From: Trichobilharzia szidati
Taxonomy: Eukaryota > Platyhelminthes > Trematoda > Strigeidida > Schistosomatidae
DNA length: 64,000 nt
Direction: 5' to 3'
Assembly: GCA_944472155.2 (NCBI GenBank)
Contig: OX235273.1
Coordinates: 31,903,204 to 31,967,203 of the forward strand
Shown here: one piece after another, positions 1 through 64,000 of the stretch
Position numbering within the stretch: the first letter of the stretch is position 1
Layout: each line of letters starts with the position of its first letter
Made by a program: the position numbers and the translations under genes
The notes under the pieces: generated by a model
Told to the model about the DNA's origin: nothing
Seen by the model: the letters and a program-made list of their open reading frames with translations, nothing else
Database searches by the model: none

Positions 1-1000
1 TCACATTCCAAATAACCACTGAAATGACTTTGAGTTGCCTTTCACTTCTCAGAAACAGTTTTACCCACAGATCTTGTCGAATACTTTTTATAATTACACG
101 TTATAATATGTCGTTTATGATGTAAGTAATTCGACAATTATATTTTGCCACACAGGAACACCAATTTTAGAGCCCTGAAAGCATCAGACCATCAAATATT
201 TGCTTCCTCCTAGATGCACACTATTCACTATCATTTAACTCACCGGTTTTCGAATCCATCAGCTTCATTTTTCGAGGAAAGCAAATCTATGATCAGACTG
301 TAACAACTTGAGGAAAAGGCTAGAAAACCGCAAATTATTTCCCTTATGCTTATTCTAATACAGGAAACTTGTTGTGCCCCATGAAGTAGTCCGTTTATGC
401 TTAAGCGCACATTATATTCCACAACGCAGTCGCATGTCATTTTCCTGAGTGCTTTTCGTAGTTCTAGCTGCTTTTTTGGCTATAGTTGTTTTCATCCTTC
501 ATTTTGCTTTAATTTTGTCAAATTCAATATTTCGGCTTCATATAGATTACGGATGTATGTTTATATTTTTGTTTCTGCTATTGTATATATTAAATCATAC
601 AGGGAATATACATATTGAACAACTTCGTGAAGATGAAATAATGCATCAGTATTTTTCAGTGTCTTCAGGCGCGATTGTGCATGAACCGTTTATGTATGAC
701 ACTAAGAAATTTTAGTAAGAATATTTATTGACAAAAGTATTTATGGTGAAACTTGATGTAGCTTTAACAACCTTCTTGGTTCACAGAAAAGTTTTTATCT
801 GGTTCAGCTTGCATTTGGTATAGCACAGATTGTGTTTTGAACATGGTGTATTTCATTCCATTGTCAGTGAATGCTGTTGCAATCCGCCTAAGCAAGTGAA
901 ATTGTTTTCTCCGTTACATTTTGTCATGAGTTAACTATCTCCACTCCACTCAAACTTTTTTCTGCAATATTGAATTTCTCAGTTCAATTAGGTATGCAAA
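1..1000. repeat. Diverged copy of the left-hand segmental repeat (segments Q and P); no gene
   Basis: Bases 1-300 (segment Q) align by eye to 6905-7215 and 9370-9600. Bases 740-1000 (segment P) align to 6610-6900. The similarity is patchy, with many substitutions and indels, so the duplication is old. Short ORFs here are broken by stops in the related copies, so I call no gene. The 20-30 base anchors around 'TTCGAGGAAAGCAAA' and 'GATTGTGT' are the clearest matches. Confidence 0.6.
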
Positions 1001-3850
1001 TTAATGGAATACTATATCAGTAACAGTTAATTTCATCTATCTGTCAATATTATTCATGATATCAGTAGTTTTCATAAAATTGAACGATGATGGAAGTAAA
1101 CAGTCAACTGATATTATTTAGTTATTCCGATGTTGAGGAAATGAAACATATTCAACATTGATTTCAATATACGTGTAATTACCTTTGTTTACTGGTTTCA
1201 ATGTTGCACTACATCACTGTAGCGAGAAAGAGTAAGTCAATTTTAATTCTGTTGACTGGGATTGGCCTGAGTTTAAAATAGTATGTATTATTAGGGTTAG
1301 CAATGTTCTCTTCAACTACCTTACTGAAACGCTTCATATAATATTGTACATTTAAGTGAATTTAAGAGGAATTCATTAGTTTGCTTAACTGAAGTCAAGA
1401 TTACTACACTTGTACTGAAGTCATCTTGCAAAATGTACATTACTTCTTGTTTGTAGACTTTGTGTGATATTTTTCTTCTTGATCAGATTTCCGGTAGATT
1501 ATTCATACAAATTAAGTGCCTTTACTTTGAAGGAATGTGTAGATTACTGTCAACAGATTTGGAGTTCGAATACTATTAGTTCAATGATGGGAGAACGTCG
1601 CAACACTTCGCCGTCCACCTATGTCAACCACCAACAACTTTTGTTACATCCTCAACTTCTCAGGCGCTGTATTTATCTACTTCCAAACTTTCTACAAATG
1701 TATGCTTCTCTGACGGAAATACACTCAGGTTTTCTGAATGCTCAGTTGAAGCTACTACATTTTTGTTTAAAATAAAATGAATCATTGATTGTAACCTCTC
1801 CTTTCATAATTTCCATAAATTAAAACTCTCTCATCAAAAAATAGTAAGGGAGAAACTTAAGGAACTGAGTGAGTAAAGTATTTCATTGTTTTCTTAACAC
1901 TTTAAAGTTTTACCTACACGCGTATGTTATTCAGAGAAGTACAACACTGACATATATTCAAAATAATCCCCCGTCAACTACGAACACGTTTTTGCAGCAA
2001 TATAGTAGATGTAATAATAAAAAAGTCAAAGTAACACGATACCATGGGACTTACACAAGAAGTCTGCTGTCGAGGTGATACTTATAGACATACCAAAGTT
2101 TTCGCTGAAAGATGATTCAGTAGATTAACTCAGGTTGCGTTACACAAGAAGTCTAGATGTAGAGTATTGCACTAAATATCAGAGTAAGCGAAACAAACAG
2201 TGTTAAGTATCGCTGATAAGCGTCACATGCCTGGCGGAAACCATTTCTAAACACAGTGCAGCAGAAAATGTTTGAGTCAAGTTCTTAACTCTGTATCTAA
2301 GAGTCTCAGAGATGAAGAAGCATATTCCGCTAAATCAACCCCCACCTTATATGCCTATAAATAATGAAAAGTCACTTTGAATGTGAAGTATGAGAAATTA
2401 TGTCTTGGAGTAGATAAAAATACTTAATTTATTTTATGAATATCGAAGAAGGTATGATAAATATCTGCGCCCAAACACAAAATGACCTTTTTGAGAGACT
2501 GTTGCTATCATTATTATTTGAATTCTTTCTTTCATAGCGGAACATATGTAATCAGTGACGAATCTCCGTTGCACAGAACACTCTGCATCCATATTCACTT
2601 AGCTTCACATGTGTCTACGAGCTTACATTCATTCTTGACATGATTGGCTCCGTGTCACTTTCGGATCCTCAACTCCTTAATTCAAGTTCGTGTTCCACTT
2701 AAACACACTTAAACATGTATAGGTTGTACAAAGACCACAATCTGTAAAGAATTACTTCGAAAAATAGCTAAGTCTCCATAGCTGCACTATTATGATGGAT
2801 AATCCCTTTGTTTTCGCATTAGAATTGACTGATATTTCTCAACAAAAATCACTGAATTGCTGTATACTACAATCGCTATGGAGTGTGAAATATGATTTCT
2901 TAAGAATAACTTATGCAGCTAGATTATATGTGCAATACAACTATTTGCCAGACATTTGCTTAACCGTTTTCGACTTTGTAAATTCCTCATCCATTTTAGC
3001 AAATGATACTATAGTGATTATCGTAATTGAGACAATTTATTACTTCAGTAGCTGAAACCTAATGAAACTAGCTAACTCCTCATAAATTTATTTTCAACTA
3101 ATACCGGGACCAGGTAAGAAAACAAATTCCTTTTTAGAATCACTAAAAACGTTTGTATTTTTTCTGGCCTATTACACTTAGAAACAGGAGTCAGGACCAT
3201 TTGTCTGACTCTATCAAAACATTGAAATTATACCTTTGGCATCCCTGAATCCCATAGAAGAATTGTTCACTGTATTGTGCATCACTTCCAGTGAATGGTA
3301 TATTTTAAAGTGTCGGATCGTTCAGAAGCTTACAGGTAATCGATCACTTGGGTTGTTAATAATACCAACATCAAGTTCTTCGTTTGAACTGGAAGTCTTG
3401 AATAAGTTCCCGGGAAAACAAGACCATATAAATGGCTAAATGTTTGATCACCTAACTGAGTTAAGTGTGTCTGAGTGGCTGGTGAGTACTATGTATTCTG
3501 AGACATCAACTGGAAGAATTTCAGCAGAAATCAAAGTTTCAAAGTAGCTAGAAACACTCTAGGATTCTTAGCATTATATTTATTGGAGTTTTCCTGCTTT
3601 TACCCTCGCTGTACACATGGAACACATTAATTATAATATATGCGGACTACCCACTTTTTGGATTTCATTCAAAACAAGCAAACGGAAATAGTGTTCATTG
3701 TAACATTCGGGTGTTGTTATTCATAGGAAGTGTGAATATAATATAATTTCACGACAATGTGTTTGTATTTCAGATTTTCTCAGGCCGCCTGAATTCGCCA
3801 CAATACCAGCATCTGTTCACTAGTCCAAGGTTAATTATAAGCGATGTGGA
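1001..3850. other. Non-coding stretch without recognisable features
   Basis: No recognisable protein domain, RNA gene or full mobile element is visible. A segment around 3230-3440 resembles 4250-4430 weakly, which extends the local duplication pattern upstream. The longer ORFs here, including the 103-codon frame at 1464-1775, show no family signature and no splice context that I trust. Exons of the micro-exon gene proposed at 4.1-9.3 kb may be hidden here but cannot be picked out by eye. Confidence 0.5.
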
Positions 3851-4120
3851 ACAGTCACTCCATACCATCTTTCAAACAGAAATATAAGACTTTAAGCTTC
3901 CTCTCGAGAAGTTGTATAAATGTGGTATTCCCCGTGAATATCATATTGAATGATCAGAATCAGCTATTAGAAGAGTATGGCAATTGAGAAACAGATGTTC
4001 TGTCCCAAAATGATAAAGATGTATACTGAGCATATTTTTACATGATATGCAAATAATTTTATTATGATAGTTTTCTTCAATAAATGACATCTGACAGAAA
4101 ATATTTTATTTGGAATTCAG

Positions 4121-4147
4121 CCACCACACTTGCTCCCACAACAACAA
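4121..4147 (+). CDS. Candidate 27-bp micro-exon, Thr-rich
   Basis: It is preceded by a pyrimidine-poor but valid acceptor ending ATTCAG and followed by donor GTGAGT. The length is 27 bp, divisible by three. Read in phase 1 (two bases completing a codon) it gives a peptide of the type TTLAPTTT. Its sister exons are at 4610-4636 and 8149-8181. Symmetric exons below 36 bp that encode Thr/Ser-rich pieces are typical of schistosome micro-exon genes, whose products are secreted and often O-glycosylated. No transcript evidence is available here, and the first exon with a signal peptide was not found. Confidence 0.5.
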
Positions 4148-4609
4148 GTGAGTTTGATCACTCAAGATATTCAATATTCAGTCTTTTTGTGTAAACGATT
4201 CATCAGTGGTCAGGTAGTAAACAGGAATAATAATAATCATGATTAGACTGTAGATAGTAATGCGCTTTGTTGTGGGTCAATTTCATGGTTTAAACTGTCA
4301 GATGAATCAGGAGGTTATAAATACCCAACCACTTGTGCTGTTATCAATATTAACATTAAGGTGGTCGTTTGAAACTGAAGTTATAACTGAGCCTTCAGGA
4401 GTAAAGAACCACATACTTGATTGCGAATTCGAACTTTTAACCACATATGTAATGCCTGAGTGGTTGTATTGTATGGGGATTGTGAAACAGAAATAAGGAA
4501 ATGCACTACATAAATCTTACATAGTATGCAAATAATTGTATTATTATAGTTATCTTCAATAAACGATATTTGACAGATAACCTCAGGAAATATTTCATTT
4601 GAAATTAAG

Positions 4610-4636
4610 GCACCACAACAACTTCAACTACAGCAA
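4610..4636 (+). CDS. Candidate 27-bp micro-exon, Thr-rich (local duplicate)
   Basis: This is the duplicate of the exon at 4121-4147. The acceptor reads ATTAAG (AAG instead of CAG) and the donor is a consensus GTAAGT. It is 27 bp and in phase 1 reads TTTTSTTA, so length, phase and Thr-richness survive although the bases differ at many sites. That is what is expected if the exon has been under coding constraint since the duplication. It may add one more repeat to the same mature protein. Confidence 0.5.
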
Positions 4637-5523
4637 GTAAGTTTGATAACACAAGATATCCACTACTGATTCCTTTGTGTAAAACGATACATCAGTCGTC
4701 AAGTAGTAAACAGTAACATGAGTGACTAAAATCTTGATGACTGTCTTATTAGAGCATCATGGAATCATCACTGCCTGCACAGTTAGTAAGTGAGGACTGG
4801 TATTGTCACATTCTCAGAAGTTCCGTGGAAGTGTTCAGTATATGTCATCGAGTGAATTATTATCCCACATAATTACACTTCACAACATCCAACAAGGCAC
4901 TTTAGATTCTTTCGAAAGTGTATATTAACTCACACATTATTCAGAAAAGTGTTTTAAAAACTTTACGCTTGAATCACACACAGTTGAGATGATAATCAAC
5001 TGACTAGTGGATATCTTTCACCTCAAAATCGCTCGATAATTGAAGTATTATCATCAGTAGGTAACATTTCCAGCTGCTTCTCGAAAGGAATATAAAATGT
5101 TTGACATCAACGGAAGCTACTCAGAATATTACAAGATGACAGTCACTACTTTCAGTTTTCAAAATCTATCAAGGGATGGGCGTTTCTTTGTGTCACAAGA
5201 CTGCAGTATGATGTTTGCACAGCGAGTAGTAAGCTTTGGTTTCTTTCGAAGATCTTTGAATTATCCAAATTATTTGTTGTATGATTCTGTGGAGTAGCCA
5301 CAACTACACACGATCCACTCATTTCAAGTGAGCACGCATAGCTGGATCAATAGGCTTAAGTGTATGCTTCAAGTATTCTGCAATGCCTAAAATCTAAAAC
5401 TGTTTTGGAAAAAGTGTAATGATTGTAGGAATTGTACAACCTAATTTGCGTTTATTTTTGACTTGGTAAATTTCCATGAATATTTTCCTTCGAAAATGAA
5501 TCATGTCTTTTCGATAAATGCAG

Positions 5524-5550
5524 GTCATTCGAAAGAAGAGAGTACACAAG
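5524..5550 (+). CDS. Candidate 27-bp micro-exon, acidic/Ser-rich
   Basis: The acceptor ends AATGCAG and the donor is GTAAGC. The length is 27 bp. In the same phase 1 as the Thr-rich exons it reads HSKEESTQ between split codons. Its counterpart 3.55 kb downstream (9074-9100) has identical length and splice context but different bases, reading TSTGSDEQ. Conservation of length and boundaries with relaxed sequence is characteristic of micro-exon families. The next exon in this copy has lost its aligned acceptor (see 5677), so this copy may use another end or be decaying. Confidence 0.55.
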
Positions 5551-5676
5551 GTAAGCATATTTGTGGACGGTTGGTTGCAGTGATCGAGCTTACTTTCCGT
5601 GAGATATCACTTCGCTCACTGAACAATGTTGATCCTGCTTTCTCGAAGCAGAAACATCTTTTTTCAGAGTTATAAT

Positions 5677-5724
5677 ATGAACCTACAGATTATGAAATAG
5701 CTGTAAATTGGCCCACCAAATGAA
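5677..5724 (+). pseudogene. Terminal exon of the micro-exon gene, copy 1 (acceptor lost)
   Basis: This region aligns with the terminal exon at 9246 of the second unit. In the matching phase it reads a DEPTDYEIAV-type peptide ending in a stop within about 16 codons. The AG expected at the boundary reads AT here. Upstream AGs at 5660-5670 would give an early stop (for example E-L-stop). The exon is therefore probably skipped or the copy ends early. Coordinates are approximate. Confidence 0.35.
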
Positions 5725-5791
5725 AAAGTACACAGTGGTACTTTTGTGAATGATGGCTGTTGGACAATTGAATCAAACACTGTATACAATT

Positions 5792-6021
5792 TTTTTATCC
5801 TTCACGTTCCCCAGTGGAACATAGGGCTTCAAGCTAGTGGCTTGAAGTTTCTGTAGCAGTGTTTATTTTACAGGATGGGGTTGCTAGCCTCATGCCCAAC
5901 CTTTCCTCTTCACCAGCATTATTTCTGGCTTAGCGAGGTAAAGGAGTGCGTCGGGCGGGTTTCGAGCCCCGGACCATGTGCATGGTCGTCGAGCGTCTTG
6001 ACCGCTATGCCACCGACACCC
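5792..6021 (-). mobile_element. tRNA-headed SINE, full copy, with target-site duplication
   Basis: The element is flanked by a perfect 10-bp duplication GTATACAATT at 5782-5791 and 6022-6031. On the minus strand it starts with a tRNA-like head with A-box and B-box-like motifs (GGTTCGA context degraded to GGCTCGA). The body contains GAGGCTAGCAACCCCATCC and it ends with a short A-rich tail. The body matches the 5' end and the tail matches the 3' end of the RTE LINE at 16.8-19.9 kb, which marks that LINE as its likely partner. Related copies lie at 23534-23776 and 26934-27104. Confidence 0.85.
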
Positions 6022-6279
6022 GTATACAATTGGTTTGATTAAATATTCCTTCCAGATTCAAATAATAAAATCATACAGATTCATCAAATCAAGGATTTAT
6101 CTCATATGGATGGTAATACGTTCATAGTGATGAAGCAGTCACCAAATTACTTCAAAGTTGGTACTGCATTCAACATCATCAAGACAGGAGCTGAGTCACC
6201 TTACTCTGGTAGTTTAACGAGGTAAACTCTTTTTCAATCAGTAGGTACCTTTCTCTCATATCCACAGTAGTCTATGGCC

Positions 6280-6485
6280 TCTTTTTCAGTGCTTCAGTTA
6301 GGATTTCATCTTGTTCTGCTGCCTTTACGACTTGCTTTCAGTAGCTTGATTACATTCAGGATTTATACTCTTGTTGGAGGGATGGTGTCCACTGGCTGTT
6401 TGTCGTATTTCTCGACGAGTTGGAGGGGTAGGTCGATTCAAGGATCCTATGAATTGATCAGCCCAGCGCCTCCTCTTAATATACT
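6280..6485 (-). mobile_element. Degenerate RTE-like LINE fragment
   Basis: The segment aligns on the minus strand to part of the RTE reverse-transcriptase region near 18300-18490, for example around the GGTCGATT and TTCAGCCCAG anchors. It is far more diverged than the element at 16.8 kb and has no usable frame. It probably comes from a different RTE subfamily. It sits directly next to a PLE tail remnant. Confidence 0.5.
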
Positions 6486-6503
6486 CTGACACATTCATAT
6501 GTC

Positions 6504-6541
6504 AAATTAACTATCAAGCTCAGAGAACACAACCACATCAA
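6504..6541 (+). mobile_element. Solo remnant of a PLE terminal sequence
   Basis: The run AAATTAACTATC...CTCAGAGAACACAACCACATC matches the terminal arm of the PLE at 21835-22873 almost perfectly. It is a 38-bp leftover of a PLE end inserted next to LINE debris. Confidence 0.65.
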
Positions 6542-6609
6542 AGTCGACCGATTATGTCGGATATTGAAAATTATTCAACAATAGTCAGTTAATAGGGTGT
6601 TTATTGGGA

Positions 6610-7700
6610 AACTTGACATAAACCGGACAACTTCCCGGGTTAACACAAAACGTTTTTTCTGGTTAGCTTACATTTGGCAAAAGAGATTGTGTGGTTAACA
6701 CAATTTATTTTACTCCATTTTTATGTAGACTTAAAGTATTTCATTCTCAGTAAATACTGTCATGATCCTTCGTAGCAAGTGAACTTGCCTTAATCGTTTA
6801 TGAGATGCAAATTTAAGTAGAGTTTCTATCATGAATTCACGATCTAAATAGTTCTGTTTTTCAATTCATATTCATCTCGGTATATTTAAGTTTGTTTATC
6901 ACAGTTCAAGTTACCACTAGAATTACATCAGGCTGATGTTCACTTCTCATAGACAGTTTCACCCACAGTGTTTCTCGAATACTGTTCACAGTTATACGTT
7001 GTAATATACCGTTTATAAAGTAAATTGTTGGAACATTCTATTTTGTCAAAAAAGAGTAAAATGTTTACAGCCTCAAATAGCTTTAAACCGTCAAACAAGG
7101 GCTTATTCCTAGATACCCACTTTTCGCCACCAATCAACTCACCATCAGCTAAATTTTTCGAGGCAAAAATATCTATGACTTGACTAACACGACCATAGGA
7201 TTTGATGGGAGAATCGCTCATTAATTCCTTAATGCTTGTATTTGAAGCAGGATAATTTTTATGTCGTATGAAAAATTCGTTTACTTTTAAGAGGAACCAT
7301 TTCATTTTGCAATGCAATGCTATCATAATAGAGCATGCTACCAGTCAGAAATCACCTTATGAATAAATTAGTCAAAATGATGAATGCAGATGACAACAGG
7401 AATAAATGCACATGTCAAGACTTCATTCGCTTTCATTCATCTGGTACAATGTGAAAGACTTTGGAACCAGAGAATGCCATTCCCCCCCCTATCTGCTATT
7501 TGCTTATCGCTTGTCAAGTGGATTTCATGATTGAAAGTAAAACATGGTATTTTGCTTAAACATCATTCATTGAATGGTGACACAGGTAAGTCAGCCTCTT
7601 GATACCATACTGTTTTTTAGAGCGCCAAATACCGAAATGACTTAAGAGACAACATCTAACTTGAGTGTATGCATAATTGATTGTATCATTATCATGTTGT
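6610..7700. repeat. Segments P, Q and R of the left-hand repeat, with an unrecognised minus-strand ORF
   Basis: Segments P (6610-6900), Q (6905-7215) and R (7500-7700) belong to the diverged tandem unit. The minus strand has a 128-codon frame at 6940-7326 with no recognisable domain. The homologous DNA at 1-300 and 9370-9600 has stops and frameshifts in the same frame. The ORF is therefore either a young survivor of a decayed gene or chance; I favour chance. Confidence 0.45.
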
Positions 7701-8148
7701 CCTCGTACTACTTTCACTTGCTCGAAAATATTAAAGTTGATGTTATTGGAGCATTGTGGAATACATTGGGAATCTCACGTCTGGGATGACCAATAAGAAT
7801 AATGGAATGGATGTCGGAATGATTGCAAGTCAGATTTACTCAACTGATCTAAATCATTCCTCCATTCGCTACAATACTGGTAAATTTTCACGAGTGGAAA
7901 TGTGCAGCAGCTACGCCATAACATATTTCAAACTGATATATGATAAGTTGAGAATGCTTCTGAATATCATATCAAATGATCACAATCAAGTGTTAACAAA
8001 GTATAGCGACTGAGAAACAGATATTTCGTTCCACTAACAACAAAGAAATGTACTGAGAAAAGCTGTCATATTATGCAAATAATTTTGCTATTACAGCTTT
8101 CTCCAATAAATGGCTTATGACAGATAACAAAAGAAAATATTTTTTCAG

Positions 8149-8181
8149 ATTCACTCACCAATACAGATCCCGCCGCAACAA
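8149..8181 (+). CDS. Candidate 33-bp micro-exon, Thr/Pro/Ala-rich
   Basis: This is the second-unit counterpart of the exons at 4121 and 4610. The ancestral acceptor position is mutated (CAC), but a strong TTTTTTCAG-type acceptor lies exactly 6 bases upstream. The exon is thus 33 bp, still a multiple of three, with donor GTAAGT. In phase 1 it reads SLTNTDPAAT. An acceptor shift of six bases that keeps symmetry argues for a maintained frame. No expression data are available. Confidence 0.5.
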
Positions 8182-9073
8182 GTAAGTTTGATCGTATAAG
8201 ACATTTACTATTCATCTCTTTGCGTGAACGATAGGTCAGTCATCAAGTAGTAAACACCAATATTAGTGACTTACATGATTTCTAGCCGCTTAAATGAAGC
8301 TTCATGGAAACATCAGTGCCTGTGTGGTTAGTAGGAGAGAGTTCATGTTGTCACATTATAGAAAATCCCACGAGAGTGGATAATATATGACACCGGATGA
8401 ATTAGCATCCCACATAATTACACTTCTTGCCATCTCAAAATATTCTGTTGTGTGTTCCATAAACTCACAAATTATTGACCAACGTGTATTAGACAGTTTG
8501 CGTTTGCACTGTACACAATTAAAATGACAGTCAACGGAATTCACCTTTTCTCCTAAATATTTTTTCACCGCAAAATACCTCGATAAATGAATTCAAATAA
8601 TTATTATCAAAAGTTACAAATCTGAGCTTCTTCCTGTTGAGCATACGAGAATTTTCATCGATGGAGACTACTAAAGATAATACAAATTTGTAGTCATTCC
8701 TTTCATTTCTCGATGTCTGTCGAGGGTAGGCGTTTCCTTGTGCCACACCACTGAGCTTTGCTTGTTCACATAAGCTTTGGTTTTATTGGAAATGTTATTT
8801 AAAATATCCAGATTATTTGTTGCACGATTCCATGAAGTATCCACGCTTACACACGATTCTTTCAGATCAGATGAGCACGGATACCTGCATCGATAGGCAC
8901 TGTTGAGTACTTCAAGCATTCTGCCCAATAATGTATTGCCTAAAATGTAAAATGTATAGGGAAAAACTATAATTGATGTTGAAAGTGTACAACCTGATAT
9001 AAGTTTATTTTGCTAAGTTCATTTTCGTGAGTGTTTGTCTTGAAAGGTAATCACATTATTTCGGTGAATGCAG

Positions 9074-9100
9074 GTACTTCGACAGGAAGCGATGAACAAG
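9074..9100 (+). CDS. Candidate 27-bp micro-exon, acidic/Ser-rich, second unit
   Basis: The acceptor ends AATGCAG and the donor is GTAAGC, both as in 5524-5550. It is 27 bp and in phase 1 reads TSTGSDEQ. Its final G joins the AT of the downstream exon at 9246 to make an Asp codon, after which the frame stays open to a stop. That phase compatibility across the intron is the best single argument that this is a real coding structure. Confidence 0.55.
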
Positions 9101-9245
9101 GTAAGCCTATTTATGGATGGTAGGTTGCAGTAACAATCCGGCTCACTTGTTATGAGATGTCATTTTGCATGTTGAATAATGTTGATCCTACTTGGTTGCT
9201 TTTACAATGCAATAATATTGCTTTTATCTATTTTCACATTGAACA

Positions 9246-9288
9246 GATGAACCTTTAGACTGCGAAACAGCTGTAAAGTGGCTAAAGT
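9246..9288 (+). CDS. Candidate terminal exon of the micro-exon gene, second unit
   Basis: After an acceptor ending TTGAACAG, the exon starts AT. With the preceding G it reads Asp, then EPLDCETAVKWLK and a TAA stop. The equivalent region in the first unit reads EPTDYEIAVNWPTK and stop, so the frame and the stop position are conserved while bases differ. The predicted C-terminus is short, acidic, then basic. The family member cannot be named and the 5' exons remain unassigned. Confidence 0.5.
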
Positions 9289-9349
9289 AAACAGTGGTAC
9301 TATAGTGAATGATGGCTTTTAGATAACTGAATCGTCATGAAACTAGATT

Positions 9350-12340
9350 ATGAAAAATGTTCTAAATATTTCTTCGGTGGCAGTTACATTGAGATAACAG
9401 AAGAACGAATTGTAGAGCCTCTGAAAGGATCAAACCATCAAATAAGTGTTTCTTCTTAGATGTACGCTTTGCACCACCGATTACCTCACCAGTTTTTGAT
9501 CAAGTAGCCTTCATGTATCAAGGCAAAACATATCTGTCACTTGAATGAGATGACGTGAGAATTTGACGGAATTAGTCGAAATTATGGATGTTACGATGAA
9601 AGGTAGTAAACCTCTATATGTTTGCGTTCATTAATACAAGTTAACAGCCTTTGAAACTAAACAATGTTATTTGCCCTTATTATGTCTATTTGTTTATGAC
9701 GCTCACTTCGTGACTAAAACATGTAACTTTATAAAAATCAAGGTCCAGAGATAAGTAAGCATATTTCTATGCGTCGTACTGTTTTGCGAATCGATACAAG
9801 TACCAGAATGAGTTTATAGACGATATCTACTATGAGCGTATGCATAATTTATCGTATCGCTTTTGTGTTTTCTCTGTATATCTTTCGTTAGACGGAAACT
9901 ACCAGGGTTGACATTTTGGAGTAGGACGGGAAAAATTCTAAACCTCAAATCTATGAAGACTAACATGAGTAACAGAACGGATCTGTCAATCGTCAGAATA
10001 TGCATGTCGAAACTGTTCAACATCGTCAAGCCATAACTCATTACTCCGATAATGTGACCGTACACCTTTTCCCTGTGGAAGGGTATAAGAGGAAGATTGA
10101 AACAGAGGTGGATTATGCACATAACTTTGTTGTAGACAGTGGGATGTTCGCTTGACAGTATTTTTTCACTAGTGCTAAGTCTAAAACCAATTTGAAACTT
10201 CAGTAGATTTGAGTAGTATTATTTAATGAAGGACTTTATTGGAAAAATGAAAAATTGTACAATATTTTTATTAACATTTGATCACACATTTACTTGTAGA
10301 CATAATTTAAATGGAAATGGTCGAGTGCGGTATCAAATAAAATAAACAAAATAATAAGATATACGAAATTTAAGAGGATAGTAAGTGACAAAATCATATA
10401 AATATACTAAGAAAAGGGTTACTGAAGTATGCTAAGTCCCATAATAATATTTTGGTGCGCTAGCAATGCAGGTCTAATTTAAGGAACAGCTAGAGCTGTA
10501 TTTCAGTAGATCAATTAGGTTAGGGTAAGCAAAGGTTAAATTTCACTGTTTTTACTAAGCATAATTATGGGTGCATTTCATTGAATCATAGTGCTTCCAT
10601 CACCTTTGTTAATCCCGTTGTTTTGTGTATTTTAATTAAACCGCCATTGCTTTTTTATTTCCGTATAAATTGAATGAATAAGTAAATCTATGGTCAGACA
10701 CTTTGAAGTGTAGAGCGCAAAAACATTTTTCCCACTTAGTCTGTCATTTTAGAACTTAAACCCCTGAATGATTTTAAGTTATTCTGCGAAAAATTTCTCT
10801 TAATGATTCAAAATTTGTCGAATTTTAGAAACCATTTACCTTCCCGATGGCAAACGTAAGTTCCATTCAGAAGAACGTTTTATCTTCTTCATCTTTTCAA
10901 TGGGACACGTACATCATAGTTATTCATACTTATATAACACTCTCACGCCATGGTAGGATTCAATTCCATATTAATTTGTAAATCGTACTGTGAGAAGAAA
11001 CGATTCCTCACTAATATTTGATTAAACAAAGCGAATGACATGAATAGCAAAGATAGAAGTAAGCTCAAATAAAATAAAAAGAGAACTCAACTACACAGTG
11101 ATGGGTATGAAACCAGAAATACTAAACTTGAAGACAATTAGTAACCATTCAAACTGAAAAGGCCAGTGTTGATGAAGCTGAAACATATATGGTGCATAAA
11201 GGTTATACGTAGTGATGAATATGACACTAATTCGGTAAAACCAGCAAAATTCTCTACAGAATCGGAAGAATAATACCAGTGTGCTCTGATCTGAAGCTCA
11301 TAGTTATACGTACAGTAGTAGATAAGAAAACTCCAGACCGCTTGGTTGAAGCCAATAAATTTACTTAAACAATAAAATAAACAAAAGTCAATAAGCCTAG
11401 ATAGATTATCATGAATTAAAAGTCATGAACAGAAATTCTGAATGTTACTTATTTTCCATAATGTTTGAGTATGGGCGAAGCTGTACTGGTTAATTGAATT
11501 GGTACAAAACAAGATTAAATATATTTGCACGATATAGACAATTTTTAATTCATGGTTTTTCTTCAACTGTTAACCACCTAAAGAAGACATACGTCACTTT
11601 AAATGCAAGCATCTTGCACTACTCAAAGATTATTTCTGCTCAATAATAAGAGATATGAATACAAAATACTTAACGATCTAACAACCAGAATTTATTAATA
11701 CAAAATTCGATGAAAAGGTTGATAGTAGAAAGTGAGAGTGAGAAGATATGGCGATTCAAAATAAAACTACTACATAAAAAACAAATAAGTAAATTGGAAG
11801 ATTAGTAATGAATTCAGCTCAGATTTCAATGAAATCAAGTAACAGTTGTGACGTAGAAATAAACAGAGAAACGAAAAAAGGTATCTAGTTACCAGGGTAG
11901 TGGAGGGTTAACCACACTGTTTCTGAATACAGTGATTATAATGAAATTGTTTAATGAAACTGATTTTTGCAAAGCGAAGTTACCAAATTGTCAAACCTTC
12001 AAAACAATCCGCATACGAGAAACACCTTGGTTATTTCACTTTCCCGAAACCACCGCTATTAAACGAATCAAACTGATTTTCCCAAACTCTTTCCCTGAAG
12101 TGAAACTATTTATATACATATACATGTGCACATGAAATGACTGAGAGTTAGTGCGGTATACCACTAGTATCATTCCATTGTGAAAAAGTAACAAACGGAA
12201 AACCAAGAAATTATGTGAGCGAATTATTGTAATTTTTTATAGAGTGCTCGGAATATCTTTACCAAGTAGTTTTGTATCTGTTCGAGAGTTGTCAAACTTT
12301 CTTGTACAGAATCGTACTGTAAAAACAACAATCGTTTCTT
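9350..12340. other. Non-coding stretch; repeat segments Q and R, then nothing recognised
   Basis: Segments Q (9370-9600) and R (9640-9860) close the second tandem unit. From 9860 to 12340 the DNA is AT-rich with no domain-bearing frame, RNA gene or repeat that I can name. A piece near 11890 resembles 20440, both starting with the motif AGTTACCAGGG, and belongs to the wider set of old duplications. Confidence 0.45.
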
Positions 12341-12349
12341 CATTTCCAG

Positions 12350-12385
12350 AAATAACCTGCCGCGATGATTGAAGAATCTAATATG
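12350..12385 (+). CDS. Possible 36-bp exon (weak)
   Basis: It is bounded by a good acceptor (TTCTTCATTTCCAG) and donor GTAGGT, and is 36 bp long. All three frames meet a stop if entered from the 5' side. An internal ATG at 12365 gives MIEESNM in frame with the next exon at 12663. It could be a 5' coding exon with leader sequence, a decayed micro-exon, or chance. Confidence 0.25.
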
Positions 12386-12662
12386 GTAGGTTGATTACAA
12401 ATTTATTAATTTTAGCTACACTGTTCACAAATAAGGTTTTTAATACATAATATTATAATAAGATGTCATGTGGTCATCACAATACTTTAACATTTCTCAA
12501 CCTTAATAGTGATAATGCAAGACATTTATCATACTGACTTGTATTTTATTTACTCCTTCCATCTGAAACATCATATTAGGCAAACTTGAAATTTTATAAA
12601 ATAAAATCATTTTGAAATTAAAAGACAGAAGTTCAATCAAATGGAATTTTGTGTTTTTTCAG

Positions 12663-12731
12663 ATTGCTGAGGAGAAGTCTTCTGGAACTACAACTATTTT
12701 GCCAGCCGAACTGATAATTAATCCAAACTGA
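12663..12731 (+). CDS. Possible terminal exon, Thr-rich (weak)
   Basis: It follows a strong acceptor (GTGTTTTTTCAG). In phase 0 it reads IAEEKSSGTTTILPAEL and continues five residues to a TGA, joining in frame with the ATG of the 36-bp exon upstream. Another frame is also open to the same region, so the reading is not unique. There is no clear AATAAA close downstream. Confidence 0.3.
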   Translation: MAEEKSSGTTTILPAELIINPN

Positions 12732-13129
12732 CATATTTTAATTTATCTGAAACATTAAATTTGTACTCTCTTTCTGAGTAACAGTTGTTCACCTAACTTC
12801 GTGCTACGTCATGACTTTCTGTTTTGAACTCATTACTAACTGTCATTGTCATTGCATGTTTAAATTATCCAGTGAATAATTAAATGTTTTTTGGAGTTTA
12901 CTCTCATATGATCCTGTTCAACATAATATAATTTCAACCATTAATTTATTTGTCTTAATGATATTATTCGCCATGGGGAATACGAGTCAGTGATGTTTAT
13001 TGGCAAACGTGCATCTCTGCTTCATTGATTTGAGCGTCTCAGCTGAAATGTTTTGTGTTTTACCTGCTCTCCTTGTCAAATTCACTATCGTCCAAACTTA
13101 AATCAAGCAACTCCATGCATATTTTACTG

Positions 13130-13600
13130 GAGAAGAGAGGTAAATGGAGTTGTGAATTTCTTCCAAAAAAAATTCAGGACGATAATCGAACGATTATTAA
13201 AACCGCAGGTAGAGTGACGCGTAAAATCCGAAAACACAGGATTTTTCTAAAACGTGGTACTGTCGATAAGTGAAGCCAGCAGAGTTGTGTGAAAGGCGAT
13301 CCACGTGTTATCTAAACAGATCGCAAACTCCAGACACACAATAAAGGAATACGGATAAGTAATGTTCTGCAGTAAAGGGCACTCGAATAATGCATATACA
13401 GCAAATATTGTTCGACTATAAGAAAATAATTGCAATACATCAAATAGAGCGTAAACATATTCAGTGAGTTAAACCTCATTAGCAAAGAACGTCAGTTTTA
13501 AAATGTAAAACATGTTCATACTACTTACTAATTTTAAGTAGCATCAAGTCGAATACATGAAAGAATAACAGAGAATAGCTAAGAAAGGAATTAACGCAGA
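13130..13600. repeat. Old segmental duplication matching 27683-28120
   Basis: Anchors such as CGTAAAATCC.AAAACACA, GGCGATCCA/GGTGATCCA and the run before ACTTACTA align in order with 27683-28120. Divergence is high. In both places a PLE remnant follows immediately, so the duplicated segment may have included or attracted the element. Confidence 0.55.
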
Positions 13601-13619
13601 ATCTATACCAAAATACCCG

Positions 13620-14545
13620 TTCACATGGCCATGGATGCACTGAAAAGGAGACTAAACGAAGATGATGACCTAAAAGACGGAACAGAATTATCAGTAGAAG
13701 AGATGATAGAAGTCAATGAATTCTGTGTAATAACAACATATTTTACATTTGAAGGAAAAATATGTCAACAAATGAAGGAGTTGCCAAGGGATCGCCCATC
13801 TCACCAATAGTAGCTGACATACTCATGGGAATTCACTTAAACCATTCAGGTCATCAATAAAATGTTGGTGGACATATAAAGATGACACGTTAGTTATTAA
13901 GGAAAATAATGTTTTTGAGAAATTCTTGCCACACATTAACAGTAATATGACTCAATAAAATCAACCATGGAAATAGAGAATGAAATTGGGGAACTGCCTA
14001 TGTAAGACTGCAAAGTACGAACAGTAACAGATGGCATCATCGAAACGAAGCTATATAGAAAATACTTCATATTCTGTGAGACTCCTTGATTATCACTCAG
14101 TTCATCTATTCACAGAAAAGGGAGATCTTGCGGACAGAATACGCAGACTTACAATAACACTAGATGACCGAAGAAAAGGAATAATTTCCTCATTCAAAAT
14201 GTCACTCGATACGAATTACCCAAACGAATTTGTCACATATAATATGAAGATGAGGAAAATGGATGAAAACAAGGAATGACAAGAAAGAAAGATGGTCACA
14301 CTACCATACGAATCTGGTACATCCAAGGCAATTCGAAGAACCCTCAGAAATATTGGGATTCGTACCACGTTCAAACCAACGCATCTAATGAGAAATAAAA
14401 TAAATTAACTAAAAGGTGCAATAAAAATGCATAAAAATAATGTAATTTACAAAATATCCTGTGCTCACTAAATATGTGGGTCAAACGTCAATATCACTCA
14501 AAATCAAAGTGAATGAACATAAACGCCAAACTAATGGTCATCATA
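13620..14545 (+). mobile_element. Degenerate Penelope-like element (RT and GIY-YIG remnants)
   Basis: Across several frames the translation recovers PLE features: FTFEGKI before the GSPIS-type motif (seen as GIAHLTNSS after a frameshift), KDDTLVIKENN from the reverse-transcriptase catalytic block, DCKVRTVTDG, and near 14430-14540 a GIY-YIG stretch reading NNVIYKISC then KYVGQTS...KVNEHKRQTNG. Numerous stops and frameshifts make it inactive. It is a different, older PLE lineage from those at 47 and 57 kb. Confidence 0.7.
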
Positions 14546-14647
14546 TGTGAAATAAAAACAAAACAACTCCAACAGCCGGTGCACTCATGGGCATTTTGTT
14601 AGAAATATTGCCAAAACAGAAAAATTATCACTGCGTGTAAACTAATG

Positions 14648-14820
14648 TGCGTCGGTGGCACAGTGGTTAGGACTCTCGCCGACCATGCACATGGTCCGGG
14701 GTTCGATCCCCTGCCGGCGCAGACCCGATATCTATGGTCGGCCTGAATTTGGCTACCGATATCTATGCTGAAAATTCCATATGACAAATACGTGTGGAAT
14801 CAAGTGTAATAAAAAAAAAA
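14648..14820 (+). mobile_element. tRNA-headed SINE, second subtype with poly-A tail
   Basis: The head carries the same tRNA-like promoter as the SINE at 23534 (GCGTCGGTGGCACAGTGGTTAG and GGGGTTCGATCCCC, the best preserved B box in the window). The body differs: it contains two copies of GATATCTATG instead of the RTE-derived segment and ends in a run of A. No clean target duplication was found. It shows that one tRNA head has been joined to at least two different bodies. Confidence 0.7.
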
Positions 14821-16839
14821 AATATTATCATAATTTTTCGTCCTAGTTCGGCGGTCCTCGGCATTACAGGACCATTGGTCACGATTACAGGACTTCCAAA
14901 TTATGAGGCGAGCTTGTAGACCATTCCGGCACGAATTCAAGGAGCAGTGGCCCGTGAATTCAAGCCTCTGTCAGTTTGTGATTATGAGATTTCATCAATT
15001 GTGTTACTATCCTCTTTTGTTGAAAATACGATATAAATTACATTGCACAGCTATAGAAAATAAATTCTCGGAAAATAGCTTCACTGAACTATATCACACG
15101 CAATTTTACAACCATAAGGATCTCTACGTTCTGATAAAATCCACAGCCACTTGGAGGTTGGATAAAATTCTTCCCGAGTAGTTTATTCCCTTTCGGTCCT
15201 AGTCATAAAGTTGTATGCTCAGTGTTGTATGATTCGGGAGGATAATAATATAACTGCTGAGTTCAGAAACACTGCCAGGCTTCAAACTTTGAAGTATCAT
15301 TAACCGATATGGTTTCATTTCTCCCACACGATCTCCTTCATGTCAACTTGGAACAAAAACACAACTAGTCGTTTTTCATTCGAGTTCCAGTTTAGGGCCT
15401 GATGTACATTATCGCAGCCCATGTGAATTTCAATATCGAGCCCGCAAAGGCTGGTGTTGATGAAAGTCTGCAGGAGACTGTTACATATGCCTTTTGTCAC
15501 TCATCAAGTCTATGAATTACCTTGCGTTAATTCAGACCACAATAGCCAAGTGGAACAACTTTCACAAATTGTCAGTGGAAACTTCCTTCGTAATTTCTAA
15601 GCAGAATTGAAAACATCATTTTATGCTATTCTATTTTGAACGTGATTATCTATCTCTTCATTGTAGAAAAAATTATAATTACTGCTGAATTGCATCTCAT
15701 CAGCACGACTTGCAGATAACAGTGAGTTGAGTGACTGAAGAGTGACTGATTCATTGATTTCATTGTTCATCACAATGCATTGGAAGTTGCCAAGAATTTT
15801 TTTTTATTTTGCATTTTCGTCCATGTTGGAAGCATGAAGGGAAATTGGTAACCTGCATATGCATATCCGCCGACACTTTCTACTAGTTTCAGGATCTTGA
15901 CCAACGTGGGAATCATGTTGTCAATGACATTGTCTACTCATGTCACTACCCATTTCTCTACACTTAAACAAAACATTCAAATGTTTCAACAAAATAAGAA
16001 TTATAAAGGCACTAGCTTTTTCGTCCTCATGAAATATTTCAGCTCAACTATGAAGGAATATAGGATTCAATTTCAGGAACAGTCACATTATTATTCGAGG
16101 AATGTACTGGCAAGATAATTATTTATAAGAAACCTCTGCTTCAATAGGAACTTATCAAGTGGTAAGTGCCATCTACCTCATCTATATGATGACAACTAAC
16201 ACTTAACAAATATCTACATCGCAGCAATAGTGTGTGTTTTGCAAATAGAAGAGGTACAGAGTATGAGACAATTACCGAAGACCACTGACCAATCATTCAC
16301 TTTATTTTCGATAGATTCCCATTCTGTAACAAAGCAAGAATACGAAAATTGACGTTAATTCTGTTGATGAATGAATGTAATATACGTCAATTGGTTACTA
16401 GGTAATAACTAATATGATCTGTCTAGTCCTTGGTGTTGCGGTAGGCTGTATTCTTTCACTCAAGTTTGCAGTGATTTCACAGTTGTAGGTGGCTGGTCAC
16501 CACTCCGCACGCTTTCAACTTCTATTAATTTAACAGTTTATGCCATCCTAGAAATGCGTTACTTATAGTTCCTATCAATTACTTCTTGTCAACCGAAGAA
16601 ATTATTTCATACATTTATTCCCCTTAATGAATTTGAACAAATCAAGAACTACAGTTTTAGCAGAATAAAATGGTACCATCTTTTATTTCATTGCCCTCTC
16701 GTCAGGTGCTTACAGGGCAAAGACATTATTAAATGTATCTACAAAAACAATTTTAACATACTTGCACAGAGTTCATTTTTAAACAAAAATCAATCGATCA
16801 ATATACGCATACACTAATTTTAATAATTATTATTATTTC
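14821..16839. other. Old duplicated DNA with a short LINE remnant; no gene
   Basis: Bases 15310-15490 resemble the minus strand of the RTE 3' region (near 17170-17240). Bases 15600-16400 align in patches with 26660-28210, for example GAATGAGTATAGGATTCA and the GACGTTAAT.CTGTT block. The frames at 14903 and 15897 show no domain. The rest carries nothing that I recognise. Confidence 0.5.
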
Positions 16840-17279
16840 CTTTAATTCCTAGAGGAACATCGGGCTTCAGCCGTGCGTCCCCATTGCGTTCGGTTCTCTG
16901 CTGGAGTCTTCACCAGGTTCCAAGTCTGCCCACAGGTTTTCATCTCCTCTTCGCATGACCTCCTCCAAGTCACTCTTGAACGACCAACTCACCGCTTCCC
17001 TTTCGGGTTCTACTCGAGGGATTATCTAGTAATGTCACTTGACGGTTTCCTCAGAGTATGGCCAGCCAATCCATCTCCATTTCTTCCTGCCTATTTGTTG
17101 CACAATCGGTTCCTGCAAGGTTGGTTCGCTCCCAGAGATCCCTGTTGCTCATCTTTTCTGGCTGGCCGTCTGATCTTCAGTATTCAGCGAAAACAAATGT
17201 TAATGAAGGTCTGTAGTTTGTTTGAGATGCTCTTTATGACGCGCCAAGTCTCTGATCCGTATAGTAGCACTGACTGACT

Positions 17280-18967
17280 TCACATTGGGGTTGAAAATCC
17301 GGATCTTATTTTTGATGCTGAGTGATGTTGACCACCACACAGACTTGAGACTAGTGAAAGCTTGTCTTGCTTTCCCGATCCTTGCTTTGATATCCTCGTC
17401 AGTTCCGTCTGTAGTTGAGACGATGCTTCCCAGGTAGGTAATAGAGGTTCCTCCCATTTATGCTGATTGTTGTCAGTTGTTGTTGTTGCTGCTGTTGGTG
17501 ATGTTGCCCAGGAATCTTCATCACCTCTGTTTTCTCTATGTTCACCTGAATTCCTATCTTTGATGCTTCTTCTGCCAACTTGTTGCTTTTCGCTTGCATA
17601 TCTTCCAGTTTGTGGGAAATCAGACATATATCATCGGCGAAGTCCAGATCCTCCAAGTTTATTTTTTGTGAGTCTATTTTATGCCTGTTTCCTCATTTCC
17701 TCCTGTTTGTCGCATTATCCAATCTACTGCAATCAGGAAAATCATTGGCGATAGTAGGCAGCCTTGTCTTACTCCCGTCTTCACTTCGAAGGATTCCGTA
17801 AGTTTCCCATTGTGGATTACTTGGCATGCAGCATTGTCGTACAACTGTTGGATGAGATGTATAATTGTCGGTGGCACTCCGTAGTAGCGAAGTAGTTTCC
17901 AAATCACCTCTCGATCGACGCTGTCGAAGGCCTCTTCAAAGTCGATGAAGTTGAGATAGAGAGGTGACTGCCATTCCATGCTTTGTTCAATGATGATCCG
18001 TAGTGTGGTGATTTGATCAATACATGACTTGTTTCTCCTGAATTCAGCCTGTTCCGGTCGAAGTTTTTCATCCAGGACATGTTTGATTCTCTCCAGGATG
18101 GTGCGACTTAGCATTTTGCTTGGGATGGACAGGAGCATAATTCCGCGCCAGTTCTTGCATCGACGTAAGTCTCCTTTCTTTGACCATTTGAATAAGTTTC
18201 CTTTTTTCCAATCTTCGAGTACTTTGCCTTCTTTCAACACCTTCTCCAGTAGTGGCGTCATCAAGTCCGCTGTTGTCTCTGCGTCCATTTTCAATGCTTC
18301 TGCTGAGATTCCATCTGGTGCTGCTACTTTTCCAGCTATTAGCATCTTAATTGCCCTCAGGATTTCTGATTTCGTCAGGAGGGCTGATGTTCACTGGTAG
18401 CTCTGTGTCCGTCGTTGGTATTGTTGGGCGCGTTGTAGGTGGTGGTCGATTTAGGAGTCTTTTGAAGTGTTCAGCCCAGTGTTTCCTTTGCTCCACTTCT
18501 TTGCTGAGTGACTTTCCATTGTCATCCTTCACCGGCCTAATTTGTGTCAAACGTTTGCCTGATACGTACCTAGTTGTTTGGTAGAGTGTTGCGAGATCTC
18601 CTTTGCCTGCAGCTTGTTCTGCCTCACTTGCCGTGGTTTCATAATACTTTCTCTTGTCTTGTCTGGCACTCTTCTTTACTCTTTTGTTCAGTGTATTGTA
18701 GTTTGAATTCAAATCCTGTTTTTGTTGCTCGTCGGTACACTGGATAATCTTTTGTTTCACCATCCTTCTCTCTATTATCAGTCTCCAAATGCCCGTAGTG
18801 AGCCACTGTTTGTCCTGTCTCTTCTTTCTACCTAGAACTTCGATGAAGGTTTGACTCCACACTAATTTCAAGTTGTTCCAGTGCTTTTCGACGCTGACCT
18901 CTTCGCCAGTGTTGATTTGCGTTTCGGCTTTGTCTTTTATACTGAAGGACCAGGACACAAAGGACAC
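17280..18967 (-). pseudogene. RTE LINE reverse transcriptase domain
   Basis: Three minus-strand frames, 18967-18347, 18345-17674 and 17656-17280, together give an RTE-clade reverse transcriptase. Visible motifs are KVAAPDGISAEALK, RPEQAEFR, FIDFEEAFDSV (motif A), GVRQGCLLSP (motif B) and DFADDICLI (motif C, FADD). Shifts at about 18350 and 17670 break the protein, so this copy cannot make a full enzyme. The remaining C-terminal portion continues with many stops to about 16870. Confidence 0.88.
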
Positions 18968-18993
18968 CTTCCTTTGTGTCCTGGTCCTTCAGT
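18941..18993. repeat. Perfect 23-bp inverted repeat inside the LINE
   Basis: Bases 18941-18963 are the exact reverse complement of 18971-18993, with a 7-base loop between. The hairpin lies exactly where the LINE reading frame switches. It looks like a template-switch product that inserted a reversed copy of local sequence and caused the frameshift. Confidence 0.9.
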
Positions 18994-19889
18994 TTTTGAG
19001 TGTTGAACTTGGCTTGTGGTCTATCTGCAGCTCCTGATTCTCTGAAAGCTTTTAATTTGATTTGGATCGTCCCTTGTACGAGGTAGTGGTCTGAGCCAAC
19101 ATCTGCTCGTCTTCTTACTTTCGTGTCCAGTAGGCGACGCCTCCACTTCCTTGAGATTGGGATGAAGTCAATTTGCTTTTTGGTTCGCCCATCTGGTGAC
19201 ACCCATGTAGCCTTGTGGATATCCTTGTGTTTGTATACGCTGCCACCAATCACTAGTTCATTGAAGGCGCAGAAGTCGGAGAAGAGTTCTCCATTCTCAT
19301 TCAATTCTCCGAGAGCTTCTCTACCCATGATGAGTTCCCTTCCTGTGTTGTCTGGTCCAAGTTTGGCGTTCATGTCTCCCATTAGTATTTTAATGTCACC
19401 AGCTGGAGTATTGTCCATTGTTGCCTGTGGTTGTCTGTAGAATTCTTCTTTCTTTTCGAGGTCTGTGTTGTTTGTCGGTGCATAGCATTGTATAATTGAC
19501 ACTTTCCTTCCTTTGGAGTTGAATCTGGAGGTTATTATCCTGGACGAGATCGCCTCCCATTGCATTAGGGCCTTCGGTGCGGTTGGTGACGTCATGAAAG
19601 CCACGCCCTCGGTGTGCGAGTGGTTATCTTCTGAGTGACCGGAGCAGATCACTGACTCACCCGTTGACAATTTGGTGAGTTTATTCCCGTTCCATCTGCT
19701 TTCACGCATTCCTAGTACTTGAATTTCGTATCTTTTCATCTCGTTTGTGATCTGGGCAGCTTTGCCAATCCCGTACATGGTGCGGACGTTCCATGTCCCC
19801 ACGCAGACTCTTTCTTTTGGCGCAAGGAGATTCATCGTGCTGAAGTTTCTGTAGCAACTTTGTTTACAGTGTGGAGTTGCTAGCCTCAC
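18970..19889 (-). pseudogene. RTE LINE endonuclease domain (APE-type)
   Basis: The 353-codon frame begins near the element's 5' end. It shows the order expected of AP-like LINE endonucleases: GTWNVRTM, GMRESRWNG with the catalytic Glu, MGDMNAKLG with Asp and Asn, and VGSDHYLV with the SDH signature near the C-terminal end. The enzyme nicks target DNA to prime reverse transcription. Every catalytic residue that I can place is present, so the domain itself looks intact. The frame then runs into a palindromic duplication at 18941-18993 that separates it from the RT part. Confidence 0.85.
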
Positions 19890-19905
19890 ACCTGAGAAGG
19901 GGGTT

Positions 19906-21834
19906 GTTACATTAAAATATAGTTTACAGAGAAGTGACCTTGTGGGTAGCTCCCCTTAAAACCTGGAAAACAAGGAATAAATCAGTCAGAACAACACCAG
20001 CAAAAAGGAAATAATTCACAACAAGAAGGTAACAAGCGACAACAACAATAATATCACAGTCAATTACAGTTAACCAAAATGATACCAAAATCATAGGCTC
20101 ACTGACTTGAACCAACTTGAACATGTAATCCATCAATATAAACAATTATACATATTAGTTAGTGTTAAACAAGCACAGAGTGGCAAAAGGATGGTTATAG
20201 ATATTATCTATCAACAGTATTGTATCCAAAGATTCAGTGTTTCAAAGGCAAATAATTGCAATATTTTCTTGCAACTTTTTGGCAAGATATTCGACAAAAA
20301 TAAGAGTTTTAGGTAACTATCATACACTAATAATAAATACATATATATATATATATGCAATATTAAACACAATTCGGAACAATAATAATCATTCACAATG
20401 AAAACTTTTCAGCATCTCGCATTCGGATGAAAAATATCCAGTTACCAGGGCAGAGAAAGACTGATAACCGCTTCTTTCTGAACGCACAAATCAGGTTTCA
20501 GGTTTCTCGAAACGTTTCTGCAACCGGTACTTTCGTATTGTTCTGGTTGCAGCCATGAAATAATAATGATGAGGTCATTTAACCTGGTTAGGTTTATTCT
20601 TATTTCAACGATCTTGAATTCTAGGTCCAAGGCTCATGGTTTATAGGCCTCAAGAAACTAATACGAACCTAAAAGTTCATATGCAAGTTCATCAAAAATA
20701 TTTCGCTATCTTTGACAACTTTAGTGAACAGTGGCTAGTAAGATGCTATGCTGGGGAAGGTGGAGGGGAGCAGTTGAAATAGTTTGGGTATTAAATTTAG
20801 GAAAGCAGAGGAAAATTATCGTATGGGAGAATGCATACACTTTATGTGAAAATCTCTATTTCAGTATGCTCCACATCTTGTACTTCCATTGTAATGCTTT
20901 CAGATTTTCCTTTGTTTCACAAGGATCTTTCATTTCTCTACATCACCACTGAAGTAGTACCGCCTTTATCCACCGAAGACATTACGCAATACATACTACT
21001 TACATGTTCTTGCTAGTAATATCCACCTTACTTGTAAAATGGTCACAGATGTAATGGTGCTTGGGAATCAGTTGTCACAGTAAACCTATAATGATTCATC
21101 CTTTAATAGTAGCTTAATAGTTGCACGACATATCGAAACCTTATTTGTCACATTAATATTAGTGTGAATTAAAAAGGTGTATAATCATGGTAACTATCAT
21201 TATTATTCCACAAGTGATCAAGTTCAGAATATGTCAACCCTGATTAAGGAATGTTACGACGCATGTACTGAACCCATCTGACCGACAATAAAAGTCAAGA
21301 CTCCCAGATTATATCAGCGTAATATTCTCCATTGATAAATTCGTAATAGGTATTTAGCATCAGTGACTATTCATTTTGCTCACAACCGTTTACTTTGGCT
21401 ATTCTATAAGCTGATCGTTGCAGCTGTAATGTTCCTGCTTATTCCACACCTACTGGAACTATGCCGGCTGATAACTGGCTTTCAAATCTCTCAACATTAT
21501 GATGAAGAAATTAGCAGTGTTCAATGCGATAACATAAATTACGTGTTCATAAACTTCTACTGACTGAGGAAACAGTTGGCTTACGAAGTATTCACGAAAT
21601 ATAAAAAGGAATTTTCAATCTGACTTGATCACTGAAAGACGGGTACTGATCAGATTAACTATGTATTGCGAATACAGATGAACACATGCTTTCAGGTCAA
21701 TATGTGCTTTACTCATTTTTTGCAGCGTTGAAAACGAGGGATTGCTTGTAACGATTGATTTATGGGTCACATATTCAGGGAAGAAGAAAAACAAAGTTGA
21801 ATATTCAGTTAACATTCGAGTATTACCATATATT
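19906..21834. other. Non-coding stretch with a short TA microsatellite
   Basis: A run of alternating TA lies at about 20339-20357. Bases 20440-20830 align in patches with 24540-25070 (old segmental duplication). A frame at 20876-21016, directly after an acceptor-like CTCTATTTCAG, is open but has no recognisable domain. No other feature is visible. Confidence 0.45.
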
Positions 21835-22873
21835 TTTGATGTGGTTGTGTTCTCTGAGCTGGATAGTTAATTTGCGAAGCTTTCATCGCCCTACTAGGTG
21901 ACATCTTCAGCGCATACTTCAATTTGAAGTGAGCTTTTAGATTTCTCCACGAGTTTATTAATCATCTCTCCCGGTGATCTTTGACGTGATTGGTTGTTTT
22001 TGTGTGTTTTCACACCTTCTAGCCTACTTGTATTGGAAATGATTGTTTCTTTGACTTGAACTTTGACCCTTTGTGTGTGAGGTTTCTTTCTTATCGGTTG
22101 ATAAATTTTGTCAATCTCGATGTGTCTATTGATTGATGATTCACTGGAATGCTAAGCTTCTAAAAATTCTCTAGCATTTTGTTGTTTCCTCTGTCGTCCC
22201 TGCCATATATAAAGGATATATCAGGAATCACTGCAAAACTCGTCAAACCTTTAGGAATTGACTTCGCACACAAACCAACAAAATCACTTCACTCAGTTCT
22301 ATCTCAACAGCGAAAGAAGATAAAACCAACATCATCTACAAGATAAATTGTAACAACTGCGAAAAACACTACATTGGCCAAAGTGGACGTTATGTTCGTA
22401 TCCACGAACATAAGCTAGCCGTCAAAAGACATGACATCCAATTCATCACTCATATCACTACATACAGACAACCAAAGACATCAATTCGACGGGGACAACG
22501 TTCAAATATTAGACAGAGGAAACAAGAAAAATGCTAGAGAATTTCTAGAAGCCTGGTATTTTACTGAATCGTCAGTCAATAGACACATCGAGATCGACAA
22601 TATTTATCAACCGATAAGAAAGAAACCTCACACACAAAGGGTCAAAGTTCAAGTCAAAGAAACAATCAGTTCCAATACAAGTAGGCTAGAAGGTGTGAAA
22701 ACGCACAAAAACAACCAATCACGTCAAAGATCACCGGGAGAGATGATTAATAAACTCGTGGAGAAATCTAAAAGCTCACTTCAAATTGAAGTATGCGCTG
22801 AAGATGTCACCTAGTAGGGCGATGAAAGCTTCGCAAATTAACTATCCAGCTCAGAGAACACAACCACATCAAA
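21835..22873 (+). mobile_element. Penelope-like element with long terminal inverted arms
   Basis: Bases 21835-22195 are a near-perfect reverse complement of 22512-22873, about 360 bp per arm with a 316-base centre. The plus strand reads a PLE C-terminal region: YKINCNNCEKHYIGQSGRY and HEHKLAVKRHD (GIY-YIG), then, after a frameshift near 22435, ILDRGNKKNAREFLEAWY. The element lacks the reverse transcriptase and is a 5'-truncated copy whose own end has been added in reverse. Each arm carries a motif resembling a minimal hammerhead ribozyme. Confidence 0.85.
22797..22829 (+). ncRNA. Hammerhead-ribozyme-like motif in a PLE arm (degenerate)
   Basis: The order CTGAAGA, then a weak stem (TCACC with GGGCGA), then GATGAAAGC follows the layout CUGANGA - stem II - GAAA known from hammerheads in PLE terminal repeats. 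One stem pair is mismatched and the third stem is unclear. A reverse-complement copy lies in the opposite arm near 21879-21911. Activity is not claimed. Confidence 0.35.
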
Positions 22874-23359
22874 TTCATCCACCTGAGCTACAAATCTTCT
22901 ACATCATATTACCATGTATGCTGATTATGCAGCACTAATGGTCGAGTTGTTTAAAAATTCAGGTTGGTTGTTTCTCCTACACGTGGATAGATACATAAAC
23001 AGATAGACAATGATTACACGCGTCACCAAGGGATTATTCAACAGGTTGTAGACTTTAATCAACACAGGACTGCAGGGTACAGTATGGCCCAGAGGTGTGT
23101 ACTTGAAGAGCCATGTTACACTCTGATCAAATGGAATCTTAATGATAACAGTTAAGCTGTGTGAAACCATAGTTTGTAAAACAAACTCTTAGGTTGATTA
23201 CACATGAATACAAAAAGACATTTGAATTGAAAGGAAGCATTTCCTTTCGACAAAGTCATCCACTCGACTTCGTAATTATACTGATATAAGAAAGAACTGT
23301 TCGAAGCTACATTTCAACGAACAACAATTGAGGATTAATACAGTAATTATAAGAAAAAT

Positions 23360-23533
23360 AAATAGGACGTTCTGATAAATATAGACAAGCAGACAATGAT
23401 GATTATCTTCATAAAATAGACTGTACATGGTGGAGGTGGACCGGACACACACTGATGAAAACGTCTAACAACATCACCTGCCAGATCTTCAACTGTAACT
23501 CGAAAGGAAAACGACAAATGATTTCTGTATCCT
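23360..23533 (+). mobile_element. 3' fragment of an RTE LINE, interrupted by a SINE
   Basis: The stretch around 23418-23533 translates to an RTE C-terminal type sequence (TVHGGGGPDTH in one frame, corresponding to the RRxWIGHTLxK motif in the next). It is broken at 23533 by a SINE and continues after 23790. Diverged and inactive. Confidence 0.5.
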
Positions 23534-23776
23534 GCGTCGGTGGCATAGCGGTTCAGACGCTAGCCGACCATGCACAGGGTTCGGGGTTCGATCTCCGGCC
23601 GACGCACTCCTTTACCTCGCTAAGCCAGAAATAATGCTGGTGAAGAAGAAAGGTTGGGCATGAGGCTAGCAACCCCATCCTGTAAAATAAACACTGCTAC
23701 AGAAACTTCAAGCCACTAGCTTGAAGTCCTATGTTCCACTGGGGAACGTTAAGGAAAAGAAAAAAATAAAAACAAA
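23534..23776 (+). mobile_element. tRNA-headed SINE with perfect 13-bp target duplication
   Basis: The duplication ATTTCTGTATCCT lies at 23521-23533 and 23777-23789. The head reads TGCGTCGGTGGCATAGCGG with a B box GGGTTCGATCTCC. The body contains GAGGCTAGCAACCCCATCC and the tail TTCCACTGGGGAACGTTAAGG followed by A-rich sequence. The body and tail match the two ends of the RTE LINE. This copy landed inside an older RTE fragment. It is the best reference copy of this SINE in the window. Confidence 0.92.
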
Positions 23777-23789
23777 ATTTCTGTATCCT

Positions 23790-25159
23790 ACCCGAAAATT
23801 GCTACCAATAAATATTCACTTTTTCAATCCATTTTATGGTTAAAACTACAAATAAAACTTCTACTGTTAAAGCCTTCCGGGTTAAAAAGAAATGAAACTG
23901 AGATCATTCAAGCATGACAGGCAGGAAGTCTTGAGATCACTGTGTCAAAACTAACAATGAACTTCAAACGTCTCCTAGTGTGGACAGCTTGATCCACTTA
24001 AATATGATTGACTGCCAGCGTGTACTTTTTGGTTTCATATAACTGAGTAGTTGTTATACATTTTATTTTATTACTGTGAATCATGCTAGTGGTAAAGCGA
24101 TTGTACAGATGTGGTATCGTCTTGTCACATTTTTCTTCTTAATGCCTTATTTTAATTTATTGAAAATTACAAATAGTCTCGAAAAAGACGCAAAATAAAA
24201 TTAATAAAAATAAAAGACTTAACAGAGAGAAAGGTAGTGAATAGTCATATACGTGCTTCAATCCTTGAAAGTTTAGTGACAAAGTGACAAGGCAAAAATC
24301 AGCATTAGTGCTAGTGGTGGATATACTTAGTATGCTTTGATTAGATAATAAGTCGTAAGTAATCACATGCATCTAGTCGTTCCTGTTAGCGCAAACCGGA
24401 TTTCATCAGTCACTTCAACAATGTGGCCACAATGTTAAGTTGCTCGCCATCATGGTACACGCATTATATTGTTAGTAAAATAATAATTTACACCATTCCA
24501 GATCTGTATTACTTATAGTTCTTATCAGTTACTCTGGTAATGTAAGAGGATTATGTTTGAGACGTCTCGGGAATTGGTTGTTTTGTATAGTTCTGATCGC
24601 AGCCAATTAAAAAGAATCCACGAAATAAAAGGGATGAGGTCAGATACTCCTGTTACCTTTATTCTTCCTGTTACAAACTGAAATTCCTCAAATATATACG
24701 AAACGCTGTTGGCCAGGATAGCCCAAAGATAACGTTGCTGAACGCGGAACTGAGAGATATGGATTGGAATCAACGAAGGCACTTGTTTTCCTTGAATATT
24801 ATAGATATATCTTCCTGACGAGTGACACTAAGCACGAACCCTACGTCAAAAGCTTCCTACTAATAGGCTGCAACTATCTAATAGAAACGCAACATCTCAT
24901 GCAGGAAATAAGCAAATCTTTGTATTGTTTTAACGACTGAAGTGAACTTTACATGCTAGGATTATATGCTCTTGGGAGGTAGAAGGCAGAAGTTAGAAAG
25001 AGGTATATTCCATTTTCTTGTTGTTTTTATATTAAATTTAGGAGGACAAAAGTAAGTGGCCACACACCATGACACAGGTCTAGTTTCAAACCAATATGGA
25101 CGGACCGATTGATTAGATATTTGTCTTGAAAATCTCAAGCCTGTTCTCTGAGCTGTCTG
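23790..25159. other. Non-coding stretch, part of old duplications
   Basis: The first bases continue the RTE fragment. Bases 24540-25070 pair in patches with 20510-20830 (for example GATGAGGTCA and ATATTAAATTTAGGA). No domain-bearing frame or RNA gene was seen. Confidence 0.45.
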
Positions 25160-25400
25160 AGTGCAGAAGAGTTCTACATGGATTTCGGAGTTTTGAACGT
25201 GTACCTTGACTTTCCGATTCTGGATATGGTATTTTCATCCGCGGCAACTACCTGTGGTTGAAACGATGCTTCCTAGGTGAGTGAAGGAAATAATCTCTGT
25301 CACATTTCGCCAGTTGATTGTGATTAGTGCTGGGTGATGTTGTTGTTGCCGCTGGCTGTGAGCATGACTTCAGTTTCGTTACGATTCTATTTCGTGGAAA
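25160..25400 (-). mobile_element. Degenerate RTE LINE fragment
   Basis: It aligns with 17280-17545 of the LINE on the same strand, through anchors such as GAAACGATGCTTCC.AGGT and TGATGTTGTTGTTGCCGCTG. Many substitutions and no open frame. Confidence 0.6.
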
Positions 25401-26309
25401 ATTCTATGTAATTGCGATTGTGCAGCTAAGGAAATTCAATTCACTGAAAAGATCCACCCTGGTGAACTACTTGTTTGGCTCTTCTGACTACTATCGATGT
25501 TAAAAATATCATCGTTCTCATTTATTCAACGTCGAGAACAAATAGATATATTTGCGGTTTCCTTGTTTACCAATATATACATAAAATATCCGCGATTTTC
25601 TAAACTACTTATAAGTAGGCAAATCTTCCTTAGGAAATTACATATAGGCACATTTTTTCCTCTATATGTCGTTTTCACGAGTACTCGCTCTCATTTTTCG
25701 TCATGGGTTTCGTGTGCCTAATATCTTACGATTCCAGTGATTGTAGGATACCTTTTGTTAAGCGATTACCACTGGAACACTCAAACATTTTCTCAATTCT
25801 GCGAGGATAAATATTAATTGTGTTATTCGACGTATTAGGACGCCCAGGATCTATGTTTCCTGCTTTTTGGTACTAACCTCCGAGGCAAATGCTCTTAAAA
25901 ATGGGAGAATAGATGTCCTATTTGTGACTAGGACTCACGTTAACATATGCCTTATTCAGTATTATGACAGCCAAGATGTTTTTGATCCCGATTAGCAACG
26001 TGCATAACTGTAACGGATACATTAAACAGTGATTAGGGATTGAGCAATATCATGTGTCTGCTCCATGGCATTTGTGGTTACTAGACTATTTCAGTCAACA
26101 TGTGGACTTTTGGATTGTTATTATTATTGTTAACACCGATATTCGTATTTTGATTTCCTATCGTATTGAGTGGCATATAGTTTTTCAACGAAACACTCCT
26201 AGCTTTTCTCTTTATCCCCAGTCCTCTATTTCTGCCTGCAAGGATACACACACGATTTATGTTCCCCTCCGAATGATCTCCCCCACATATCTTTCGAACG
26301 AACGCTAAC
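25401..26309. other. Non-coding stretch, nothing recognised
   Basis: Two modest plus-strand frames (25497 and 26054) show no domain, no good codon pattern and no conserved counterpart. The stretch lies between two fragments of the same LINE family and may be the remains of an interrupted copy. Confidence 0.4.
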
Positions 26310-26545
26310 TAAAGCGTTTCAAATTCGACATCCACTCAACTGGACGGCGTTCGATTTTTCTCAACGATATCCTCAGAGTTTAAGTTCCAATCCATCTTCA
26401 TTCGCTTCAGCATATTTATTTGGCGGTTGCTTCTGTAGTGACAGTTCCGTGTTTCCTATCATTTATGCCTATTTGAACCTTAATGTCAAGTCAGTGAAGC
26501 CAGTTATTGATGATAGTTTGCAGCAGGCTGTTTGAAATGCTTTCC
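26310..26545 (-). mobile_element. Degenerate RTE LINE fragment (3' region)
   Basis: It aligns to 16980-17230 of the LINE at 16.8 kb (anchors CCTCAGAGT, CCAATCCATCT and GTTTGAAATGCTTT). With the fragment at 25160-25400 it may represent one LINE copy split by later DNA. Confidence 0.6.
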
Positions 26546-26599
26546 TACACGCACGTAGTATAAGATTTAATTTAGCATTTATTTAGAGTACATACCATA

Positions 26600-28210
26600 G
26601 TGAAGCTTTGTTCAGGAGCAGTCAGTATACACTATTTATAACAATTCCTATAGAGAAGTACAAACATTATGTTATGCTATTCTAATTTGAACATGATTAT
26701 TTATCTCTACACTATAGAAAACTTAAACAAACACACCTTAATTTCATTTCAATAAATAAACTTAAACATTACATTGGGTCAGACGGTTGAAGACAATTGG
26801 TACAACGTCCTGGATTTATGTACCTCGCATATTGAAACTCATGATTAAGACATATCTGCAGCCTAAGAGAAACTGATAACCTATAGCGAACCCAAAGTCG
26901 CGTCAAAAAGTGATGCAATCAGAGATATTATCATTTTTTATTCCTTAACGTTCCCCAGTGGAACATAGGGCTTCAAGCTAGTGGCTTGAAGTTTCTGTAG
27001 CAGTGTTTATTTTACAGGATGGGGTTGCTAGCCTCATGCCCATCCTTTCCTCTTCACCAGCATTATTTCTGGCTTAGCCAGGTGAAGGAGCGCGTCGGCC
27101 GGGCATCAGGGATATTACCACTCAGCTATTCATCCCAACAGTGACTTCTACTAGGTAAATAGAAAATGCATTATTCCTTTTCACCTATCAGCTGGCGGCA
27201 GACGTCATCATAGATTTCAGTAATTACCGTGATTCCAACCAAGTAAGAAGTATAGACAAAAATTGAAGAGATTTCCGTTCTGATAATGTTTATTGATAAC
27301 TGTTTGTAGTGTTCAAAAGTGATTTCCTGTGAAATGCAACCTGTATTATCCCTGTGCATGTGCTACAGTATTTCATGCATTATCTATGTTGAAGCGAAAC
27401 AGATTGTGAAATGTTAATAATGAAATATTTGACTTCTGCAAGGAATGAGTATAGGATTCATTTTCAAAAACAATCAAACCATTTTTTGTAGAATATAATG
27501 CGAAGGCGAAATTTGTTGGATACGTCTGGTCCGATATTTACTGATCAAGGGGGAAGTGTCATCTTCCCTAATCACGATGTAAATTTCGTGAGTGCAACAA
27601 GTCCATATTAAGAGACAATTATCGTGTAGATGTAGTTCAACTAATCCAGAGCGATAATACCAATCGATTAACTGAACCACACGTTGATTTACACGTAAAA
27701 TCCAAAACACATGATTTGTCTGGTAAGAAGTACCATGTTACGCATAAATTGACGGAATATAGTATAGAAACCTCAAATTGTGAGATACCTGTGCCTGAGT
27801 GTTTGTTGAATGCACAGTCAGTAAGCGTCAATAGAAAACAGAGTTAAGCTTCGTCAAAGGTGATCCAGGTTAAGAATTAACAGCATGTGACTGCCAGACA
27901 AAAATGAAGGGAATTTGAACTAACATTGTTCACCAGAGAAGGACATATAAATAAAGCACGTACAGCAGATACTGTTTAGCTGTTAGAAGGCAGTTACCAT
28001 ATATTAAATAGAGTATTAATGTATTAAGAGTTTAACTTCAAGAGAAAGTAACACAATACAACAGCAGACTACTTACTAGTGATAAGTAGCATAACTTTGA
28101 ACGCTAAAGAAAGAAAAATAAATTGCACGATGGGAATTTACCTATGTTAAGCTACAGAATAATTATTCACTTGTTTAAATTTTCGACAGACTTCCATTAA
28201 GCAACAACGT
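26600..28210. repeat. Old segmental duplication, counterpart of 13130-13600 and 15600-16400
   Basis: Patches match 15620-15700, 16000-16090 and 16310-16380, and the internal piece 27683-28120 matches 13130-13600. The SINE at 26934 entered after the duplication, since the counterpart lacks it. No frame in this stretch has a recognisable domain. Confidence 0.5.
26934..27104 (-). mobile_element. 5'-truncated tRNA-headed SINE
   Basis: On the minus strand the tail and body match the SINE at 23534, but the tRNA-like head is cut just inside the B-box side (GCGTCGGCC). It is flanked by an imperfect 16-bp duplication (ATCAGRGATATTAYCA) at 26918-26933 and 27105-27120. Truncation at the 5' end is the usual outcome of target-primed reverse transcription. 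Confidence 0.85.
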
Positions 28211-28278
28211 GACAATGTGAAAACAGACGTTAATGCTGTTTGTGAACAAACGCAAAATGATATTCATACCCCATTTTC

Positions 28279-28760
28279 TTGCATGAATATTTGTTTGACA
28301 GTTTAAAACTGTATACAAGGCAAGTAGACTACATTTTCAGCATTCGCAACAATAGTTATGACTTTAATCAATTACAACAAATGTGTAACACTTGCCTTCC
28401 GGTAATGAAATTCACCCTGGAAACGGAAAACAAACCCAAAATTCCATTTCTTCATATACAAGTAACAAGAAAATCTGACGGAACCATGAAACGGTCAACG
28501 GGATACGGGAAACTCACTTGGAATGGATATCAATGGAGTTTAAACAGTTCACTGCCTGTTGTACAAAATAGAAATTTAATTGAATCCCCTGTCACTGGGG
28601 TCTAATACATTTGTAATTCCAACGCCATAGAAGAATAACTAGATCTCTTGAAAGAACATTTCATCCCAAATGGATACCTGTCAAGATTCCCTGAAAATAA
28701 TATCGAAGCCCAGAGGAACGAAACATTACTTCTTCCAAAACTAAATTTATATGAACCTTC
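28279..28760 (+). mobile_element. PLE reverse-transcriptase remnant
   Basis: The frame 28279-28605 shows a PLE palm region: RQVDYIFSI (altered from the catalytic YVDD block, second Asp changed to Tyr), PFLHIQVTRKSDGTMKRST and NRNLIESP. The catalytic change and later stops make it inactive. The GIY-YIG part of probably the same element is at 29450-29773. Confidence 0.75.
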
Positions 28761-29270
28761 ATTTCAAGGGAAATTTAACCAGCTGTATTCTTGACACAAG
28801 CATTTTATTATTTTGAGAAAAATATTCTTCACAGAAAAGCAAAGGGTAATGTTCTTCAGTCGTCTATTGGTCTGCAGAAGCAATATCTGGCACTGATCAA
28901 AAACAGTTTGTTTTGTAATAGGCAAAGAGATGCAGTTATCGTTTGACAACTAATGAAAGAACAGTAGTTAAAGAACTACCTCAAGTCGACTTCTGTTTCG
29001 GCCCACCTTTTTACTGTTAAATAGTCCACATACACCAGAGTTAAAAACGAAGAACTTGATACTGACGGATGAATACGTCACACATCAGTCACTTAGGTAA
29101 AGTCCAATGGCCCATAACTTCCACCTGCTTACAGTTCGTGATCTACGTTCACTGCCAGTCATCGTTACAAGTGAGTGTTGATCCTGACACTTGAACCACT
29201 TGATGTTGCTGAGTGCCATTTCTAGGTGAGGATGGCATGACTGAAATTTTAATGAAATTTTAACATGGAG

Positions 29271-30207
29271 TTAAGCGAAGTGTCTGTTTTCGGCTAATTC
29301 ATTTTCTTATCTGTGCAGTCTCATTTATATTTTTATTGTTTTTATATATGTGTACCTTTAATTTGTCAGTCAAAAATACAAAATCGGTCAAGATAATATG
29401 GTGTTCGTGGAATTAGGATAGCAACAAATGTGATGAGTTTTCACAAACATTTGTGTAAATGAAGGACAAGATCCCGCATCTGACCACTTATTTGTGCGTA
29501 TATCAGTTCACCTGCTGATGTGGAGCCAGGTACATCGGTCTTTCGACGCGCACCCTGTCCAAGAGGATTCAAGAGCATTATCCAGCATTGTTGCGAAAAG
29601 ATAATACTTGTGTAATAATGCGTGCGATAATTGAACACCTGGTTAACACTGATCATTCCATGTCAACAAACACCTCCTTCAAAGTAATAGCTGAAGCTAT
29701 GGCCATTCACATAGAAAAATCGGAGCTGTGCATACAAAAGCGAATTACTCAACCACTTCTACTATCATGGTAACAACTTTGTTGATTTTGATGACACTAT
29801 TTTATTTGTTTGCCTGTTTCTTTAATTGCCTATAATTCTTGTATTCATTTAGAACTTTTAATTGATTTCGTATTCTCTAGCTTGTTTCTATGCTTATCCT
29901 GAGTAGTACCCAATCATCAAACTATTCATATTGTTACGTAACTTCTTTTTAAAAATTGTTTGTGAAAACTCATCACATTTTTTACTAACCTAATTTCATT
30001 AACACGCAATTATCTTGACCGATTTGTATTAGGTAACTCCACTTAACATTCTTCACATGGCTATTTGAAATAACCACAACAAATTGTATTTTTGATTGTC
30101 TAACTTAATTTACACATACGTGCAAAATAACAAATATATACTCGCGACTGCACAGACAAGAAAATGAATTCGCCGAAAAGAGACTCTTCGCTGAACTGTG
30201 TGTTTTG
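29271..30207 (+). mobile_element. PLE GIY-YIG end with imperfect inverted arms
   Basis: Bases 29450-29773 read KIPHLTTYLCVYQFTC, a TGA stop, then CGARYIGL (GIY-YIG core), RIQEHYPALL and, at the end, ELCIQKRITQPLLLSW, a typical PLE C-terminus. Bases 29271-29452 are reverse complementary to about 29955-30207, with a gap of about 70 bases in the left arm. The arm ends share GCGAAG...TTTTC...TTCATTTTC with the hairpin at 59.6-60.0 kb, which identifies a common PLE terminal motif. Confidence 0.8.
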
Positions 30208-30839
30208 TTTTCATTATGTATAATTCCCGAGATTGACTGACATCGTGTGAGATTTGATGACTGCAGTGTCATTTCACCTCTTATTGGTCAGAGATACGCA
30301 AAACACATTCGATGATCTGTTAAATATTTTCAAAATTTAGGCATCGAGTTAGATGGATTTCTCACACAGTACCCAAACTAAATGTAAGACCTCTAAACAA
30401 CTTCCGTACTATCCGTGAACGTCAATACCGTCAACCTCTAAACAAGCGATAATGACTAGTAGGTTCACGTGAACATCACTCGCTGAAGACGTGTTCAACT
30501 AGACAAGCGTCTACCTAATATTCACGCAATCATTACTCAGTGAAATAAGTGCTCTGTTAAAAGTCTGGACATTTCATTACGTAGTTACTTGCATAATCAT
30601 TTGATTGCCGGCTTACTCAATTAGTGTTTTACTAAATCGATTAAGTGGTTACGTGCTTACTGACTGATTGAGTGCCCGCCTGTCTGCCTGCCTACTGAAT
30701 GGCTGAATGACATTTGGATGGATGCAGGTCTATTTGCCCGAATATCTGAATCATATTTTCGTTTGCTTTAAATTCCATTCAGCAGAGATTTACGCCTCAA
30801 TTCAACTGGCAGAAATCAACACGCCACATCATTCACTGC

Positions 30840-31000
30840 CTAGCTGACCAACTCCATCCATGACTCACTCACTCACTCTCTCACTCACTCATTTACTTAC
30901 TCACTCCCTCGCTCCCTCCCTCCCTCCCTTACTTAGCCACTTACTGGCTTTCTCTATCTCTCACTGGCTGACTGCACGCCTACTCGACTGACCAACAGCC
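30840..31000. repeat. Degenerate tetranucleotide-periodic DNA (CTCA/CTCC family)
   Basis: Runs of CTCA, CTCC and CTGA with a four-base period, for example at 30862-30930. Similar patches recur at 31570-31680, 32240-32280, 38590-38700, 39330-39420, 44940-45010, 45660-45770 and 63120-63180. They lie next to or inside every copy of the Cys-rich gene and are low-complexity DNA. Confidence 0.75.
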
Positions 31001-31207
31001 TGTCGAACTGTCTCACTGACTAAATGACCAACCGATGAAGCAACGAAGTATCTGGTTGAAACACAGAGGAATTTACACAAGATGGTTCGATGGTAATTTC
31101 GGTGAGCGTGAGGGGAGGGGATGGGAGAATCAGAGCTTCGCTGATCGACAGACAATTGACTGAACAAGAAGAAGTCTGAAAGGTGTGATTTAGATAATGC
31201 AAGTGTA

Positions 31208-31213
31208 TTTATT
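31208..31213 (-). terminator. Poly(A) signal of gene A
   Basis: AATAAA on the minus strand, about 155 bases beyond the stop of gene A, conserved at the same place in all five copies. Confidence 0.7.
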
Positions 31214-31366
31214 ATTAGTAAGTTGTACAGAGGATATCTATCTAAAAGTACACATTGTCCACCGTCTTCAGATCAATGATGACATTATTTTCTTCACGCA
31301 GGAAAGCTTGTTTGAATAATGAGGTGTTCTGTTTAATTAGTCAATTGATGTCTGCTGCGTTAATGT

Positions 31367-32016
31367 TTAATGTCTTCGGCAGCCTTTACAGCAGCCACCT
31401 GGACAATTTCCACCTCGGCATCCACGGCATTTGGGGCATCCACCAGGACAGCCAGCACAACCACTGTTTGCTGCTGCTGCTGCTGGTTCTGGAACTGGAC
31501 CTGCAATGACTGAAATCACAAAACAACAAAACACCACAATTTAATACTCAGCCATTACTCGCTTCATACATTCACCCACCCACACACTCACTCACTCACC
31601 CACTCACCCACACACTCACTCACTCACTCACTCACTAACTGACCCACCGACTCGCTCTATCACCAACTCACTCACTCCTTCATTCATTGTCTCATCAACT
31701 AAGGTAGCATGTAATGACATCATTTCTACTGAGTGAATGTGTTATTTGTCTGTCTGCATTGTCTATCTCTTCTCCTATGTCAACGCGTGATCATGGTCAT
31801 GACGTTGATGTTGATGATGACGTGGAGTAGGAAGAGGAGCAGGAGCAGGAGCAGCAGGAGCAGGAGGAGACGCAGGAGGAATACTTACCTCCCATTTCGA
31901 ATCCCAGTGATGCAACGAGTACAACTAAGACGAGCTGAAATGAAAATGCCCATCAGGAAGGAAGGCATACAATATTACACAACCAGAGTATTCTAACATA
32001 CAGTGAACATCTGCAT
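31367..32016 (-). CDS. Gene A: small secreted Cys/Gly-rich protein, short form (67 aa)
   Basis: Three exons on the minus strand: 32016-32002 (MQMFT), 31934-31889 (46 bp) and 31509-31367 (143 bp). Introns are GT-AG, with phase 0 then phase 1. The protein starts with a signal peptide with core LVLVVLVASLGF and a likely cleavage after VIA. Then come GPVPEP, five Ala, and a Cys/Gly-rich tail with CAGCPGGCPKC, CRGGNCPGGCC and a basic end GCRRH. This copy lacks a seven-codon stretch (three Cys) found in B, C and E, as D does. It is probably a secreted disulfide-rich peptide; its function is unknown and I recognise no named family. The gene model is inferred from conservation and splice sites. Confidence 0.75.
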
Positions 32017-32061
32017 TGTCGTTTACTGTCAACTTGAAGCTACCTACTCACATACACCGTG

Positions 32062-32121
32062 CTTTTTATACTCCTCGAAGTTAACCTCGAAGTCGAGCGA
32101 ACCCGTGGTCACACTCGAAGT
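32062..32121 (-). promoter_or_regulatory. Core promoter of gene A: TATA box and three ACTTCGAG motifs
   Basis: On the minus strand TATAAAAAG (32070-32062) lies 46 bases upstream of the ATG. ACTTCGAG occurs at 32121-32114, 32093-32086 and 32081-32074. The same arrangement with the same spacing is present upstream of B, C and D. Confidence 0.65.
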
Positions 32122-33300
32122 CAGCTGATCAGTAATCAATCAGTGGAATCAACGAGTACGCGTAATGTGAAATGGTTTGATTGACATGCTCACTCGAACG
32201 ATCGACCGCTCAATCGTTTGGAAGATCGATGACTTGTTCACCAGGTGGCTTAATCGCTCGCTCGCTTGCTCGCTCACTCGCCAGCCTGGCAATTCATTTT
32301 TCCCTTTCACCTATTCACCATGTGATGAACAAATAAGCAATCTTTGTATTTGTGGCTCAGTCCGTCATCGCATCTGGTTGGTTGGCTGGTTGATTGGTTG
32401 GTTCGTACGTCCGTTGGTTGATTAGTTCTTCAGCTCGTTGGTTATTCATTTAGTTAGTGGGCCGATGCATGCGTCTTAATCCCCATTTTGGAATAGTTTC
32501 AATTGATTGATTGACTCGCTGACTGACGTGGATAAATTGGAAAACACTTTGCATTCTGCAATTCTTAAATGCAAACTTTGCTTAGTCGCCGTCATTCGGC
32601 GGACAAAGTGAGATAGCTAGCTAGCTCACTGTGTGAAAATTCTCAGCGAAATCTGGGAACAGACAGTCTTATTAATTCTAGTATAAATTGGATGCATTCC
32701 AGATCTGTGAATCAATCTCACATTCACACATACACATACACACGCACACGGATTGACTGCTCTATCGCTGCCTCCCTACACCTCACATTCATCCACAAGC
32801 TATTCACACACTCACCACATCCTTCCTATTCTCTGTCTCTGTTTCAAACTCTGTCTCCTCCTCTCTTCCTCCCTCTCTCTCTCTTGAATTCATCGTAGTT
32901 ATGCATCAATGAAGAGTCACATCGATGTGAAGAAATATTTCAGAAGATAATGTATGAAGATGATGAGTGAGTAAAAGGAAGAACAGTTGAATTTATTGAT
33001 TGACTGATTGGTTGTTTGATTGGTGCAATGGGTGAAATGCTTCCTGGATGAATAAAATCGAAACATCATACATTCTTCTGCTGCAGCTGCATTTATACAA
33101 GGATGGTTTCGTTCTGTCATGTTAATGTAGTATAGTATTGCTGCTGTCTAATCAATGGCTGGCACCCCACAATAAGTAAGCAAGTAAGTGAGTGAGTGAT
33201 TCGAGGTCGTGCCATTCAGGATTCATTCTACGAAACCTAGTCAATTCGTCGTAGATAGATTGGCTCAGTCAATGGCACATGAGGAAAATGAATATGATGG
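32122..33300. other. Divergent-spacer DNA next to gene A, low complexity
   Basis: Contains four-base periodic DNA (GGTTGGTT, CTCGCTCG), a CA-rich tract near 32725-32750, and conserved but probably non-coding frames such as 32177-32425. The same DNA is found next to B (37620-38147), C and D. It recurs because the whole flank was copied, so conservation of these frames is not evidence for coding. Confidence 0.6.
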
Positions 33301-34248
33301 GTTGTATTCGCAATGCAAATATCGCACGCCACAGCCACCGTCACCGCCACTGCCACCGCCACCACTATACTTACAAAAATTGCAGTAATTATAAAATTAA
33401 TATTAATAGTCCTTACAACTATCTTCAGTCATGATCGTTTTGACATGCTCACTCAAACGATCATTCGCTGTCTCATTGATTTTTCCTTCTTCTTTGTAAT
33501 TTAACATATATAATTTTTTAGTTTCTGCTCTATTTGTAGATTGTCATATTATGTTGATTTTGTTTTATGTATGTTTTTCTGGATATATTTTGCTTTCCCC
33601 TATTATATTTTATACGGAATATCCGCCACTGTCTTCATGATTCTTCTTCCTTTCACTGACGAATCATTTGGTTTTATGTTCTGTGTATCGATGCAATTTT
33701 ATTGACATATTAGTAGATATATGGCACTTAGGTTTACAGGCATGTAATATCACTGTCTTGAGAGGGGAATGCCGCTCAGTTTGTAAATTATCTGTACTAT
33801 TATTCGAATAATGTGATAGGCTACAAGTTAATTTCTGTAATTCATTTAACACTTTACATGGACGAAACATGTATGCATATTTTTCCTCCATTTCGTATTT
33901 CTTTATGTTCTTTCCTGCATTGTCAACTGCTCAGCCTCGTATTCCTAAATCGACTTACTTTTCTTTAGGAGCAATTATTCGCCAGTTGATTTTAACTCTT
34001 ATGTATTTTTTATGCTAACAGTTTAGACTAGACAGGGACCAATCTCGTAACTGTCAGAACATCTTTGATTTGTTTCACTTTCAAATGCTGTACAAGATCG
34101 ATTTCAGGCATTTGTTTCCCACAGAACAAAGTAGTTACGAAGATTAATTAGTCAAGTCCTCCTCACAGCAAAATCATTGAAACCTAACCGTTACTCAGGA
34201 TAGTTGAGAATACTACACCCAGGTTTAAGATGATTCATTTGTTTCTAG

Positions 34249-34289
34249 GGGAAAATAACTCGTTCCTACAAGATAACGCGGAGCTAGAG
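34249..34289 (+). CDS. Possible exon of the S1 host gene (weak)
   Basis: Between a good acceptor (TTTGTTTCTAG) and donor GTGCGT, one frame reads ENNSFLQDNAELE. The exon is 41 bp, so by itself it is weak evidence. It lies 1.4 kb upstream of two better exons on the same strand, but the phase would require at least one exon between. Confidence 0.25.
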
Positions 34290-35663
34290 GTGCGTTTAAC
34301 GTCATATGCATGAACAGCGTGTATGCCATCCATCACATCACTGAACTATGCAGTTACATGAGATTAGGAGTAATTTTCGATTCGGAAAATACTATCCTAC
34401 TTCTGATGAACAGGCTAGCAGTATTTCAAAGCATTCCAATCCGCCGAGAATTCGCCTAGTGGTGAACATATGTGCATTATTCCACTGAGTATATAGGTTC
34501 AAATTCATCTCCTCACAGAAAGCCTTTCCGGTACTTCTGTGCCAGCTTACAAAGATGTGATTCTCTTTAACACCTCCTGCTCTTCTACCTAAATGTCCTT
34601 CAATGTAAGTACAAACAAAAATATTTTATCACATTTCATTTCATTACTATTACGTGGAATTAAAATAAGGCATGAAGTGTAATTTGATCTTGTTCCCCAA
34701 ATGTCTAGAAGGGGTAAGTATCCTTCTCACTATGATATCAGTGGCTATAAACTAAGGAATCGTCAGTTTTAGGCGTATACATAACCGAATCGATTGACTG
34801 TAACATTGTATTATACAATAAAAAAACGGAAATAATCCCTAGTTCAAATGTTCTAGTACAATAATACTTGAGTGAATCAAATGAACAGGACTTAGTTGAT
34901 AAGAACAACATTTTCTCTGAATTCTCTTGCATAATCTTCAGAACTCAATACATTACGTTTTAGGTATATGTATATTCCAGTGATTAACTTTGTGAGTGAC
35001 TTCTAATTACTAATGTATACGAGTAATGGATTGTTTCAATTTCTAACGTTTTGTGTTGGCTTTTCTATTCACCATGTTTAGAGGATAAGTTAGCCTTCAG
35101 GGACATTCTAAATTAGGCATTGGATATTTGAACTAAAAAGAAGCCAAACGATTGTGATACACTCCCCGAGAAACAGCTAAACTTTTCGTCCACCAGACAT
35201 CTTCCATCTTAATTGACCTACAATAATTAAGGGAGAATAGTCGAGAAGAAACAAGTCACCTAATGAAATCGGAATAATTTGAATCAAACTATGAACTATC
35301 GATTTTTGTCACCCATTCAACGCCACAGATGTTGTAACATAATCTATTTTTGGAACCTCTGCACCTAATGTTCAGGTACAATGAATCCCACTCAGTTACT
35401 CTCATCATGATATTCCATATTAGATACGTTTATTTGGAATATGAAGTGGCACCTTGCAACATGTGCTGACTGACTATGAATAGATGGTGCTACTGGAGAA
35501 CGTCGCAGGTTGAAAACCTCTAGTGACGATCTAGATGTTTAAGTCAATATAGTTACTGTAATCTAAACAGTGAATGGTCATTGAACCAGGTTTGACGGTT
35601 AGATTATGAGACGTGACTTAGGTATTATCGACAGCTCACAGATGTTGTTGTTTTCATTTCCAG

Positions 35664-35785
35664 TCTACATAGTTACAACTCACATCCGTATTATTGCATA
35701 TCCCATGTGTGTTAATGACCACAAGGAAAGTGAATCACTCATCTTCTCTTATATGAGAACCAGACTCTACCGGCTAACCGTCCGG
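35664..35785 (+). CDS. Exon of an unidentified gene inside spacer S1
   Basis: The 122-bp exon follows TTTTCATTTCCAG and ends at donor GTAAGT. In the frame that stays open across the exon it reads YIVTTHIRIIAYPMC...ESESLIFSYM...LYRLTVR, a normal-looking mixed-composition protein and not low complexity. It enters in phase 1 and leaves in phase 0. That fits the next exon at 36504, which starts in phase 0. The mirror copy on the minus strand (49866-49987) is identical over the frame. I do not recognise the protein family. It may be a fragment of a gene captured in the duplicated spacer. Confidence 0.5.
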
Positions 35786-36503
35786 GTAAGTTATTAGTCT
35801 GTATTGACATTCACATCTCTTTCTTTCCCTTCTTTCGATTATTTGATGTGCACGTGATCTGTCTCAGTTATGCATGTTTCTAGTAATTTTCGATTTGTGG
35901 ATTGAACCTACCCATGTAAATGCGAAAACAGTTCTACTAATTCATATCAGTTGTCTCAATTACAATAAGCGGATATCGCCTTTTGTTCTCTAATACAGTG
36001 GAAATTGCTGAATTATATTGTCAAGGAATCATTGGCTATACACAATATCATACACATAGGAGATTGTTTCATGTCTAAGACTAAATCCCTAGAACTATTT
36101 CCCTACATTTGCACGATACAAGAACCGATATAACATACCCATAAACTCCGTATGACAATTGTCAAGTAGTCATTCATATATCAACGAAATCTTCATAGAT
36201 CCGGGAAAAGACTCAAGTTTTTAGAAACAGACATACAATTGAAAGCACGTTCAGGTGACCGTCTTTCATTAATGCTCATTGGTTTCTTCACAACTCCATA
36301 AAAAGTCGACCGTCATTCTGAGTATCACTCCTTAATAGTCTAAAAGTCAAATACTGTCAATCTAGAGTGCAGTCTGGGAGTCGAGACCAATTGTCTAAAC
36401 TAAATCCTTTTACTTAGCTACCGCTTGGTATGTTTTGTCTATTCGTATACATTGTAAATATGCGGTGGATAATGAATAAACAAATGCGAACATCTGTGCA
36501 CAG

Positions 36504-36677
36504 CGCACTGCAAGCCCGTTCTCCTACCAACTTTTGCACATTGTGGAATCTCTGTCTATTCATGAGAAAATCAAATGCTCATCAGCAGCATACCAATACC
36601 TGTGGATCATTCTTTCCTGGAATCTTCGATATATTCCTGTGGATATCCATCTAGTTTTATCTCCCCACTTCTTAAGG
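36504..36677 (+). CDS. Second exon of the unidentified S1 gene
   Basis: After CATCTGTGCACAG the exon runs 174 bp, 58 codons in phase 0, to donor GTAATG. It reads RTASPFSYQLLHIVESL, then a section with YQYLWIILSWNLRYIPVDIH and a final LVLSPHFLR. Reading through the donor would soon meet a stop (GTA ATG ACT AGA TAA). The only base difference seen in its mirror copy at 48984-49157 is CTA to CTG, a synonymous Leu change, while neighbouring intron DNA differs more. The exon is longer and more protein-like than others in S1. The downstream exon could not be found. Confidence 0.5.
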
Positions 36678-37060
36678 GTAATGACTAGATAAGTTATGAC
36701 CTGTCACATTTCTTCAAAGCCGAGGTTATCAGTGATGGATAAGAATAGAAGGATCGTTCATGAGAATGTTTTCTTAAGCTCCCGAATCCCTCACCAGTGT
36801 GTAATTCAAGCTGATGAGTAGTGGCTCAAAGTGAGTGATCATCTATAATCAATGATCACAGTGTGAGTCCAGCCTCTTAGAAGTCCGGAAACATAAATTA
36901 AAACTGATGTAAACTGTAAAGTACCAACGAAAAAAATAACGAAAATCACACACTCGCTGATTGATTGGTTAAAGAATGTAAACTGTATAGATAGATGTAA
37001 ATAGCTGTTCGATCACTTGAAGAAAATACACGTTGGCTTCCGTGTCTCGCCTTGTGCTGT

Positions 37061-37135
37061 TCCAGTGGCAGTAGCAGTGGCAGTGGCAGTGCAGTGGCAG
37101 TGGCAGTGGCAGTGGCAGTGGCAGTGGCAGTGGTA
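37061..37135. repeat. Hexanucleotide microsatellite (CAGTGG)n
   Basis: About a dozen units of CAGTGG/GGCAGT. The mirror position near 48595-48625 in S1' has only about four units, so the tract has changed length since the inverted duplication. Confidence 0.85.
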
Positions 37136-37299
37136 GTCGTAGTCGTAGTTGTAGTTGTAATGGTAGTGATTTATTAATATTATGTGATTGACATGCTCAA
37201 CCTTGTCATCTTTGCCACATTATCGTTGAAAGAAATATGAAAACCAACACTGTGATTTCTATTTTTATAGTTACACTTATTAGTAGTAGTATTAATATT

Positions 37300-37330
37300 A
37301 TCGTTGTTACTCTTGTTGTTGTTGCTGTTG
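37300..37330. other. Empty site of a PLE insertion
   Basis: Read on the minus strand, this gives AACAACAAGAGT once, running straight into ACAACGATAATATT. In the mirror spacer S1' the same AACAACAAGAGT occurs on both sides of a 1.37-kb PLE (47040-48406). This is therefore the pre-insertion state. Confidence 0.9.
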
Positions 37331-38147
37331 TTGTTATGATTACACTTTTGCTTAGTAATCTTATGATTAATTACATCTTGCTTGTTGCTTGTAATCCTCA
37401 ACAGTTGGTTGACTGATTGGTCTACTCAGTGTGCAGTGACGGCATGGTGACAGTGCTAGTGGTCACTGTGAGTAGTGAGATGATGCTGATGACAGTGCAG
37501 TGCAGTGCAGTGCAGTGCAGTGTTGTGGTGTGCATCTTTTCGAGGACATTTGAATTTAGGGAGAAGAACGAAATGGTGTGTATCCAGCTATCCGGCCAGC
37601 CAGCCGGCGAGTCAGCCTAGGTGAGATTGACATGACAGAGATTAGAATCCAGCTATCTGGCTCTGTCCACCGAATGACGGCGACTAAGCAAAGTTTGCAT
37701 TTAAGAATTGCAGAATGCAAAGTGTTTTCCAATTTATCCACGTCAGTCAGCGAGTCAATCAATCAATTGAAACTATTCCAAAATGGGGATTAAGACGCAT
37801 GCATCGGCCCACTAACTAAATGAATAACCAACGAGCTGAAGAACTAATCAACCAACGGATGTACGAACCAACCAATCAACCAGCCAACCAACCAGATGCA
37901 ATGACGGACTGAGCCACAAATACAAAGATTGCTTATTTGTTCATCACATGGTGAATAGGTGAAAGGGAAAAATGAATTGCCAGGCTGGCGAGTGAGCGAG
38001 CAAGCGAGCGAGCGATTAAGCCACCTGGTGAACAAGTCATCGATCTTCCAAACGGTTGAGCGGTCGATCGTTCGAGTGAGCATGTCAATCAAACCATTTC
38101 ACATTACGCGTACTCGTTGATTCCACTGATTGATTACTGATCAGCTG

Positions 38148-38207
38148 ACTTCGAGTGTGACCACGGGTTCGCTCGACTTCGAGGTTAACTTCGAGGAGTA
38201 TAAAAAG
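38148..38207 (+). promoter_or_regulatory. Core promoter of gene B: TATA box and three ACTTCGAG motifs
   Basis: ACTTCGAG lies at 38148-38155, 38176-38183 and 38188-38195, followed by TATAAAAAG at 38199-38207. The ATG is at 38253, so transcription should start near 38230. No known flatworm factor is assigned to the motif. Confidence 0.68.
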
Positions 38208-38252
38208 CACGGTGTATGTGAGTAGGTAGCTTCAAGTTGACAGTAAACGACA

Positions 38253-38920
38253 ATGCAGATGTTCACTGTATGTTAGAATACTCTGGTTGTATAATATTGT
38301 ATGCCTTCCTTCCTGATGGGCATTTTCATTTCAGCTCGTCTTAGTTGTACTCGTTGCATCACTGGGATTCGAAATGGGAGGTAAGTATTCCTCCTGCGTC
38401 TCCTCCTGCTCCTGCTGCTCCTGCTCCTGCTCCTCTTCCTACTCCACGTCATCATCAACATCAACGTCATGACCATGATCACTCGTTGACATAAGAGAAG
38501 AGATAGACAATGCAGACAGACAAATAACACATTCACTCAGTAGAAATGATGTCATTACATGCTACCTTAGTTGATGAGACAATGAATGAAGGAGTGAGTG
38601 AGTTGGTGATAGAGCGAGTCGGTGGGTCAGTTAGTGAGTGAGTGAGTGAGTGAGTGTGTGGGTGAGTGGGTGAGTGAGTGAGTGTGTGGGTGGGTGAATG
38701 TATGAAGCGAGTAATGGCTGAGTATTAAATTGTGGTGTTTTGTTGTTTTGTGATTTCAGTCATTGCAGGTCCAGTTCCAGAACCAGCAGCAGCAGCAAAC
38801 AGTGGTTGTGCTGGCTGTCCTGGTGGATGCCCCAAATGCCGTGGAGGGTGTTGTGGATGCCGTGGATGCCGAGGTGGAAATTGTCCAGGTGGCTGCTGTA
38901 AAGGCTGCCGAAGACATTAA
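38253..38920 (+). CDS. Gene B: small secreted Cys/Gly-rich protein, long form (73 aa)
   Basis: Exons: 38253-38267, 38335-38380 and 38760-38920. Introns are GT-AG (67 and 379 bp). The total is 222 bp, 73 residues. Exons 1-2 encode a signal peptide (MQMFTLVLVVLVASLGF). Exon 3 gives the pro-like GPVPEPAAAANSG and then a domain with 12 Cys in 37 residues (CAGCPGGCPKC, CRGGCCGCRGC, NCPGGCCKGC) and a basic C-terminus RRH. The ATG at 38253 is chosen because it lies just after the predicted start site and gives the only signal peptide across the splice. The paired-Cys and Gly pattern could form a disulfide knot or bind metal; neither is shown. B faces C across a transposon-filled spacer. Confidence 0.8.
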
Positions 38921-39073
38921 ACATTAACGCAGCAGACATCAATTGACTAATTAAACAGAACACCTCATTATTCAAACAAGCTTTCCTGCGTGAAGAAAAT
39001 ACTGTCATCATTGATCTGAAGACGGTGGACAATGTGTACTTTTAGATAGATATCCTCTGTACAACTTACTAAT

Positions 39074-39079
39074 AATAAA
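39074..39079 (+). terminator. Poly(A) signal of gene B
   Basis: AATAAA, 154 bases after the stop codon and at the equivalent position in A, C, D and E. Confidence 0.7.
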
Positions 39080-39099
39080 TACACTTGCATTATCCAAAT

Positions 39100-40103
39100 C
39101 ACACCTTTCAGACTTCTTCTTTTTCACTCAATTGTCTGTCAATCAGCGAAGCTCTGATTCTCCCCTCCCCTCCCCTCACGCTCACCGAAATTACCATCGA
39201 ACCATCTTGTGTAAATTCCTCTGTGTTTCAACCAGATACTTCGTTGCTTCATCGGTTGGTCATTTAGTCAGTGAGACAGTTCGTCAGGCTGTTGGTCAGT
39301 CGAGTAGGCGTGCAGTCAGCCAGTGAGAGAGAGAGAAAGCCAGTAAGTGGCTAAGTAAGGGAGGGAGGGAGGGAGCGAGGGAGTGAGTAAGTAAATGAGT
39401 GAGTGAGTGAGTCATGGAGGGAGTTGGTCAGCTAGGCAGTGAATGATGTGGCGTGTTGATTTCTGCCAGTTGAATTGAGGCATGAATCTCTGCTGAATGG
39501 AATTTAAAGTATACGAAAATATGATTGATATATTCGGCCAAATAAACCAGCATCCATCCATCCAAAATGGTCAGTCAGCCATTCAGTAGTCAGGCAGTCA
39601 GGTGGGCAGTCAGTCAGCAAGCACGTAAGCACGTAATCAAGTCAGAAAGAAAGTAATTGAGTAAGCCAGCCAGCCAGCCAGCAAGCGAGCAAGCAAGTGA
39701 TTATGCAAGTAACTACGTAATGAAATGTCCGGATTTTTAATAGAGTACTTATTTCACTGAGTAATGATTGCGTGAATATTAGGCAGGTGCTTGTTTAGTT
39801 GAAGACGTCTTCAGTGAGTGATGTTCATGGGCAGTCAGCCAGTGTTGGAGACAAAATATCATTAAGTGCCTAGGTAAGGTAGGAGTGAGTAAGTAAATGA
39901 ATGAGTGAGATTATCAAGGCAGTGTTTTGTTAGCCAGTCAGTGAAGAGAGATTGTATTTGGGAGAAATTAGTCGTGCGGTAGGAGACTACTGAGTGAAAG
40001 TAACGCCAGAGAACGGGAATTCTTGACATTCAACTACATCTTAAAGACAATTTTCACTCATTCATTCAAAAATATTAATAATAAGAATCATGATAATAAT
40101 CAG
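39100..40103. repeat. 3' flank of gene B, four-base periodic repeat DNA
   Basis: Made of GTCA/GTGA/GAGG-type periodic sequence with a unique core. It is the direct counterpart of 54400-55360 and the inverse of 44480-45270. The frames in it are shared only because the DNA was copied, and none looks like a protein. Confidence 0.65.
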
Positions 40104-40105
40104 AC

Positions 40106-40733
40106 ATGTCATCCTACCCTCCAAACGACAACCTATAACTTCACATTTATCACAACCTGTTTTTCCATTGTGACCGACGGTTTGTTTTACCTTAGAACGA
40201 GCAGGCGTGTCACATATAAATGCTAGAACACTTACAGTCACACTCCCACCCCACTTCTCATCATATAGACCGTTTTTATAAAGATCTTTCAATTCAACTA
40301 ATAGGTCCATAGAAACCTCATTGAAGTTGTTCGGTTTTCTCAAACCGCCATGTATGCCAATTAAGAAAACGTCACTGACGTATGGAGTTGTGATACGACC
40401 TAGGAATGGCCATAATTGCTGCTAAGAACTGTTCGATATAGATAAACCGTCATAGTTGATTTGCAAGCCAATATGTTGAAAAGTACCGTAGTCAATCCAA
40501 CTATCTTGATAACGCTGTAGATTTTCCTTCAGTCCAACGTGATAGTAAACACCTTGTCCAAGAAATCTAGGTACACACATGCCGCTATCTTTTAGCAAGC
40601 CTCTTATGGTTGTTGGTACATGTGGATTAAATTTACGCATACAGTTCAAGATATCTTGCGCAACAGCCCCTGTTACATTGTTCCTAAGGAACAATTCCAT
40701 AATTGACTTTCTGACCAGCTCTTTTTGGGTCAT
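40106..40733 (-). pseudogene. CACTA transposase, truncated (copy in B-C spacer)
   Basis: It begins MTQKELVRKSIMELFLRNN and shows DILNCMRKFNPHVPTTIRGLLK, then YYHVGLKENLQRY. A TAG at 40422 interrupts the frame, after which it continues QQLWPFLGRITTPY...GLRKPNNFNEVSMDLLVELKDLY and CDTPARSKVKQTVGHNGKTGCDKCEVIG. Cys-containing CxKCxxxG pieces of this kind occur in transposases of CACTA elements. The C-terminal half is missing because of the deletion at 40105. The same TAG is present at 56272, so that mutation predates the duplication. It cannot make an active enzyme. Confidence 0.7.
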
Positions 40734-40737
40734 CTTT

Positions 40738-41355
40738 TCAGGAATAACCTGAAGTTCTATTAAAATTAATTATTACATAATAATAAATGTTACGGTTCTC
40801 CTCAATTTGTGAAACAATAGCGACGGTCTCACTAGTACTAGGTATACCCACTGTCCCCTGTACAGATGAACTTGAAGGCAAAGTTACTTTATTATCCCTT
40901 GTCACCTCTTCTCTAGATAAGCAGTAACGTTTCCAGAAGTCCCAGTCACTAAATGCTGCATCACGTAACCGTTTTTGACGGCGATAAAATGTGGAGTAGC
41001 TGTATCCAAGGTATTCATGCAGTTTACCAGAAGATATTCCTCTCTTACGACTTGTTGCAGAATGCTGAATACCCGTATCTAACACATTATCTGAGTTGTT
41101 TTCCTTATAACAGAAATGGACAAATAGACAACCAAAATCTAACTCACCTGCATGATTTATAAATCCTGTAAGGATGGTCTCTGTATGTAAGGAGTACTGC
41201 TTATATACCTCTAGGCAAACATCCGTTTTCTTAATATGAAAAGGGATGACAGATGTATTGTAATCACAACTGTTAACATTTTCCTTACAGCAAGTGTTTG
41301 TTTTCGACGGGGAATCAACACAATCACCCCCACCTTGTTTCGTTTGGATTCCCAA
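40738..41355 (-). pseudogene. N-terminal ORF of the CACTA-like element (B-C spacer)
   Basis: A 205-codon minus-strand frame. It contains TDVCLEVYKQYSLHTETILTGF, a segment with RKRGISSGKLHEYLGYSYSTFYRRQKRLR and DAAFSDWDFWKRYCLS. No catalytic motif can be named, but the basic Tyr/Arg-rich part could bind DNA. The related frame at 57151-56588 is shorter because of an 18-codon difference near the start. The two transposon ORFs are in different frames and may be joined by splicing in the active element. Confidence 0.6.
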
Positions 41356-42131
41356 GGTTTTAATATATGACCTCGTAAAGAGTGCTCAACAATCGAAAAA
41401 TTTACACTTCACTTATGACAAGTATCCTTTTTCATCTAAGGGATTTCAGTTTTCATTCCCCCTTTGTTTCGTTTTCAATTTTGTGTTTCATATTTCGTTA
41501 TATTTCATTCATGATAAGTATATGTTTTCATTTGTTGTAGTTAACCCATTTTTTTATATATGTCCAAACCAATTTCTCTTTTAACGGTTTGAAAAAATTT
41601 GGGCATTGGGTATATGATATTCATTATAATATAGGTTTTTGTATTTCCCAATGAATGAAAAACAAAACGATATTGTTTTTACTGACGTTTCGCTATTTAA
41701 TGCTAATAGCTTTATCAAAGTATTATTAAACCGGAATTTACAAAATCTCAGCATATATATAACAAACAGTTAGGGGGTGAGAAAATAGACATAGGTCAAG
41801 TTAAAGGGACATATTGAAAGTAAAAATAGCAATGAAGATAACTAAACCAGATAACAAAGGTAATAGTACGTCTGTTATGATATCAAAATAAAGTTTACTA
41901 ACTTGATCATCGTTCGTCTGTCTGGGGCCATTTTTAGTTGTCAAGTTGGTCAATTGGTGAAGATAACAAAATCAAGTGTGGATTGTTGGATTTGATCGGT
42001 GTGTAAAATTATAAAAGTAGTGTGTGTTTACATAGTGAACTTGCTTATCACATTCGTGTTGATTTTGTCACTTGGTGGGGGAGGGAGGAGTTGTAACCAG
42101 GTCAGATTCTGTTTTAGTCCATCATTCCTAT

Positions 42132-42407
42132 TCAGTTTAGACAATTTGGATTCCACTTGATATGAAGTGCTTCTGATGATATGAGACGTTCTTTGTGATT
42201 TCTGAAGTTTTTCTGGATTATTTCAATATTGTCGAAGTCAATGTTGTGGCTTGATTCTATAGCGTGTAGACCTATGGCTGATGATTTTTCAAGTTTTTGT
42301 AGTTCAACGGGATTTCTCGGTGGTCGAAGAGATGCTCTACGGTGTTCATTTCTTCTGATTTTGATTTCTCGAGATGTTTGTCCGATGTATATCGCATCAC
42401 ATTCCAA
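42132..42407 (-). pseudogene. PLE GIY-YIG endonuclease end (left arm)
   Basis: The GIY-YIG core is ECDAIYIGQTSREIKIRRNEH, followed by HAIESSHNIDFDNIEIIQ and RLISSEALHIKWNPNCLN. In PLEs this domain nicks target DNA for insertion. The reverse transcriptase is missing. An inverted duplicate lies at 42653-42928. Confidence 0.8.
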
Positions 42408-42652
42408 GCATTTTATTTTATAGACACAATTAGATAGAGAATCTTTAGGGATCTGGTCTATTATATGGACAAGGTTGCTTTGAAGTGTGTCTGATGTTTA
42501 GAAGAAAACTCCAGTGTCGAGCTGATTGAGTACTCTTCTGATATCATCTGACGTCTCTGCTCTATATGGAATGACGACTGTTGAGGTCCATGTTTTCGGA
42601 ATGCGTTTTCGGCCATACTTAATGTCTGTGTTGATTTTGTTGATGAAGTTCC

Positions 42653-42928
42653 ATGGGTAGTGATGCGATATACATCGGACAAACATCTCGAGAAATCAAA
42701 ATCAGAAGAAATGAACACCGTAGAGCATCTCTTCGACCACCGAGAAATCCCGTTGAACTACAAAAACTTGAAAAATCATCAGCCATAGGTCTACACGCTA
42801 TAGAATCAAGCCACAACATTGACTTCGACAATATTGAAATAATCCAGAAAAACTTCAGAAATCACAAAGAACGTCTCATATCATCAGAAGCACTTCATAT
42901 CAAGTGGAATCCAAATTGTCTAAACTGA
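42653..42928 (+). pseudogene. PLE GIY-YIG endonuclease end (right arm, inverted duplicate)
   Basis: Same 89 C-terminal residues as the left-arm copy, starting inside the GIY-YIG core (SDAIYIGQTSREIKI). The Met-Gly start is created by the junction at 42660 and is not an original start. Sequence identity with the left arm appears essentially complete over the frame. Confidence 0.8.
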
Positions 42929-43342
42929 ATAGGAATGATGGACTAAAACAGAATCTGACCTGGTTACAACTCCTCCCTCGTCCCCCACCAAGTGACAAAA
43001 TCAACACGAATGTGATAAGCAAGTTCACTATGTAAACACACACTACTTTTATAATTTTACACACCGATCAAATCCAACAATGCACACTTGATTTTGTTAT
43101 CTTCACCAATTGACCAACTTGACAACTAAAAATGGCCCCAGACAGACGAACGATGATCAAGTTAGTAAACTTTATTTTGATATCATAACAGACGTACTAT
43201 TACCTTTGTTATCTGGTTTAGTTATCTTCATTGCTATTTTTACTTTCAATATGTCCCTTTAACTTGACCTATGTCTATTTTCTCACCCCCTAACTGTTTG
43301 TTATATATATGCTGAGATTTTGTAAATTCCGGTTTAATAATA

Positions 43343-43382
43343 CTTTGATAAAGCTATTAGCATTAAATAGCGAAACGTCAGT
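43343..43382 (+). ncRNA. Hammerhead-ribozyme-like motif in a PLE arm
   Basis: TTGATAA is followed by a perfect 6-bp stem (GCTATT with AATAGC, loop AGCATTA) and then CGAAACGTC. This matches the CUGAUGA - stem II - GAAA order of PLE hammerheads except that core positions C3 and G8 read U and A, which would still pair. The third stem is not evident, so it may be a half-motif or inactive. The mirror copy is at about 41678-41717. Confidence 0.45.
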
Positions 43383-43404
43383 AAAAACAATATCGTTTTG
43401 TTTT

Positions 43405-43587
43405 TCATTCATTGGGAAATACAAAACCTTTATTATAACCCATTTTTTGTTCTAATGCTTTTGGACTTTTAAATCGTGGGCCTATCATAAGTGAACCGTT
43501 ATCATTTATTCTTACACATAAATCGTGACAAATGTATTCGCTCGACTGTTTAAAGTGCTTTAGGAATGGCCCAATATATTCTCTCAA
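43405..43587 (-). pseudogene. Unrecognised coding-like fragment cut by the PLE
   Basis: The frame reads REYIGPFLKHFKQSSEYICH, then RINDNGSLMIGPRFKSPKALEQKMGYN, and runs into the PLE boundary. Rejoined across the PLE it continues briefly (EYHIPNAQIF) to a stop. It may be the C-terminal part of another transposon ORF. It is absent from the D-E spacer. Confidence 0.35.
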
Positions 43588-43589
43588 AA

Positions 43590-44480
43590 TTGTTTCGGTT
43601 TTCCATTTTTCACCTCATTTTTATTCAGCTGTTATCAAATTTCGGAACGATGCACTAAAAATTTTTTCCCCATAGCTGGTAGAATACACACTAGACACAA
43701 CCTACCTTGCTTATAATTTTGTTTTCATTGGTGACCTCGTCTCAACTGAACTGTAATCAAATTCAGGGACACTGTCACAAACGAAATATATTATTCATTT
43801 CAATCTTCATATGTGATAAATTCACATTCCCCTACCTCCCTGTTGAATTATGTTTTCGTTGTCACACCTCCGGTCAAATAGACCAATCACGTCATATGTA
43901 ATTCGCAGAAAAGTATGTAGCCGTCACACTACATACTCTGTGTGAAACCTACTCTTTGCTGATTGGTTGGTTTCAATATACTATGTCGAGAGAGAGAGTG
44001 CTATTTTTCAGTATTAACCGCAGCAGTTAACGCATGCAGTGCTTATTTTCAGCACTGAAGGCATTATTTCAGATGTTGATCTTTTTTTAAGATTTTGTCG
44101 CATTAATTAAGCACCCAGCTCTCTTTTTTAGCACGACCAGCTTTATTTCATAACATAGGGGTTAGAAAAAATATTCATTTACCATAAAAAAGCATTATCG
44201 ACGCATAGGTTAGAATAAGTTCAGAATTGTTGTAAGCTTGGGGTTTAAGTCGACTTGTTTATCTGAAGGCTTCCAGTCAAGCATCCATGCCATTTGGTAC
44301 TCCGTAGTGTCACGTTCCTGCACAATCCCCAGCCAGCTAAGAAATTATCTCGCAATCAGATTTGGTCTCGAAATATATTTCGTAATTTGAATGATCCATT
44401 GTAGTGTTTTGCTTTGTCTTTGGTCTACCCGGAACGAATACTACAAAAGTTGTGGATATTAGATCTTGCGTTAGTATACT
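43590..44480. repeat. Spacer core shared with 57250-57350 and 60225-61020
   Basis: Direct counterpart of the D-E spacer. It contains a (GA)n tract near 43988, paired motifs such as GCAGCAGTTAACGCATGC, and a TTTTTTAAGATTTTGTCGC segment. No coding frame is convincing. Here it is continuous across position 43681, whereas in the D-E spacer a PLE splits it at the matching site. Confidence 0.7.
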
Positions 44481-45275
44481 AAGTACTATTCGTGAACGTC
44501 AATAACGTCAGCATCTGAACAAGCTATAGTGAGTAGTGTGTTAACGTGAACATCACTCACTGAAGACGTCTTCAACTAAACAAGCACCTGCCTAATATTC
44601 ACGCAATCATTACTCAGTGAAATAAGTACTCTATTAAAAATCCGGACATTTCATTACGTAGTTACTTGCATAATCACTTGCTCGCTCGCTTGCTGGCTGG
44701 CTGGCTGGCTTACTCAATTACTTTCTTTCTGACTTGATTACGTGCTTACGTGCTTGCTGACTGACTGCCCACCTGACTGCCTGACTACTGAATGGCTGAC
44801 TGACCATTTTGGATGGATGCTGGTTTATTTGGCCGAATATATCAATCATATATTCCATTCAGCAGAGATTCATGCCTCAATTCAACTGGCAGAAATCAAC
44901 ACGCCACATCATTCACTGCCTAGCTGACCAACTCCCTCCATGACTCACTCACTCACTCATTTACTTACTCACTCCCTCGCTCCCTCCCTCCCTCCCTTAC
45001 TTAGCCACTTACTGGCTTTCTCTCTCTCTCACTGGCTGACTGCACGCCTACTCGACTGACCAACAGCCTGACGAACTGTCTCACTGACTAAATGACCAAC
45101 CGATGAAGCAACGAAGTATCTGGTTGAAACACAGAGGAATTTACACAAGATGGTTCGATGCTAATTTCGGTGAGCGTGAGGGGAGGGGATGGGAGAATCA
45201 GAGCTTCGCTGATTGACAGACAATTGAGTGAAAAAGAAGAAGTCTGAAAGGTGTGATTTGGATAATGCAAGTGTA

Positions 45276-45281
45276 TTTATT
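45276..45281 (-). terminator. Poly(A) signal of gene C
   Basis: AATAAA on the minus strand, 154 bases beyond the stop of gene C, as in its siblings. Confidence 0.7.
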
Positions 45282-45434
45282 ATTAGTAAGTTGTACAGAG
45301 GATATCTATCTAAAAGTACACATTGTCCACCGTCTTCAGATCAATGATGACAGTATTTTCTTCACGCAGGAAAGCTTGTTTGAATAATGAGGTGTTCTGT
45401 TTAATTAGTCAATTGATGTCTGCTGCGTTAATGT

Positions 45435-46105
45435 TTAATGTCTTCGGCAGCCTTTACAGCAGCCACCTGGACAATTTCCACCTCGGCATCCACGGCATCC
45501 ACAACACCCTCCACGGCATTTGGGGCATCCACCAGGACAGCCAGCACAACCACTGTTTGCTGCTGCTGCTGCTGGTTCTGGAACTGGACCTGCAATAACT
45601 GAAATCACAAAACAACAAAACACCACAATTTAATACTCAGTCATTACTCGCTTCATACATTCACCCACCCACACACTCACTCACTCACCCACTCACCCAC
45701 ACACTCACTCACTCACTCACTCACTAACTGACCCACCGACTCGCTCTATCACCAACTCAGTCACTCCTTCATTCATTGTCTCATCAACTAAGGTAGCATG
45801 TAATGACATCATTTCTACTGAGTGAATGTGTTATTTGTCTGTCTGCATTGTCTATCTCTTCTCTTATGTCAACGAGTGATCATGGTCATGACGTTGATGT
45901 TGATGATGACGTGGAGTAGGAAGAGGAGCAGGAGCAGGAGCAGCAGGAGGAGGAGGAGACGCAGGAGGAATACTTACCTCCCATTTCGAATCCCAGTGAT
46001 GCAACGAGTACAACTAAGACGAGCTGAAATGAAAATGCCCATCAGGAAGGAAGGCATACAATATTATACAACCAGAGTATTCTAACATACAGTGAACATC
46101 TGCAT
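45435..46105 (-). CDS. Gene C: small secreted Cys/Gly-rich protein, long form (74 aa)
   Basis: Exons on the minus strand: 46105-46091, 46023-45978 and 45598-45435 (15, 46 and 164 bp). It equals gene B except for one extra GCA codon, giving five Ala after GPVPEP. Signal peptide, 12 Cys, Gly-rich spacing and the basic GCRRH end are all kept, as are splice sites and promoter. Copy number in the Ala run varies between members, a sign of slippage in (GCA)n. C is convergent with B and divergent from D. Confidence 0.8.
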
Positions 46106-46150
46106 TGTCGTTTACTGTCAACTTGAAGCTACCTACTCACATACACCGTG

Positions 46151-46210
46151 CTTTTTATACTCCTCGAAGTTAACCTCGAAGTCGAGCGAACCCGTGGTCA
46201 CACTCGAAGT
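46151..46210 (-). promoter_or_regulatory. Core promoter of gene C: TATA box and three ACTTCGAG motifs
   Basis: TATAAAAAG (minus) at 46159-46151. ACTTCGAG (minus) at 46210-46203, 46182-46175 and 46170-46163. Identical layout to the promoters of A, B and D. Confidence 0.68.
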
Positions 46211-47039
46211 CAGCTGATCAGTAATCAATCAGTGGAATCAACGAGTACGCGTAATGTGAAATGGTTTGATTGACATGCTCACTCGAACGATCGACCGCTC
46301 AATCGTTTGGAAGATCGATGACTTGTTCACCAGGTGGCTGAATCGCTCGCTCGCTTGCTCGCTCACTCGCCAGCCTGGCAATTCATTTTTCCCTTTCACC
46401 TATTCACCATGTGATGAACAAATAAGTCATCTTTGTATTTGTGGCTCAGTCCGTCATTGCATCTGGTTGGTTGGTTGGTTGATTGGTTGGTTCGTACGTC
46501 CGTTGGTTGATTAGTTCTTCAGCTCGTTGGTTATTCATTTAGTTAGTGGGCCGATGCATGCGTCTTAATCCCCATTTTGGAATAGTTTCAATTGATTGAT
46601 TGACTCGCTGACTGACGTGGATAAATTGGAAAACACTTTGCATTCTGCAATTCTTAAATGCAAACTTTGCTTAGTCGCCGTCATTCGGTGGACAGAGCCA
46701 GATAGCTGGATTCTAATCTCTGTCATGTCAATCTCACCTAGGCTGACTGGCTGGCTGGCTGGCCGGATAGCTGGATACACACCATTTCGTTCTTCTCCCC
46801 AAATTCAAATGTCCTCGAAAAGATGCACACCACAACACTGCACTGCACTGCACTGTCATCAGCATCATCTCACTACTCACAGTGACCACTAGCACTGTCA
46901 CCATGCCGTCACTGCACACTGAGTAGATCAATCAGTCAACCAACTGTTGAGGATTACAAGCAACAAGCAAGATGTAATTAATCATAAGATTACTAAGCAA
47001 AAGTGTAATCATAACAACAACAGCAACAACAACAAGAGT

Positions 47040-48406
47040 AAACAGAAAGATTGAGCGAAGAAATATTTACTTTTCAATTAGATCCTCTTCTATGGCTCTA
47101 CTGTAATATATATAGCATTTTTTACAATACACAACAATTTACCAAACACGTGGCGATACGTTTGTTAACAATAATTAACCAGTGTCAAAATGTCAATGGG
47201 TAGATAATTAAGGAAGAAAATTAATACACACAATTAAAAGGTAGAAATGGATAGAATAAATTAATTTTACAAGAATAACACGTAATTAAAGATGAAGTGG
47301 TCAAAATAAAATTAAGATAATTTGGACAATTATAATGTAATTTTACAAGAATAACACGTGATTAAAGAAGAAGTCAAAATAAAAATAAAAATAATTTGGA
47401 CAATTATAATTTAATAGGGGGAGGGGGCGACGTAGACCTGTCTTGTAACGATGGCCACGGTAAGCAAAGTGGCTGTACAAATTTCTTCTGTACACATAGG
47501 CTTGGTTTCTTCTGGTGGATTCCAATTGCTTCAGCTGTCTGTAAAAGACGAAATCTTAGAGCAAAGTTAAGATTAGTTGGAATACGATAAATAATTTTAA
47601 ATGCAGTATTCACATCGACCTTGTGCTCAGTATCAACAAGGTGTGCTAAAATAGAACTACGGATAGATTTTACTTGTCCCTTGCTTAACCACGCTGGATG
47701 ATGTTCAGAAATACGACGATGAAACTGCCTAATTGTACGCCCAATGTAGCTGGCTCCGCAGCTGCAGTCAAATTGGTAGACACACATAGAAGAGGCAAAT
47801 TTAGGTAGTTTGTCCTTATTTCTCGAACATAGAATAGGGGTGGTTTTGAAGAGATAACGTACTTCTGCTGCATAATAAGCTCTTTTAACCGCATTCTTTA
47901 AGCGCTGTGTTATGATTTCACTGATGTTGTCACCGAGGAACTGCAATTTTATGAACATTGGCTTTTTTGAAACTGTAGCGATACTGACACTTTTTGGTGC
48001 TGAATTCATATTCTTCTCAATAAATTTATCTGGATAACCATTTTTTCTAAGTAATTCTTTAATAATCTTAAGCTCCTCATTGAGGCAGTCGTCTGAACAT
48101 ATTAACTCAGCTCTATGAACCAAAAACTTTACCAGGTTACGTTTATATTTCAAAGGTACAAAACTCAAAAAATGAGTGTACTGACCTGTTGTTGTAGGTT
48201 TCCTATACACACTCCTTCTTAGCGTGCCATCATCTTTCCTTGCCATGAAGACGTCTAGGAATGAGATACTGTCATTACTTTCTTTCTCCATGGTAAAGTT
48301 TATTGCTGAATGTGCCATAGAAGAGGATCTAATTGAAAAGTAAATATTTCTTCGCTCAATCTTTCTGTTTTCTCAAATGTCTAAATGGGGATATTTTCTA
48401 TATTGA
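47040..48406 (-). mobile_element. PLE, 5'-truncated, with 12-bp target duplication and inverted ends
   Basis: AACAACAAGAGT occurs at 47028-47039 and 48407-48418; the mirror site near 37310 has it once. The first 50 bases of the insert are the reverse complement of bases near 48322-48371, so the element carries terminal inverted repeats. It entered S1' after the palindrome formed. It is the best-dated insertion in the window. Confidence 0.93.
47404..48318 (-). CDS. PLE polyprotein, C-terminal part (RT thumb and GIY-YIG), open frame
   Basis: 304 codons without a stop. The start lacks the RT fingers and palm catalytic motifs. It opens with NFTMEKESNDSISFLDV, then SVYRKPTTTGQYTHFLSF, YKRNLVKFLVHRA, KLQFLGDN and the GIY-YIG core CVYQFDCSCGASYIGRTIRQ with RRISEH. 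It ends LCVQKKFVQPLCLPW plus a Pro-rich tail. The open frame over 900 bases fits its recent insertion. Without the RT palm it cannot mobilise itself. It is clearly related to, but distinct from, the element at 57.4 kb. Confidence 0.88.
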   Translation of the reverse strand: MAHSAINFTMEKESNDSISFLDVFMARKDDGTLRRSVYRKPTTTGQYTHFLSFVPLKYKRNLVKFLVHRAELICSDDCLNEELKIIKELLRKNGYPDKFIEKNMNSAPKSVSIATVSKKPMFIKLQFLGDNISEIITQRLKNAVKRAYYAAEVRYLFKTTPILCSRNKDKLPKFASSMCVYQFDCSCGASYIGRTIRQFHRRISEHHPAWLSKGQVKSIRSSILAHLVDTEHKVDVNTAFKIIYRIPTNLNFALRFRLLQTAEAIGIHQKKPSLCVQKKFVQPLCLPWPSLQDRSTSPPPPIKL

Positions 48407-48983
48407 AACAACAAGAGTGACAATGATAATATTAATACTACTACTAATAAGTGTAACTATAAAAATAGAAATCACAGTGTTGGTTTTCATATTTATTTCA
48501 ACGGTAATGTGCTAATGATGACAAGGTTGAGCATGTCAATTACATAATATTAATAAATCACTACCATTACAACTACAACTATGACTACGACTACCACTGC
48601 CACTGCCACTACTACTGCCACTGGAACAGCACAAGGCGAGACACGGAAGCCAACGTATATTTTCTTCAAGTGATCAAACAGCTATTTACATCTACCTATA
48701 CAGTTTACATTCTTTAACCAATCAATCACCGAGTGTGTGATTTTCGTTATTTATTTTCGTTGGTACTTTACAGTTTACATCAGTTTTAATTTATGTTTCC
48801 GGACTTCTAAGAGGCTGGACTCACACTCACTCACTTTGAGCCACTACTCATCAGCTTGAATTACACACTGCTGATTTTGGAGCTTAGCAAAACAGTCTCA
48901 TAAACGATCCTTCTATTCTTATCCATCACTGATAACCTCGGCTTTGAAGAAATGTGGCAGGTCATAACTTATGTAGTCATTAC

Positions 48984-49157
48984 CCTTAAGAAGTGGGGAG
49001 ATAAAACCAGATGGATATCCACAGGAATATATCGAAGATTCCAGGAAAGAATGATCCACAGGTATTGGTATGCTGCTGATGAGCATTTGATTTTCTCATG
49101 AATAGACAGAGATTCCACAATGTGCAAAAGTTGGTAGGAGAACGGGCTTGCAGTGCG
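48984..49157 (-). CDS. Mirror copy of the 174-bp exon of the unidentified S1 gene
   Basis: Reverse-complement counterpart of 36504-36677, with the same acceptor (CATCTGTGCACAG) and donor (GTAATG). The frame is intact, with one synonymous Leu codon change. The PLE at 47040-48406 lies downstream in the direction of transcription and could cut this copy off from later exons. Confidence 0.48.
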
Positions 49158-49865
49158 CTGTGCACAGATGCTCGCATTTGTTTATTCATTATCCACCGCA
49201 TATTTACAATGTATACGAATAGACAAAACATACCAAGCGGTAGCTAAGTAAAAGGATTTAGTTTAGACAATTGGTCTCGACTCCCAGACTGCACTCTAGA
49301 TTGACAGTATTTGACTTTTAGACTATTAAGGAGTGATACTCAGAATGACGGTCGACTTTTTATGGAGTTGTGAAGAAACCAATGAGCATTAATGAAAGAC
49401 GGTCACCTGAACGTGCTTTCAATTGTATGTCTGTTTCTAAAAACTTGAGTCTTTTCCCGGATTTCGTTGATATATGAATGACTACTTGACAATTGTCATA
49501 CGGAGTTTATGGGTATGTTATATCGGTTCTTGTATCGTGCAAATGTAGGGAAATAGTTCTAGGGATTTAGTCTTAGACATGAAACAATCTCCTATGTGTA
49601 TGATATTGTGTATAGCCAATGGTTCCTTGACAATATAATTCAGCAATTTCCACTGTATTAGAGAACAAAAGGCGATATCCGCTTATTGTAACTGAGACAA
49701 CTGATATGAGTTAGTAGAACTGTCTTCGCATTTACATGGGTAGGTTCAATCCACAAATCGAAAATTACTAGAAACATGCATAACTGAGACAGATCACGTG
49801 CACATCAAATAATCGAAAGAAGGGAAAGAAAGAGATGTGAATGTCAATACAGACTAATAACTTAC

Positions 49866-49987
49866 CCGGACGGTTAGCCGGTAGAGTCTGGTTCTCATAT
49901 AAGAGAAGATGAGTGATTCACTTTCCTTGTGGTCATTAACACACATGGGATATGCAATAATACGGATGTGAGTTGTAACTATGTAGA
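49866..49987 (-). CDS. Mirror copy of the 122-bp exon of the unidentified S1 gene
   Basis: Reverse-complement counterpart of 35664-35785; the translated frame is identical, and both splice sites are intact. Two identical copies in opposite orientation mean that, if transcribed, the locus makes the same RNA segment from both strands of the region. Confidence 0.48.
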
Positions 49988-50049
49988 CTGGAAATGAAAA
50001 CAACAACATCTGTGAGCTGTCGATAATACCTAAGTCACGTCTCATAATC

Positions 50050-53000
50050 TAACCGTCAAACCTGGTTCAATGACCATTCACTGTTTAGATTACAGTAACT
50101 ATATTGACTTAAACATCTAGATCGTCACTAGAGGTTATCAACCTGCGACGTTCTCCAGTAGCACCATCTATTCATAGTCAGCCAGCACATGTTGCAAGGT
50201 GCCACTTCATATTCCAAATAAACGTATCTAATATGGAATATCATGATAAGAGTAACTGAGTGGGATTCATTGTACCTGAACATTAGGTGCAGAGGTTCCA
50301 AAAATAGATTATGTTACAACATCTGTGGCGTTGAATGGGTGACAAAAATCGATAGTTCATAGTTTGATTCAAATTATTCCGATTTCATTAGGTGACTTGT
50401 TTCTTCTCGACTATTCTCCCTTAATTATTGTAGGTCAATTAAGATGGAAGATGTTTGGTGGACGAAAGGTTTAGCTGTTTCTAGGGGAGTGTATCACAAT
50501 CATTTGGCTTCTTTTTAGTTCAAATATCCAATGCCTAATTTAGAATGTCCCTGAAGGCTAACTTATCCTCTAAACATGGTGAATAGAAAAGCCAACACAA
50601 AACGTTAGAAATTGAAACAATCCATTACTCGTATACATTAGTAATTAGAAGTCACTCACAAAGTTAATCACTGGAATATACATATACCTAAAACGTAATG
50701 TATTGAGTTCTGAAGATTATGCAAGAGAATTCAGAGAAAATGTTGTTCTTATCAACTAAGTCCTGTTCATTTGATTCACTCAAGTATTATTGTACTAGAA
50801 CATTTGAACTAGGGATTATTTCCGTTTTTTTATTGTATAATACAATGTTACAGTCAATCGATTCGGTTATGTATACGCCTAAAACTGACGATTCCTTAGT
50901 TTATAGCCACTGATATCATAGTGAGAAGGATACTTACCCCTTCTAGACATTTGGGGAACAAGATCAAATTACACTTCATGCCTTATTTTAATTCCACGTA
51001 ATAGTAATGAAATGAAATGTGATAAAATATTTTTGTTTGTACTTACACTGAAGGACATTTAGGTAGAAGAGCACGAGGTGTTAAAGAGAATCACATCTTT
51101 GTAAGCTGGCACAGAAGTACCGGAAAGGCTTTCTGTGAGGAGATGAATTTGAACCTATATACTCAGTGGAATAATGCACATATGTTCACCACTAGGCGAA
51201 TTCTCGGCGGATTGGAATGCTTTGAAATACTGCTAGCCTGTTCATCAGAAGTAGGATAGTATTTTCCGAATCGAAAATTACTCCTAATCTCATGTAACTG
51301 CATAGTTCAGTGATGTGATGGATGGCATACACGCTGTTCATGCATATGACGTTAAACGCACCTCTAGCTCCGCGTTATCTTGTAGGAACGAGTTATTTTC
51401 CCCTAGAAACAAATGAATCATCTTAAACCTGGGTGTAGTATTCTCAACTATCCTGAGTAACGGTTAGGTTTCAATGATTTTGCTGTGAGGAGGACTTGAC
51501 TAATTAATCTTCGTAACTACTTTGTTCTGTGGGAAACAAATGACTGAAATCGATCTTGTACAGCATTTGAAAGTGAAACAAATCAAAGATGTTCTGACAG
51601 TTACGAGATTGGTCCCTGTCTAGTCTAAACTGTTAGCATAAAAAATACATAAGAGTTAAAATCAACTGGCGAATAATTGCTCCTAAAGAAAATTAAGTCG
51701 ATTAAGAAATACGAGGCTGAGCAGTTGGTAATGCAGGAAAGAACATAAAGAAATACGAAATGGAGGAAAAATATGCATACATGTGTTGTCTATGTAAAGT
51801 GTTAAATGAATTACAGAAATTGACATGTACCTATCACATTATTCGAATAATAGTACAGATAATTTACAAACTGAGCGGCATTCCCCTCTCAAGACAGTGA
51901 TATTACATGCCTGTAAACCTAAGTGCCATATATCTACTAATATGTCAATAAAATTGCATCGATACACAGAACATAAAACCAAATGATTCGTCAGTGAAAG
52001 GAAGAAGAATCATGAAGACAGTGGCGGATATTCCGTATAAAATATAATAGGGGAAAGCAAAATATATCCAGAAAAACATACATAAAACAAAATCAACATA
52101 ATATGACAATCTACAAATAGAGCAGAAACTAAAAAATTATATATGTTAAATTACAAAGAAGAAGGAAAAATCAATGAGACAGCGAATGATCGTTTGAGTG
52201 AGCATGTCAAAACGATCATGACTGAAGATAGTTGTAAGGACTATTAATATTAATTTTATAATTACTGCAATTTTTGTAAGTATAGTGGTGGCGGTGGCAG
52301 TGGCGGTGACGGTGGCTGTGGCGTGCGATATTTGCATTGCGAATACAACCCATCATATTCATTTTCCTCATGTGCCATTGACTGAGCCAATCTATCTACG
52401 ACGAATTGACTAGGTTTCGTAGAATGAATCCTGAATGGCACGACCTCGAATCACTCACTCACTAACTTGCTTACTTACTGTGGGGTGCCAGGCATTGATT
52501 AGACAGCAGCAATACTATACTACATTAACATGACAGAACGAAACCATCCTTGTATAAATGCAGCTGCAGCAGAAGAATGTATGATGTTTCGATTTTATTC
52601 ATCCAGGAAGCATTTCACCCATTGCGTCAATCAAACAACCAATCAGTCAATCAATAAATTCAACTGTTCTTCCTTTTACTCACTCATCATCTTCATACAT
52701 TATCTTCTGAAATATTTCTTCACATCGATGTGACTCTTCATTGATGCATAACTACGATGAATTCAAGAGAGAGAGAGGGAGGAAGAGAGGAGGAGACAGA
52801 GTTTGAAACAGAGACAGAGAATAGGAAGGATGTGGTGAGTGTGTGAATAGCTTGTGGATGAATGTGAGGTGTAGGGAGGAAGCGATAGAGCAGTCAATCC
52901 GTGTGTGTGTGTGTGTGAATGTGAGATTGATTCACAGATCTGGAATGCATCCAATTTATACTAGAATTAATAAGACTGTCTGTTCCCAGATTTCGCTGAG

Positions 53001-53500
53001 AATTTTCACACAGCGAGCTAGCTAGCTATCTCACTTTGTCCACCGAATGACGGCGACTAAGCAAAGTTTGCATTTAGGAATTGCAGAATGCAAAGTGTTT
53101 TCCAATTTATCCACGTCAGTCAGCGAGTCAATCAATCAATTGAAACTATTCCAAAATGGGGATTAAGACGCATGCATCGGCCCACTAACTAAATGAATAA
53201 CCAACGAGCTGAAGAACTAATCAACCAACGGACGTACGAACCAACCAATCAACCAACCAACCAACCAGATGCAATGACGGACTGAGCCACAAATACAAAG
53301 ATGACTTATTTGTTCATCACATGGTGAATAGGTGAAAGGGAAAAATGAATTGCCAGGCTGGCGAGTGAGCGAGCAAGCGAGCGAGCGATTCAGCCACCTG
53401 GTGAACAAGTCATCGATCTTCCAAACGATTGAGCGGTCGATCGTTCGAGTGAGCATGTCAATCAAACCATTTCACATTACGCGTACTCGTTGATTCCACT
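50050..53500. other. Remainder of spacer S1', mirror of 32100-35600
   Basis: High-similarity inverted copy with no independent gene call. Small frames (50719-50913, 52146-52337, 52530-52733) are mirrored in S1 but have no recognisable domain. A (GT)n tract lies near 52902-52918. Low-complexity CTCG/GGTT DNA flanks gene D. Confidence 0.6.
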
Positions 53501-53520
53501 GATTGATTACTGATCAGCTG

Positions 53521-53580
53521 ACTTCGAGTGTGACCACGGGTTCGCTCGACTTCGAGGTTAACTTCGAGGAGTATAAAAAG
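53521..53580 (+). promoter_or_regulatory. Core promoter of gene D: TATA box and three ACTTCGAG motifs
   Basis: ACTTCGAG at 53521-53528, 53549-53556 and 53561-53568; TATAAAAAG at 53572-53580; ATG at 53626. Confidence 0.68.
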
Positions 53581-53625
53581 CACGGTGTATGTGAGTAGGT
53601 AGCTTCAAGTTGACAGTAAACGACA

Positions 53626-54219
53626 ATGCAGATGTTCACTGTATGTTGGAATACTCTGGTTGTATAACATTGCATGCCTTCCTTCCCGATGGGCATTTTC
53701 ATTTCAGCTCGTCTTAGTTGTACTCGTTGCATCACTGGGATTCGAAATGGGAGGTAAGTCTTCCTCCTGCGTCTCCTCCTCCTCATCCTGCTCCTGCTCC
53801 TCTTCCTACTCCACGTCATCATCAACATCATCATGATCATGATCACTCGTTGACATAAGAAAAGAGATAGACAATGCAGACAGACAAATAACACATTCAC
53901 TCAGTAGAAATGATGTCATTACATGCTACCTTAGTTGATGAAACAATGAATGAAGGAGTGACTGAGTTGGTGATAGAGTGAGTCAGTGGGTCAGTGAGTG
54001 AGTGGGTGGGTGAGTGAATGTATGAAGCAAGTAATGGCTGAGTATTAAATTGTGGTGTTTTGTTGTTTTGTGATTTCAGTTATTGCAGGTCCAGTTCCAG
54101 AACCAGCAGCAGCAGCAAACAGTGGTTGTGCTGGCTGTCCTGGTGGATGCCCTAAATGCCGTGGATGCCGAGGTGGAAATTGTCCAGGAGGCTGCTGTAA
54201 AGGCTGCCGAAGACATTAA
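53626..54219 (+). CDS. Gene D: small secreted Cys/Gly-rich protein, short form (66 aa)
   Basis: Exons: 53626-53640, 53708-53753 and 54080-54219 (15, 46 and 140 bp). Introns are GT-AG (67 and 326 bp); the second is shorter than in B because tandem GTGA-type repeats are missing. It has the same signal peptide and GPVPEP-Ala segment. The Cys domain goes directly from CPKC to RGCRGGNC, lacking seven codons with three Cys, leaving nine. An odd Cys number might allow dimerisation, or the lost loop may not matter. D is the mirror partner of A, which has the same short exon. Confidence 0.78.
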
Positions 54220-54364
54220 ACATTAAATCAGGAGACAATAATTAATTAAATAGAACACCCCATTACTCATGCAAGCTTTCCAACGTGAAGAAAACGCTGT
54301 CATCATTGATTTGAAGACGGTGGACAATGTGTACTTTTAGATATCCTCTGTACAACTTACTAAT

Positions 54365-54370
54365 AATAAA
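54365..54370 (+). terminator. Poly(A) signal of gene D
   Basis: AATAAA, 146 bases after the stop codon, equivalent to the signals of the other copies. Confidence 0.7.
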
Positions 54371-54399
54371 TACACTTGCACTATCCAAATCACACCTTT

Positions 54400-55360
54400 C
54401 AGACTTCTTCTTTTTCAGTCAATTGTCTGTCAATCAGCGAACCTCTGATTCTCCCATCCCCTACCGCTCACCGAAATTAGCATTGAACCATTTTGTGTAA
54501 ATTCCTCTGTGTTTCAACCAGATACTTCGTTGCTTCATCGGTTGGTCATTTAGTCAGTGAGACAGTTTGTCAGGCTGTTGGTCAGTCGAGTAGGCGGGCA
54601 GTCAGCCAGTGTGAGAGAGAGGAAGCCAGTAAGTGGCTAAGTAAGGGAGGGAGGGAGTGAGTAAGTAAATGAGTGAGTGAGTCATGGAGGGAGTTGGTCA
54701 GCTAGGCAGTGAATGATGCTGCGTGTTGATTTCTGCCAGTTGAATTGAGGCGTAAATCTCTGCTGAATGGAATTTAAAGTATACGAAAATATGATTGAGA
54801 TATTCGGCCAAATAAACCAGCATCCATCCAAATGGTCAGTCAGCCATTCAGTAGTCAGGCAGGCGGTCAGTCAGTCAGTAAGCACGTAAGCACGTAATCA
54901 AGTCAGAAAGAAAGTAATTGAGTAAGCCAGCCAGCCAGCAAGCAAGTGATTATGCAAGTAGCTACGTAATGAAATGTCCAGATTTTTAATAGAGCACTTA
55001 TTTCACTGAGTAATGACTGCGTGAATTAGGTTGGTGCCTGTTTAGTTGAAGACGTCTTCAGCGAGTGATTTTCACGGGCAGTCAGACAGTTTGAGAGACA
55101 AATATCAGTAAGTGGCTATGTAAGGGAGGGACTGAGTAAGTAAATGAATGAGTAAGTGAGTGAGAATATCAAGGTGGGATTTTGTCAGCCAGGCAGTGAA
55201 GAGAGATTGTATGTGGGTGAAATTAGTCGTGCGATAGGTAAGTACTGAGCGAAATTCACGCCAGAGAACGGGAATTCGTGAAATACAACTACCTTTTAAA
55301 TACAATTTTCATTCATTCATTCAAAAATTTTAATAAGAACAATAATGATAATAATCAGAC
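54400..55360. repeat. 3' flank of gene D, four-base periodic repeat DNA
   Basis: Direct counterpart of 39100-40103 and inverse of 62480-63440. Many GTCA/GTGA periodic runs; no gene. Confidence 0.65.
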
Positions 55361-55539
55361 AGCAGGCCTGGTAATAATGCGTTAATTAATTAATTAATCA
55401 GTTGATTAATCAATGAAGAGTACTAGAATTAGACATTTTCACCTCAATACGAAGAAGAGAGTCACAGAGGAGAGAGAGACGGGCAGCAAAACAAGTGTAC
55501 TGGTAAATAATTCCCCAAATATTGGGACCACAGCAATCA

Positions 55540-56583
55540 TCACTGAACATTGGATGCGTACAGGTGGCATGGTAGAGTGTTCATGAGTAGGATGGGACCC
55601 AAATATAGTAGGAAAAGTCTACACTCAGTTGCTTTCCATTGGCTAAGGTCATCTAATGACCGACATTTCCTCTGAAAATCAGAAGGAATGTGTTTCCTAC
55701 TTACTTGCAGTCCGTTATTAATATCTGCAATAATCTTACTATCCATTTGCTTCTCTCGCCGTGCTGCAAGACCCTGCCAAAGGAACACCAACTTCTTAAC
55801 AACACCAAGGTATATTAGATGCATTGGCTCCAAGGGAAACGATTTTACCATGTCAAGTGGCAATTCCTCAAGGCAGCTTCTGTCCCCATAGTAACTTGCT
55901 TGAACTTGACCACGGAATGTCCTATCATTTCTAAGTGTCTGGTTCCCATTAGGAAATGTCATCCTACCCTCCAAGCGACAACCTATAACTTCACATTTAT
56001 CACAACCTGTTTTTCCATTGTGACCGACGGTTTGTTTTACCTTAGAACGAGCAGGCGTGTCACATATAAATGCTAGAACACTTACAGTCACACTCCTACC
56101 CCACTTCTCAACATATAGACCGTTTTTATAAAGATCTTTCAATTCAACTAATAGGTTCATAGAAACCTCATTGAAGTTGTTCGGTTTTCTCAAACCGCCA
56201 TGTATGCCAATTAAGAAAACGTCACTGACGTATGGAGTTGTGATGCGACCTAGGAATGGCCATAATTGCTGCTAAGAACTGTTCGATATAGATAAACCGT
56301 CATAGTTGATTTGCAAGCCAATATGTTGAAAAGTACCGTAGGCAACCCAACTATCTAGATAACGCTGTAGATTTTCCTTCAGTCCAATGTGATAGGAAAC
56401 ACCTTGTCCAAGAAATCTGGGTACACACATGCAGCTGTCTTTTAGCAAACCTCTTATGGTTGTTGGTACATGTGGATTAAATTTACGCATACAGTTCAAG
56501 ATATCTTGCGCAACAGCCCCTGTTACATTGTTCCTAAGGAACAATTCCATAATTGACTTTCTGACCAGCTCTTTTTGTGTCAT
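55540..56583 (-). pseudogene. CACTA transposase (copy in D-E spacer)
   Basis: The frame runs from MTQKELVRKSIMELFLRNN, through the TAG at 56272, to a stop at 55540. After the TAG: GLRKPNNFNEVSMNLLVELK, KTGCDKCEVIGCRLEGRMTFPNGNQ, FRGQVQASYYGD, the conserved FPLEPMHLIYLGVVKKLVFLW, and then WKATECRLFLLYLGPILL. The MH..LGV and W(K)ATE.R.FLLY.GP pair is characteristic of CACTA (tnp2-like) transposases. The far C-terminus is lost. The shared TAG suggests a long-dead lineage or a position normally spliced out. Confidence 0.75.
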
Positions 56584-56587
56584 CTTT

Positions 56588-57151
56588 TCAGGAACAACCT
56601 GAAGTTCTATTAAAATTAATTACTACATAATAATAAATGTTACGGTTCTCTTCAATTTGTGAAACAACAGCGGCGGTCTCACTAGTACTAGGTATACCCA
56701 CTGTTCCCTGTACAGTTGAACTTGAAGGCAAAGTTACTTTATTATCCCTTGTCACCTCTTCTCTAGATAAGCAGTAACGTTTCCAGAAGTCCCAGTCACT
56801 AAATGCTGCATCACGTAACCGTTTTTGACGGCGATAAAATGTGGAGTAGCTGTATCCAAGGTATTCATGCAGTTTACCAGAAGATATTCCTCTCTTACGA
56901 CTTGTTGCAGAATGCTGAATACCCGTATCTAACACATTATCTGAGTTGTTTTCCTTATAATAGAAATGGACAAATAGACACCCAAAATCTAACTCACCTG
57001 CATGATTTATAAATCCTGTAAGGATGGTCTCTGTATGTAAGGAGTACTGCTTATATACCTCTAGGCAAACATCCGTTTTCTCACAGGAAGTATATGTTCT
57101 CGTCGGGGAATCAACACAATCACCCCCACCTTGTTTCGTTTGGATTCCCAA
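56588..57151 (-). pseudogene. N-terminal ORF of the CACTA-like element (D-E spacer)
   Basis: 187 codons, closely matching 41355-40738 after an 18-codon gap near the N-terminus. It contains RKRGISSGKLHEYLGYSYS and DWDFWKRYCLSREEV. Function unknown; possibly a DNA-binding partner or the first exon of the transposase. Confidence 0.6.
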
Positions 57152-57382
57152 GGTTTTAATATGTGACCTCGTAAAGAGTGCTCAACAATCGAAAAAATTT
57201 ACACTTCACTTATGACAAGTATCCTTTTTCATCTAAGGGATTTCAGTTTTCATTCCCCCTTTGTTTCGGTTTTCCATTTTTGACCTCATTTTTATTGAGC
57301 TGTTATCAAATTTCGGAACGACGCACTAAAAAATTTTTTTCCCATAGCTGGTCGAATACATCCTCTTCGCCCAGTCCTGGAT

Positions 57383-58771
57383 ATGTCAAATTCTACCTAC
57401 CATGGAGTGGCAAATTGGCTAGGTGAACTCCTCCAACCGCTACACAAGTTGGTGGTAAACCATAGTGTTAAAGACGTTTTTGAATTTATTGCTAACGTGA
57501 ATGATATCAATCTAAATGGGATGCAAATGGTTTCCTTAGATGTAGCGTCACTGTTTACCAATGTACCACTTATGGAGACTGTGGAATTCATATGCCAGCA
57601 GATACTAGAAAAGCAGATTGACATCGGGATTCCAGTTATTAGTCTGAAAGAGTTGCTTTTAAGATGTGCTATGAATGTACATTTCATATTCAACAACCTT
57701 TACTACAGATAAATCGACGGTATTGCCATGGGTTCTCCATTGGGGCCAATTTTGGCAGATTTCTTTCTAGCCAAGATTGAAAATGGTCCATTGAGACAAG
57801 TAATAGAGAAAACTGATTCTTATTTTCGTTATGTTGATGATACGTTCATTATTCTTGATGTGAAAACTGACAAGAATGAAATGTTAAAAAAGTTGAATGA
57901 TGCACATCCATCGTTTATCTTCACTTGTGAAGAAGAACATGATGGTGGATTACATTTCCTTGACGTCCAATTGAGCAGAAGAGAGGATGGTTCATTCAAG
58001 AGAGATGTCTATAGAAAACCTACATCTGTAGGACAATATACACATTTCCTCAGTTTTGTACCAATCCGATATAAAATCAACTTAGTCACATGCGTTACGA
58101 ATAGAGCAAGACGTATTTGTACAGATGACTCCCTAGAAAATGAGCTAGGATATATCCAAAATACGCTGGTCCAAATGGGTTATCCTAGTAGATTTATTAG
58201 GAGACACATGAATACCAGGTACAACAAAGAAAAACTGACAACAGTTGAAAAGAAAGAACTGTTCATGAAACTTCAATTTAATGGGGACGTGCCTAGTGAA
58301 GTCTTACATCTGAGATTAGCGAGAGCGATAAAACGGACTTATACTGCCGCCACCCTTTGTTTGTCATTTTCCAGCCGACCAATTTTGATTGCTCAAGTGA
58401 AAGATAAGCTACCTAGTTGTGCCACCTCAATGTGTATCTATAAATTTAGTTGCTTCTGTGGAGAAAGCTATATAGGGCGAACAACTAGACAACCTAACAA
58501 ACGCATTAATGAGCATCTTCCTTCATGGTTCGGAAAAGGTCAAATAAAATCCATACGAAGTTCTATTTTGGCTCATTTGATTGATAGCGGTCACCAAGTG
58601 GACGAAAATAGTGCTTTCAAAGTTATCTATCGTATTCCATCGAGTCTTTCGAATGGAATCAGAACCCGTCTTTTACACCTAGCCGAAGCTATGGGAATTC
58701 GAGAGAATAATCCTAGTCTTTGCATACAAAAGAAGTTCTTTCTACCTTTGTCTCTCCCTTGGCCTAGGTGA
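57383..58771 (+). pseudogene. PLE reverse transcriptase and GIY-YIG endonuclease, one nonsense codon
   Basis: One frame over 463 codons interrupted only by TAA at 57710-57712 (in YYR-stop-IDGIAMGSPLGP, where Gln is usual, so probably CAA to TAA). RT motif A is SLDVASLFTNV, motif B GIAMGSPLGPILADFF, motif C FRYVDDTFII. Then VYRKPTSVGQYTHFLSF, KLQFNGDV and the GIY-YIG core CIYKFSCFCGESYIGRTTRQ with KRINEHLPSWF. It ends LCIQKKFFLPLSLPW. The frame is open upstream of the first Met to the insertion edge (PLRPVLD). It is almost intact and hence young. Confidence 0.9.
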
Positions 58772-59578
58772 ATTGTATTCAAAACCCTCCCACCCTTTCT
58801 TATTTTCCACCTCCTTCGTACTTTTATAATGTTTATTTAAATTCTGATTATCGTTCCACTTCACCTTTTAAGATTTGACCCAATTTATTTATACGCTTAT
58901 ATACATTACTATCTTTGTTATTGACAGGCACATGGACTCATGTGAAAAATGGGCTAAGTCCATTTTATCTAACTCACACCACACCCTCTTCACTCACAAC
59001 TCTCCCCTTGTATCTCATCAGGCAGAACTAGAAGCCAATGTAGAAAACTATATGCTCGCACCAGCAAGTACAGAAACTCAACCATACCCTACTTAGCTCG
59101 TGTTCTGTGTGATAAAGAAAGCATTAGGCGTGACACCTATAATTCATTAAATAGTAAGTAGTACAACTGGATCTCGTCTTTCCAACTCACATCATCAATA
59201 GGCACAACATTTTCTTTCCTTCTTTTCCTTTTCTCTCTCTTCTCTTTCCGTTATGTGCTGCTTTGTTTCTTTCTCTCGCTTACGCCAGTAAATATGACAG
59301 CTCCCACTTTTCTAACACCTTCAAACACTGTTCAGCTTTACCTTTGCTACCGACATGTCAATGTGTTGTTGTAATAATGAACTGTGGTTTCCTTAATCTA
59401 TGTAGAATTCTATTTATTGATAATGTACTAACTGGATGCAATACTGTAGTAAATATGCTGAGAATTCCATTCTGTATCACATGTACTGTTTTGGAGTAAA
59501 GCTAATTATTATTATTATTATCACCTGCACAGACTTTATTATCAATATTTTGTTATCATTATAATCAACGTTATTAAC

Positions 59579-60034
59579 TACAGTTTTTGTTCAGCGAAGA
59601 AATTTCTTTTCAACGACTTCATTTTCAAGCTGTACAGTCGTATTTATTTTACAGAAAAGGTCATTAAGTGGCACTAAATAATTGCTCAGTCAATATACAT
59701 ATATATGATAAGAATAACGATAATTAAAATGTTATAAGGGGTAGAGTTGAAGTGGATAAATTACAAAATTATTAAAGATTGTTTTATAAGTGAATTGAAA
59801 TCAAAAATGTTTTAAACAAAATGTTTTGAAACAATCTTTAATAATTTTGTAATTTATCCACTTCAACTCTACCCCTTATAACATTTTAATTATCGTTATT
59901 CTTATCACATATATGTATATTGACTGAGCAATTATTTAGTGCCACTTAATGACCTTTTCTGTAAAATAAATACGACTGTACAGCTTGAAAATGAAGTCGT
60001 TGAAAAGAAATTTCTTCGCTGAACAGAAAACTGT
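59579..60034. repeat. Long fold-back: 206-bp inverted arms with 44-base loop
   Basis: Bases 59579-59784 are a near-perfect reverse complement of 59829-60034. The outer ends contain TTCAGCGAAGAAATTTC, related to the outer arm of the PLE at 29.27 kb and the ends of the PLE at 47.04 kb. RNA from either strand would form a very stable hairpin. Confidence 0.92.
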
Positions 60035-60224
60035 GTTTTTACTTATGAATAAATGGGTATTTTTCGTTATTAACTACGTTCAAAACATTTACCACATTAT
60101 TATTATTATATGATTCCCAAAATCACCGTCATTGGTTAAAATTTTATATATAAATCTATGTAAATTAGAGTAAAGCCTGAAGAAGATCTAATTGAAAACA
60201 ATAATGTTCCTTATATGTCTTGTT

Positions 60225-61020
60225 CGAATACACATTCGACACAACCTACCTTGCTTATAATTTCATTGGTGACCTCGTCTCAACTGAACTGTAATCAAAT
60301 TCAGGGACACTATCACAAACGAAATATATTATTCATTTCAATCTTCATATGTAATAAATTCACATTCTCCTACCCCCTGTTGAATTACGTTTTCGTTGGA
60401 CTCTTATTTACTGTCACACCTTCGGTCAAATAGACCAATTACATCAAATGTAATTCGCAGACAAGTATGCAGCCGTCACACTACATACTCTCTGTGAAAC
60501 CTACTCTTTGCTGATTGGTAGGATTCAATATACTATGTCGAGAGAGAGAGAGAGTGCTATTTTTCAGTATTAACCGCAGCAGTTAACGCATGCTTATTTT
60601 CAGCACTAAAGGCATTATTTCAAAAGATGATCTCTTTTTTAAGATTTTGTCGCATTAATTAAGCACCCAGCTCTCTTTTTAAGCACGACCAGCGTTATTT
60701 CAGAACATAGTGGGTAGAAAAAATATTCATTTACCATAAAAAAGGATTATCAACGCATAGGTAAGCACAAGTTCAGAATTGTTGTAAGCTTGGGGTTTCA
60801 GATGACTTGTTTATCTGAAGGCTTCCGGTCAAGCATTCATGCCATTTGGTACTCCGTCGTGTTACGTTCGTGCTCGATCCCCAGCCAGCTAACCAATTAC
60901 CTGGCACTCAGATTTCGTCATGAAATATATCTCGTAATTTGGACGATCCATTGTGGCGTTTTGCTTTTACTTTGGTCTACCCGGAACGAATACTCTAAAA
61001 TTTGTGGGTATTAGATATTG
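60225..61020. repeat. Spacer core, counterpart of 43681-44470
   Basis: Direct, high-similarity copy including the (GA)n tract near 60540 and the GCAGCAGTTAACGCATGC motif. No gene. Confidence 0.7.
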
Positions 61021-61647
61021 CGTTAGTATACTTCGTACTATTCGTGAACGTCAATACCGTCAGCATCTCAACAAGCAATAATGAGTAGTGTGTTTACGTG
61101 AACATCACTCGCTGAAGACGTCTTCAACTAAACAAGCACCAACCTAATTCACGCAGTCATTACTCAGTGAAATAAGTGCTCTATTAAAAATCTGGACATT
61201 TCATTACGTAGCTACTTGCATAATCACTTGCTTGCTGGCTGGCTGGCTGGCTTACTCAATTACTTTCTTTCTGACTTGATTACGTGCTTACGTGCTTACT
61301 GACTGACTGACCGCCTGCATGACTACTGAATGGCTGACTGACCATTTGGATGGATGCTGGTTTATTTGGCCGAATATATCAATCATATTTTCGTATACTT
61401 TCAATTCCATTCAGCAGAGATTTACGCCTCAATTCAACTGGCAGAAATCAACACGCAGCATCATTCACTGCCTAGCTGACCAACTCCCTCCATGATTCAC
61501 TCACTCATTTACTTACTCACTCCCTCCCTCCCTTACTTAGCCACTTACTGGCTTCCTCTCTCTCACACTGGTTGACTGCCCGCCTACTCGACTGACCAAC
61601 AGCCTGACAAACTGTCTCACTGACTAAATGACCAACCGATGAAGCAA
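61021..61647. repeat. Gene-flank DNA ending at an inversion breakpoint
   Basis: It matches 44480-45110 and is repeated in the same orientation at 62749-63290. At 61645-61647 the flank sequence switches abruptly into CACTA DNA, with CAA shared by both sides. Confidence 0.8.
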
Positions 61648-61657
61648 TGAGGTTTCT

Positions 61658-62278
61658 ATGAACCTATTAGTTGAATTGAAAGATCTTTATAAAAACGGTC
61701 TATATATTGAGAAGTGGGGTAGGAGTGTGACTGTAAGTGTTCTAGCATTTATATGTGACACGCCTGCTCGTTCTAAGGTAAAACAAACCATCGGTCACAA
61801 TGGAAAAACAGGTTGTGATAAATGTGAAGTTATAGGTTGTCGCTTGGAGGGTAGGATGACATTTCCTAATGGGAACCAGACACTTAGAAATGATAGGACG
61901 TTCCGTGGTCAAGTTCAAGCAAGTTACTATGGGGACAGAAGCTGCCTTGAGGAATTGCCACCTGACATGGTAAAATCGTTTCCCTTGGAGCCAATGCATC
62001 TAATTTACCTCGGTGTTGTTAAGAAGTTGGTGTTCCTTTGGCAGGGTCTTGCAGCACGGCGAGAGAAGCAAATGGATAGTAAGATTATTGCAGATATTAA
62101 TAACGGACTGCAAGTAAGTAGGAAACACATTCCTTCTGATTTTCAGAGGAAATGTCGGTCGTTAGATGACCTTAACCATTGGAAAGCAACTGAGTGTAGA
62201 CATTCCCTAATATATTTGGGTCCCATCCTACTCATGAACACTCTACCATGCCACCTGTACGCATCCAATGTTCAGTGA
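61658..62278 (+). pseudogene. CACTA transposase fragment (inverted copy before gene E)
   Basis: 206 codons matching the C-terminal part of the transposase at 56173-55540: MNLLVELKDLY, CDKCEVIGCRLEG, PPDMVKSFPLEPMHLIYLG and WKATECR. It starts at the breakpoint, so its Met is an internal residue. Some replacements relative to the D-side copy are seen near the end (RHSLIYLGP for RLFLLYLGP). It is a fragment carried by the inversion and not an independent insertion. Confidence 0.75.
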
Positions 62279-63440
62279 TGATTGCTGTGGTCCCAATATT
62301 TGGGGAATTATTTACCAGTACACTTGTTTTGCTGCCCGTCTCTCTCTCCTCTGTGACTCTCTTCTTCGTATTGAGGTGAAAATGTCTAATTCTAGTACTC
62401 TTCATTGATTAATCAACTGAATAATTAATTCATTAACGCATTATTATCAAGCCTGCTGTCTAATTATTATCATTATTGTTCTTATTAAAATTTTTGAATG
62501 AATGAATGAAAATTGTATTTAAAAGGTAGTTGTATTTCACGAATTCCCGTTCTCTGGCGTGAATTTCGCTCAGTACTTACCTACCGCACGACTAATTTCA
62601 CCCACATACAATCTCTCTTCACTGCCTGGCTGACAAAATCCCGCCTTGATATTCTCACTCTCTTACTCATTCATTTACTCACTCAGTCCCTCCCTTACAT
62701 AGCCACTTACTGATATTTGTCTCTCAAACTGTCTGACTGCCCGTGAAAATCACTCGCTGAAGACGTCTTCAACTAAACAGGCACCAACCTAATTCACGCA
62801 GTCATTACTCAGTGAAATAAGTGCTCTATTAAAAATCTGGACATTTCATTACGTAGCTACTTGCATAATCACTTGCTTGCTGGCTGGCTGGCTTACTCAA
62901 TTACTTTCTTTCTGACTTGATTACGTGCTTACGTGCTTACTGACTGACTGACCGCCTGCCTGACTACTGAATGGCTGACTGACCATTTGGATGGATGCTG
63001 GTTTATTTGGCCGAATATCTCAATCATATTTTCGTATACTTTAAATTCCATTCAGCAGAGATTTACGCCTCAATTCAACTGGCAGAAATCAACACGCAGC
63101 ATCATTCACTGCCTAGCTGACAAACTCCCTCCATGACTCACTCACTCATTTACTTACTCACTCCCTCCCTCCCTTACTTAGCCACTTACTGGCTTCCTCT
63201 CTCTCACACTGGCTGACTGCCCGCCTACTCGACTGACCAACAGCCTGACAAACTGTCTCACTGACTAAATGACCAACCGATGAAGCAACGAAGTATCTGG
63301 TTGAAACACAGAGGAATTTACACAAAATGGTTCAATGCTAATTTCGGTGAGCGGTAGGGGATGGGAGAATCAGAGGTTCGCTGATTGACAGACAGTTGAC
63401 TGAAAAAGAAGAAGTCTGAAAGGTGTGATTTGGATAATGC
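62279..63440. repeat. Gene-flank DNA before gene E, four-base periodic
   Basis: Inverse of 54380-55540. It includes 62749-63290, the tandem twin of 61100-61647. CTCA/CTCC-type periodic runs at 63130-63180. No gene. Confidence 0.65.
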
Positions 63441-63447
63441 AAGTGTA

Positions 63448-63453
63448 TTTATT
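63448..63453 (-). terminator. Poly(A) signal of gene E
   Basis: AATAAA on the minus strand, equivalent to the other copies. Confidence 0.7.
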
Positions 63454-63598
63454 ATTAGTAAGTTGTACAGAGGATATCTAAAAGTACACATTGGCCGCCG
63501 TCTTCAAATCAATGATGACAGCGTTTTCTTCACGTTGGAAAGCTTGCATGAGTAATGGGGTGTTCTATTTAATTAATTATTGTCTCCTGATTTAATGT

Positions 63599-63759
63599 TT
63601 AATGTCTTCGGCAGCCTTTACAGCAGCCTCCTGGACAATTTCCACCTCGGCATCCACGGCATCCACAACACCCTCCACGGCATTTGGGGCATCCACCAGG
63701 ACAGCCAGCACAACCACTGTTTGCTGCTGCTGCTGGTTCTGGAACTGGACCTGCAATAA
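63599..63759 (-). CDS. Gene E: small secreted Cys/Gly-rich protein, exon 3 only (long form, window edge)
   Basis: The last exon, 161 bp, is complete: VIAGPVPEP, four Ala, then all 12 Cys in the long arrangement and GCRRH. The acceptor is intact. Exons 1 and 2 should lie just beyond 64000 on the same strand. Although E is the mirror partner of D by position, it has the long exon 3 like B and C, so either D lost the 21 bp after the inversion or E was converted. Confidence 0.78.
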
Positions 63760-64000
63760 CTGAAATCACAAAACAACAAAACACCACAATTTAATACTCA
63801 GCCATTACTTGCTTCATACATTCACTCACCCACCCACTCACTCACTGACCCACTGACTCACTCTATCACCAACTCAGTCACTCCTTCATTCATTGTTTCA
63901 TCAACTAAGGTAGCATGTAATGACATCATTTCTACTGAGTGAATGTGTTATTTGTCTGTCTGCATTGTCTATCTCTTCTCTTATGTCAACGAGTGATCAT

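Follow-up and report, generated by a model that had tools for sequence, protein, structure and literature searches.

What kind of locus carries the same tiny gene over and over on alternating strands, and what keeps its copies alike, is the question raised by a 64,000-nucleotide stretch (the window) of C3, a 154.9-Mb contig of Trichobilharzia szidati. Self-BLAST of the window combined with gene models confirmed five copies of one gene in the order A-, B+, C-, D+, E-, as the first-pass annotation had read them, and additionally recovered a sixth copy reduced to its 3' flank (Table 1). Copy-to-copy alignments extend for kilobases at 88-99% identity, and the repeats of the window thus exceed chance. 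All five copies encode one three-exon, predicted secreted peptide of 66-74 amino acids in A to D. Full copies share a single plan, with a TATA box, a pair of exons coding for the signal peptide and a last exon coding for a mature peptide with a Cys/Gly core; the coding exons measure 15, 46 and 140-164 nt and the introns lie in phases 0 and 1. Copy E is completed intact in the adjoining genome DNA, which places exon 2 at window-equivalent position 64131, exon 1 at 64209 and the TATA box at 64284.

Table 1. Features of the window. Copy extents were obtained from self-BLAST and gene models.
Feature	Position	Strand	Copy extent	Details
Copy A	31367..32074	-	30406-32618	TATA 32057-32074; exon 1 32002-32016; exon 2 31889-31934; exon 3 31367-31509; AATAAA 31213; 67 aa
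Copy B	38195..38920	+	37651-39827	TATA 38195-38212; exon 1 38253-38267; exon 2 38335-38380; exon 3 38760-38920; AATAAA 39074; 73 aa
Copy C	45435..46163	-	44483-46707	TATA 46146-46163; exon 1 46091-46105; exon 2 45978-46023; exon 3 45435-45598; AATAAA 45281; 74 aa
Copy D	53568..54219	+	53024-55361	TATA 53568-53585; exon 1 53626-53640; exon 2 53708-53753; exon 3 54080-54219; AATAAA 54365; 66 aa
Copy E	63599..64000	-	61645-64000, cut by window end	exon 3 63599-63759; exons 1-2 and TATA beyond window end
Sixth copy, partial	60226..61657	-		3' flank only, C-like (88.6% to 43682-45121); fused to truncated transposase-like ORF at ~61645-61657
S1, head-to-head spacer between A and B	32619..37320	.		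recurs inverted as S1'
S1', inverted S1 copy	47028..53023	.		bears private Penelope insert
Penelope-like insert	47041..48407	-		target duplication of 12 bp, ACTCTTGTTGTT; S1 has the empty site at ~37307-37320
4-bp-periodic DNA around copy A	30401..33400	.		z-score scan, 400-base stretches
Further 4-bp-periodic ranges	37601-40200; 44401-46800; 52401-55400; 61001-61800; 62401-63400	.		z-score scan, 400-base stretches

The palindrome first proposed for A-S1-B and C-S1'-D holds for its arms, which are 98.1% identical (175 mismatches in 9138 gap-free aligned bases, Penelope insert excluded), but not for its centre: no mutual match between 39828-41623 and 43439-44546 was returned by self-BLAST, and the central 39828-44546 is not one continuous arm. 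Identity along the arms is also uneven, at 90.5-96.4% over 30468-32067 (the 3' half of A against D) and 96.7-100% past that. The innermost inverted repeat (41624-42400 and 42660-43438, 99.2%) holds a Penelope GIY-YIG-like ORF. The second inverted pair, D and E, which had been described as running out of the window, is borne out with 2307 of 2335 positions identical (98.8%), as is one private insertion, the Penelope-like insert being present in S1' only. An assembly echo is an unlikely origin for these copies, given this private insert with its target duplication and empty site in S1, the uneven divergence of the arms and the many further copies spread along C3. A Pfam search of 10 ORFs in the first 30 kb of the window produced a single weak hit, which fell short of its cut-off.

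Cleavage of the signal peptide is predicted after VIA, which would leave a mature peptide of 43-51 residues in A to D. The core of copy B holds 12 Cys in 34 residues, and aromatic residues (Phe, Trp, Tyr) are absent from the mature peptide. The core is complete in B, C and E; A and D are missing a stretch of seven residues that includes three Cys. The peptide belongs to a schistosome family (P0001-P0003, P0124-P0128) with 12 invariant Cys columns and the motif CCGCR-C--G-C-GGCC. A hydrophobic signal peptide, judged by sequence, precedes a Pro-rich stem across the family, with the model of P0002 starting inside it. The relatives P0003 and P0124-P0128, from T. regenti, S. mattheei, S. rodhaini, S. 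japonicum and S. margrebowiei, have the same short Pro-rich stem and Cys columns as the peptide described here and, wherever the model extends to it, the signal peptide, whereas their mature parts have diverged to 53-63% identity with P0001. No Pfam or NCBIfam model matches the peptide, and for the IGFBP N-terminal domain, the UniRef name of P0003, Pfam gives no families. A profile search of solved structures yielded two matches (best E 1.5), and AlphaFold, with 8 alignment rows, returned a mean pLDDT of 55.4 and a pTM of 0.24.

The inverted amplicon seen in the window is part of a far larger family, so that a five-copy array understated its scale. C3 bears at least 135 copies when broken ones are counted (the union of the exon-2 and exon-3 match sets), 123 of them within 26.0-34.3 Mb, where one array at 28.84-28.92 Mb comprises 13 copies. 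A search with exon 2 allowing up to 3 mismatches found 134 places and its reversed-pattern control none; the 100 matches listed were all exact and all on C3. The exon-3 search likewise gave 134 matches on this contig. Neighbours no more than 15 kb apart lie on opposite strands in 57 of 72 pairs, a number reached by none of 10000 shuffles (mean 35.8). Head-to-head partners are mostly 7.0-7.4 kb apart, from exon 3 to exon 3, and are spread across 8 Mb and more. Some clusters do not alternate (+---- at 28.535-28.565 Mb and +++ at 31.603-31.614 Mb), and 30 of the 58 clusters are singletons. A diverged subfamily of the same gene is found on another contig, C6, and promoter blocks are conserved between the C3 copies and three C6 copies.

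Most of the C3 copies read are intact, 49 of 59 distinct ones, and 10 are broken or lack exon 1. In exon 3 of the 59 copies, minority codons comprise 51 synonymous and 21 nonsynonymous cases, none at Cys, although exon diversity is biased downward since the copies were picked for the quality of their match, an exact exon 2 being the basis for 30 of the 72 loci. Between B and E, none of 119 nonsynonymous sites changed, whereas the 3' UTR differs at 17 of 162 sites (Fisher 6.5e-5). No difference was seen between synonymous sites and the UTR (p 0.38) or between exons 1-2 and introns (p 0.22), both comparisons involving few sites. Variation in the peptide is mainly confined to an Ala run and one Pro/Ala site. 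As judged by these substitution patterns, the peptide is under purifying selection. Copies within 20 kb of each other differ by 2.0% in the 5' block and 2.8% in the 3' block, against 5.7-8.3% for more distant pairs, in agreement with the earlier view of copies kept alike. With 3 of 1272 pairs mosaic, either conversion or recent duplication may account for this likeness. The description of the array as young fits the arrays themselves, which form short-branched groups in a 54-copy tree examined by eye, many singletons having longer branches.

We favour, at slightly better than an even chance, a dosage-amplified gene family for an abundant disulphide-rich secretion, built by local inverted duplication. 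A head-to-head unit would have been duplicated locally in inverted orientation to give the arrays, the copies would be strongly co-expressed, and the product would be an abundant secreted material, disulphide-knotted or cross-linked, for instance a component of the eggshell, of a gland or of the surface. Selection for copy number may have operated. The amplification part of this explanation is likely, and the structural-secretion function, taken alone, is a tentative and somewhat doubtful proposal. The singleton clusters count against dosage amplification, since inverted arrays leave them unexplained. The hexamer TCACGT is a motif of chorion (eggshell) promoters, and its absence from both strands of the 602 bases upstream of the copy B ATG speaks mildly against an eggshell product.

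Other readings account for part of these observations. Penelope, RTE and transposase-like ORFs are present in the flanks of copies that are both numerous and scattered, and in-frame stops occur in 11 of the 30 C6 matches listed, as would be expected if a repeat-rich region multiplied selfishly or neutrally with the gene as passenger. The mostly intact C3 copies and their depressed coding change make this quite improbable, as does the contrast in stop-bearing matches between C3 (1 of 134) and C6 (11 of 30; Fisher 1.4e-8, the lists coming from different queries and frameshifts not being counted). A mobile cassette was also considered and rejected. Many copies share edges near 37649-37653 and at 39827 of the window, but homology runs on past these edges into alternative flank classes, and fixed edges with a target duplication at each copy, the shared duplication being sought by eye, were not found. 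Degenerate 4-bp-periodic DNA surrounds copies of both subfamilies, and all 44 of the 319 400-base stretches with z > 4 fall inside the periodic ranges of Table 1. Such shells might be the engine of amplification, as recombination-prone tracts that repeatedly seeded inverted duplication into alternating arrays while selection fixed the peptide; this we regard as distinctly improbable, and if true it would represent gene amplification on cryptic tetranucleotide DNA and not a transposon-based one.

The nature of the product suggests further alternatives. Effector families usually diversify, whereas variation here is mostly limited to the Ala run and the Pro/Ala site, which makes it unlikely that the family encodes a secreted effector or decoy directed at the host, its gene having been multiplied to deliver a peptide active on bird or snail; its small Cys-rich product with a signal peptide would nevertheless suit that role. 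High transcription of micro-exon-gene secretions in T. szidati larvae, reported in the accessible part of PMC6362228, points the same way. The Cys density of the B core and the lack of aromatic residues recall a secreted peptide of metallothionein type, whose gene would have been multiplied for the handling of metals. Metallothioneins are typically cytosolic, and with a signal peptide predicted and a Pfam match absent this reading is very improbable. In their homogeneous inverted units of a single gene family, the mouse Mup cluster and mammalian Y palindromes resemble the present arrays, from which they differ in gene, lineage and scale. The highly similar palindromic arms would fit sex-linked amplicons of the mammalian Y type, an idea to which we assign little probability given the second subfamily on C6 and the lack of any feature linking C3 to Z or W. 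In Schistosoma, u2af2 is a Z/W gene according to the part of PMC8662593 available, and the available part of PMC10683246 does not mention the Z.

Amplification of small secreted proteins has precedents. The products of schistosome micro-exon genes are likewise small, secreted and led by a signal peptide; these genes consist of many very short symmetric exons, in contrast to the present gene, which has no run of tiny symmetric exons. The closest layout is that of the Bombyx mori chorion locus with its late high-cysteine HcA/HcB pairs, where, in the text of PMC4639761 available, more than 100 small secreted-protein genes lie on one chromosome, with many divergent pairs, Cys-rich members and reported gene conversion; the likeness is one of gene layout and Cys richness, and an eggshell role is putative here. 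The partners of a chorion pair use a common promoter region, and the locus spans 872 kb (PMC4639761, same portion), whereas the fluke copies extend over 8 Mb and more and divergent partners share no promoter: every copy has its own TATA box, those of A and B being 6.1 kb apart.

A set of more than 100 very similar tiny secreted-peptide genes, many in alternating inverted arrays on a single contig the size of a chromosome, was not found described in the literature searched, and the accessible parts of PMC6362228, PMC3101182, PMC13155389, PMC12582326 and PMC4639761 do not mention this family. The copies provide a graded series, 2% to 8% apart, for the study of how inverted arrays grow and stay homogeneous. 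Because the peptide family spans schistosomes without a Pfam or NCBIfam match, its tissue and function are directly testable. Expression of the copies would imply that the parasite requires one product in bulk.

Self-comparison of the window bore out both the five gene copies (A to E), which alternate in strand, and the two inverted arrangements proposed in the first-pass annotation. Complete gene models were obtained for copies A to D, each with a TATA box, three exons joined at GT/AG splice sites, and an AATAAA farther downstream; coding lengths are 15 nt for exon 1, 46 nt for exon 2 and 140-164 nt for exon 3, and the spliced order is that of the deposited T. szidati protein P0001. Copy E is split by the window end, and its exons 1-2 and TATA box are intact in the DNA beyond. 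Copies A and D lack the same 21 bases of exon 3 (seven residues, including three Cys), at a site between short direct repeats, and have 3' flanks of different types despite this common gap, a pattern that would fit slippage at this site more than once, or else conversion over a short tract.

The window corresponds to positions 31903204-31967203 of contig C3 (154,885,453 bases), in a genome of 1.11 Gb and 907 contigs. Counted as exon-level matches, which include broken copies and give lower bounds, a 52-base exon-2 pattern (up to 3 mismatches) was found at 134 genome places against 0 for its reversed control, and the 100 matches listed were all exact and all on C3. A search with the mature peptide, in which 150 of 197 candidates were scored, gave at least 134 matches on C3, at least 14 on contig C6 and at least one on each of contigs C90 and C471. 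The exon-2 and exon-3 places listed together cover at least 135 places on C3, at least 123 of them at 26.0-34.3 Mb, and, when gaps of at most 20 kb are bridged, fall into 58 clusters, 30 of which are singletons. The deposited T. szidati protein clusters hold five member sequences, which is not a gene count because identical proteins may be collapsed there.

Neighbouring C3 copies no more than 15 kb apart lie on opposite strands in 57 of 72 pairs and on the same strand in 15 (binomial, 6.5e-7); shuffling gave a mean of 35.8 opposite-strand pairs (SD 4.2), and none of 10000 shuffles reached 57. The longest regular array, at 28.842-28.918 Mb, comprises 13 copies on strictly alternating strands, and non-alternating clusters are found at 28.535-28.565 Mb (+----) and 31.603-31.614 Mb (+++). 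In the window, the arm formed by A, B and their head-to-head spacer S1 is 98.1% identical to that formed by C, D and the inverted spacer S1', with lower identity where the 3' half of A aligns to D. Copy pairs up to 20 kb apart differ by 2.0% in the 5' block (39 pairs) and by 2.8% in the 3' block (35 pairs), against 5.7-8.3% for pairs farther apart. For 15 of 53 copies compared by 5' block, and for 22 of 57 compared by 3' block, the closest relative is no more than 200 kb away; permutations gave a mean of 4.7 (maximum 12) for the 5' block and of 5.2 (maximum 14) for the 3' block. A midpoint-rooted FastTree phylogeny of 54 copies, judged by eye, contains short-branched array groups, whereas many singletons are long-branched. 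This picture fits local inverted duplication of the head-to-head unit, whether or not conversion took part; the singleton copies need some step beyond it.

When 319 stretches of 400 bases across the window were scored for 4-bp periodicity against dinucleotide shuffles, 44 exceeded z = 4, all of them inside or directly adjoining the copies or a sixth fragment. The same held for 92 of 168 stretches at 12 other C3 copies, hand-picked from 68 C3 loci, and for 20 of 63 in seven C6 pieces, against 4 of 224 (z 4.4-4.5) in 16 control pieces at round coordinates elsewhere. On the boldest reading, this shell would be a recombination-prone substrate. Transposon copies vary. Those of the window are collected with its other repeats in the table; the closest T. 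szidati matches to the RTE ORF are inexact (73% identity), and a T. regenti piece reaches 93%. The transposase-like ORFs beside B and D are 97.8% identical over 1129 bases.

Transposons and other repeats of the window
Feature	Position	Strand	Remarks
RTE-type retrotransposon	17674-19955		several frames
RTE endonuclease ORF	18828-19955	-	within the 17674-19955 element
RTE reverse-transcriptase ORF	17674-18390	-	RVT_1 match
Second Penelope-like element	57299-58771	+	weak RVT_1 match
Transposase-like ORFs adjoining copies B, D, E	40062-41385, 55540-57181, 61643-62278		no Pfam match
Near-perfect fold-back near D/E centre	59576-60037		~466 bases, 93.6% self-complementarity
Inverted repeat outside array	21835-22195 / 22512-22873		362 bases, 95.9%
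Old direct repeat	4492-5774 / 8039-9333		67.6%, 1337 columns

Reading 59 distinct C3 copies showed 49 to be intact between ATG and stop and to have GT/AG at each of the two introns; a TATA match is present in 53. Defects consist of an exon 3 frameshift (two copies), a first donor without GT (two, one of them GC) and the absence of exon 1 from its expected place (six). At five loci (L019, L027, L032, L034 and L050) the best alignment to B starts at 38277-38310 in intron 1, with no exon 1 there; they make up a 5'-truncated class retaining exons 2-3. Minority codons of exon 3 in the 59 copies are synonymous in 51 cases and nonsynonymous in 21, of which one Pro/Ala site accounts for 11, and none affects a Cys codon. 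Diversity (pi) among C3 copies is 0.008-0.016 in the exons and from TATA to ATG, against 0.035-0.047 for introns and 0.039-0.081 for flanks and 3' UTR; the exon values are biased down, since loci were selected as best matches (30 of the 72 through an exact exon 2). Between B and E, 0 of 119 nonsynonymous sites and 17 of 162 3' UTR sites differ (Fisher, 6.5e-5); among window copies no difference was seen between synonymous sites and UTR (p 0.38) or between exons 1-2 and introns (p 0.22).

The C6 copies encode a variant peptide that has CPNCP and GCCRGCR in common with the T. regenti relative P0003, and the C6 exon-2 pattern occurs at 17 genome places, every one on C6. Exon 1, the TATA box and the GAGTGTGACCACG block are kept in all three C6 copies with upstream DNA read; upstream DNA of C3 and C6 agrees at 64% over 410 columns. 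A C6-peptide search (150 of 193 candidates scored) listed 30 C6 matches, 11 with an in-frame stop, against 1 of the 134 C3 matches listed with the mature peptide (Fisher, 1.4e-8), a comparison of lists from different queries in which frameshifts fall outside the stop counts and seven C3 matches start only at query residues 6-10. This subfamily, L069-L072 included, is spread across 38 Mb of C6 (61.0-98.9 Mb).

The peptide runs from a hydrophobic signal peptide through GPVPEP and an Ala run to a Cys/Gly core, which in copy B holds 12 Cys and 12 Gly within 34 residues; the mature peptide of B has 50 residues, with no Phe, Trp or Tyr. Scans of the peptide against Pfam and NCBIfam gave no family match. 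A profile search found at least eight relatives at E <=1, three from Trichobilharzia and five from Schistosoma, and further ones may exist since only 7987 candidates were scored. Neither the peptide family nor such schistosome arrays are described in the literature searched (among the titles and abstract openings listed, with few subscription journals and no preprints).

That the peptide is a secreted effector seems unlikely, and a putative metal-binding role highly improbable; selfish amplification is a decidedly doubtful explanation. The nearest working analogy for the gene family is the silkmoth chorion locus, for which 127 genes, divergent pairs and gene conversion among high-cysteine genes are reported (PMC4639761). 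The likeness is one of analogy, not of membership, because the fluke copies differ in having no shared promoter. The copies most likely supply a putative disulphide-rich secreted material in bulk.
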